Shown here: positions 1 to 29,447 of the stretch, piece after piece
Layout of the letters: every line of letters starts with the position of its first letter
Numbering within the stretch: the first letter of the stretch is position 1
DNA from: a virus
IMG/VR virus record: IMGVR_UViG_3300023172_000132
Location: 1 to 29,447 of that record
DNA: 29,447 nucleotides
Direction: 5' to 3' (one strand)
Made by a program: the position numbers and the translations under genes
Notes under the pieces: model-generated
Told to the model about the DNA's origin: nothing
The model's database searches: none
What the model saw: the letters and a program-made list of their open reading frames with translations, nothing else

Positions 1-2
1 TG

Positions 3-608
3 CTTACACCTACAGATGTTGATCAGTTCCAAAAGGGTGATATGAAGGGTGACATGGGTCGTAAGCCTAAGGCACTAACAGCACTCGTGCGTAACACAGT
101 TAACATGATTGGTAGTTACAACGTGGGTATGGTGTGTACTAACCACACATACGCATCACAGGATATGTTTGATCCGGATGATAAGATTTCAGGCGGACAA
201 GGATTTATCTACGCTTCATCTATCGTGGTAGCAATGCGTAAATTAAAACTAAAAGAAGACGAAGATGGTAACAAGGTAACTGATGTGCGTGGTATTCGTG
301 CAGCCTGTAAGGTAATGAAGACACGTTACGCAAAACCGTTTGAATCAGTACAGGTTAAGATTCCATATGAAACAGGAATGGATCCATATAGTGGATTGGT
401 TGATCTTTTTGAAGCAAAAGGTTTACTGAAGAAAGATGGTAATCGACTTAAATACACTGACCTCAACGGAGAAGTGCATTTGGAATACAGAAAGGCATGG
501 GTTGGCGAAAAACTTGATATGATTATTAAGGACATTGCTAACAAGCCTGACATTGCAGAAGAAGTAGAAAACGTAGAGGTAGAAACAGAACCTGTCAATG
601 GAGAATAA
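3..608 (+). CDS. uvsX: UvsX RecA-like recombinase, C-terminal part (5' end outside window)
   Basis: Strand-exchange recombinase of the T4 UvsX/RecA family, which coats single-stranded DNA and drives recombination-dependent replication and repair. The frame is open to the left edge, so only the last 201 residues are visible and the internal ATG at 42 is not the start. The visible part has the RecA-core end: a hydrophobic strand ending in NHTYAS, then a glycine-rich segment (KISGGQGFIYASS) matching the DNA-binding loop 2 region, a basic strand (VAMRKLKLKED), and an acidic tail typical of UvsX. The P-loop lies outside. It overlaps or abuts the next small gene, and a UvsY-like gene follows. Arginine codons are mostly CGT, unlike the glycan genes downstream. 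Family is recognised from motif pattern and neighbours. Confidence 0.9.
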   Translation, partial: LTPTDVDQFQKGDMKGDMGRKPKALTALVRNTVNMIGSYNVGMVCTNHTYASQDMFDPDDKISGGQGFIYASSIVVAMRKLKLKEDEDGNKVTDVRGIRAACKVMKTRYAKPFESVQVKIPYETGMDPYSGLVDLFEAKGLLKKDGNRLKYTDLNGEVHLEYRKAWVGEKLDMIIKDIANKPDIAEEVENVEVETEPVNGE

Positions 609-615
609 AAAAACT

Positions 616-846
616 ATGACAACTGACTTGTTAGCAGATCTATGGAATATAATGAGCGTACATGTTCCGGAAAAAAATAAATCGGATGTTGCGCAAGAAT
701 TCATTAACACTTTATTAGATTATGGAGTGGAAGAATCTTTGATCGAAGGACTATTGGGTGTGGATACATATCTTGATAGTGCGATTGAATATTCAATTGA
801 TCAAGAAGATCATGAAAATGATATAATTGATGATGAATGGAATTAA
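616..846 (+). CDS. Small conserved phage protein between uvsX and uvsY-like gene
   Basis: A 76-residue acidic protein of unknown function. It is mostly predicted helix, with the pattern DLLADLWNIM near the start and DTYLDSAIEYSID near the end, and closes with an acidic tail. I start it at ATG 616 because GGAGAA at 600-605 is placed upstream as a ribosome binding site; ATG 598, inside uvsX, would add six residues. From memory, similar short proteins sit beside uvsX in marine T4-like phages, but I cannot name the function. Its position between the recombinase and its putative mediator suggests a role in recombination, which is inference only. Confidence 0.7.
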   Translation: MTTDLLADLWNIMSVHVPEKNKSDVAQEFINTLLDYGVEESLIEGLLGVDTYLDSAIEYSIDQEDHENDIIDDEWN

Positions 847-849
847 CAT

Positions 850-1308
850 ATGGTAAATTGGTACGATAAAGTTTCTAAAGATATTTCAACTATACCAGAC
901 GCTATAAAGTATTTTGAGGATCAATTAATTGAAGCCAAGAAAGAAACAAACATAACTGGTAGGATTGAAAGAGCAGCATCGACCATGCCCTCCATAGTTG
1001 AAACCCGTTTCAGCCAATTACAGGAAATTGAAGCAATACTGGAGTATCTTAATATTGAATTAAGAAGATTACGTGCTTCACATTTCAGAAAATATGTTGA
1101 AAACTATCAAAGACAATTAAGTTCGAGAGATGCTGAAAAATTTGTTGACGGTGAGGCAGATGTTGTTGATTTTGAAAAAATTATCAACGAGTTTGCCCTC
1201 ATTCGTAACAAATGGCTTGGCATTATCAAGGGACTTGACATCAAGCAATGGCAACTCTCGAACATAGTGAAACTTAGAACAAGCGGCCTCGAAGACGCAA
1301 GTCTATAA
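850..1308 (+). CDS. uvsY: UvsY-like recombination mediator
   Basis: Probable 152-residue counterpart of T4 UvsY (137 aa), which helps UvsX displace the single-strand binding protein and load on ssDNA. The protein is almost entirely helical, with a conserved-looking core (LEYLNIELRRLR, then SSRDAEKFVDGEADVVDFE) and a basic C-terminal helix ending in WQLSNIVKLR. T4 UvsY has a comparable C-terminal segment after a tryptophan-containing helix. The assignment rests on size, composition, this pattern and position two genes after uvsX. There are no catalytic motifs. Its stop overlaps, tail to tail, the minus-strand gene that follows, leaving no room for a separate terminator. Confidence 0.7.
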   Translation: MVNWYDKVSKDISTIPDAIKYFEDQLIEAKKETNITGRIERAASTMPSIVETRFSQLQEIEAILEYLNIELRRLRASHFRKYVENYQRQLSSRDAEKFVDGEADVVDFEKIINEFALIRNKWLGIIKGLDIKQWQLSNIVKLRTSGLEDASL

Positions 1309-1713
1309 TTTACCTTCTTCCCTTAATTTTTTTCTAATATCGGTAGCACTGATGCTGTGAATTTCTTCACCTAAGTCGTGCTGTGTATATGTATAACCCA
1401 CACCTCGACCATATGAGATATCTACTATGTTAGGAACTTTCATAATAATATAATCTTCATTTTCACGGAAGTCCTCTTTCCACAACGCATCGATAATATT
1501 ATTCTTTACCTGTTCCCATTCAAAAGGATTATCATTTTGTGCTATGGTTCTTCCTGCTCCGGCATCTTCTCCAACGATACCTCCAACATCTCTTACCATG
1601 ATTACTACCTGACCAGTTTCAGCATATGCCTTTTTAAACAATGCTGTGTGGCCTGGGTGCCACGGTTGCCATCTACCTAACATCTCCGTAGTTGGCTTCT
1701 TCCAATCAAACAT
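1303..1713 (-). CDS. Cytidylyltransferase-like nucleotidylyltransferase
   Basis: A 136-residue HxGH-class nucleotidylyltransferase, the family that joins CMP or AMP to phosphorylated small molecules (for example glycerol phosphate, phosphopantetheine, sugar phosphates). The signature HPGH is at residues 19-22, preceded by GRWQPW, and the second nucleotide-binding signature ISATDIR is at 121-127, as in NadM/CoaD-like enzymes. Start ATG 1713 has AGAGGT just upstream. It follows a P-loop kinase gene on the same strand with a 2-bp gap, so the two probably act in sequence: phosphorylation of a precursor, then nucleotidyl activation. The substrate is not readable. The gene is convergent with the uvsY-like gene. 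Confidence 0.8.
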   Translation of the reverse strand: MFDWKKPTTEMLGRWQPWHPGHTALFKKAYAETGQVVIMVRDVGGIVGEDAGAGRTIAQNDNPFEWEQVKNNIIDALWKEDFRENEDYIIMKVPNIVDISYGRGVGYTYTQHDLGEEIHSISATDIRKKLREEGKL

Positions 1714-1715
1714 GT

Positions 1716-2147
1716 TTACCTCTGTTGTTTTTGCATGTAGTTTTTTACAACTTCTACCAGTTGAATATGAGTATCCTTAAACCATTCGGCTACATGATAA
1801 TCATACTGCCCTTTTTCTAAAGGCACAAACATTTTATTTGTGTCTTCGAATCTTCCTTCCTTAATGGTATCCATCCATACGACATAATCAGCACCAAACT
1901 CGTCACGTGCCTTTGGTGTAGGTGCTACAAAATCTGCCACACAGATTCTTCCTGCCTTAACAATACCATCAGCAAGATATTTCATGCGCTGTGCTTGTCT
2001 GATACGACCTTCGGGTGTAAAATCCCAATCATCATATTCAGTTCTAACAGCATCAGCATTGATCCATACAGCATTAATTAGTTTGGCAAATGGTTCTGCG
2101 AGCGTTGTCTTTCCGCTTCCAGGTAAACCACATATAAGAATTTTCAT
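1716..2147 (-). CDS. P-loop kinase resembling adenylylsulfate (APS) kinase
   Basis: A 143-residue small-molecule kinase. The Walker A motif GLPGSGKTT is at residues 7-15, followed by INADAVR (a CysC-like substrate-binding segment), an ADFVAPTP segment matching the SPFRAxR region of APS kinase, and a WMDTI strand. It is shorter than bacterial CysC (about 200 aa) and lacks some of the usual C-terminal region, so APS as substrate is uncertain; sugar or polyol kinases share this fold. Start ATG 2147 has AAAGGA at good spacing. It is the first gene of a two-gene minus-strand unit with the nucleotidylyltransferase and is divergent from the nucleotidylyltransferase/cupin fusion. Confidence 0.78.
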   Translation of the reverse strand: MKILICGLPGSGKTTLAEPFAKLINAVWINADAVRTEYDDWDFTPEGRIRQAQRMKYLADGIVKAGRICVADFVAPTPKARDEFGADYVVWMDTIKEGRFEDTNKMFVPLEKGQYDYHVAEWFKDTHIQLVEVVKNYMQKQQR

Positions 2148-2169
2148 ATTTTGATCCTTTTCACTTCTG

Positions 2170-2177
2170 TATTTACC
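2170..2177 (-). promoter_or_regulatory. T4-late-type promoter box (minus)
   Basis: GGTAAATA, read on the minus strand, matches the T4 late box TATAAATA at 6 of 8 positions. It lies about 23 bases before the kinase start at 2147. The expected transcript would carry a short leader with the AAAGGA ribosome binding site. It sits back to back with the plus-strand box at 2192. Confidence 0.4.
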
Positions 2178-2191
2178 AAATTAACTGCGTA

Positions 2192-2199
2192 CATAAATA
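2192..2199 (+). promoter_or_regulatory. T4-late-type promoter box (plus)
   Basis: CATAAATA differs from the T4 late box TATAAATA at one position. Five bases separate it from the ATG at 2205. T4 late transcripts start about six bases after the box, so initiation would fall at or next to the start codon. No clear ribosome binding site is seen upstream of this ATG. Confidence 0.5.
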
Positions 2200-2204
2200 T
2201 AAGC

Positions 2205-2972
2205 ATGAAAACGATTGTATTGGTAACTGGCGGCTTTGATCCGCTACATTCAGGACACATTGCATATTTCAAGGCTGCAAAAATCTTAGGTGATAGGCTT
2301 ATTGTAGGTTTGAATTCAGACGAGTGGTTAGAGCGCAAGAAGGGAAGAGCATTTATGCCTTGGAATGAGCGCCTTACTATTGTGAATAATTTGGAAATGG
2401 TTGATGAAACTTTTACATTTGTCGATGACGATGGTACAGCAAAGAATTTTATACGACAGGTAAGAGCGCACTACCCAGATGCACATTTAGTATTTGCTAA
2501 TGGAGGAGACAGAACTGCTAACAACATTCCAGAAATGGATGTAGAAGATGATAATCTATCATTTGAATTTGGTATTGGCGGCGAAGATAAAAAGAATTCG
2601 AGCAGTTGGATCTTAACCGAATGGAAGGCTCCAAAGACCGAAAGACAATGGGGTTATTATAGAGTGTTACATGAGTATGGTAATAAAGTAAAGGTTAAAG
2701 AATTAACTGTTGACCCAGGAAAGACTCTCAGCATGCAGAGACACAAGGACCGTGCTGAACATTGGTTCGTTGCGAAAGGAACAGCCACAGTCTATACCAT
2801 AGACACACAATCTACAGATTATGAATTGCACGGAACCTACAAGGAACACGAATCATTACACATAGATAACATGCAATGGCACATGCTTGCCAATGAAACT
2901 GATCAACCATTACAGGTTGTTGAAATTCAATACGGTGAAAACTGTGTTGAAGAGGATATTCAAAGAAAATGA
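2205..2972 (+). CDS. Fusion: cytidylyltransferase-like domain plus mannose-6-phosphate isomerase-type cupin
   Basis: A 255-residue two-domain protein. Residues 1-145 form a nucleotidylyltransferase domain with GGFDPLHSGH (HxGH at 15-18), as in glycerol-3-phosphate cytidylyltransferase or the nucleotidyl domain of HldE, ending in a SSSWIL segment that resembles the ISSTxI signature. Residues 150-255 match the cupin of type II mannose-6-phosphate isomerase: WGYYRVL, VKELTVDPGKTLSMQRHKDRAEHW, and a VVEIQYGENCVEEDI tail. In bacteria that cupin is usually fused to GDP-mannose pyrophosphorylase, so a different nucleotidyl partner is unusual. Start chosen at ATG 2205, just before the HxGH strand; the frame extends 18 codons upstream without support. 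It overlaps the first KpsS-like gene by 4 bp. Likely role: making an activated sugar or polyol. Confidence 0.83.
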   Translation: MKTIVLVTGGFDPLHSGHIAYFKAAKILGDRLIVGLNSDEWLERKKGRAFMPWNERLTIVNNLEMVDETFTFVDDDGTAKNFIRQVRAHYPDAHLVFANGGDRTANNIPEMDVEDDNLSFEFGIGGEDKKNSSSWILTEWKAPKTERQWGYYRVLHEYGNKVKVKELTVDPGKTLSMQRHKDRAEHWFVAKGTATVYTIDTQSTDYELHGTYKEHESLHIDNMQWHMLANETDQPLQVVEIQYGENCVEEDIQRK

Positions 2973-3772
2973 AAAATTGGATTTTTCTAAGTAAAGAAAA
3001 AAAGGATCCTTATGTAAACATGTTTGCACAAGGTTGTGGAACCAGTGTGATTGATTCAAACAAGTTTAAATACAACGACGAAGAAATGGAACCAATAGTC
3101 CTAAGAGGAATTCTTAAGAAAAAAATTATTCATAAGTGTTGGGAAAACGGTAGAGATTTTTATTACATTGATACTGGCTATTGGGGTAATGAAAGAACAA
3201 AAACTAATCCTAATGGCTGGAAGTATTGGCATAGAATTGTTAAAAATGATCTACAGCACGGCGAAATAAAAGAAAGACCGAGCGATAGATTTGAATTTTT
3301 TAATAAAAAATTTAGACCTTGGAAAAAGACAGGTAGAAAAATACTTGTTGCTGCTCCGGACGAAAAACCTTGTAAATTTTATGGTATTAATCTTGATGAT
3401 TGGATTGCAACAACAGTTGATACAATAAAAAGAAATACTGATAGGCCTGTAGAAATTAGACAAAGAACTAAACAGAGAATTGATAGATTAAACGATAGTT
3501 TAGAATCTGCACTTGACAATGATGTATTTGCATTAGTAACTTATAATTCAAATGCTGCCGTTGAATCGATATTCCATGGAATACCAGTTTTTACATTAGC
3601 ACCAGCAAATGCTGCAAAACCAGTTGGGCTGAGTGACTTAACAAAAATAAACGAGCCTTACTATCCGGACAAGGATAAATTACATGCGTGGGGATGCCAT
3701 TTATCATATGGACAATTTCACGTTAGTGAATTAAGTTCTGGTAAGGCAAAAAGAATACTGGAGGAACAATGA
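2969..3772 (+). CDS. KpsS/KpsC-like putative glycosyltransferase, paralogue 1 (subfamily A)
   Basis: A 267-residue member of a six-copy family in this window. The C-terminal half carries the capsule-synthesis (GT-B-like) signature YNSNAAVESIFHGIPVF at about 192-208, followed by a PYYPD segment and YGQFHVSEL..GKA near the end. The N-terminal half has the block RDFYYIDTGY, then WHRIVKN and PSDR, shared with the copies at 4451 and 5224. These three form subfamily A, which lacks the RPHP motif seen in the other three. Predicted role: sugar transfer in glycan assembly; donor and acceptor unknown. Every arginine codon I read here is AGA or AGG. It overlaps its neighbours by 4 bp on both sides. Confidence 0.72.
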   Translation: MKNWIFLSKEKKDPYVNMFAQGCGTSVIDSNKFKYNDEEMEPIVLRGILKKKIIHKCWENGRDFYYIDTGYWGNERTKTNPNGWKYWHRIVKNDLQHGEIKERPSDRFEFFNKKFRPWKKTGRKILVAAPDEKPCKFYGINLDDWIATTVDTIKRNTDRPVEIRQRTKQRIDRLNDSLESALDNDVFALVTYNSNAAVESIFHGIPVFTLAPANAAKPVGLSDLTKINEPYYPDKDKLHAWGCHLSYGQFHVSELSSGKAKRILEEQ

Positions 3773-4449
3773 AAGTATTTGTAGGATATGATCCAAGAGA
3801 GGATATTGCTTATCAAGTTTGTAAACACAGCATTGTAAGCAGAAACAAGGATGTGGAAGTACGTCCACTAATACAAAAAGATCTAAGAGAACAAGGATAC
3901 TATGATAGGCCTATTGATAAATTAGCATCAACAGAATTTACCTTTACAAGATTCCTCGTTCCTGAACTGTCTAACTTTAATGGCTGGGCATTGTTTATGG
4001 ACTGCGATATGATTTTACAAACGGATATTGCAGAATTATTTGCGCAGGCCGACGACAAGTATGCAGTAATGTGCGTTAAACACGATTATGCACCAAAAGA
4101 AGGTGTTAAGATGGACGGAAAGGCACAAACAGTATATCCAAGAAAAAATTGGTCCAGTGTGATGTTATTCAATTGTGGGCATCCAAGTAATCAAAATCTA
4201 AACGTGGAATTGATTAATGATCCTGAAATAACAGGAAAGTACCTACACAGGTTTAGTTGGTTAAAAGATGAAGAAATAGGCGAACTAAAACCAGAATGGA
4301 ATTGGCTGGCGGGTTGGTATAAGGAACCAGATGATGGTAAACCTAAGTTAATACACTATACCGAAGGCGGACCTTGGTTTGAAAATTACAGAACCTGTGA
4401 ATATCATAAAGAGTGGAAAAAAGAACTCTACGATATGATGGAAGGATAG
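3769..4449 (+). CDS. GT8-like glycosyltransferase
   Basis: A 226-residue GT-A fold glycosyltransferase resembling family 8 (LgtC/RfaJ type), which transfers a sugar from a nucleotide-sugar donor using a metal ion. The N-terminus MKVFVGYDPRED is a typical nucleotide-binding start. The metal-binding DxD is DCD at 78-80 within WALFMDCDMIL. The C-terminal HYTEGGPW at 196-203 corresponds to the HxxGxxKPW motif of GT8. It is shorter than cellular GT8 enzymes (about 300 aa) but the key motifs are present. It lies between two KpsS-like paralogues, overlapping the first by 4 bp and 1 bp from the second, so it probably works on the same glycan. Confidence 0.85.
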   Translation: MKVFVGYDPREDIAYQVCKHSIVSRNKDVEVRPLIQKDLREQGYYDRPIDKLASTEFTFTRFLVPELSNFNGWALFMDCDMILQTDIAELFAQADDKYAVMCVKHDYAPKEGVKMDGKAQTVYPRKNWSSVMLFNCGHPSNQNLNVELINDPEITGKYLHRFSWLKDEEIGELKPEWNWLAGWYKEPDDGKPKLIHYTEGGPWFENYRTCEYHKEWKKELYDMMEG

Positions 4450-4450
4450 A

Positions 4451-5227
4451 ATGAAAGATAGATCGCTTGAAGAATCGTTAGTGGTTGGTTCAAAAGGAAA
4501 GTTTACTACCGATCCTGAAGAAAAAGATAAACCTTTAGTTGTTAGGGGAGTCATCAAGAAGGATCACGTAAACAGATGTATAGACATTAATAGAGATTTT
4601 TACTATATTGATACAGGATATGTTGGAAACTTTCCAAGTCCTGGAAATCCAAGCGGTAAAAAGGTTTGGCATAGAGTTGTAAAAAACGAAAATCAATTGT
4701 CCACGATAAGAAATGTTCCATCGGATCGCTGGGATGCATTGGCTAAACAGGATCCTCGACTTACTTGGAAGGGTTGGAAAAACTATAATAAAAAAATATT
4801 ATTAGTAATGCCTAATCCCAAGGCTTGCAAGTATTATAACTTTGATTATGATACCTGGGTAGCAGAAACAGAACAAAAAATAAAACAGTATAGTGATCTT
4901 CCTGTCGAAGTTAGAATTAAGGGAGCAAGAAGCGAAAGAAATAAGGGTTACACAATTTATGATGCATTTGATAGTGGAGTTTATGCTACCGTTGCTTTTA
5001 ACAGCATAGCGGCTCTTGAATCTGTACTATATGGTATTCCAGCATTTGTTAGCGTTCCCTGTGCGGCAAGTCCTTTAGCATCCACTGACCTTTCTCAGTT
5101 ATCAAACCCGTACAAGCCAGATCAACAAACCATACTAAAACAATGTTACAATATTGCATACGGACAGTTTACCATACAGGAAATTGAAAGCGGTAAGGCT
5201 GTAGAACTAATAGAAAGATACTCATGA
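4451..5227 (+). CDS. KpsS/KpsC-like putative glycosyltransferase, paralogue 2 (subfamily A)
   Basis: A 258-residue protein closely patterned on the product of the gene at 2969. It has RGVIKKDHVNRC, RDFYYIDTGYVGN, KVWHRVVKN and PSDRWDAL in the N-terminal half, then FNSIAALESVLYGIPAF and DLSQLSNPYKPD, and ends with YGQFTIQEIESGKA. The predicted donor-site HP motif is replaced by VEVRIKGARSER. It probably arose by tandem duplication around the intervening GT8-like gene. The start ATG 4451 follows the preceding stop by one base, with GGAAGG just upstream as ribosome binding site. Function as glycosyltransferase is inferred from the C-terminal motif only. Confidence 0.7.
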   Translation: MKDRSLEESLVVGSKGKFTTDPEEKDKPLVVRGVIKKDHVNRCIDINRDFYYIDTGYVGNFPSPGNPSGKKVWHRVVKNENQLSTIRNVPSDRWDALAKQDPRLTWKGWKNYNKKILLVMPNPKACKYYNFDYDTWVAETEQKIKQYSDLPVEVRIKGARSERNKGYTIYDAFDSGVYATVAFNSIAALESVLYGIPAFVSVPCAASPLASTDLSQLSNPYKPDQQTILKQCYNIAYGQFTIQEIESGKAVELIERYS

Positions 5228-6339
5228 AATTATTATTGAACAACAAAGAAATTGCACATTTCTTAAACTCATTATTATCATACAGCGGATATGTTAGACA
5301 GTATGAAATACAAACAAGATACATGTCCACGTTTCTTGATCTATGGGTTGGTAAAAGAAACAAGCAAATCGAAAGAGGGAAAGCCGAACCCTTAACCAAG
5401 GAAGAAAAGAAACAGTTCAAAGATAAATTACAAAAATCAATTAGACAGGATTTGAAAGAATACATTGATACCGTAACAACTACAATGCAGGATAAGAAGG
5501 TAGAAAACTTTCATAAAATACACACCTGCATTGAACAGTTCGTTGAAAAATTTGGTGAAGAGAAAATTTTTGAAGCATATAAGAACAGTAAATTTCGTGA
5601 ATTTGTAAAGGCAACTGGATTTAACATAGATCCCAATGCTCAGTTAATGAGAAGAAAAAACTTTACAAACTACGAAGAAGATTGTCTAATAAGAAATACA
5701 GTTGGTAACGAAGAATTGCTTGTCACCAAGATTGATAAGAAATATCCTTTTTGGTTTATTGATAGTGGATACACAAACTTTCTTGAGCCTAATAAAAAAT
5801 GGCACAGGCTCGTAAGGAATCATCTACACTACGGAGAGTATTTCCAAGCACCCACAGATAGGCTGGGCATTTTTAACAAATATCCCACTGATTGGAGAAA
5901 AGACGGAGATATAATTTATATTATTGAACCTGGACCCTTTGCAGCAAGTATTTTTCATTGCGATTTAAAAACTTGGAAGTATGATGTTGAAAAAGAACTT
6001 AGAAAATATACTGACAAGAAAATAAAATTTAGAGAAAAGAAGCCTCTGAGAGAAAGAACAAATCTTTTTGAAGAACTTAAAAATGATGATTATTATTGTG
6101 TGATCAGCATTAATTCAAATGCAGCAACAGAAGCCATTTGGGCAGGAGTTCCTGCAATCACTCTTGATAAACACGTAACAAATCCTGTGACCAAGAGCAG
6201 TCTTTCTGACATAAATGATTTATACTACGGTCCATTGGGCAATTGGTTAGCATTTCTAAGTTATAATCAATTTACCAAAGAAGAATTAATGAATGGCACA
6301 GCACATAAGTTAGTGAGTAAGTATAATGCCTCAGTATAA
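5224..6339 (+). CDS. KpsS/KpsC-like putative glycosyltransferase with extra N-terminal helical domain, paralogue 3 (subfamily A)
   Basis: At 371 residues this is the longest copy. About 130 extra N-terminal residues are charged and helical (for example LTKEEKKQFKDKLQKS), with no recognisable motif, and may serve as an oligomerisation or partner-binding region. From about residue 140 the subfamily A pattern appears: FWFIDSGYTN, KKWHRLVRNHLHYGEYFQAP, TDR, then INSNAATEAIWAGVPAI and SLSDINDLYYGPL, ending in YNQFTKEELMNGTA. The HP motif is absent (IKFREKKPLRERT in its place). It overlaps the preceding gene by 4 bp and the next by 14 bp. Confidence 0.68.
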   Translation: MKLLLNNKEIAHFLNSLLSYSGYVRQYEIQTRYMSTFLDLWVGKRNKQIERGKAEPLTKEEKKQFKDKLQKSIRQDLKEYIDTVTTTMQDKKVENFHKIHTCIEQFVEKFGEEKIFEAYKNSKFREFVKATGFNIDPNAQLMRRKNFTNYEEDCLIRNTVGNEELLVTKIDKKYPFWFIDSGYTNFLEPNKKWHRLVRNHLHYGEYFQAPTDRLGIFNKYPTDWRKDGDIIYIIEPGPFAASIFHCDLKTWKYDVEKELRKYTDKKIKFREKKPLRERTNLFEELKNDDYYCVISINSNAATEAIWAGVPAITLDKHVTNPVTKSSLSDINDLYYGPLGNWLAFLSYNQFTKEELMNGTAHKLVSKYNASV

Positions 6340-7249
6340 AGCAGTAGCATATATCAGCGGAATTCCTTCAAGGAATAATAATCCAGAAAAACCTATGATT
6401 CTTAATAACTTCATTGAAGGAGTTAACAAGAGTGGAGATATAGGAGTGTTACATCAGGGGTTTAATGTTATTGAAAGTGATGTTGCACTTATACAAGGAT
6501 TTGTACACGAACACGGTAAGACTGCTCCTCACCTTGTGTTAAGACAAAACGCAGTAAATTTTCAAAAGCAAAGAAATAAAAAATCTCTCATAGTTGACAG
6601 TAATTTATTTTTGTATGCAGATCCAGGCAATTCAAAAAGATATTTAAGATACAGTTTTGATGGAGTATTTCCAACAACAGGATTTTATTTTGATAAGGAT
6701 GTTGATCCAACAAGATGGCAAAAGATAAGTGCTAATCTAAGTTTACAACTTAAACCTTGGAGACAGAGTGGCGAACACATCTTGCTCTGTTTACAAAGGA
6801 ATGGTGGTTGGTCTATGAAGGGTCTTCACGTAATGCAATGGATGGACAGCATTATAACCGAAATTAGAAAATACAGCCAAAGACACATTATAGTGAGAGC
6901 GCATCCTGGAGATAAAAAATCACACACATATCTTCGTATCAATCATCCTAATGTTTCATTAAGCAACAAGCCTAACATTAAACACGATTTAGAAAAAGCA
7001 TGGGCAACTGTTGTATATAATAGTTCACCAAGTGTAGCAAGTATTATTGAGGGTGTACCTGCATTTATAACTGATCCTCAACCTGAATATAGCCAAAGCA
7101 AGGAAGTTGCTAATACGGATTTATCTAAAATAGAAAATCCAGAATTACCTGAAAGACAACAATGGATAGAAAAACTTGCCATGTGCCATTGGAACTTTGA
7201 TGAACTAAAAAGTGGCGAAGCGTGGCAATTTTTTAGAAAGTATCTTTAA
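6326..7249 (+). CDS. KpsS/KpsC-like putative glycosyltransferase, paralogue 4 (subfamily B)
   Basis: A 307-residue capsule-synthesis-like protein. It has the subfamily B features: EHILLCLQRNGGWS strand, IIVRAHPGDKK (the R-x-HP motif typical of KpsS/CDP-glycerol transferase-like GT-B enzymes), VYNSSPSVASIIEGVPAF, DLSKIENPELPERQQW and a C-terminal CHWNFDELKSGEAW. That C-terminal pattern is shared with the copies at 8531 and 15011. The start codon lies 14 bp inside the preceding gene. It is the last gene of the plus-strand block, and its stop overlaps the stop of the minus-strand gene at 7246 by 4 bp. Confidence 0.74.
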   Translation: MPQYKAVAYISGIPSRNNNPEKPMILNNFIEGVNKSGDIGVLHQGFNVIESDVALIQGFVHEHGKTAPHLVLRQNAVNFQKQRNKKSLIVDSNLFLYADPGNSKRYLRYSFDGVFPTTGFYFDKDVDPTRWQKISANLSLQLKPWRQSGEHILLCLQRNGGWSMKGLHVMQWMDSIITEIRKYSQRHIIVRAHPGDKKSHTYLRINHPNVSLSNKPNIKHDLEKAWATVVYNSSPSVASIIEGVPAFITDPQPEYSQSKEVANTDLSKIENPELPERQQWIEKLAMCHWNFDELKSGEAWQFFRKYL

Positions 7250-8094
7250 CTAAATTGTTGCCAGTAAGGTTCAGTTCTGGGAACTTTTAAATCATCTCTC
7301 TTACTCTTTCCAAGTGTTTTTCTACCACCCTTGAGATGATCAAGATATGCTCCCCAATCACTATTAATTAATGGATGTCCTTCTCCCTTAGAAGTATTAG
7401 GACTTGCTCTAAGGTCACCTAAGTTTTCAGACCAACTTAGTTGATTTAGATTATTAAATCTCTGTCTAACTATATCAAATACATAACTATCATGCCATTC
7501 AGCCATCGAAAATATTCCGCCAGTTCCTTCAGCATCATCGTAAACTCTTTGAAATTCTTTTAAAAATTCTTTTGTATTATCACTGTTTAATCTCATTGCG
7601 TATAGTCCACACTCGCTATACTTTCCTTTCCTTCCAAGATAACACAGTTCTTTTTTTCCAGGAAGAAATCTTCCAAGATCTTTTAATGTAATTTTACTAT
7701 GACAGAAAGTGTCAGCATCCATCCAAAACAACCAATCGCTGCCACACTCATTAGCACAGGAAAATATACTATAAACCTTGTGTGCAAATCTAATAGCATT
7801 CCATTTAAATCCTTTACCGCTATCTCTTCTTTTATTTCTTATCGGATCAGAACTAACATCACCATTTGCCTTAGGAACATTTTTCCATCTCTCCTTAAAG
7901 GCCACAAGTTCCGGACTTGCAGAATGAAGGTCCTTGATTATTAAATTAGGTGCCGATTCTTCCACCTGACAGTCTTCTGCATATACATACAATTTAATTT
8001 CTTCTGGCCAGTTTTCTAAAAAGGATTTAATCATCCTCTTTCCATATAAATCATATCCAGGCTTATGAAATGTTGTTACTACACTTATACTCAT
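7246..8094 (-). CDS. GT-A-like glycosyltransferase, paralogue of the gene at 13588
   Basis: A 282-residue predicted transferase. It starts with a GT-A-like strand (MSISVVTTFH), has a probable metal-binding DAD at 126-128 in WLFWMDADTF, and the block YLGRKGKYSECGLYA followed by EWHDSYVFD. The same blocks occur in the 13588 product (YLGRKGNYSECGFLA, ETHDSFLFD), and KNVPKANG matches its KDHPKANG, so the two are homologues. I start at ATG 8094, which forms an ATGA overlap with the preceding minus-strand stop and has GGAAGAAAG upstream; an ATG at 8109 is less likely. The exact family and sugar are not identified. Confidence 0.75.
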   Translation of the reverse strand: MSISVVTTFHKPGYDLYGKRMIKSFLENWPEEIKLYVYAEDCQVEESAPNLIIKDLHSASPELVAFKERWKNVPKANGDVSSDPIRNKRRDSGKGFKWNAIRFAHKVYSIFSCANECGSDWLFWMDADTFCHSKITLKDLGRFLPGKKELCYLGRKGKYSECGLYAMRLNSDNTKEFLKEFQRVYDDAEGTGGIFSMAEWHDSYVFDIVRQRFNNLNQLSWSENLGDLRASPNTSKGEGHPLINSDWGAYLDHLKGGRKTLGKSKRDDLKVPRTEPYWQQFS

Positions 8095-8489
8095 TGCACT
8101 TTCTTCCATACATGAAAATTTTTACTTTGTTCTACTGCTCTATATCCTATTCTATATAAATTTTCAGTATATCCCCTTGGGATAACTTCTTTTCCCTGAA
8201 CAATAATATCAGGTTTAGCATTTGTTAAAAGTTGACCAATCTCGTCTAATACTTTTACCCTATCAAGATCCACAAAAACAATCGACGTGTTTGATAAAGA
8301 TAATGTGGAACGAACATCTGTTCTATAAATTAAATTTTTTCTTTTATAGGACGGAATTTCTCCTCCACACACAAATACTGTTTTATATATATCAAATAAA
8401 TCAGCAAGATGTCCAAACGCAGTTCCGAAAACTACGGCATCCAAGGGAGGTCTGGTCATTTTGGTAACTCTTTTTGTAAACTTGGTCAT
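8091..8489 (-). CDS. Unknown protein, possible methyltransferase-like fold
   Basis: A 132-residue protein I do not recognise. It alternates hydrophobic strands and helices (DAVVFGTAFGHLADLF, KTVFVCGG, NTSIVFVDLDRVKVL, PDIIVQGKEV, YRAVEQSKNFHVWK), which would fit a small Rossmann-like domain. The order FGxAFGH, VDLD, then a late strand resembles a reduced SAM-methyltransferase, but the glycine-rich motif is not canonical. Start ATG 8489 lies 25 bases after a perfect T4-late box on the minus strand; ATG 8459 is an alternative. It is translationally coupled to the GT-A-like gene downstream, so a part in the same glycan pathway is plausible. Confidence 0.6.
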   Translation of the reverse strand: MTKFTKRVTKMTRPPLDAVVFGTAFGHLADLFDIYKTVFVCGGEIPSYKRKNLIYRTDVRSTLSLSNTSIVFVDLDRVKVLDEIGQLLTNAKPDIIVQGKEVIPRGYTENLYRIGYRAVEQSKNFHVWKKVQ

Positions 8490-8497
8490 CTTTTTCA

Positions 8498-8505
8498 GTT
8501 AAATA
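8498..8505 (+). promoter_or_regulatory. T4-late-type promoter box (plus)
   Basis: GTTAAATA followed directly by CTATG resembles the extended T4 late consensus TATAAATACTATT. It would give a leader of about 20 bases carrying AGGAAA before the ATG at 8531. Confidence 0.42.
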
Positions 8506-8514
8506 CTATGCGAA

Positions 8515-8522
8515 TATTTATA
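8515..8522 (-). promoter_or_regulatory. T4 late promoter box, perfect match (minus)
   Basis: On the minus strand this reads TATAAATA, identical to the T4 late promoter box. It lies 25 bases before the start of the minus-strand gene at 8489. Together with the plus-strand box at 8498 it fills a 41-bp divergent intergenic region. Confidence 0.6.
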
Positions 8523-8530
8523 GGAAACCA

Positions 8531-9388
8531 ATGAAGTTCAAACTCTATCGTGAATACGGTGCACTCAATAGTCCACAAGTTTTTAATGCATTTGAATTAG
8601 GATTGAAAGCATTAGGACACGAAATAGTAAACAAAGACGAAGATGTATCGGTCATATGGTCAGTTCTCTGGCATGGCAGGATGGCGTCAAATCTAAATGT
8701 TTATCATGAGTGTAAACAAAAAAATAGACCTTTACTAATTATTGAAGTTGGTAATTTTAAAAGAAATATCACCTGGAGAATATGTCTCGATCATATTAAC
8801 GGATTAGGAGAATTTGCTAACGATGAAAATCTTGATGCCGACCGTCCTAAAAAATTAGGCATTGAACTAAAACCATTTAATGAAAAAAGAAAAAAAGCAA
8901 TACTGATTGCAACACAGCATAACAAGAGTTTACAATGGGAGGGAATGCCGACCATGAGCAACTGGGTTTCAAATTTAATTGAGACAATTCAAAGAAAATG
9001 TGAATACCCCATCTACATCAGACCTCATCCTCGATGTCCTCTTCCTGGAATAGAACACGAATACAGAAATGTTTTTAGACAAACTCCTCAACACATTAGA
9101 GGAAGTTATGATGACTTTGATATTGATTATGATTATCATGTCGTAATAAATCATAACAGCGGACCCCCCATACATGCAGCAATTGCTGGAACTCCGGTCA
9201 TTTGTGATAGTTCAAGTTTAGCACATCCAGTTTCTTGTACAATGGATGACATTAAAGATCCATATCTTCCTGATAGAGAAGATTGGCTTATAAAATTATC
9301 TCACGCCGAGTGGACATTAGAGGAAATTTCTAACGGAATTCCAGTAAAACGGTTAGAAAAAAGCATTCTAAAACAAATTAATTCTTGA
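8531..9388 (+). CDS. KpsS/KpsC-like putative glycosyltransferase, paralogue 5 (subfamily B)
   Basis: A 285-residue protein with the subfamily B plan: an N-terminal Rossmann-like region (DVSVIWSVLWHGRM, PLLIIEVGNFKR), the donor-site motif YIRPHPRCPL, then VINHNSGPPIHAAIAGTPVI where the usual NSNAAVES block is altered to NSGPPIHA, and SCTMDDIKDPYLPDREDW, ending in AEWTLEEISNGIPV. The conserved C-terminal block supports common ancestry with the copies at 6326 and 15011. Ribosome binding site AGGAAA precedes ATG 8531. It stands alone between the minus-strand pair and the promoter of the uvsW unit, and is probably driven by the late box at 8498. Confidence 0.74.
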   Translation: MKFKLYREYGALNSPQVFNAFELGLKALGHEIVNKDEDVSVIWSVLWHGRMASNLNVYHECKQKNRPLLIIEVGNFKRNITWRICLDHINGLGEFANDENLDADRPKKLGIELKPFNEKRKKAILIATQHNKSLQWEGMPTMSNWVSNLIETIQRKCEYPIYIRPHPRCPLPGIEHEYRNVFRQTPQHIRGSYDDFDIDYDYHVVINHNSGPPIHAAIAGTPVICDSSSLAHPVSCTMDDIKDPYLPDREDWLIKLSHAEWTLEEISNGIPVKRLEKSILKQINS

Positions 9389-9413
9389 TTTGTTTTTCCA
9401 AACACTGTATAAT
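9385..9413 (+). promoter_or_regulatory. Sigma70-type promoter for the 9420-uvsW unit
   Basis: TTGATT (9385-9390), a 17-bp spacer and a perfect TATAAT (9408-9413). Six bases then separate the -10 box from ATG 9420, so the usual start site seven bases after the -10 box would coincide with the A of the start codon. The -35 lies over the stop region of the preceding gene. Confidence 0.72.
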
Positions 9414-9419
9414 GTAGTT

Positions 9420-10595
9420 ATGGCAATTAGATACATAGAAGACATTTTTATAGATTTTGCTGATACCTTATCACAAAATGGTATTGGAATACAACCTCAT
9501 GACAGGTCAGCAACCTATAGTTTCTATCAAAATATAAGAGACGGAAATCAAATTACGCAGAACCAAGCAAATTATATTCTTAAGTTGCTTGACAAGTACA
9601 AGAATGTCGTAGAACCTTATTTTAATTATAAGGACGATATTATAAATCCCATATGGAAAAAACCATTTAGAGTTTTAGATCTTTCTAAAAAAATATGGGT
9701 GGAAAATGACGATGGGTCTGTATGGGTATGTTTAAAATTTCCATACCAACTCAAGGAAACGTTTGAGGAAGAATTTAAGGATACGCTGTATGATAGAACT
9801 CACATATGGGATCAACAAAGAAGAATAAGAAAGTGTTCTCTTTATGAATGGAATTTGATAGCACTTTATGAATTTGCTAAGAAGCACGAATTTGAAATTG
9901 ACGACACGTTTGTTGAAGCAATGTCCTTAGTAGAGGAAGTATGGAATAATCAAGAATCCTTTATTAAAAAATCCATGATTAAAAATTCTGAAGTTATTTT
10001 AAAAAATGCCACGGACGAATCTCTTGAATATTTTCAAACGCACAAAATTGGTAATATACAGAATGATTTGATGTTGGCTAAATCAATGGGGCATTGTTTT
10101 GACGGTCCTACAAATACCATTGTGGAAAAAATTTGTTCAAATGAAACAAATCATTTCTGGATTAAAAATCAAAAACAATTGCTTGAATTAGTTTATAGCG
10201 TGGAAGGAAAGACCTGTATAATTTTAGATAGAACGAGCAACGTTGAGGAATGGATTAAATCTTTATCGGAAGTTATTGAAAATGAAAATTACAATCCAAA
10301 AGATTTCAGAGTCTGTTTTAGAACTTCCAATAAAGACAATCCAGAATTTAACGATTGGGTTAGAGATAAAGGTTTTGGAGGAAAAATCGACACCGCAAAG
10401 GTATTAATATTTCAATTTAAACCAGCAAAGTGGTTGTTTAAATCGCAAAACTATGCTACAATAGTAGCAAGTAATAATTTATATCCGACAACTAATACAA
10501 CGGTAAGAGCCATGTTTAAATCTCATCCTTGTGTTTTATATGTTGGAGACATACAACCGTCAATGAATAGGAAGGAAAATATTGTCGAACTGTAA
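9420..10595 (+). CDS. Conserved-type phage protein upstream of uvsW, function unknown
   Basis: A 391-residue protein. The N-terminal segment ITQNQANYILKLLDKYK resembles a short helical motif I have seen in several phage replication proteins, followed by PFRVLDLSKKIWVE and WVCLKFPYQLKETF. The C-terminal third has alternating strands (TCIILDRTS, FRVCFRTS, AKVLIFQF, YATIVASNN, PCVLYVGD) that look like the second half of a helicase-type or Rossmann-like domain, but I find no Walker A or DEAD-type motif. A degenerate helicase-related protein or helicase partner is possible. Start is ATG 9420; the longer TTG-initiated frame from 9390 would run through the promoter. It overlaps uvsW by 14 bp. Confidence 0.68.
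   Translation: MAIRYIEDIFIDFADTLSQNGIGIQPHDRSATYSFYQNIRDGNQITQNQANYILKLLDKYKNVVEPYFNYKDDIINPIWKKPFRVLDLSKKIWVENDDGSVWVCLKFPYQLKETFEEEFKDTLYDRTHIWDQQRRIRKCSLYEWNLIALYEFAKKHEFEIDDTFVEAMSLVEEVWNNQESFIKKSMIKNSEVILKNATDESLEYFQTHKIGNIQNDLMLAKSMGHCFDGPTNTIVEKICSNETNHFWIKNQKQLLELVYSVEGKTCIILDRTSNVEEWIKSLSEVIENENYNPKDFRVCFRTSNKDNPEFNDWVRDKGFGGKIDTAKVLIFQFKPAKWLFKSQNYATIVASNNLYPTTNTTVRAMFKSHPCVLYVGDIQPSMNRKENIVEL
10569..10576 (+). promoter_or_regulatory. Strong ribosome binding site deciding a TTG start for uvsW
   Basis: AGGAAGGA lies five bases before TTG 10582. An in-frame stop at 10564-10566 rules out any upstream start, and no ATG occurs before the conserved N-terminus, so the TTG is the best start. 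Confidence 0.7.
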
Positions 10596-12036
10596 ACTTA
10601 TAATAAAGGATGAAGTCAACATCAAATTTGAAGGGTTGGCTGTTGAGACACGAAGAAAGATCGTTAATAAATTAAAATACGATCTGCCTTATGCTCGACA
10701 CATGCCAGCATTTAAACTTGGAAGATGGGACGGAACCGTAAGTTTCTTTGGTATTGGTGGCAATGGATTTCTTGCACACCTTGACATCATATTACCTATA
10801 GTTGAGAATGACGGTTATGATATTGAAGTTATTGATAACAGAAATAACGAACAATTTTCTTTTGATGAAATAACTGAAAACTATTGGGCAGATCAAAATA
10901 AAGTATGGCCAAAAGGACATCAACTTGAAGGCCAGCCTATCGTACTAAGAGATTATCAGTATGATGTTGTTAATCAGTTTTTAAAAAATCCACAATCTTT
11001 ACAAGAAGTTGCGACAGGTGCTGGTAAAACAATTACCACAGCAACGTTAAGCCATTTATGCGAGCCGTATGGTCGAACTATGGTAATTGTTCCTAATAAG
11101 AGTCTTGTGGTACAAACCGAAGAAGACTATAAAAACTTAGGATTGGATGTTGGTGTATATTTTGGTGACCGCAAAGAATTAAATCATACACACACAATTT
11201 GTACTTGGCAAAGTCTTAATGTATTAGACAAAAAGAGTTATGATAGCGATAGTTTAACACTCGCAGAATTTACAGAAGGTGTAAGAGCTGTCATAATTGA
11301 TGAAGTCCATCAAGCCAAAGCCGATGTTCTTAAAAAGTTACTAACAGTTAATTTTAGAAATGCGCCTATTAGATGGGGATTAACTGGAACCGTACCAAAG
11401 GAACAATGGGAATTCCAAGGCATACTTGCAGGAATAGGTCCGGTGATTAACAATGTATCCGCACACGATCTACAGGAAAAAGGAGTGCTGGCTAAACTTG
11501 ACATACAAATACTACAAACAAAGGATATTGAAGAATTCCGTAACTATCAGGAAGAATATACTTGGTTAGTTACTGACGAGAAAAGATTAAGATACATCGG
11601 TGATCATGTAAAAGCGGTTGCTAAGAATGGTAACACGCTTGTCTTGGTCAATAGAATCGATACTGGCAAAAAACTATTAAAGAACGTACCGGAAGCAACA
11701 TTTATTAAGGGAGATGTGAAACTTGACGAACGCAAAGAACAGTATGACGAAATTAAAACTTCGGATGGTAAAATCATTATTGCCACTTACGGTGTTGCTG
11801 CTGTGGGTATTAATATTCCAAGAATTTTTAATCTCGTCCTCATTGAGCCTGGCAAGTCTTTTGTTAGAGTAATTCAAAGTATAGGCCGCGGAATTAGAAA
11901 AGCAGAAGACAAAGACTTTGTGCAAATTTGGGATATAACATCAACCTGCAAATATGCAAAAAGACATTTAACAGAAAGAAAAAGATTTTATAGAGAGGCG
12001 AAATATCCTCACACAGTCACAAAGGTAAACATATGA
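10582..12036 (+). CDS. uvsW: UvsW superfamily 2 helicase
   Basis: RNA-DNA and DNA-DNA helicase of the T4 UvsW type, which unwinds R-loops and branched DNA and helps the switch to recombination-dependent replication. The 484 residues carry an N-terminal UvsW-like domain (FKLGRWDGTVSFF, comparable with the T4 YGNWDGRIRLL segment), Walker A ATGAGKT at 144-150, DEVH at 240-243, LTGT at 267-270, and motif VI QSIGRGIRK around 432-440. Length is close to T4 UvsW (about 500 aa). Translation begins at TTG with a strong upstream ribosome binding site. The stop overlaps the FkbM methyltransferase start by 4 bp. Confidence 0.95.
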   Translation: MSNCKLIIKDEVNIKFEGLAVETRRKIVNKLKYDLPYARHMPAFKLGRWDGTVSFFGIGGNGFLAHLDIILPIVENDGYDIEVIDNRNNEQFSFDEITENYWADQNKVWPKGHQLEGQPIVLRDYQYDVVNQFLKNPQSLQEVATGAGKTITTATLSHLCEPYGRTMVIVPNKSLVVQTEEDYKNLGLDVGVYFGDRKELNHTHTICTWQSLNVLDKKSYDSDSLTLAEFTEGVRAVIIDEVHQAKADVLKKLLTVNFRNAPIRWGLTGTVPKEQWEFQGILAGIGPVINNVSAHDLQEKGVLAKLDIQILQTKDIEEFRNYQEEYTWLVTDEKRLRYIGDHVKAVAKNGNTLVLVNRIDTGKKLLKNVPEATFIKGDVKLDERKEQYDEIKTSDGKIIIATYGVAAVGINIPRIFNLVLIEPGKSFVRVIQSIGRGIRKAEDKDFVQIWDITSTCKYAKRHLTERKRFYREAKYPHTVTKVNI

Positions 12037-12671
12037 ACAGATATCCAATAGAGCCAACATCATTCAAAGAAAATCCTTATAGTTGGGATTGGTATGAAAA
12101 GGATTATTTTATTAGCAAGGATGGAGTTGGAGAATATCCAGAACATCATTGTAAAGTAACCTGGATTGAAAGTTTGCCTTTTATTACTAACAGAAGGAAC
12201 GCTGTTGATATAGGGTGTAGAGATGGTGAATATGCAAGATATCTCCATAAAGATTTTGAGCATGTATTTTGTTTTGATTATAGAAGAAGAAAACTTTTTC
12301 ATAAAAATGTTGATTTAAAAAAAATTACACACTTCAAGTGTGCATTAGGAGACAAGCATGCCGTGGAAAAAGTTAGTGGTGGAGGAAGTATGACCACTGG
12401 AAAAATTCCTAAGGAAAAATGGTATGATGAACAATTTTATACACTTGACGAATTTAATTTAGAGAATGTTGATTACATTAAGATAGACGTAGATGGTTAC
12501 GAATTAAAAGTTTTAAAAGGCTGCATAGAAACTATTCAAAAATTCAATCCTATACTTGTAATTGAACAGGAGCGTGGCGAGGAAAGAGCGATAAAATGGT
12601 GTGAGGATCTTGGGTACGAAATTGCTGCCTGGGATAACACTCACAGAAATGTTATAATGAGGAAAAAATAA
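12033..12671 (+). CDS. FkbM-family SAM-dependent methyltransferase
   Basis: A 212-residue class I methyltransferase. Motif I is VDIGCRDGEY at 58-67 and the FkbM-type block YIKIDVDGYELKVLKG is at about 148-163, followed by PILVIEQ. FkbM enzymes O-methylate sugars or related hydroxyl groups, and in phages and bacteria they are common in polysaccharide clusters. It is inserted directly behind uvsW with a 4-bp overlap and followed by a 1-bp overlap with a conserved phage gene, so it appears to be a cargo gene within the replication operon. The acceptor is unknown. Confidence 0.85.
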   Translation: MNRYPIEPTSFKENPYSWDWYEKDYFISKDGVGEYPEHHCKVTWIESLPFITNRRNAVDIGCRDGEYARYLHKDFEHVFCFDYRRRKLFHKNVDLKKITHFKCALGDKHAVEKVSGGGSMTTGKIPKEKWYDEQFYTLDEFNLENVDYIKIDVDGYELKVLKGCIETIQKFNPILVIEQERGEERAIKWCEDLGYEIAAWDNTHRNVIMRKK

Positions 12672-13177
12672 TGAGAATATTGACTCTTGAAAATAGGGCA
12701 TTCGATTTAAACGAATTACCCGAAGAAGTTGACGAAGGAGCGAGATTTAGCGTACTTGATAATTCAACTCCAGCAGAGCCTGATTTCTTTTTTATGCCTT
12801 TAATTTTTTTAGAATCCTTTAATAGTCCGGCGATTCTAATGAAGATAGGTAAAGATGAAATTCAGATGCCGTTGGATTGGAGTATACTTGTAGGCGATAG
12901 CGAATGTGGATCGGACCCGGAAGTATTACCACTTACTTCAATAAATGAAAGAGGGTTTGAAGCATTTGCTATGAATCCTGTGAAGGGGTATAGACCGGAA
13001 TTTTTACCAATTGAAATTATAAACATCTATCAGGATGTTCGTTGGTATTTTCCAAAAATGAAAAATGGACAATTATTGACAGTGCCTTTAAATGACAATG
13101 AAAATCCGCACTGTGCTTATTTTGTCAAGGAAATAAGCAGGCAATCAGAAGTCGTTGACTTGGCTGCATTATTGTGA
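12671..13177 (+). CDS. Conserved-type T4-like marine phage protein, function unknown
   Basis: A 168-residue acidic protein with no motif I can assign. It starts MRILTLENRAFDLNELPEEVDEG and contains FFFMPLIFLESFNSPAI, QMPLDWSILVGDSECG, VLPLTSINERGF and VRWYFPKMKNGQLLTVPL. I recall proteins of this pattern beside replication genes in T4-like cyanophages, always unnamed; this is memory, not a search. It looks like a compact beta-rich domain. It overlaps the FkbM gene by one base, so it shares the uvsW transcript. Confidence 0.7.
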   Translation: MRILTLENRAFDLNELPEEVDEGARFSVLDNSTPAEPDFFFMPLIFLESFNSPAILMKIGKDEIQMPLDWSILVGDSECGSDPEVLPLTSINERGFEAFAMNPVKGYRPEFLPIEIINIYQDVRWYFPKMKNGQLLTVPLNDNENPHCAYFVKEISRQSEVVDLAALL

Positions 13178-13187
13178 TAATTATAGT
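13160..13187 (+). promoter_or_regulatory. Possible sigma70-type promoter before the cupin gene
   Basis: TTGGCT (13160-13165), 16-bp spacer and TATAGT (13182-13187). The start site would fall near 13194, giving a leader of about 22 bases with a strong AAGGAAGG ribosome binding site before ATG 13216. The -35 is imperfect. Confidence 0.4.
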
Positions 13188-13215
13188 AACAACGCCGAAA
13201 GGCAAGGAAGGATAA

Positions 13216-13578
13216 ATGACTATGAAAGCAGGAAAAATTTGGGGTCAGACGGAATTGATCCATGCAAACGGTGTGCTTGAGTTTCACCGTATTGAGTTTA
13301 AAAAAGGATATAAGTGTTCAGAACACGAGCATCGTTACAAGTGGAATGGCTTCTTTGTGGAGTCAGGCAAAATGATTGTGCGTGTATGGCAAGACGCTGA
13401 CCAAGAAGGCTTGGTAGATGAAACAGTCCTTGGTCCGGGTGAGTTCACACAAGTTAAGCCTGGTAAAATTCATCAGTTTGAAGGTGTAGAAGACGGTGTG
13501 GCATTTGAACTATACTGGGCAGAATTCAACCACGATGATATCGTAAGAAGAACGATTGGTACAGCAGTAAAAAAATAG
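13216..13578 (+). CDS. Single-domain cupin
   Basis: A 120-residue cupin. The first metal-binding cluster is SEHEHRYKWN with two histidines and a downstream glutamate, and the second is PGKIHQF with one histidine, separated by a GPGEFTQV turn, which is the normal two-motif cupin barrel. Cupins of this size act as sugar-phosphate isomerases or epimerases, dioxygenases or ligand binders; no closer assignment is possible. It has a strong ribosome binding site, unlike most overlapping neighbours, and uses CGT for several arginines, as uvsX and gp41 do, which suggests higher expression or a different history from the surrounding glycan genes. Confidence 0.82.
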   Translation: MTMKAGKIWGQTELIHANGVLEFHRIEFKKGYKCSEHEHRYKWNGFFVESGKMIVRVWQDADQEGLVDETVLGPGEFTQVKPGKIHQFEGVEDGVAFELYWAEFNHDDIVRRTIGTAVKK

Positions 13579-13587
13579 GTGAAGCGA

Positions 13588-14334
13588 ATGGAGTATAACG
13601 TACTCACAAGTGTTAATGCTCGTTACTGGAATGAAATTGCAAAACAAACAGTTACTGAATTAGATAAGAACTGGATTAAGGGTTCCAAGATATACCTATT
13701 CCACGAACTGGATGATAAAACTGTTGAGCAAGAAAAGAAAAATTTTAGTAATAGAGTAATTTGGATTGACCTTTACAAGGCAGTTCCTCGACTGCCTGAA
13801 TTTAAAGAAAAGTGGAAGGATCATCCAAAAGCAAACGGAACTATGGGGTGGAGACAGCATGCCATTAAATGGGTACACAAGACATTTCCATTACTACAAA
13901 CAGCATATGCACAGAAAGACGGTTGGTTAATATGGCTGGACTGCGATGCATTATGCTTTAAACCGATTGATAAACAATTCCTTGACACCGTGTGTAAACC
14001 TAACAAGATATTAGGATACCTTGGTAGAAAAGGAAATTACAGTGAGTGTGGTTTCCTTGCATTTAATCTCAACAAAAAAGAAACAAAAGATTTTATCGAA
14101 CACTGGAATAAAATTTACGATGGTGAATTTGTAAATATTAGTGAAACACACGATTCGTTCTTATTTGATGCTGTGAGAAAATCGTTTAACAAACCGGATT
14201 TATTTGATGATTTAAATGCACACTCAAAAACTAATAAGAATCCATTTGGCAACAGCCGAATAGGTTCGCACTTTTGGCACGGTAAGGGTGATGGAAAAGC
14301 CAAGCAATTAGCAAAGGCAAAATTAAGAAGATGA
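13588..14334 (+). CDS. GT-A-like glycosyltransferase, paralogue of the gene at 7246
   Basis: A 248-residue predicted transferase with a probable DxD (DCD at 118-120 in WLIWLDCDALCF), YLGRKGNYSECGFLAFNLN, and ETHDSFLFDAVRKSF. KEKWKDHPKANG and the two blocks after it match the minus-strand gene at 7246. I start at ATG 13588, with AGGTGAAG upstream, rather than the GTG at 13579 next to the cupin stop. The C-terminus ends in a basic stretch (KAKLRR) after an HFWHGKGDGKA segment that may be the GT8-like H-x-G-x-x-K closing motif. It overlaps the TylF-like gene by 4 bp. Confidence 0.78.
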   Translation: MEYNVLTSVNARYWNEIAKQTVTELDKNWIKGSKIYLFHELDDKTVEQEKKNFSNRVIWIDLYKAVPRLPEFKEKWKDHPKANGTMGWRQHAIKWVHKTFPLLQTAYAQKDGWLIWLDCDALCFKPIDKQFLDTVCKPNKILGYLGRKGNYSECGFLAFNLNKKETKDFIEHWNKIYDGEFVNISETHDSFLFDAVRKSFNKPDLFDDLNAHSKTNKNPFGNSRIGSHFWHGKGDGKAKQLAKAKLRR

Positions 14335-15014
14335 TAATAATTGATAAACACAACTACAACATACAGCACTTTCATGATGCTCAACAAATAACACAGAATA
14401 TTCCTTTTGAACAGATGAAGTTTGAATATGCTGTTAATGAAAGATTAAATCATTTGAAACATTCAATGGAGCAAGTAAAAATTGCTGGAAGTATATTGGA
14501 ATTTGGTGTTTATCAAGGTACTACTATCAACGAAATTAGTTCTTTCTTTTCAGAAGATACCGTGCATGGTTTTGATAGTTTTGAAGGATTGCCTGAGAAC
14601 TGGATTACACGAAATAAAGAAAGATACAAGAATAGAATTAAGCGTCCTAAGGGATTCTTTGCCTTAGATCAATTACCGGAAGTAAACAAAAATGTTAAAT
14701 TATGGAAGGGATGGTTTGATCAAACAATTATAAAATATAAGCAGGAAGAAAATCCAAAGCAGATTAAATTTCTTCATGTAGATGGTGATCTATATGGTAG
14801 TGCAAAAGTTATATTTGATAATTTGTCACACTGCATAATTCCTGGAACCATAATTGTATTCGATGAATTTTATCCTTGGGGTCCGACTGTTTATGACACA
14901 TGGGCCGATCACGAATACTTGGCGTTTAAAGAATTTGTTGAAAAAGAAAATAGACAGTTTACAATTATAAGCAGGAATAATCATCAACAAACTTGTGTAA
15001 AAATTATTAAATGA
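14331..15014 (+). CDS. TylF/MycF-like O-methyltransferase
   Basis: A 227-residue class I methyltransferase of the macrocin-O-methyltransferase type, which methylates sugar hydroxyls using SAM and a divalent metal. Motif I ILEFGVYQGTT is at 55-65, HGFDSFEGLPENW at 79-91 is diagnostic of the family, the metal-site block HVDGDLY is at 149-155, and IIVFDEFYPWGP follows at 174-185. Length is normal for the family (220-260 aa). It overlaps both neighbours by 4 bp, between a GT-A-like and a KpsS-like gene, which makes a sugar substrate likely. Confidence 0.88.
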   Translation: MIIIDKHNYNIQHFHDAQQITQNIPFEQMKFEYAVNERLNHLKHSMEQVKIAGSILEFGVYQGTTINEISSFFSEDTVHGFDSFEGLPENWITRNKERYKNRIKRPKGFFALDQLPEVNKNVKLWKGWFDQTIIKYKQEENPKQIKFLHVDGDLYGSAKVIFDNLSHCIIPGTIIVFDEFYPWGPTVYDTWADHEYLAFKEFVEKENRQFTIISRNNHQQTCVKIIK

Positions 15015-15925
15015 AAATAGTAGCAATAAAAGAACTAATGTGGACTTATCATCCTATTCCCTCGTCTGTAGAGGTTGTTGATTTTTCTAATAAGAAAAAA
15101 ATTAATTCTGCGGACATATTGTTACAAACAAATATTAAGGGCGGCAAGAGAGAAAAGAAACTTGGAAACATCTATCAATATGTAATAGATAGCGGTAAAC
15201 CTTTTATATGTGTAGAGTCAGCAGTGTTTAGAAGAAACATGCCAACACCACCACATCCTATGGCATATCATAGATGGAGTTGGACCAGTTATTTTCAAGA
15301 TGATGGAGATTATTGCAACAACAATAGCCCTTCTGATAGATGGGATCAAATCAGAACTGATCAGAACATAGAAATAAAAGAATGGAATGCCTCGGGAGAT
15401 TATATTCTTGTTGTATTACAAAGACCCGGCGATACGAGCCTAACTAAATTAATTGCCAAGCACGGAAGTTATGAAAACTTTGTGTCCTATACAATAAATG
15501 AAATTAGAAAAAATACTGATAGAAAGATAGTAATTAGACCGCATCCAAGCAGAAAAGATGCACAAATAAAAATTATCGAATCATTAAATCTTAAGGGTAT
15601 TAGAATTAGTGATACACCGTCAAAAGAAGGTTCCATATCAGGAGGTGACGGTTTATATAAAGATTTCAGCAATGCATATGCAGTTGTAGGATTTAATTCA
15701 AATGCACTAACAGAAAGTGTATGTGAAGGAATACCAACTTTTAGTATGTGTCCAAGTTCAATGGCATGGGATGTTTCAAATAAGTCTTTGCAATATCTTG
15801 AAAATCCTATTTTGTTTGAAAGACAACAGTGGTTAAATAATCTTGGTTATTGCCAATGGAGAGAAGATGAATGCTTGGAAGGCAAACCTCTTACACACTT
15901 ATTAAAAAAATATTCGGAGAAATAA
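15011..15925 (+). CDS. KpsS/KpsC-like putative glycosyltransferase, paralogue 6 (subfamily B)
   Basis: A 304-residue member of the family. Recognisable blocks are PFICVESAVFRRNM, YILVVLQRPGDTSL, KIVIRPHPSRKDA (donor-site HP motif), VGFNSNALTESVCEGIPTF, SLQYLENPILFERQQWLNNL and CQWREDECLEGKPL. It is closest in plan to the copy at 6326, although separated from it by almost 8 kb and the uvsW unit. It overlaps the TylF-like gene by 4 bp and directly abuts the GSCFA gene. It probably adds a residue to the same type of glycan as the first cluster. Confidence 0.78.
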   Translation: MKIVAIKELMWTYHPIPSSVEVVDFSNKKKINSADILLQTNIKGGKREKKLGNIYQYVIDSGKPFICVESAVFRRNMPTPPHPMAYHRWSWTSYFQDDGDYCNNNSPSDRWDQIRTDQNIEIKEWNASGDYILVVLQRPGDTSLTKLIAKHGSYENFVSYTINEIRKNTDRKIVIRPHPSRKDAQIKIIESLNLKGIRISDTPSKEGSISGGDGLYKDFSNAYAVVGFNSNALTESVCEGIPTFSMCPSSMAWDVSNKSLQYLENPILFERQQWLNNLGYCQWREDECLEGKPLTHLLKKYSEK

Positions 15926-16882
15926 ATGGCAGGATCAAAACAAAAACTTGCACACGTGGCAGCAAATACTTCAGCAAGTGGTAAAGCATCAGCAGGAGAT
16001 ATCGGAAAAGAAAAATGGGCAACAAATGACCTAATAAGATTCTTTCCAAGAACCAAAGAAGAGTTTGACGATGTTGAAAAATTAGCAACAGACTATGTGT
16101 TTGCGGAACACGGACCAGAAAAACCAATTTTTACAAATGAGTCAAAAGTATTAACCATGGGCTCATGTTTTGCAATGGAACTTAGATTAGCACTTAAAAG
16201 TTTGCAGAAAAAAAGCGAATACATTCAGGTTCCTGAAGGATTGAATAATTCATTTGCTGTCAGACAGTATCTTGAATGGGCATTAACTGGTGATCGAAGT
16301 TCAGATGCTTATTGGTATGACAACGATCCTAATGCAGGAGCATTTAAATGGGAACCCGAAGAAGAACAGAAAAAATTATTAGAAGCATTTAAGAAAACTG
16401 ATGCATTTGTTGTTACTTTTGGACTGGCAGAAGTATGGAGGGATAAGAAAACCAAAGGAGTTTTTTGGAGAGGCGTTCCTATGAAACTTTTTGATCCTGA
16501 AATACATGAATGTGTTACATCTACAGTTCAAGAAAATGTTAATAACATGAAAAGAATTTATGACTTAATTAAACAGTATGCCGGATCTGATAAGAAAATT
16601 ATTTTTACGTTAAGTCCTGTTCCTCTTAATGCTACTTTTTTAGGAAGACCAACAATAGTAAGTGATTGTGTGAGCAAATCAATATTAAGAGTTGCACTTG
16701 ACGAGTTTTTTAAAACTCATCAACCAAAGGACTCGTATTACTGGCCAAGTTACGAAATGGTAAGATGGGTTGGGTCTCATCTTGACTTTCCAACTCTCTA
16801 TGAAGATGATACACCGCGCCACGTAAAAAGATCTATAGTCAACATAATAATTAAAAACTTTGTTAAGAAGTTTTTTGTATAG
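15926..16882 (+). CDS. GSCFA-family protein (SGNH-like)
   Basis: A 318-residue protein containing the name-giving motif GSCFA at 79-83 (SKVLTMGSCFAMELR), followed by NNSFAVRQYLEWAL, a TFGLAEVW block, and TLSPVPLNATF, as in the GSCFA family, which is distantly related to SGNH/GDSL hydrolases. The first 30 residues are low-complexity and Ala/Gly/Ser-rich. Family members are mostly uncharacterised and often occur in polysaccharide loci, where an acyl-ester hydrolase or transferase role is plausible. GGAGAA precedes the ATG 15926. Here it sits between a glycosyltransferase-like gene and a methyltransferase gene. Confidence 0.85.
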   Translation: MAGSKQKLAHVAANTSASGKASAGDIGKEKWATNDLIRFFPRTKEEFDDVEKLATDYVFAEHGPEKPIFTNESKVLTMGSCFAMELRLALKSLQKKSEYIQVPEGLNNSFAVRQYLEWALTGDRSSDAYWYDNDPNAGAFKWEPEEEQKKLLEAFKKTDAFVVTFGLAEVWRDKKTKGVFWRGVPMKLFDPEIHECVTSTVQENVNNMKRIYDLIKQYAGSDKKIIFTLSPVPLNATFLGRPTIVSDCVSKSILRVALDEFFKTHQPKDSYYWPSYEMVRWVGSHLDFPTLYEDDTPRHVKRSIVNIIIKNFVKKFFV

Positions 16883-16895
16883 GAGAAAAAATAAA

Positions 16896-17471
16896 ATGCT
16901 GTCTTTCGAAGAGTACAAACAAAAAATGACAGAGATCGCCATGCGATATGACAAAAAATATCGTGGAGCAAAATACGTTAGAAGATGGGATCGTTTTTGG
17001 AATGAAAAAACACACATCCTTGAAGTATGCGGTCTTGATTCTAATGATAAGAGTGTCTTAGACATTGGAACGGGTGTCGGTATGCTTCCATATCTACTGA
17101 TGCAAAAAGGATATGAAGTTGAAGGAACTGATATCACTGAAGATATTACAGGAAAAATGTTTATTGAATGTTGTGAACTAATAAATTTAAAAAGATTTGA
17201 ATTATGGATCAAACCTAACGAATCTATGAATTTACCAAGAAAGTATGACATGATTATGTCCACAAGAACTGAATTTGATAGACAGGAAGGGTTTGATTGG
17301 AAGTATTTTCTGGATGATTGTTTTAAGTTTGCCAATAAAGTTTTTATTAAAACCAATAACGGAGGTAAATCCGTAGGTTATCCAGATTATCTACAACCTT
17401 TTATCGAAAGGCACGAAGCCATTTGTATCAAGGTTAACAAACAACAGTGGGAGGAACAAAATGCTGCATAA
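16896..17471 (+). CDS. Class I SAM-dependent methyltransferase
   Basis: A 191-residue methyltransferase-like protein. Motif I VLDIGTGVGMLPYLLMQKGY spans 54-73, then VEGTDIT supplies the acidic residue that usually binds the SAM ribose. The motif IV region, YDMIMSTRTEF, lacks a clear catalytic signature, so the substrate is unknown. I start at ATG 16896 with AGGAG upstream; the longer frame from 16860 lies inside the GSCFA gene. It overlaps the next small gene by 11 bp. The position at the end of the glycan block suggests a sugar-modifying role. Confidence 0.82.
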   Translation: MLSFEEYKQKMTEIAMRYDKKYRGAKYVRRWDRFWNEKTHILEVCGLDSNDKSVLDIGTGVGMLPYLLMQKGYEVEGTDITEDITGKMFIECCELINLKRFELWIKPNESMNLPRKYDMIMSTRTEFDRQEGFDWKYFLDDCFKFANKVFIKTNNGGKSVGYPDYLQPFIERHEAICIKVNKQQWEEQNAA

Positions 17472-17661
17472 AATTTCTGCATTCTGCGACAAGATGGAAA
17501 GTATTAATAAAGACGTCCAGAAATTAAGAGATTTAAAATATAATCAGCCTAAAACACCCGAGCGTGATCTACAGATACAGTCTTTGATAGATCAAATACA
17601 AGCAGACTGCTATTTGATATCACAGGATAAACAGGCATATCACAAAATGATGGAAGAATAA
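17461..17661 (+). CDS. Small helical protein, unknown
   Basis: A 66-residue, strongly helical protein, probably a short two-helix or coiled-coil hairpin broken at NQPKTPERD. No motif is recognised. ATG 17461 lies 11 bp inside the preceding methyltransferase gene with GGGAGGAA just upstream as ribosome binding site, which supports translation. Confidence 0.6.
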   Translation: MLHKISAFCDKMESINKDVQKLRDLKYNQPKTPERDLQIQSLIDQIQADCYLISQDKQAYHKMMEE

Positions 17662-17667
17662 TATTAA

Positions 17668-18225
17668 ATGATCAGCGAAGAATACAAAAAGATATTAACA
17701 AGCATACATTCCAAGACAAAATTTGGAAAGAGAAGAAAACTGCCCGATTATCTTGAAAAATTTATTGCTGACATCAATCCTAAATCAATTCTTGACTTTG
17801 GCTGCGGAAAAGGAAACCTTGTTGAAACACTAAGATCAAAATATCCAGCAAGAAATATTTTTGGATACGATCCAGCCAACCCCGAATATGATAAATCCTA
17901 TCCTTTTGTTGATTTAATTGTGTCAACGGACGTTCTTGAACACATTGAACCAAACTTATTAGATAAAACTTTCTATGAACTTTCACAAAAAAGCAAATAC
18001 GTCTATCATTTGATCAGTTGCGCTCCAGCAAAATTGATTTTACCAGATGGAAGAAATGCTCATCTCATTCAACAAGAGCCAAAATGGTGGAAGGACAAAT
18101 TTTCCCAGTTTGGTTATGAAATAATCAAGGAAGATTACAGAGTTTTTTCAAAATTTAGCAAACAATTAAAAAAGGATCTGCCCGTTAAGAATTTTTATCT
18201 AATGGCAGAGAATAAAAATGGTTAA
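17668..18225 (+). CDS. Class I SAM-dependent methyltransferase
   Basis: A 185-residue methyltransferase with a clear motif I, SILDFGCGKGNLVETL at 40-55, then IFGYDPANPEY (acidic residue for SAM), and VDLIVSTDVLEHIE, the usual motif IV of the Methyltransf_11/23 groups. The C-terminal part (RNAHLIQQEPKWWKDKF) resembles small phage and polysaccharide-cluster methyltransferases. The acceptor is not identifiable. It is the fourth methyltransferase in the window and overlaps the next gene by 8 bp. Confidence 0.87.
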   Translation: MISEEYKKILTSIHSKTKFGKRRKLPDYLEKFIADINPKSILDFGCGKGNLVETLRSKYPARNIFGYDPANPEYDKSYPFVDLIVSTDVLEHIEPNLLDKTFYELSQKSKYVYHLISCAPAKLILPDGRNAHLIQQEPKWWKDKFSQFGYEIIKEDYRVFSKFSKQLKKDLPVKNFYLMAENKNG

Positions 18226-18457
18226 AATTTACGAATCGCCCGACGGAGGCTTAACTGTCTATGAAAGAGATACTAAAACCGGTAAAAGAAAGTGCATAGA
18301 AAAACCAAAATATCCAGATTATTACATCTTGGATCACGAATGGCATGAAATTACCGAAATGGCCGAAAATGGAAATAAGGCCTTGCAAAAATTACTGAAA
18401 GAAGTTAAAATAATATATGCATTAAGTAAAGAACATGAACCAAACTGGTGGGAATAA
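18218..18457 (+). CDS. Small hypothetical protein
   Basis: A 79-residue charged protein with an N-terminal beta-hairpin-like region (MVKIYESPDGGLTVYERDTKTGKRK) and a helical C-terminal part ending in WWE. I do not recognise it. The 8-bp overlap with the methyltransferase gene and the lack of frame breaks support it as real. Its position ahead of gp62 suggests it belongs to the replication unit rather than the glycan block. Confidence 0.6.
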   Translation: MVKIYESPDGGLTVYERDTKTGKRKCIEKPKYPDYYILDHEWHEITEMAENGNKALQKLLKEVKIIYALSKEHEPNWWE

Positions 18458-18472
18458 CAGGACAAAAACTAA

Positions 18473-18940
18473 ATGGCAGGACAAGGCTTAAAATTAAATG
18501 AAATACTCGCAGCCGTTGACATGAATGCAAAGCATATATGGGACGAACTGAACGAGGAACAGCGCAAGAGTATCGTTTTTTATACTCTTAATCGCTATAT
18601 AAGCAGCGTACAAGGCTCAAGAGAAGATAAGGAGCACTTTGTGCTGCTTGGAAATGAAAGATTTAATAAAAACCTATTTTTACTGCTGAATAAACATCCA
18701 AAATTACTCTGGCAATTGGCATGCAGTTGTGGCCATGAGTCAAAGAAAATATTTTTCCACAAGTGGTTAAAGTTAATCAAGGAAAAAAATAAGAAGGAAC
18801 AGTTTCTCGCAGACCTATTTCCTAACATGAAGATGGCTGATATTGCTACCATGGCAAAAATTACCTCGGATAAGGAAATTAAGGAATACTGTAAGGAACT
18901 TGGATGGGATAAGAAGCAGGTCAATGACATCAAACTATAA
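18473..18940 (+). CDS. 62: Clamp-loader small subunit gp62
   Basis: A 155-residue protein matching the small subunit of the T4 sliding-clamp loader (gp44/gp62), which loads the gp45 clamp on DNA. Recognisable pattern: TLNRYISSVQGSREDKEHFVL, NKHPKLLWQLACSCG, FHKWLKLIK and LFPNMKMADIATMAK. It is shorter than T4 gp62 (187 aa), in line with my memory of marine T4-like phages. The partner gp44 gene is not in this window. ACAGGAC upstream of ATG 18473 is a plausible ribosome binding site. It overlaps the zinc-finger gene by 17 bp. Confidence 0.82.
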   Translation: MAGQGLKLNEILAAVDMNAKHIWDELNEEQRKSIVFYTLNRYISSVQGSREDKEHFVLLGNERFNKNLFLLLNKHPKLLWQLACSCGHESKKIFFHKWLKLIKEKNKKEQFLADLFPNMKMADIATMAKITSDKEIKEYCKELGWDKKQVNDIKL

Positions 18941-19607
18941 GTGTACCTACTGCGAAAAATCATTTACCAGAGAAAAAACTCTGCTGGTGCATGTCTGTGA
19001 ACAAAAGAGACGATACCTTTCCAGAGACGAAAAGCATGTCCAGTTAGCACTGTTAACTTACCAACGCTTTTACGAAATTTCTCAGAAAAACGCCAAGAAA
19101 AAAACATTCGACGATTTTGCAACGAGTCCTTACTATAATGCATTCGTTAAGTTTGGCAGTTTCATGTCCAACACAGCACCCATATATCCAGAAAAGTTTA
19201 TAGACTTTGTAATTAAGAGCGGAGTTAAGTTAGATCATTGGTGCAGAGACGAATTATATGACACTTATGTACAAGAATTGATAAAGATCGAACCAGCAGA
19301 CGGTGCAATACAGAGAACAATACAAACAATGATGGACTGGGCAGATAACAAGGAAGCACAGTGGACTCATTATTTCAAATATGTTAATCTTAATAGAGCA
19401 ACACACGATATCAAGGAAGGAAAGATATCTCCTTGGTTACTCTTGAACACAAAATCCGGCAAGGAAATGTTGCAGAATTTTAACGACGAACAACTTGAGA
19501 TAGTATCTCCAACGATTGATCCAACCTTTTGGATGCAGAGATTCAAAAAATATCCGGCGGATATGGAATTGGTAAAAGACATCATAAAGGAAGCGAAATT
19601 ATCCTAA
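18924..19607 (+). CDS. C2HC zinc-finger phage protein, function unknown
   Basis: A 227-residue protein with an N-terminal zinc-finger-like motif C7-x2-C10-x12-H23-x-C25 (YKCTYC through HVC), followed by RRYLSRDEKHVQLALLTYQRF, KTFDDFATSPYYNAFVKFGSF and a C-terminal ISPWLLLNTKSGKEML and PTIDPTFWMQRFKKYPAD. I recall this arrangement next to clamp-loader genes in T4-like phages, without a known function; DNA binding is a reasonable guess from the finger. The start ATG 18924 is directly before the finger and inside gp62; the longer frame from 18843 is out-of-frame sequence of gp62. Confidence 0.78.
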   Translation: MTSNYKCTYCEKSFTREKTLLVHVCEQKRRYLSRDEKHVQLALLTYQRFYEISQKNAKKKTFDDFATSPYYNAFVKFGSFMSNTAPIYPEKFIDFVIKSGVKLDHWCRDELYDTYVQELIKIEPADGAIQRTIQTMMDWADNKEAQWTHYFKYVNLNRATHDIKEGKISPWLLLNTKSGKEMLQNFNDEQLEIVSPTIDPTFWMQRFKKYPADMELVKDIIKEAKLS

Positions 19608-19810
19608 TGAAGAAAAGAATTTTAAAGAACGGAACCGAAGTTGAAGAATTGGATAAGCCTGTAAATCTTACAATTCTAACAAAATGTCCTAAAAAATGGA
19701 AAGTGATTGACATGGAAACTGGACAGTGTTATACTGCAACTGGGAATGCCGAAATTTATAAACAATGGAAAGAAGTAGACCCCGATGAACAAGAAGAAAA
19801 AGAAATATGA
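19607..19810 (+). CDS. Small hypothetical protein
   Basis: A 67-residue acidic protein starting MKKRILKNGTEVEELDKPVN, with a short beta-rich core (TILTKCPKKWKVIDMETGQCYTA) and an acidic end. It shares one base with the preceding stop (TAATG) and overlaps the next gene by 4 bp, typical of genuine coupled phage genes. No function can be assigned. Confidence 0.6.
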   Translation: MKKRILKNGTEVEELDKPVNLTILTKCPKKWKVIDMETGQCYTATGNAEIYKQWKEVDPDEQEEKEI

Positions 19811-20379
19811 AACAGGGAGTCATAATAAGTTTCACTGGTGTTGGTTATCAACTTGGTGGAATACAGACGGAGGAGTTTCGAAAGATTAAATCTTTCAAAA
19901 ATTATGATAATTTATTTTTTATTGATAAAAGCAAGAGTTGGTTTAACAATGTTGATACTGACGAAATAATTGAAAAGATAAAAATGTACGAGAATGTAAT
20001 TACTTTAGGAAATAGCATGGGAGCATTTAGTGCGATAATGTTCGCAAAGTATTATCCTGTAAAAAAAGCAATTGCATTTGCTACACAGTACAGCCTACAT
20101 CCTGACATAGTACCGTGGGAAGAGAGATGGAATGGGTATCAAAAAATTATTTCTGAAAAATATGGATGGAAAAATAAACATTTAGAATTTAATGATAAAA
20201 CAAAGTATTATATAATAAGTGGAAACGATAAAGAAGATAAAAAACACATTGACATGATTCCTAAAAAATCTAATATTAAAAAAATAGTAATTCAAGGAGC
20301 CAATCATGGTGTGGCAAAATACCTTAAAGAACAGAATAAACTTTATCCTCTAATAGAAGAAATTATAAACGATGCCTGA
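19807..20379 (+). CDS. Alpha/beta-hydrolase-fold protein
   Basis: A 190-residue putative hydrolase. The nucleophile elbow is GNSMGA at 68-73 with Ser70, followed by a helix (FSAIMFAKYYP) as expected. ISGNDKEDKKH (D141 or D144) fits the acid position and GANHGVAKYL (H167) the catalytic histidine, so the triad appears complete. The short length is typical of small esterase or thioesterase-like members. Possible substrates include acyl groups on a glycan or lipid. It lies between a small gene and the polymerase III-like gene with 4-bp and 8-bp overlaps, and is probably an accessory insertion in the replication region. Confidence 0.78.
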   Translation: MKQGVIISFTGVGYQLGGIQTEEFRKIKSFKNYDNLFFIDKSKSWFNNVDTDEIIEKIKMYENVITLGNSMGAFSAIMFAKYYPVKKAIAFATQYSLHPDIVPWEERWNGYQKIISEKYGWKNKHLEFNDKTKYYIISGNDKEDKKHIDMIPKKSNIKKIVIQGANHGVAKYLKEQNKLYPLIEEIINDA

Positions 20380-20950
20380 TATTGATATAGATTTTATAGA
20401 TAGGGAACAAGCACTTTCACATTTTAAATATGTGAAAGCCAGCAGGGAAGATGACGGAAAACTCGTCAAGCATAACACTGGCGTTTACATGCACGAAGTT
20501 CCATTGAACGCCTTAGAAAATGTTTGTGCTATTCCGTATGAAGAGGCAGAAGAACAAGGACTGTTTAAGATTGATTTCTTAAATGTCACACTGTATTCAG
20601 GTATAAAAAATGAACAACATCTTAATCAATTAATGGAAAGAGAACCTCTATGGGAACTACTCGAACAGGACGATTTCACAGACTTGCTGTTTCACGTCAA
20701 CGGACATGGAAAGATATTAAGACAGATGAAACCAAACACAATACCACAACTGGCAGCAGTTCTGGCAATGATAAGACCAGCGAAGAGACATTTGATTGGT
20801 CAACCATGGGACACGGTTCTAAGAGAAGTGTGGACAAAACCTGAAGGTGACGAATACTTCTTCAAGAAGTCACATGCAACAGCATATGCGGTTGCTGTGG
20901 TTGTACAAATGAACTTAATATGTGAACAAGTGAGTCATCAGCATCCATGA
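20372..20950 (+). CDS. Miniature DNA polymerase III alpha-like (C-family) protein
   Basis: A 192-residue protein with landmarks of the catalytic core of bacterial DNA polymerase III alpha in the same order. PDIDIDFIDR at 2-11 corresponds to the palm motif containing two catalytic aspartates (PDFDVDF in E. coli), KHNTGVYMHEV at 33-43 to the segment after it, GLFKIDFLNV at 63-72 to the third aspartate (KFDFLGL), and IPQLAAVLAMIRPAKRHL to the following conserved helix. The polymerase is normally over 1,100 residues, so thumb, exonuclease, clamp-binding and most finger regions are missing. I recall similar short proteins in T4-like cyanophages. Whether it is catalytic is unknown. Confidence 0.72.
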   Translation: MPDIDIDFIDREQALSHFKYVKASREDDGKLVKHNTGVYMHEVPLNALENVCAIPYEEAEEQGLFKIDFLNVTLYSGIKNEQHLNQLMEREPLWELLEQDDFTDLLFHVNGHGKILRQMKPNTIPQLAAVLAMIRPAKRHLIGQPWDTVLREVWTKPEGDEYFFKKSHATAYAVAVVVQMNLICEQVSHQHP

Positions 20951-21186
20951 CAAATTACGAATTTGAAGATTACAGAAATAACGAGCCGCCAAGAATGGGG
21001 TCTTGGCCATTTTGGATCGTTCCGGAATTCTATGCTCTGAGTTATCTGATAAGAATGGCAATTATACTGGTGGCATTGCCCATGCTGTTTGGAATACAAT
21101 TGACTCCGGTGGGACTGTTCTTTATGTTTTTAATCTTTGATTATTTTACGTATGTGGGACTTAAGAAGGTTTACGGACTAAAGTGA
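20947..21186 (+). CDS. Small membrane protein
   Basis: A 79-residue protein with a polar N-terminus (about 20 residues, NEPPRMGSWPFW) and two hydrophobic stretches, roughly 31-48 and 52-66, that probably form a membrane hairpin. A basic end (LKKVYGLK) suggests a cytoplasmic C-terminus. No family is recognised. ATGA overlap with the preceding stop supports the start. Its tail overlaps the minus-strand gene at 21161 by 26 bp. Confidence 0.65.
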   Translation: MTNYEFEDYRNNEPPRMGSWPFWIVPEFYALSYLIRMAIILVALPMLFGIQLTPVGLFFMFLIFDYFTYVGLKKVYGLK

Positions 21187-21532
21187 TGCTCTTTCTTTTA
21201 ACTCTTTTTATGATGATATTGTTAAGACTTGTTACAGGACCAAGTATTATTTTAACATCTTTTGTGGTATAATTTCTAATGGCGTACTTAAAAGCAGAAA
21301 TTTCGTTTCTTAAAAAAATGTTGATAGGGATTTGTCTATTTGACTCCCACCACCATGCTTCGCCCAGCTCTAATAACCTTTCTTTTTCGGCGTCAGTTTC
21401 CAATGCTTCGTAATCATAGAAACTGGTCACGTTGGAGTCTTGGTTAATGATTATACCAACGTATTCCTTATCTGCGTGTGTTAAAACGCTTATAAAAGGG
21501 AAATTTTCCTGTAAGTTTTTTGTTATTCTCAT
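21161..21532 (-). CDS. Conserved-type phage hypothetical protein
   Basis: A 123-residue protein, MRITKNLQENFPFISVLTH at the start, then EYVGIIINQDSNVTSFYDY, ELGEAWWWESNRQIPINIFL and LGPVTSLNNI. The WWWESNRxIPINIFL block is familiar to me from marine T4-like phage proteins of unknown function. I start at ATG 21532; a GTG at 21544 would add four residues. It is the only minus-strand gene in this part and is divergent from the possible virion gene at 21565. Confidence 0.65.
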   Translation of the reverse strand: MRITKNLQENFPFISVLTHADKEYVGIIINQDSNVTSFYDYEALETDAEKERLLELGEAWWWESNRQIPINIFLRNEISAFKYAIRNYTTKDVKIILGPVTSLNNIIIKRVKRKSITLVRKPS

Positions 21533-21534
21533 CG

Positions 21535-21542
21535 ATAAATAC
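21535..21542 (+). promoter_or_regulatory. T4-late-type promoter box (plus)
   Basis: GATAAATAC matches the late box TATAAATA at 7 of 8 positions. It lies 22 bases before ATG 21565, in the 32-bp gap between divergent genes, and suits late expression of a structural gene. Confidence 0.5.
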
Positions 21543-21564
21543 ACAAAAGGGTTATGTTTTTCAT

Positions 21565-22389
21565 ATGCAAACTAATTCAATATATTTATATCCAAATCGA
21601 CTGGACGTCTACGCAATTGACTCAGCCAGTTGGAAAAATGAGAGGTTCAGAATGGTTTATAATCGCAAGATAAAGATATACAGAAGCGTTGATAATCGCA
21701 TTGACTTCCAAGCAAGAAATGGCGATCAGAAGGCTTATAATACTTCAGGAACTACCCTGGTATTCAAGTTGATTAATAAATCAGATAACAGCCTTCAATT
21801 ACAAAAGGATCTATCAACAGACGATGCTACGAAAGGAAGGCATTATGTTACTCTAACAAGAGACGATATGATAGATATCGAACCAGGTTTTTATGATTTT
21901 AGTGTGGTAAAAGAAACAAGAGATACAATAATAGGAACCACACAATACACAGTTACAACATCAAACATCATGTATCTTGACAGTCAATTTGGCGGCGTTG
22001 GCACACTTGAAGTGGAAGGAGATGTTGACGGAAGTTCATACGAAACTACATTAGTGGATCATTTCGCTAAAACAATTCCTTATGATGAAACTCCTACATT
22101 TTTTGAAAGTAGCATTATTAACGCACAACCAAACGTGACTAACCCAAATAGCACACACACTTTCCAATTTTATTTTAGCAATTATATTGGAGACGTTGTG
22201 CTTCAAGGAAGTTTTGATGACGGCGCAAATCCAGGCAATGCTGTTTGGACGGATCTAAATACCCAAAATATAATTTCAAGCCAATCTATCACTTATAAGA
22301 ATATTACTGGTAGATATAATTGGTTTAGAATTAAGCACACTCCGGACGAAAATAATACAGGAACAGTTGACAAAATACTGTATAGATAG
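21565..22389 (+). CDS. Possible virion structural protein
   Basis: A 274-residue beta-rich protein without enzymatic motifs. It has IYLYPNRLDVYAIDSASWKN at the start, GTTLVFKLIN, IEPGFYDFSVVKE, MYLDSQFGGVGTLEVEGDVDG and HTFQFYFSNYIGDVVLQGSFDDG. The two halves look like separate beta-sandwich domains; the LQGSFDDG and IPYDETPTFFESSIINAQP pattern reminds me of cyanophage virion proteins, from memory only. Start ATG 21565 is chosen because the frame upstream contains only a GTG/TTG-type extension through the late box. A late-type promoter box ahead of it and the lack of a replication motif favour a structural role. Confidence 0.55.
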   Translation: MQTNSIYLYPNRLDVYAIDSASWKNERFRMVYNRKIKIYRSVDNRIDFQARNGDQKAYNTSGTTLVFKLINKSDNSLQLQKDLSTDDATKGRHYVTLTRDDMIDIEPGFYDFSVVKETRDTIIGTTQYTVTTSNIMYLDSQFGGVGTLEVEGDVDGSSYETTLVDHFAKTIPYDETPTFFESSIINAQPNVTNPNSTHTFQFYFSNYIGDVVLQGSFDDGANPGNAVWTDLNTQNIISSQSITYKNITGRYNWFRIKHTPDENNTGTVDKILYR

Positions 22390-22395
22390 TATACT
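22367..22395 (+). promoter_or_regulatory. Sigma70-type promoter for the primase unit
   Basis: Perfect TTGACA (22367-22372), 17-bp spacer, TATACT (22390-22395). Six bases follow before ATG 22402, the same spacing as at the 9385 promoter, so the predicted transcript start is the A of the start codon. The -35 lies within the end of the upstream gene. Confidence 0.75.
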
Positions 22396-22401
22396 TACAG
22401 T

Positions 22402-23421
22402 ATGACACTCGTAATCGATAAATTCACAAGTCTGATGCCACCTCGAGCCAAAAAAAGCCCGAGCGGATGGACATCATTCAATGCCCCTTGCTGTCATCAT
22501 AGAGGACATAGTCACGATAAAAGAAAGCGTGGGGGTGTGCGTTTTGATACGGGTGTCGTGTACAATTGTTTTAATTGTAAATTTACTGCAAGTTGGCAAC
22601 CTGGAAGACAACTTTCAGAAAAATTTAAATCCTTGTGTAGATGGTTAGGTGCATCCGAAGATACAATTAATCAAATGATATTTGAAGCACTGAAGACCGA
22701 ATCTCCAGAATACGAACCCAGAGAATCACAGGCAAGAATAACCTTTTCTGAAAAGCAATTACCAGAACACAGTTTGCCTATATCAGAATGGTTGGAAGTT
22801 GATTTTAAAGATAACAAAGAAGATGAACAGAACTTGGCAAAGGTTGTGGAATACATTTATGACAGAGGATTTGATCCTCTGAGTAAAAACTTTTATTGGT
22901 CACCATTAGAAGGATATAATGACAGGGTGATTATGCCTTTTTATTACAATGGAAAAATTGTCGGCAATACCGCACGTAAAGTAAGAAGCGGAAGACCCAA
23001 GTATCTTAGTGATCATCATCCACAGTTTGTTTTTAATGTTGATGCACAAACCGAGGATCAGAAGTATATTTTTGTGACTGAAGGTCCTTTTGATGCACTG
23101 TCCATTAACGGTGTAGCATTGCTAACAAACAATATTTCAGAACAACAGTTTAGAATAATACAAAGTCTTGGTCATGAAGTTATAGTAATACCAGATCAAG
23201 ACGAGGCAGGACTTTCTTTAATTAAGAAAGCAGAAGAATATGGCTGGAGTGTTGCTTTTCCTAACTGGGATGTAGAAGTTAAGGATGTTGCTGATGCTGT
23301 CAACAGATACGGAAAACTATTTGTTATCGTTGATGCAATAAAAACAGCACAGGCCGGATCTATTAAACTTTCTGTTGCAAGGAAAAATCTTGAACAAAAA
23401 TTTATTAAGGAGATGGCATGA
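22402..23421 (+). CDS. 61: DNA primase gp61
   Basis: RNA primer-making subunit of the T4-type primosome, partner of gp41. The N-terminus holds a zinc-binding module: Cys30/Cys31 and His33 or His36, then C56-x2-C59 (YNCFNC). The TOPRIM catalytic domain follows, with the acidic EGPFDA (E227, D231) and PDQDEAG (D265, D267). The 339-residue length equals that of T4 gp61 (342 aa). No ribosome binding site is evident before ATG 22402. The stop overlaps the 33-aa gene by 4 bp (ATGA). Confidence 0.93.
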   Translation: MTLVIDKFTSLMPPRAKKSPSGWTSFNAPCCHHRGHSHDKRKRGGVRFDTGVVYNCFNCKFTASWQPGRQLSEKFKSLCRWLGASEDTINQMIFEALKTESPEYEPRESQARITFSEKQLPEHSLPISEWLEVDFKDNKEDEQNLAKVVEYIYDRGFDPLSKNFYWSPLEGYNDRVIMPFYYNGKIVGNTARKVRSGRPKYLSDHHPQFVFNVDAQTEDQKYIFVTEGPFDALSINGVALLTNNISEQQFRIIQSLGHEVIVIPDQDEAGLSLIKKAEEYGWSVAFPNWDVEVKDVADAVNRYGKLFVIVDAIKTAQAGSIKLSVARKNLEQKFIKEMA

Positions 23422-23519
23422 AAAAAATTATAGATTGGTTCAAGCAAATTTATAATAACTATAAATTGAAAAAGAAAATAAAAGAAATGAGGAAGAAGGA
23501 TCCGTTTATATACAAATGA
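23418..23519 (+). CDS. 33-residue basic protein between gp61 and DUF2061-like gene
   Basis: A very short gene with ATGA overlaps at both ends: its ATG overlaps the gp61 stop and its stop overlaps the next ATG. The product starts MKKIIDWFKQIYNNYK and ends MRKKDPFIYK; it is amphipathic and highly basic. I recall small phage proteins with a similar DPFIYK ending at this location. GGAGATG just upstream serves as ribosome binding site. It may bind membrane or nucleic acid. The function is unknown. Confidence 0.65.
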   Translation: MKKIIDWFKQIYNNYKLKKKIKEMRKKDPFIYK

Positions 23520-23752
23520 CCGAATTTAGGGTTGGTATATTTAATCTTATTAAAAAATTAATAGGACACAGCAGTTTTGCAAGGGCTGTGATTTATACCA
23601 TAGGACACATTGTCATTGCGATGACATGCAATAGATTAATTACGGGTGCAGACTTAGAACTTGCTGCTCTCGACGCACTTATAGAACCTATCATTAACGG
23701 TGGTTGGTTTTATTTGTTAGATAAACTTTACACGAGTACACACAATAGATGA
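23516..23752 (+). CDS. DUF2061-like small membrane protein
   Basis: A 78-residue membrane protein with a basic N-terminal segment and two probable membrane helices around 24-39 and 49-66. The pattern RAVIYTIGHIVIAMTCNRLITG, then ALDALIEPIINGGWFYLLDKLY, fits the DUF2061 family of small bacterial membrane proteins. The role is unknown. ATGA overlaps with genes on both sides tie it to the primase and carbamoyltransferase genes in one unit. Confidence 0.7.
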   Translation: MTEFRVGIFNLIKKLIGHSSFARAVIYTIGHIVIAMTCNRLITGADLELAALDALIEPIINGGWFYLLDKLYTSTHNR

Positions 23753-25221
23753 TAACATGGGGAATAGCCGCTAACAGCCACGACGGTTCGTTAGCGGTAT
23801 TTGACAACAACGAATTAGTATTTGCCAGCCATACTGAACGATTCAGTGGACTTAAGAACGATCCCCATTTAAATAAAGGAATACTTGACTATGCAAGACA
23901 ATGGGGGGAACCAAACGAAGTTATTTGGTACGAGAAACCTTTCAAGAAGACTGTAAGGCAACTTTATGCAGGTCAAGGTTGGAACTGGAATGAAAATAAT
24001 GTTAAGACATACCTAAAACAATTTAACATTAATGCACCCATAGGTTACAGTAGCCATCACGAAAGCCATGCTGCGGCAGGATATTATACCAGCAAATTTA
24101 GTGATGCAACTGTACTTTGCATAGATAGCATAGGTGAATGGGAGACTCTTACAATATGGGAAGGCAAGGGAGACAAACTAACAAAAGTATTTTCGCAGGA
24201 ATATCCTAACAGTATAGGTTTATGGTATAGTGCTATGACCCAAAGGGTCGGACTTAAACCCAACGAGGATGAATACATTCTCATGGGCATGAGTGCATAC
24301 GGTGATGTAAGAAAACACTACGATCATATGCGTGAAACATTTTTTGAATTGGGTCCTCATAGCCATTGGACTTTTCCTAACGTCAACTTTAAAAAAAATT
24401 TACACAGAGGATGTAAGTGGTATTTGGAAGGTTACAATAGATGGACCGATAAACTTAACATTGCAGCCGCAACTCAAAGCATATACGAAGATATATTTTT
24501 AGGGTTAGTTGAATATTGTCACAAAACCTACAAGAGCAAGAACTTGGTTGTGATGGGAGGCTGTGCGTTAAACTGTAAGGCAAACAGCAAGGCATACGCT
24601 TACTATGATAACATATGGATAATGCCTAATCCGGGTGATGCAGGGTCAAGTGTAGGTGCTGTTTTAGCAAAGAAACAAAAACACATACAATGGAAGAGTC
24701 CATATTTAGGATACGACATCGTAGGTGAATATCCGGTGGATGATCTATTTAGAGAATTAAAAGACACAGGTATTGTGGGCGTTGCAAATGGAAGAGCAGA
24801 ATTTGGTCCAAGAGCATTAGGCAATAGGAGTTTACTTGCGGATCCGCGAGGCAAGGACATGAAGGACAAGGTGAACAAGATTAAAAAGAGGCAGAGATAT
24901 CGTCCATTTGCTCCTGTAATCTTGGCAGAGCATGCTGAAAAATATTTTTATGGAGATATAGGACCTTACATGCAGTTTACGGCCAAATGCAGAAAACAAG
25001 ATGACTTTCCTGCCATAGTTCACGTGGACGGAACTTCCAGAGTACAAACAGTTACCAAAAGCGATCATCCTGGTTTAAGAGATCTTTTGGAACGTTGGTA
25101 TGCCAAAACAGGCTGTCCAATGTTATTGAATACCAGTTTAAATATTAAAGGAAAACCCATGGTAAATGATGAAAAGGATGCAAAAAAGTTTGCTCACAAG
25201 TATGGTGTGAGTGTATACTAA
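23749..25221 (+). CDS. Carbamoyltransferase (NodU/CmcH/TobZ family)
   Basis: A 490-residue O-carbamoyltransferase that would move a carbamoyl group from carbamoyl phosphate, via an adenylate, to a hydroxyl on a sugar or similar compound. The N-terminal Kae1-like domain starts GIAANSHDGSLAVF and carries SHHESHAAAGYY (H103, H104, H107) as the metal and substrate histidines. DSIGEWETLTIW and MGMSAYG follow. The YrdC-like C-terminal domain has GRAEFGPRALGNRSLLADPR and ends with LLNTSLNIKGKPMV. Length is slightly below cellular relatives (about 550-600 aa) but both domains are complete. The family is known in nodulation factor and antibiotic synthesis. Position between primase and helicase genes suggests cargo acquired into the replication operon. 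Confidence 0.93.
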   Translation: MITWGIAANSHDGSLAVFDNNELVFASHTERFSGLKNDPHLNKGILDYARQWGEPNEVIWYEKPFKKTVRQLYAGQGWNWNENNVKTYLKQFNINAPIGYSSHHESHAAAGYYTSKFSDATVLCIDSIGEWETLTIWEGKGDKLTKVFSQEYPNSIGLWYSAMTQRVGLKPNEDEYILMGMSAYGDVRKHYDHMRETFFELGPHSHWTFPNVNFKKNLHRGCKWYLEGYNRWTDKLNIAAATQSIYEDIFLGLVEYCHKTYKSKNLVVMGGCALNCKANSKAYAYYDNIWIMPNPGDAGSSVGAVLAKKQKHIQWKSPYLGYDIVGEYPVDDLFRELKDTGIVGVANGRAEFGPRALGNRSLLADPRGKDMKDKVNKIKKRQRYRPFAPVILAEHAEKYFYGDIGPYMQFTAKCRKQDDFPAIVHVDGTSRVQTVTKSDHPGLRDLLERWYAKTGCPMLLNTSLNIKGKPMVNDEKDAKKFAHKYGVSVY

Positions 25222-25254
25222 TAAAATAATTAAGTATGAAGGTAAAAAATATTA

Positions 25255-26685
25255 ATGGCAACTACTAAGAATTACGATTACGAAGTCCAAAAAGTATATT
25301 TGGAAATGATGCTGAATGACGCAGAAACATTTGTGCGTTGTCAGGGCATTTTTGATCACACGTTGTTTGATAGAAAACTACAGGATGCCGCACAGTTCAT
25401 AAATGAATATACAAAGCAGTATAACGTAATGCCTGACTATGAAACAGTAAATGCAAGTTGTAGAACAGACTTAACAAGACCGTTGGATGTTAAGGAAGGT
25501 CATATGCAATGGTTAATGGATGACTTTGAAAGTTTTACAAGGCACAAGGCACTGGAACGTGCAATTATTAATTCAGCAGATTTATTAGAAAAGAATGACT
25601 ATGGCCAAGTGGAATCAATGGTCAAGGAAGCAGTGCAGATTGGTTTGGCACGTGATATGGGAACAGACTACTTTGCTGATCCGCGTGGTAGATTGATGGG
25701 GCTGAAGGATAAGAATGGACAGGTAAGCACTGGTTGGGCAACCATGGATAAGAAATTGTTTGGTGGATTCAACAGGGGTGAACTTAATATTTTTGCAGGA
25801 GGTTCAGGTGCAGGTAAATCGTTGTTTCTTGCAAACTTGGGCGTGAACTGGGCACTACAGGGATTGAATGTTGTTTATCTAACACTGGAACTTTCAGAAC
25901 ACTTGGTTAGTATGCGTGTTGATTCGATGACCACAGGCATTAGCACAAGAGACATTTTCAAGAACATCGATGATGTTGAAATGAAAGTCAAAATGATTGG
26001 TAAGAAGTCAGGTGCATTGCAAGTCAAGTATATGCCAAGTGGTAAGACAGCCAATGACATTAGAGCATACCTAAAGGAATACGAAATTAAGACTGGCAGA
26101 AGGGTTGATGTACTGTTGGTTGATTATCTTGATTTATTAATGCCAATTGGAAAAAGAATTAGTGCAGAAAACTTGTTTGTCAAGGACAAGTATGTGTCGG
26201 AAGAACTGCGTAACTTAGCGATGGAATTACAGTGTGTATTTGTAACTGCGGCACAGTTAAACAGAGGTGCAGTTGAAGAAGTAGAATTTGATCACTCGCA
26301 CATATCAGGAGGATTAAGTAAGATTCAAACTGCTGACAACGTATTTGGTATTTTTACAAGTCGTGCAATGCGTGAGCGTGGACGCTATCAAATACAGTTA
26401 ATGAAAACAAGAAGTAGTTCTGGAGTTGGACAAAAAGTTGATCTTGAATTTAATATCGATACTTTAAGAATTACGGATCTTCCGGAAGAAGAACAAGAGT
26501 CATACAATGGTAATAACAGAGGCAGCAGCAGTATTATAGATTCGATCAAGAGAAAAACAGAAGTTCAAGGCACCCCATCAGATGATCCCACACAGGGAGC
26601 ATCCTTAGGCAAAGTAAGAGGTAAAGTAGAATCTACTAAACTTCGAGAAATATTGGGTAACATGGGTGCTGATGATGAACTCTAA
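25255..26685 (+). CDS. 41: Replicative DNA helicase gp41 (DnaB-like)
   Basis: Hexameric 5'-3' helicase of the T4 primosome. The N-terminal domain (about 1-150) is helical. The RecA-like core has GGFNRGELNIFAGGSGAGKSLF with Walker A around 183-189, TLELSEHLVSMRVD, Walker B LLVDYLDLL with D290, FVTAAQLNR for the sensor/H3 glutamine, and SGGLSKIQTADNVFGIF. The 476 residues equal T4 gp41 (475 aa). It uses many CGT arginine codons, as uvsX does. It begins after a 33-bp gap behind the carbamoyltransferase gene and overlaps the next small gene by 14 bp. Confidence 0.95.
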   Translation: MATTKNYDYEVQKVYLEMMLNDAETFVRCQGIFDHTLFDRKLQDAAQFINEYTKQYNVMPDYETVNASCRTDLTRPLDVKEGHMQWLMDDFESFTRHKALERAIINSADLLEKNDYGQVESMVKEAVQIGLARDMGTDYFADPRGRLMGLKDKNGQVSTGWATMDKKLFGGFNRGELNIFAGGSGAGKSLFLANLGVNWALQGLNVVYLTLELSEHLVSMRVDSMTTGISTRDIFKNIDDVEMKVKMIGKKSGALQVKYMPSGKTANDIRAYLKEYEIKTGRRVDVLLVDYLDLLMPIGKRISAENLFVKDKYVSEELRNLAMELQCVFVTAAQLNRGAVEEVEFDHSHISGGLSKIQTADNVFGIFTSRAMRERGRYQIQLMKTRSSSGVGQKVDLEFNIDTLRITDLPEEEQESYNGNNRGSSSIIDSIKRKTEVQGTPSDDPTQGASLGKVRGKVESTKLREILGNMGADDEL

Positions 26686-26920
26686 GGATTGCATTACACT
26701 TTATCAGTGGACTCCTTCTAAAGGACCACAAAATTATATCGACATAGATTGGCCGGCCGTACACAAGGAATGTGGACTTGATCACATAGAATGGATCAAT
26801 AAACAGGATCCGGAACTATGCCAACTAACTCTTGAGATGTTTACAGGCGGAAGCCGACTCATAGTTGAGTTTTTTGATCAAAACTTAGCAACAACATATC
26901 ATTTAATGTGGGCTAAATAA
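26672..26920 (+). CDS. Small hypothetical protein after gp41
   Basis: An 82-residue acidic protein: CITLYQWTPSKGPQNYIDIDWPAVHKECG, then GLDHIEWINKQDPELCQLTLEMFTGG and a beta strand LIVEFFDQN. I do not recognise it. The start is ATG 26672 or 26675, inside the end of the helicase gene. The mixed alpha/beta content and tight overlap support a real gene. A regulatory or helicase-associated role is only guesswork. Confidence 0.6.
   Translation: MMNSKDCITLYQWTPSKGPQNYIDIDWPAVHKECGLDHIEWINKQDPELCQLTLEMFTGGSRLIVEFFDQNLATTYHLMWAK
26913..26919 (+). promoter_or_regulatory. Possible late-type promoter box (plus)
   Basis: CTAAATA at the end of the upstream gene resembles the late-promoter core. Five bases separate it from ATG 26925, the same spacing as the 2192 box and ATG 2205. 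It lies over a coding end, so chance is a real alternative. Confidence 0.3.
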
Positions 26921-26924
26921 TGAT

Positions 26925-27635
26925 ATGCGCATTAGACACATATTCGAACAAGTAGATTACGTCACAATCAATCGACGTCTCAATCCAAAAATTTGGTCAC
27001 AGGAAGAACTAAAACCTGAAGTCAAATCAAAACTAATCGAGATAGCAGAAGTATTCCAAGAGTTCATAGGAATAGATATTGATGTAATTGATTATACTAT
27101 CACGGGATCCAATGCAAACTATACTTGGACTGAATATTCTGATCTTGATTTACATATAATTGTTAAAGGCAAACCAAGTGATGAACTGCGAGAATTGTTT
27201 AATGCCAAGAAAGCACTATGGGCGCAGGAACACAACATAACAATAAAAGGATTACCTGTAGAATGTTACGTACAGGGAGAAAAAGAACCACATCATTCTA
27301 CCGGTGTGTATAGCATACTTGCAGGACAATGGTTGGTGAAACCAAAGAAAACAAAACCCAAGGTTAATGATGGTTCGGTAGAAGTTAAGAAAGATAGTTT
27401 AATACATGACATAGAAACTGCACTACTTTCAAAAGATACTACACAATTAAGAAAAGTTAAAGAAAAAATTACAAAGATGAGAAAGGCGGGTCTTGAAAGA
27501 GCCGGAGAGTGGTCAACTGAAAATTTGGTATTTAAAGTTCTGCGTAACATGGGATTAATTGACAAATTAAATGATACCATAAAAGAACTTGAAGACGAAG
27601 AACTTAGCCTTGAACAAGCAAATGCTCTTGATTAA
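26925..27635 (+). CDS. Nucleotidyltransferase-fold protein
   Basis: A 236-residue protein with the polymerase beta-like nucleotidyltransferase signature: TGSNANYTWTEYSDLDLHIIV, where G61-S62 and D73, D75 are the metal-binding pattern, and VECYV providing a probable third acidic residue. The C-terminal region, GVYSILAGQWLVKPKKTKP and a long helical segment, is accessory. Members of this group act in tRNA or antibiotic nucleotidylation and in MNT-type toxin-antitoxin systems. No antitoxin-like partner is obvious beside it. I recall relatives in cyanophages with no assigned function. Confidence 0.78.
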   Translation: MRIRHIFEQVDYVTINRRLNPKIWSQEELKPEVKSKLIEIAEVFQEFIGIDIDVIDYTITGSNANYTWTEYSDLDLHIIVKGKPSDELRELFNAKKALWAQEHNITIKGLPVECYVQGEKEPHHSTGVYSILAGQWLVKPKKTKPKVNDGSVEVKKDSLIHDIETALLSKDTTQLRKVKEKITKMRKAGLERAGEWSTENLVFKVLRNMGLIDKLNDTIKELEDEELSLEQANALD

Positions 27636-27637
27636 AG

Positions 27638-27645
27638 AGTAAATA
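27638..27645 (+). promoter_or_regulatory. Possible late-type promoter box (plus)
   Basis: AGTAAATA matches the late box at 6 of 8 positions in the 35-bp gap before the GNAT-like gene. The predicted leader of about 20 bases carries AAAGGAAAG, a good ribosome binding site for ATG 27671. Confidence 0.35.
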
Positions 27646-27670
27646 TTGTTAGGTAAAGGAAAGAATTTTT

Positions 27671-28114
27671 ATGCTTCAACCCATTAACGACAAAGACAAC
27701 TGGATCTCGGAAATTATAAAAGACGATCCTATTAGAAAAAATTTATCATTGGATTTTAGAATTAACGAACACTCTCAGATGTTTGCTTATTGGAATAAAG
27801 ATTCACTTGGTTCAGTTTGTTGTGTTAGATACACACAAGGCATCCCTGAAAGCATCGACGACATGCAGAATAAATCAAGCGATGATTCGGATACCGTAAC
27901 GTTCTATACCGTTTGGAGTTATTCAAAGGGCAGCGGTAGAACAATAATAAATCAGGCAACAGATTGGATCCTTGAGAAAAATAAAAACATAAAGAATGTG
28001 GTCACTCTTAGTCCAAAGACCGAGATGGCTGAAAAATTTCATCTAAGCAATGGTGCATTTAAGTATAGAGAAAATTCCGATACTATTAATTACGCATACA
28101 TTTTAGATGAATGA
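27671..28114 (+). CDS. GNAT-like acetyltransferase-fold protein
   Basis: A 147-residue protein. The segment TFYTVWSYSKGSGRTIINQATDWILEKN resembles the acetyl-CoA pyrophosphate-binding strand and helix of GNAT enzymes (R/Q-x-x-G-x-G/A), and NVVTLSPKTEMAEKFHLSNGA matches the usual late strand and YxxxGF-like helix. Active-site residues are not conserved enough to confirm activity. It may be a virion or assembly protein with this fold. It overlaps the next gene by 4 bp. Confidence 0.6.
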   Translation: MLQPINDKDNWISEIIKDDPIRKNLSLDFRINEHSQMFAYWNKDSLGSVCCVRYTQGIPESIDDMQNKSSDDSDTVTFYTVWSYSKGSGRTIINQATDWILEKNKNIKNVVTLSPKTEMAEKFHLSNGAFKYRENSDTINYAYILDE

Positions 28115-28464
28115 GCATTGAACAAGTCCTATTAGCAACTTCTGCATCTATTATTCTTGTCCTAATAATCTATAACCACATAGGTTGGAAGGAAATAAAG
28201 AAATCATATTCCATGTGGTTGGATCGAAAGTATTGGACCAACTATAACATAATAGAAGCAGTGTCATGGATTGCCAAGGCTATTATCATAGTTCCGGGAC
28301 TAATATTTGGAATAAATATTTGGCAGTTGTACTTCATTGCATTAATAACCAGTGCAATGCTAATTTGGGCGAGCAATAAGAAACTATTACCAACGCTGGT
28401 GGGATTTAACACACTGTGGATTTGGTTAAGCATGATGGTTATAGCACAACACGTAATTGATTAA
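28111..28464 (+). CDS. Integral membrane protein with about four helices
   Basis: A 117-residue hydrophobic protein with probable membrane spans at about 4-22, 48-66, 69-86 and 92-113, separated by a basic loop (WKEIKKSYSMWLDRKYW). No family is recognised. With the following lipoprotein gene (TAATG overlap) it could form an envelope-acting pair, for example holin or spanin-like functions, but no diagnostic motif supports this. Confidence 0.6.
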   Translation: MSIEQVLLATSASIILVLIIYNHIGWKEIKKSYSMWLDRKYWTNYNIIEAVSWIAKAIIIVPGLIFGINIWQLYFIALITSAMLIWASNKKLLPTLVGFNTLWIWLSMMVIAQHVID

Positions 28465-28694
28465 TGAACAAAAGATTAGAAAGAAAAATCATACTTCTGT
28501 TGTTTATCATTCTCATCTTTATAGGTTTAGCAGGCTGCGGTAGAAACATACAGAACTGCTCATTCAATCCGGGCGTTACCGTGGAATCCAAACCCGAAGC
28601 CAAGGAAGGTGAAACACCCAAATCCGAATCCAAAATTGAGGAAAGGCTGCCCGTAAAAGTATCGCCAAAAGGCGAAGTTACCTGTAGTTTTTAA
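28464..28694 (+). CDS. Small lipoprotein
   Basis: A 76-residue protein with a basic N-terminus, a hydrophobic stretch at 9-21 and the lipobox L22-A23-G24-C25, so Cys25 would be lipidated after signal peptidase II cleavage. The mature part is about 50 residues, hydrophilic, rich in Lys, Glu, Ser and Pro, with two more cysteines (NCSF and TCSF). Small phage lipoproteins include outer-membrane spanins (Rz1 type) and superinfection-exclusion proteins. Either fits, and neither is proven. Confidence 0.72.
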   Translation: MNKRLERKIILLLFIILIFIGLAGCGRNIQNCSFNPGVTVESKPEAKEGETPKSESKIEERLPVKVSPKGEVTCSF

Positions 28695-28723
28695 TTGACA
28701 TTCAACGAGTTATCCTATATAGT
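28695..28723 (+). promoter_or_regulatory. Sigma70-type promoter for the tRNA
   Basis: Perfect TTGACA (28695-28700), 17-bp spacer, TATAGT (28718-28723). Transcription would begin near 28730, three bases before the tRNA. Confidence 0.72.
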
Positions 28724-28732
28724 AGATAGTAT

Positions 28733-28809
28733 CTGCTTGTAGCTCAGTTGGATAGAGCGTCAGTTTGCGGAACTGAAGGCCGGAGGTTCGAATCCTTCCA
28801 AGCAGGCCA
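28733..28809 (+). tRNA. tRNA-Arg (anticodon GCG), CCA encoded
   Basis: A 77-base cloverleaf: acceptor stem CTGCTTG/CAAGCAG (7 bp), D stem GCTC/GAGC with loop AGTTGGATA, anticodon stem TCAGT/ACTGA with loop TTGCGGA (anticodon GCG), five-base variable region, T arm GGAGG-TTCGAAT-CCTTC with one G-U pair, discriminator G and an encoded CCA end. It decodes CGC and CGU arginine codons. Most bacteria use an ACG anticodon for this box. It has its own strong promoter, and the secreted-protein gene follows 23 bases later, so they may be cotranscribed. Confidence 0.93.
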
Positions 28810-28832
28810 ATAACAATAACAAAAGGCAAAAC

Positions 28833-29132
28833 ATGATAGAAAAACAATTCAAGAAGGCAGTTATAGTAATAACAATAATATTAGTGGGACTATTCATAGG
28901 CTTGATTAATCAAGCAGGTGCAGAAACCAATCAAACGCTTCCGGAACCAAAACCCTTACATCTTAAGGTATTGGATATAGCCCAAACAGAATGGAATGAT
29001 ATCAAAACATATCAGGCAAAGAACTGGGCGGACGGAAAGGCTCAATTGAACAGAAACAAAGAACAAGTTTCCAATCTATTCCAAAATATAGCAGACGCTA
29101 TCAGCAACATAGTTACACCAGACAAGCAGTAG
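28833..29132 (+). CDS. Small exported or membrane-anchored protein
   Basis: A 99-residue protein with a basic start, a hydrophobic segment at about 9-26, and a plausible signal-peptidase site after A-G-A (QAGA then ETNQ). The remaining 65-70 residues are helical, with a PEPKPLHLKVLD stretch and a polar C-terminus. The segment may instead be an uncleaved anchor. AAAGG lies upstream of ATG 28833. No family is recognised. It is the last plus-strand gene before the convergent hairpin. Confidence 0.65.
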   Translation: MIEKQFKKAVIVITIILVGLFIGLINQAGAETNQTLPEPKPLHLKVLDIAQTEWNDIKTYQAKNWADGKAQLNRNKEQVSNLFQNIADAISNIVTPDKQ

Positions 29133-29144
29133 TCTAAACACGTG

Positions 29145-29192
29145 CTAAACACCGTCTTAAACGCATTTTAAGCGTCATACAGCGGTGTTTAG
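29145..29192. terminator. Strong hairpin between convergent units, possible bidirectional terminator or small RNA
   Basis: A perfect 10-bp inverted repeat, CTAAACACCG (29145-29154) and CGGTGTTTAG (29183-29192), encloses a second hairpin CTTAA-ACGCATT-TTAAG (29156-29172). The structure lies between the end of the plus-strand gene at 29132 and the minus-strand gene ending at 29258. There is no classical U-run, so a terminator or a processed small RNA both fit. The sequence around it, 29133-29257, contains no gene. Confidence 0.55.
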
Positions 29193-29228
29193 TGCTACAC
29201 GCACCACAAACACTATCACAGAATTAAC

Positions 29229-29243
29229 AGCGCATATAACGCT
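29229..29243. repeat. Small second hairpin in the convergent gap
   Basis: AGCG-CATATAA-CGCT forms a 4-bp stem, followed on the plus strand by ATTTTAC. It is weak alone but lies in the same gene-free gap as the larger hairpin and may contribute to termination. Confidence 0.3.
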
Positions 29244-29257
29244 ATTTTACGTTAGGC

Positions 29258-29377
29258 TTATAGAATACACAATAGGCTAAACACCAACCAAAATGCCAGA
29301 AAAATGGTTATGCTTGCCAGCGGTCCTTGTGGTTTTGGATTTAGGACAGGCTTACTGGTAATTTCATATGGATTCAC
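29258..29377 (-). CDS. 39-residue single-helix membrane protein
   Basis: A short gene read on the minus strand from GTG 29377. The product begins MNPYEITSKPVLNPKPQGPL and ends in one hydrophobic helix of about 18 residues (ASITIFLAFWLVFSLLCIL). The start codon shares bases with the stop of the gene entering from the right edge (GTGA overlap), the same coupling seen throughout the window. No family is recognised. Confidence 0.55.
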   Translation of the reverse strand: MNPYEITSKPVLNPKPQGPLASITIFLAFWLVFSLLCIL

Positions 29378-29447
29378 ACGCTTCTATAGAGTATGGGCTG
29401 TCCATTTTTGTCCAGGACCAAATCTCCGCTTTCCCTATATTGGGCAA
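29374..29447 (-). CDS. C-terminal end of a minus-strand gene continuing past the right edge
   Basis: The frame from 29445 to the stop at 29374 reads 23 residues ending in SGDLVLDKNGQPILYRSV, which is ordinary protein-like sequence. The start is outside the window. The stop is coupled to the 39-aa gene. No family assignment is possible from so short a piece; the other two frames are alternatives. Confidence 0.45.
   Translation of the reverse strand, partial: AQYRESGDLVLDKNGQPILYRSV

Follow-up and report, generated by a model that had tools for sequence, protein, structure and literature searches.

The 29,447-nucleotide stretch of viral DNA analysed here (the window) is a genome fragment from a jumbo phage related to T4; its positions 1303-18225 are a glycan island. 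On balance, we favour reading this island as a late cassette for glycan assembly by soluble enzymes, in a T4-related jumbo phage of aquatic habitats. The most likely target of its product is the virion of the phage itself, at the tail fibres or the capsid. Computation supports a conserved gene order, a late motif that sets the cassette apart from its replication neighbours, predicted soluble ORFs and a variable tailoring slot downstream. An earlier note on this DNA had proposed a pathway for a decorated polysaccharide; a decorated glycan is backed by predicted glycosyltransferase folds and sugar-gene slots, whereas the "polysaccharide" is not, as no polymerase was seen. Of the three outcomes it named, virion decoration is now favoured, host-surface editing is less likely and DNA hypermodification has lost ground.

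Layout and gene content of the island

The island has two tiers, namely a conserved cassette between uvsY and uvsW, and a variable slot between uvsW and a gene called gp62 in the earlier note (18473-18940). The latter name was not borne out, since the only match was to a PHROG of unknown function. The cassette was present in 43 of the 53 complete intervals compared (near-identical ones included), and its gene order is repeated on many contigs, as emerged from the gene-order comparison that the earlier note had suggested. Together with the maintained reading frames (median dN/dS about 0.1), this recurrent order argues that the island is not a product of chance. The previously given ORF positions were confirmed from the sequence. 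The assumed kinship with marine T4-like phages held for the relation to T4 but not for the small marine members, as jumbo phages match best: among isolates, the top matches of uvsW and of a C2H2-like protein are to jumbo phages such as Phosso, Atu_ph07, PA5oct and SCTP-2. A description of the cassette was not found in the available portions of the open-access literature searched.

The variable slots of relatives hold sugar genes different from those of the window and are rich in nucleotide-sugar enzymes, sulfotransferases and methyltransferases (Pfam, among 25 of 65 families listed; set of 144 of the 154 deduplicated ORFs). The gene h9390 adjoins uvsW in island-free relatives as well and is therefore a backbone gene, not part of the island.

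Table 1. Features of the island and its surroundings (window positions).
Feature	Position	Strand	Basis
NTa, weak nucleotidylyltransferase, optional CysC partner	1303..1713	-	Pfam E 0.0033, below cut-off
CysC, APS-kinase-like P-loop kinase, optional	1716..2147	-	Pfam E 4.6e-9
Late-type motif GGTAAATAC before CysC	2169..2177	-	TAAATA in diverged loci (see text)
Late-type motif CATAAATA, ATG of NTcup 5 nt downstream	2192..2199	+	diverged loci (see text)
NTcup, cytidylyltransferase-like domain + ManC-type cupin	2205..2972 (ORF from 2151)	+	Pfam E 9e-13, 3e-23
K1, predicted Kdo-transferase-like fold	2969..3772	+	tblastn, fold model, alignment
GT8-family glycosyltransferase	3769..4449	+	Pfam E 1.3e-7
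K2	4451..5227	+	tblastn with K1, alignment
K3	5224..6339	+	tblastn with K1, alignment
K4	6326..7249	+	tblastn with K1, alignment
GTA1, GT-A glycosyltransferase with DxD	7246..8109	-	alignment, structure model
h8091, small conserved protein beside GTA1	8091..8489	-	family unassigned (Pfam, PHROGs)
Late-type motif GTTAAATA toward K5	8498..8505	+	divergent h8091/K5 spacer 8498..8522
Late-type motif TATAAATA toward h8091	8515..8522	-	divergent h8091/K5 spacer 8498..8522
K5	8531..9388	+	tblastn with K1, alignment
h9390	9390..10595	+	family unassigned
FkbM methyltransferase	12033..12671	+	Pfam E 6e-11
Small cupin, first variable-slot gene	13216..13578	+	Pfam E 4e-7
GTA2, GTA1 homologue (36% identity)	13579..14334	+	sequence comparison
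TylF-type methyltransferase	14331..15014	+	Pfam E 3e-14
K6, full Kdo-transferase signature (QRPGD, RPHP, a Glu)	15011..15925	+	alignment
GSCFA protein	15926..16882	+	Pfam E 4e-33
MT3, weak methyltransferase match	16860..17471	+	Pfam E 1e-4, below cut-off
MT4, methyltransferase	17668..18225	+	Pfam E 1.5e-10
Carbamoyltransferase (NodU/TobZ type), outside island	23749..25221	+	Pfam E 1e-54

Family checks (Table 1) agree with the earlier calls of one GT8-like enzyme, of FkbM, TylF and GSCFA proteins, and of a further methyltransferase and a carbamoyltransferase, the match of MT3 being weak. The two ORFs described as GT-A-like are homologous to each other, and the model of GTA1 has a GT-A fold, with BoGT6a aligned at Z 14.2 (rmsd 3.3 over 187 residues) and D131 and D133 invariant in 27 sequences. 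The PBCV-1 capsid glycosyltransferase also ranks among the structures similar to it, at Z 13.7 and level with many GT6 rows, which is in line with virion decoration. The carbamoyltransferase may contribute to the glycan pathway, and the GSCFA gene travels together with K6, as judged from the gene order of C57, a 335-kb relative. At the other end of the island, two nucleotidylyltransferases, a CysC-like kinase and an isomerase cupin had been listed; these families were recovered (NTa weakly), but the second nucleotidylyltransferase and the cupin are one protein, NTcup, as a cytidylyltransferase-like domain is fused to the ManC-type cupin. The NTcup profile matches structures of ethanolamine- and glycerol-3-phosphate cytidylyltransferase. 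CysC and NTa correspond to the first and second half of phrog_10255 "kinase" (E 3.3e-36 and 9e-22 for the pair). Among the loci compared, NTa has 14 full-length relatives and the small cupin 33.

The Kdo-transferase-like family K1-K6

The six ORFs previously labelled KpsS/KpsC-like constitute a single family, all recovered by one tblastn search with K1. By sequence, K1-K6 had no useful match in Pfam, PHROGs or a profile search of PDB sequences; PF05159 did not match, and the only sub-threshold Pfam matches were a DUF6716 glycosyltransferase for K1 (E 0.037) and an irrelevant one for K3 (0.083). K1 is nonetheless predicted to adopt the GT-B fold of retaining beta-Kdo transferases. For its model, Foldseek ranks 1-21 are Kdo transferases of the KpsC/WbbB/KrkA type, and the first 15 rows of the VIA comparison likewise contain Kdo transferases alone, at Z 9.6-11.4 with 211-238 residues aligned to an rmsd of 4.2-5.3, by a modest margin over the next row (Z 9.3). 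The structure search that had been proposed, run for K1, thus backs the label as far as the fold is concerned; it does not extend to the catalytic Asp, which is missing in five of the six copies.

The retaining Kdo transferases KpsC, WbbB and KrkA are assigned to GT107 and GT99, and a QXXXD motif with the catalytic Asp is given as invariant in retaining beta-Kdo transferases (PMC10148158, text available in part). In the corresponding column, Asp was found in 0/52 K1, 0/39 K2, 0/33 K3, 0/40 K4 and 0/38 K5 sequences, and among these five the Gln is retained only in K4 and K5. K1 has an invariant Asp (52/52) one position after the Gln column. The His-Pro motif, whose His protonates the CMP phosphate, is present in K4 (40/40) and K5 (38/38) and absent from K1-K3. 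K6 of C57 displays QRPGD, MHP and a Glu; from its place, the K6 Glu would be the acidic base. Despite the loss of the Asp, K1-K5 show fixed signatures of their own and low dN/dS. The family offers five natural experiments on how a Kdo-transferase fold operates without its nucleophile. In the Caulobacter phage CcrColossus, a K-like gene and further glycosyltransferase genes are flanked by a tail gene on one side and lysis genes on the other, an arrangement that speaks for virion decoration.

Late-type motifs at the operon heads

A T4-type late motif, newly described here, lies at the heads of the cassette operons and is predicted to serve as their promoter. Counting TAAATA-type motifs up to 60 nt from the start, and only among loci less than 80% identical, we found it before NTcup in 23/25 loci (4.0 expected), before h8091 in 15/18 (3.1), before K5 in 20/29 (2.7) and before CysC in 4/9 (1.2). 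It also precedes a virion structural gene (12/16) and h21161 (18/20), whereas the replication genes are nearly devoid of it (uvsX 1/32, uvsY 0/43, uvsW 1/39, gp41 0/21) and 13 of 20 loci show a promoter of the early type before the primase. Own late motifs are rare in the variable slot (cupin 2/19), and the carbamoyltransferase has none (0/11). The gap between motif and NTcup is 5 nt in 35 of 39 unique upstream sequences (the NTcup alignment begins at window position 2211, two codons past the ATG at 2205, and the motif offset of -19 is counted from 2211). In the divergent h8091/K5 spacer, TAAATA occurs on both strands in all 23 unique usable spacers, against 0.2 expected (11 loci were unusable). 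Exact TATAAATA is not enriched across the window (2 found, 3.4 expected), so the signal resides in the place and conservation of the motif. A looser early pattern was discarded as evidence, being noisy within coding sequence.

In C57, filed in a Neomarinimicrobiota MAG (L141) and treated here as phage sequence and not as host evidence, both promoter words emerged unprompted from the upstream regions, the late pattern in 61/154 of them versus 19/154 after reverse-complementing. Among the 25 of 63 PHROG families listed for late-word genes are those of the tail tube, sheath, baseplate, fibres and endolysin. The 25 of 28 listed for early-word genes take in, among others, the late sigma factor, a single-strand-binding protein and a nuclease resembling SbcD, besides one baseplate/fibre-connector gene. 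This comparison took 48 of the 54 late-motif and 24 of the 29 early-motif genes, in sets that omit ORFs shorter than 75 aa or touching the end of a stretch. An HldE-like sugar gene (L241:14572-15708), likewise omitted from the early set, has an early-type motif, as does a UDP-glucose dehydrogenase-like gene. Genes of at least 400 aa make up 12/54 of the late and 1/29 of the early set (p 0.028), and those of at least 900 aa number 6 versus 0 (p 0.087). In the C57 island itself, TAAATA is absent within 60 nt of every cassette gene; NTcup has the one-letter variant ATAAGTA at the equivalent place. T4 gp55 had a match in 7/7 records. Both sequence features of a T4-type late regulon, motif and gp55 match, are thus present in the window's group.

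Among island-free relatives, L111, L113 and L115 have a late-like motif between uvsY and h9390-uvsW, and PA5oct has one directly upstream of uvsW; it is absent from the corresponding region of L118, L119 and Phosso. That the island may have taken over an older late promoter of uvsW is only suggested.

Product of the cassette and comparison with known systems

In the pathway we envisage, the cassette would be transcribed late from the operon-head motifs, and NTcup, with the optional CysC-NTa pair, would yield an activated sugar or alditol. GT8, GTA1/2 and the GT-B family K1-K6 would then act in the cytosol, with a phage protein as the direct acceptor of the oligosaccharide that they build, and the methyltransferases and GSCFA protein would cap and vary it, a part that sulfotransferases and deoxy-sugar enzymes may play in other phages. 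With the variable slot transcribed from the K5 late promoter, swaps of outer genes could replace the sugar on display and leave the core as it is, as in O-antigen loci.

Among ORFs of at least 80 aa, none had two or more predicted helices in either interval (0/547 and 0/211; redundant sets, hydropathy only), while an MFS protein used as control scored 10 helices. No KpsM-type exporter is therefore encoded there, and, within the same scope, exporter, flippase and polymerase are absent from both intervals; phage genes elsewhere or host proteins could supply them. Along with the late-type motif at the operon heads, the absence of membrane proteins favours virion decoration. The motif evidence for a late cassette is statistical; weighing against it are the missing exact motif in the C57 island, the variable slot and carbamoyltransferase without a motif of their own, the low share of CysC loci that have one, and the early-type motifs of the HldE-like and UDP-glucose dehydrogenase-like genes. 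Late timing is also compatible with late changes to the host surface. Such editing, in which the enzymes would alter lipid-linked LPS or capsule precursors in the cytosol, late or in mid infection, and host exporters would deliver them to block superinfection or re-adsorption of progeny, has been inferred by the authors for similar clusters in pelagimyophages (PMC7029224) and jumbo phages (PMC7824862; both available in part). KpsC-like folds are typical of capsule and LPS synthesis, and the serotype-like variability of the slot would suit selection on a surface glycan. We nevertheless deem this rather unlikely, as the cassette shares its promoter class with virion genes, no membrane protein, lipid-carrier enzyme or exporter was seen in the intervals, and a late change would leave little time for exclusion.

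A soluble product, be it a small glycoside, nucleotide-sugar, signal or remodelled host sugar pool, is more doubtful still. SAR11 has single-gene relatives of NTcup outside glycan loci, and K1-K3, which lack the known catalytic residues, may follow another chemistry; yet several predicted glycosyltransferases and variable capping genes resemble an acceptor-based assembly line. We give very little credence to DNA hypermodification, despite the location amid replication genes and the sugars that glycosyltransferases of T4 and its relatives attach to modified bases (PMC6024577; T4 a-gt annotation). No thymidylate-synthase/hydroxymethylase family match was found in 10 related records or C57, records that may be incomplete, and this, with the virion-gene promoter class, takes support from it. 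Besides, restriction-modification is reported for a single SAR11 genome out of more than 100 (PMC7029224, in part), with the proviso that SAR11 may not be the host here. As to hosts, NTcup relatives in SAR11, SAR86 and other bacterial genomes gave no assignment: at 78 of 79 loci, they have no K, GT8 or GTA genes nearby, the exception being L141, itself phage-like. The K profile had no match in 7 genomes carrying NTcup relatives, and PF05159, above cut-off in 3/53 genomes of one Pelagibacter-type family, was dropped as a host lead.

Clusters of glycosyltransferase genes in phages are usually interpreted through analogy, either as editing of the host surface or as modification of DNA; in the present case, the sequence by itself supplies a clue to timing, a cassette with the start signals of virion genes. 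If virion decoration is correct, large aquatic phages carry a variable, self-made sugar coat like some giant viruses, with a bearing on host range, the decay of particles and how phages compete with one another. More tentatively, a lineage of aquatic jumbo phages might make the glycan of its virions with a serotype-like locus under late regulation. The core of such a locus would consist of five paralogous families of GT-B enzymes, descended from retaining beta-Kdo transferases but without the covalent nucleophile; they would use other chemistry or donors and represent new glycosyltransferase families for a viral sugar coat.

Compared with KpsC, WbbB and KrkA, K1 shares the fold and K6 retains QxxxD, His-Pro and Glu, whereas K1-K5 lack the Asp nucleophile, K1-K3 also the Gln and His, and K1 is shorter. 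Group 2 capsule loci (kps) likewise feature the KpsC-like fold; window-type intervals differ in having no protein of at least two helices. Like the clusters of pelagimyophages (PMC7029224) and jumbo cyanophages (PMC7824862), the island combines glycosyltransferases with nucleotidyltransferases and enzymes that modify sugars, a set that differs from phage to phage. According to the available part of the former report, GT8 is the commonest glycosyltransferase in pelagimyophages and 63 of 162 LPS-related proteins fall into the tail-fibre hypervariable region, while in the window's group the cassette is fixed at uvsY-uvsW, the Kdo-transferase-like family has six members and a late-type motif is present. 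With the T4 late regulon, which depends on gp55, it shares the TATAAATA-type motif and gp55 matches, yet here the motif appears to drive glycan genes. Virus-encoded glycosyltransferases are reported to act on structural proteins in mycobacteriophages and on the capsid in chlorovirus PBCV-1 (PDB title); the window cassette, whose predicted glycosyltransferases would likewise act on a structural protein, uses other enzyme families and many more genes.

A conserved cassette and a variable slot in a shared backbone

The window comprises an entire IMG/VR virus record of 29,447 bases, itself a fragment. Its backbone genes (uvsX, uvsY, uvsW, h12671, a C2H2-like protein, a DnaE-like fragment, a virion protein, primase and gp41) stand in the same order in three jumbo phages, Phosso (469 kb), PA5oct (287 kb) and, as far as its sequence was fetched, SCTP-2 (440 kb), with some genes lacking a match in some phages. 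None of the window's glycan genes was found by tblastn in the Phosso, PA5oct and SCTP-2 stretches. The DNA polymerase III alpha-like protein also occurs in all three; the neighbouring alpha/beta-hydrolase-like gene had no relative among the loci compared for full-length relatives. The enzyme list of the earlier note proved right in substance when families were checked.

Window features with coordinates
Feature	Position	Length	Remarks
CysC (APS-kinase-like) and NTa (weak nucleotidylyltransferase)	1303-2147		
Motif before NTcup, through the NTcup ATG	2192-2207		
h8091	8091-8489		small conserved protein
alpha/beta-hydrolase-like gene	19807-20379		Pfam E 2e-4, below cut-off
DNA polymerase III alpha-like part	20372-20950	192 aa	phrog_11778, E 6e-62

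Viral loci were fetched through K1, one of the ORFs first labelled KpsS/KpsC-like (K1-K6; 80 loci), and through the C2H2-like protein (42 loci), several being near-identical or from the same contig. As the 80 loci were selected by K1, the following shares say nothing about island frequency among all such phages: of 53 complete uvsY-uvsW intervals, including the window and the related 335-kb contig C57, 43 hold at least two K genes (exactly five in 32 of these), and ten (Phosso, PA5oct and eight further virus contigs) hold none. The usual cassette order is NTcup (a cytidylyltransferase-like domain fused to a cupin), K1 and GT8 (or GT8, K1), K2, K3, K4, an optional FkbM-like gene, the GT-A-like GTA1 and h8091, both on the opposite strand, then K5, h9390 and uvsW. 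h8091, which matches neither Pfam nor PHROG, adjoins GTA1 in most loci that have it.

The second interval, from h12671 to the gene tentatively labelled gp62, was complete in 47 loci and ranges from 19 to 8,701 bases, its genes past the cupin differing greatly. For each of the window's GTA2, TylF, K6, GSCFA and MT3 (a weak methyltransferase match), the loci compared, many of which end before this slot, yielded no more than one full-length relative. Pfam families, which overlap and of which the best 25 of 65 were considered, were tallied for 144 of 154 deduplicated variable ORFs from both intervals: Methyltransf_23 (23), epimerases (14), GDP-mannose-dehydratase-like (13), FkbM (12), Polysacc_synt_2 (11), GT25 (7), UDP-sugar dehydrogenases and sulfotransferases (5 each), Asn-synthase-type amidotransferases (4) and GT29 (3). 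K6-GSCFA is a movable pair, standing before NTcup in C57, where K and GT-A profile matches are confined to the island.

The CysC-NTa pair is optional in cassette loci; each member resembles one half of a fused phage protein, phrog_10255. It recurs in four gammaproteobacterial loci, and in L100, L104 and C57 it lies elsewhere, after the C2H2-like gene. A different balance of the same toolbox is seen in the phages L071 and L073, where one interval combines two K genes with four of GT-A type.

The K family and its companion enzymes

A single tblastn search with K1 recovered all six K genes. A 56-row tree resolves each of K1 to K5 as one group (support 90/99 for K1, 98/92 to 100/100 for the others) and separates K1-K3 from K4-K6; the 'K1' of C57 groups with K2. 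The K1 model (mean pLDDT 96, 62 sequences) placed retaining Kdo transferases at Foldseek ranks 1-21 (E 6e-6 to 4e-3, TM only 0.36-0.53) and at VIA ranks 1-15 (Z 9.6-11.4; next row 9.3). According to PMC10148158, catalysis by KpsC and WbbB relies on a nucleophilic Asp within an invariant QXXXD motif, together with a His and a Glu. At these columns, K6 has QRPGD, RPHP and a Glu. K4 shows mostly QRNGG with HPGD (His, Pro, Gly and Asp in 40/40), and K5 QH..S with RPHPR. K1-K3 have no Gln, Asp or His there, showing mostly P-D-E-K-P, P-N-P-K and P-G-P-F, with R-x-R or R-x-K replacing the HP motif. Median dN/dS of 0.09-0.12 for K1-K5 (8-10 pairs each, synonymous sites often near saturation; uvsW 0.04) points to purifying selection. 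Taken with the changed catalytic columns, this suggests that K1-K5 are functional proteins built on a Kdo-transferase fold, with altered chemistry.

Among companion enzymes, GTA1 is, judging from its model (pLDDT 92), a GT-A enzyme: the best Foldseek match is an alpha-1,3-galactosyltransferase (E 8e-9), and VIA gives Z 14.2 to BoGT6a and, within a broad tie, 13.7 to the PBCV-1 capsid glycosyltransferase. By profile, the nearest solved relatives of NTcup are ethanolamine-phosphate and glycerol-3-phosphate cytidylyltransferases and an LPS-core-type nucleotidyltransferase. SAR11 genomes (L147:7191-12037 and six other loci) keep an NTcup relative in one place; in L147 it lies between polA and an MFS transporter gene, away from any glycan locus. 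The K family itself occurred in 3 of 398 drawn Pseudomonadota genomes.

Putative promoter words and timing

The divergent spacer between h8091 and K5 carries a TAAATA-type motif on both strands in 23/23 unique usable spacers (0.2 expected). Its meaning was sought through words enriched in 154 gene-upstream regions of C57, which yielded a first word, GGTTGACA with TGCTATACT, and a second, GATAAATA (ATAAATA in 44 regions versus 11.6 expected). Of the 54 C57 genes behind the second word, 48 were assigned to families, which include those of the tail tube, tail sheath, baseplate wedge, tail fibre, a virion protein and endolysin; the 24 of 29 genes covered behind the first word include the late sigma factor, single-strand-binding protein and an SbcD-like nuclease, with one baseplate-connector gene as an exception. 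Together with T4 gp55 matches in 7/7 records (E 1e-6 to 1e-5), these gene classes suggest that the second and first words behave as late and early promoters, respectively.

In loci less than 80% identical, TAAATA lies within 60 nt before NTcup (23/25), h8091 (15/18), K5 (20/29) and CysC (4/9), as well as h21161 (18/20) and the virion gene (12/16). It is rare or absent before uvsX (1/32), uvsY (0/43), h9390 (0/37), uvsW (1/39), 'gp62' (1/27), the DnaE-like gene (0/25) and gp41 (0/21), and before K1, GT8, K2, K3 and K4 inside the cassette (1/155 together); primase is preceded by the early word in 13/20. Thus, while the island is interleaved with replication genes in space, as the earlier note held, this apparently does not extend to regulation. 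Counting against this, the exact motif is missing from the 60 nt before every C57 cassette gene, and the C57 NTcup has only a one-letter variant in the same place.

The gap between the motif before NTcup and the ATG is exactly 5 nt in 35/39 unique sequences, and in the window. The usual T4 late start point would place the message start at the ATG, which predicts a conserved leaderless late mRNA. In four relatives that lack the island (L111, L113, L115, L132), a late-like motif sits in or close to the uvsY/uvsW junction; the cassette may therefore have inserted at a long-standing early/late boundary.

Probable role and comparison with known clusters

No ORF of at least 80 aa with two or more predicted membrane helices was found in the two intervals (0/547 and 0/211, redundant sets; the MFS control gave 10), so no flippase, exporter or Wzy polymerase was seen in either. 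Most simply, a soluble set apparently expressed with virion genes would glycosylate virion proteins. The isolate CcrColossus fits this: its K-like gene lies beside sialyltransferase-like, nucleotide-diphospho-sugar transferase and GT9 annotations, between a tail gene and endolysin-holin-spanin genes. Editing of the host surface, which passages of PMC7029224 and PMC7824862 infer for similar clusters and with which late timing is compatible, seems a rather unlikely function. DNA hypermodification is highly improbable, as the promoter class is of virion type and ten records and C57, which may be incomplete, yielded no thymidylate-synthase-family hydroxymethylase.

In the literature searched, we found no description of a fixed cassette paired with a variable outer slot, of a Kdo-transferase-like family without the nucleophile, or of late-promoter evidence for a glycan cassette. 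Phage glycan clusters as such are already known. C57, a jumbo phage contig filed in a Neomarinimicrobiota MAG of which another contig, C77, has the same uvsW and fusion gene, carries a second one (L241:40-15708, about 260-276 kb) next to an ORF of 2125 aa and short ORFs that look like tail-fibre genes, comprising a weak GT9 match, carbamoyltransferase, HAD phosphatase, cupin, epimerase, 2OG-Fe oxygenase and an HldE-like PfkB-cytidylyltransferase fusion; the last has a 50% identical relative in two other records. C57 also has two adjoining inner-membrane permease genes (BPD_transp_1; L228:15060-17160). A small cluster in Pelagibacter phage Mosig combines K, GT8, GT-A and FkbM genes with one annotated as a sulfotransferase. 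The best matches to the K1 fold in BFVD, a library of viral structures, come from uncultured phages, from CcrColossus and from Tetraselmis virus 1, which supplies four proteins, two annotated as capsule polysaccharide biosynthesis; with at least four such proteins, this giant virus of an alga represents multi-copy use of the fold in an unrelated large virus.

Follow-up and report, generated by a model that had tools for sequence, protein, structure and literature searches.

A divided DNA polymerase III alpha has already been predicted in large phages. For the group 2.2 jumbo phages, Iyer et al. (2021; PMC7824862) proposed a minimal version of the enzyme that is split into C-terminal and N-terminal units, corresponding to phrog_11778 and phrog_11127, respectively; earlier genome papers recognised the N half only, as an alpha subunit (PMC5259590, PMC6102473). 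We found no biochemical or experimental follow-up of the split Pol III alpha in the open-access papers searched. For the bacterial enzyme, D401, D403 and D555 form the catalytic triad of E. coli DnaE, while D405 is invariant in DnaE and replaced by Asn in PolC (PMC3919608). H760 is the proposed steric gate that selects deoxyribose and is invariant in Pol III alpha (PMC8485763).

We analysed a window of 29,447 nucleotides from an uncultivated phage (IMG/VR record IMGVR_UViG_3300023172_000132). One of its genes is an ordinary member of this known predicted system, the two-unit arrangement of which has been in print since 2021:

20372..20950, plus strand: 192 aa, probably the C-terminal unit of a minimal DNA polymerase III alpha split in two (assigned from phrog_11778, the structural model and the residue map)

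The reading that we favour is that this ORF probably encodes the C-terminal part of a minimal DnaE-type polymerase made of two chains in T4-related jumbo phages, where it would have an accessory role. Homology, complementary pieces, co-occurrence, active-site conservation, purifying selection and replication gene context support it. To the published prediction we add the exact break point between the halves, an invariant steric-gate histidine, a correction of the catalytic residues and a conserved replisome neighbourhood.

The ORF has an ATG start and overlaps the stop of the preceding gene. In the 192-aa protein, PDIDIDF occupies residues 2-8 and KIDFLN residues 66-71, in the same order as in DnaE. 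The protein matches phrog_11778 ('DNA polymerase') over the full length of the profile (E=6.4e-62; residues 3-186 on profile positions 8-194 of 197). A match to the long DnaE profile phrog_405 (E=1.5e-8) bears out the kinship that the preliminary description had proposed, and NCBIfam polc also matches (E=1.4e-4). Judged from these three profiles, the resemblance to DnaE is not a chance one. In Pfam only DNA_pol3_finger gave a weak, sub-threshold hit (0.053), with no other Pfam domain in the protein. A sequence search of the PDB was also weak (best E 0.042 with the single protein and 0.0064 with a profile), so that structural comparison is the clearer evidence. Nearly all viral-contig relatives begin with MPDIDIDF, often with in-frame stops 0-6 codons upstream, which argues that the DxDxD strand is the true start of the protein; isolate copies start up to 18 residues earlier than the window protein.

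The window ORF is short, running from the DxDxD strand to just past the KSHxxxY helix. It has no counterpart of the PHP domain, the thumb, the HhH motif, about 88 residues of the fingers, or the clamp-binding, OB and C-terminal domains. The GS motif is not in the protein either, as its start lies after that motif, which is found on a separate partner protein. The statement in the preliminary description that almost everything else of the enzyme is gone is therefore correct for the ORF itself, but part of the missing region is encoded by another gene in related phages.

We aligned the protein to E. coli DnaE. D3, D5 and D68 correspond to the catalytic triad D401, D403 and D555, and D7, K66 and H168 correspond to D405, K553 and H760. 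The aspartate motifs noted previously are thus present in DnaE order, and their aspartates are invariant in all 66 aligned family sequences, but the catalytic set is D3/D5/D68 rather than the D5/D7/D68 first assigned, D7 being the equivalent of D405. That DnaE-specific aspartate is kept in 66/66 sequences, which makes the protein DnaE-like and not PolC-like. The steric-gate position, H168, is likewise histidine in every one of them, and the KSHxxxY helix around it is kept. The full set of invariant residues comprises D3, D5, D7, H34, G37, K66, D68, R135, P136, K138, H168 and Y172 (66/66). Because 21 of these sequences were fetched without use of the aspartate motif, the invariance is not a selection effect. 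The spacing between these residues shows where the enzyme has been shortened: D7 and H34 are 27 residues apart, compared with 106 in E. coli (D405-H511), as the thumb region is lost, and R135 and H168 are 33 residues apart, compared with 121 (R639-H760), as most of the fingers are lost. The segment that carries R709/R710 in E. coli is among the approximately 88 missing fingers residues.

An AlphaFold2 model of the 192-aa protein, built from 45 input rows, reached a pLDDT of 89.7, and its top Foldseek matches were C-family polymerases only. With VIA-align, 189 of the 192 residues were placed on Taq Pol III alpha 461-841 (Z 9.4, rmsd 3.6) and 187 on E. coli DnaE 400-781 (Z 8.5); these Z values are middling by VIA-align's own yardstick, yet the alignment extends over the entire protein and is in line with the sequence matches. 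The best unrelated chain reached Z 3.5. The whole model thus aligns on the palm and fingers of DnaE, and of the checks named in the preliminary description the profile match to DnaE is likewise borne out.

The other half of the active site is found elsewhere in the same phage genomes, where PF07733, the Pol III alpha NTPase domain, matches a separate and distant short ORF. The encoded partner, phrog_11127, is about 155-182 aa long, carries a conserved GxGRGSxxxS motif and ends with EF-[LF]-[KRNE]. By profile it matches E. coli DnaE 318-393, and its model (pLDDT 91.2) superimposes on E. coli DnaE 278-393 with Z ~10 and on other C-family chains with Z values of up to 12. The partner ends at DnaE position 393 and the 192-aa protein begins at 399/400, so the two pieces are complementary and do not overlap. 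In the structural comparison, residues 1 to ~64 of the partner (encoded at L120:4001-4504) have no DnaE counterpart; from the model, they may be a module peculiar to these phages, with a possible role in binding another replisome component.

Both halves were present in 11/11 isolate genomes examined and in six long viral contigs, while in several long contigs with the 192-aa gene, the largest of 280 and 199 kb, the partner was not matched; these contigs may be incomplete. A six-frame search of the 29 kb window, which is a genome fragment, did not reveal the partner half. The halves were never found fused or adjacent, with no N half in 91 loci of the C half and no C half in 80 loci of the N half. 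In GAP32, RaK2 and Atu_ph07, the partner gene is close to the one for the gp44 clamp loader. The preliminary description had offered a miniature nucleotidyl-transfer enzyme, a decoy or a regulator, readings that all take the protein to be self-contained. The DnaE homology and the aspartates behind that proposal stand, but we rejected a self-contained nucleotidyltransferase: this protein lacks the GS half of the active site, which a second gene, broken at the corresponding point, encodes in related genomes.

The gene is conserved in phages. Using tblastn, we found phrog_11778-type genes in 65 phage records, including Rak2-like jumbo phages as well as PA5oct, Atu_ph07, Phosso, XacN1, SCTP-2 and others, and at least 554 IMG/VR stretches encode relatives of the 192-aa protein. 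The window copy is ~32-51% identical to isolate copies and up to 84% identical to those on other viral contigs. When 84,980 species genomes were searched for a cellular origin, only 10 matches were obtained, nearly all in metagenome-assembled bins; these are probably phage contigs binned along with cellular ones.

Such a small protein could be the decaying fragment of a once full-length phage DnaE, and its size relative to DnaE is what would suggest so. The selection data contradict this: the ORF is intact in 91/91 loci examined, with near-fixed start and length, and dN/dS is ~0.05-0.12 in related pairs with measurable divergence (one near-identical pair gave 0.26). By these sequence measures the protein belongs to a conserved family under purifying selection. 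We rejected a pseudogene on the basis of dN/dS and the near-fixed length, and regard decay as scarcely credible.

The same conservation bears on the idea that the protein imitates host DnaE and, as a decoy or inhibitor, captures host Pol III subunits. Phages do shut off host replication, and the protein does resemble DnaE. Nevertheless, what is conserved is the active site, and the protein is missing the regions that DnaE uses for partner binding: the PHP domain, which binds epsilon, and the clamp-binding, OB and C-terminal parts. In a decoy one would not expect an unvarying triad, lysine and steric-gate histidine, a complementary half that accompanies it, or clustering with phage replication genes. 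We rejected it on the conservation pattern and the missing partner-binding domains, and consider it very improbable.

Returning to the half-polymerase reading, the gene lies in a replication cluster. The window carries the T4-like set of UvsX, UvsY, UvsW, primase and DnaB helicase, and the order of the cluster is UvsX, UvsY, UvsW, a zinc-finger-like protein, the 192-aa gene, phrog_11637, a structural protein, the primase and the DnaB helicase. The genes that recur around the half-polymerase are as follows:

10582..12036, plus strand: UvsW-like helicase (phrog_16, E=2.1e-80; 52/91 loci, a count limited by locus length)
18843..19607, plus strand: upstream neighbour with a C2H2-like zinc-finger motif (phrog_11058, E=2.5e-67; 89/91 loci)
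21161..21544, minus strand: convergent downstream neighbour (phrog_11637, E=7.8e-36; 89/91 loci, always on the opposite strand)
22402..23421, plus strand: DNA primase, Toprim, gp61-like (phrog_47, E=1.4e-34, Toprim_2; 81/91 loci)
25255..26685, plus strand: DnaB-like replicative helicase, gp41-like (phrog_19, E=2.3e-72, DnaB_C; 70/91 loci)

phrog_11058 is a core gene of this cluster, and the tight linkage of phrog_11637 suggests a functional or regulatory tie to the half-polymerase gene. In XacN1 (L086) and RAS14 (L090), the neighbourhood of the half-polymerase differs from that of the other nine isolates, so that linkage to the primase and helicase is not universal.

Other genes of the window also drew our attention. 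Between the primase and the helicase, a carbamoyltransferase (Carbam_trans_N and _C; 23749-25221) perhaps serves base or sugar modification. Six mutually related proteins (2969-3772, 4451-5227, 5224-6339, 6326-7249, 8531-9388 and 15011-15925), ~19-40% identical by blastp, are scattered through the replication cluster. By eye they stand among sugar- or nucleotidyl-transferase-like genes, the five that were scanned had no Pfam match, and a role in surface-sugar or DNA modification is possible.

We propose that the two chains come together and restore a single nucleotidyltransferase active site. The 192-aa protein would supply the metal-binding palm strands and shortened fingers with the steric-gate helix, thereby holding two metals and an O-helix-like steric gate, while the partner would contribute the initial portion of the palm and, through its GS motif, bind the dNTP triphosphate. 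Coexistence with a B-family polymerase, as the preliminary description had surmised, is confirmed in relatives: full-length PolB is found in 18/19 related records, the window being too short to show its own. The two-chain enzyme would be an accessory polymerase beside this family B replicase, acting in repair, gap filling or primer extension, and an accessory role is more likely than bulk replication. Lacking thumb, PHP, clamp-binding and C-terminal domains, it would be suited to short or recruited synthesis, and is probably distributive or recruited by another replisome protein. We see an even chance that the 192-aa and ~155-180-aa proteins form an active C-family polymerase beside the family B replicase with neither thumb nor PHP domain. 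With the thumb and ~88 fingers residues gone, including the R709/R710 segment, binding of DNA and dNTP might be too weak for polymerization. To our knowledge, the pair, if active, would be smaller than any known C-family polymerase.

These losses also fit a replisome subunit that retains the two-chain fold of DnaE without polymerizing, and that instead binds dNTP, metal or primer ends and regulates or tethers the family B polymerase or the clamp loader. The loss of the thumb and most of the fingers, the full PolB in the same genomes and the clustering with replication genes all agree with such a subunit. We nevertheless hold it to be unlikely, as none of the 66 sequences departs from the triad, the active-site lysine or the steric-gate histidine, a constancy that a non-catalytic role would hardly account for. 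Another option is that the two chains form a nucleotidyltransferase for a different reaction, such as untemplated tailing, short primer synthesis or transfer onto protein or RNA. The pol-beta-type NT fold serves many transfer reactions, short fingers and a missing thumb would suit a small or unusual substrate, and a primase gene is close by; the retained H760 equivalent and KSHxxxY helix, however, point to dNTP use, and we judge this option to be quite improbable.

An accessory two-chain polymerase, if real, would define the minimum that a C-family polymerase needs as two pieces encoded in trans, and would explain why a bacterial-type polymerase is kept by phages with a family B polymerase of their own.

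We finally compared the locus with known polymerases. With bacterial DnaE (E. coli DnaE and Taq Pol III alpha; 2hnh, 2hpi, 3e0d), the window protein has in common the palm and fingers fold and the residues D401/D403/D555, D405, K553 and the H760 steric gate. The split system differs from it in being without the PHP, thumb, HhH, OB and C-terminal domains, in having fingers ~88 residues shorter and in dividing the palm between two proteins. Actinophages likewise make a C-family polymerase from more than one gene. Microbacterium phage Anakin genes 56/57 (L201:4974-8325) encode a PHP-domain protein (PF02811, E=3.8e-35) and a palm-fingers-HhH protein, and Wollypog 56/59 and TinyMiny 61/63 (L202, L203) have the same gene layout. 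We rejected a split at the same site, since in Anakin the break separates the PHP domain from a palm-fingers-HhH polymerase that is otherwise full, whereas in the jumbo phages it falls within the palm. A yardstick from the literature is PolX of African swine fever virus: pared down to the NT fold and a fingers subdomain (PMC11646218), this viral polymerase offers a precedent for such reduction, but it belongs to the X family and is a single chain. The closest match is the system of Iyer et al., with which the window shares a short Mg- and DNA-template-binding unit in the same kind of phage; the distant N-terminal NTP-binding gene and the family B polymerase that complete the likeness are seen in relatives only. 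Apart from its source in an uncultivated phage, we found no feature that distinguishes the window copy from that system.
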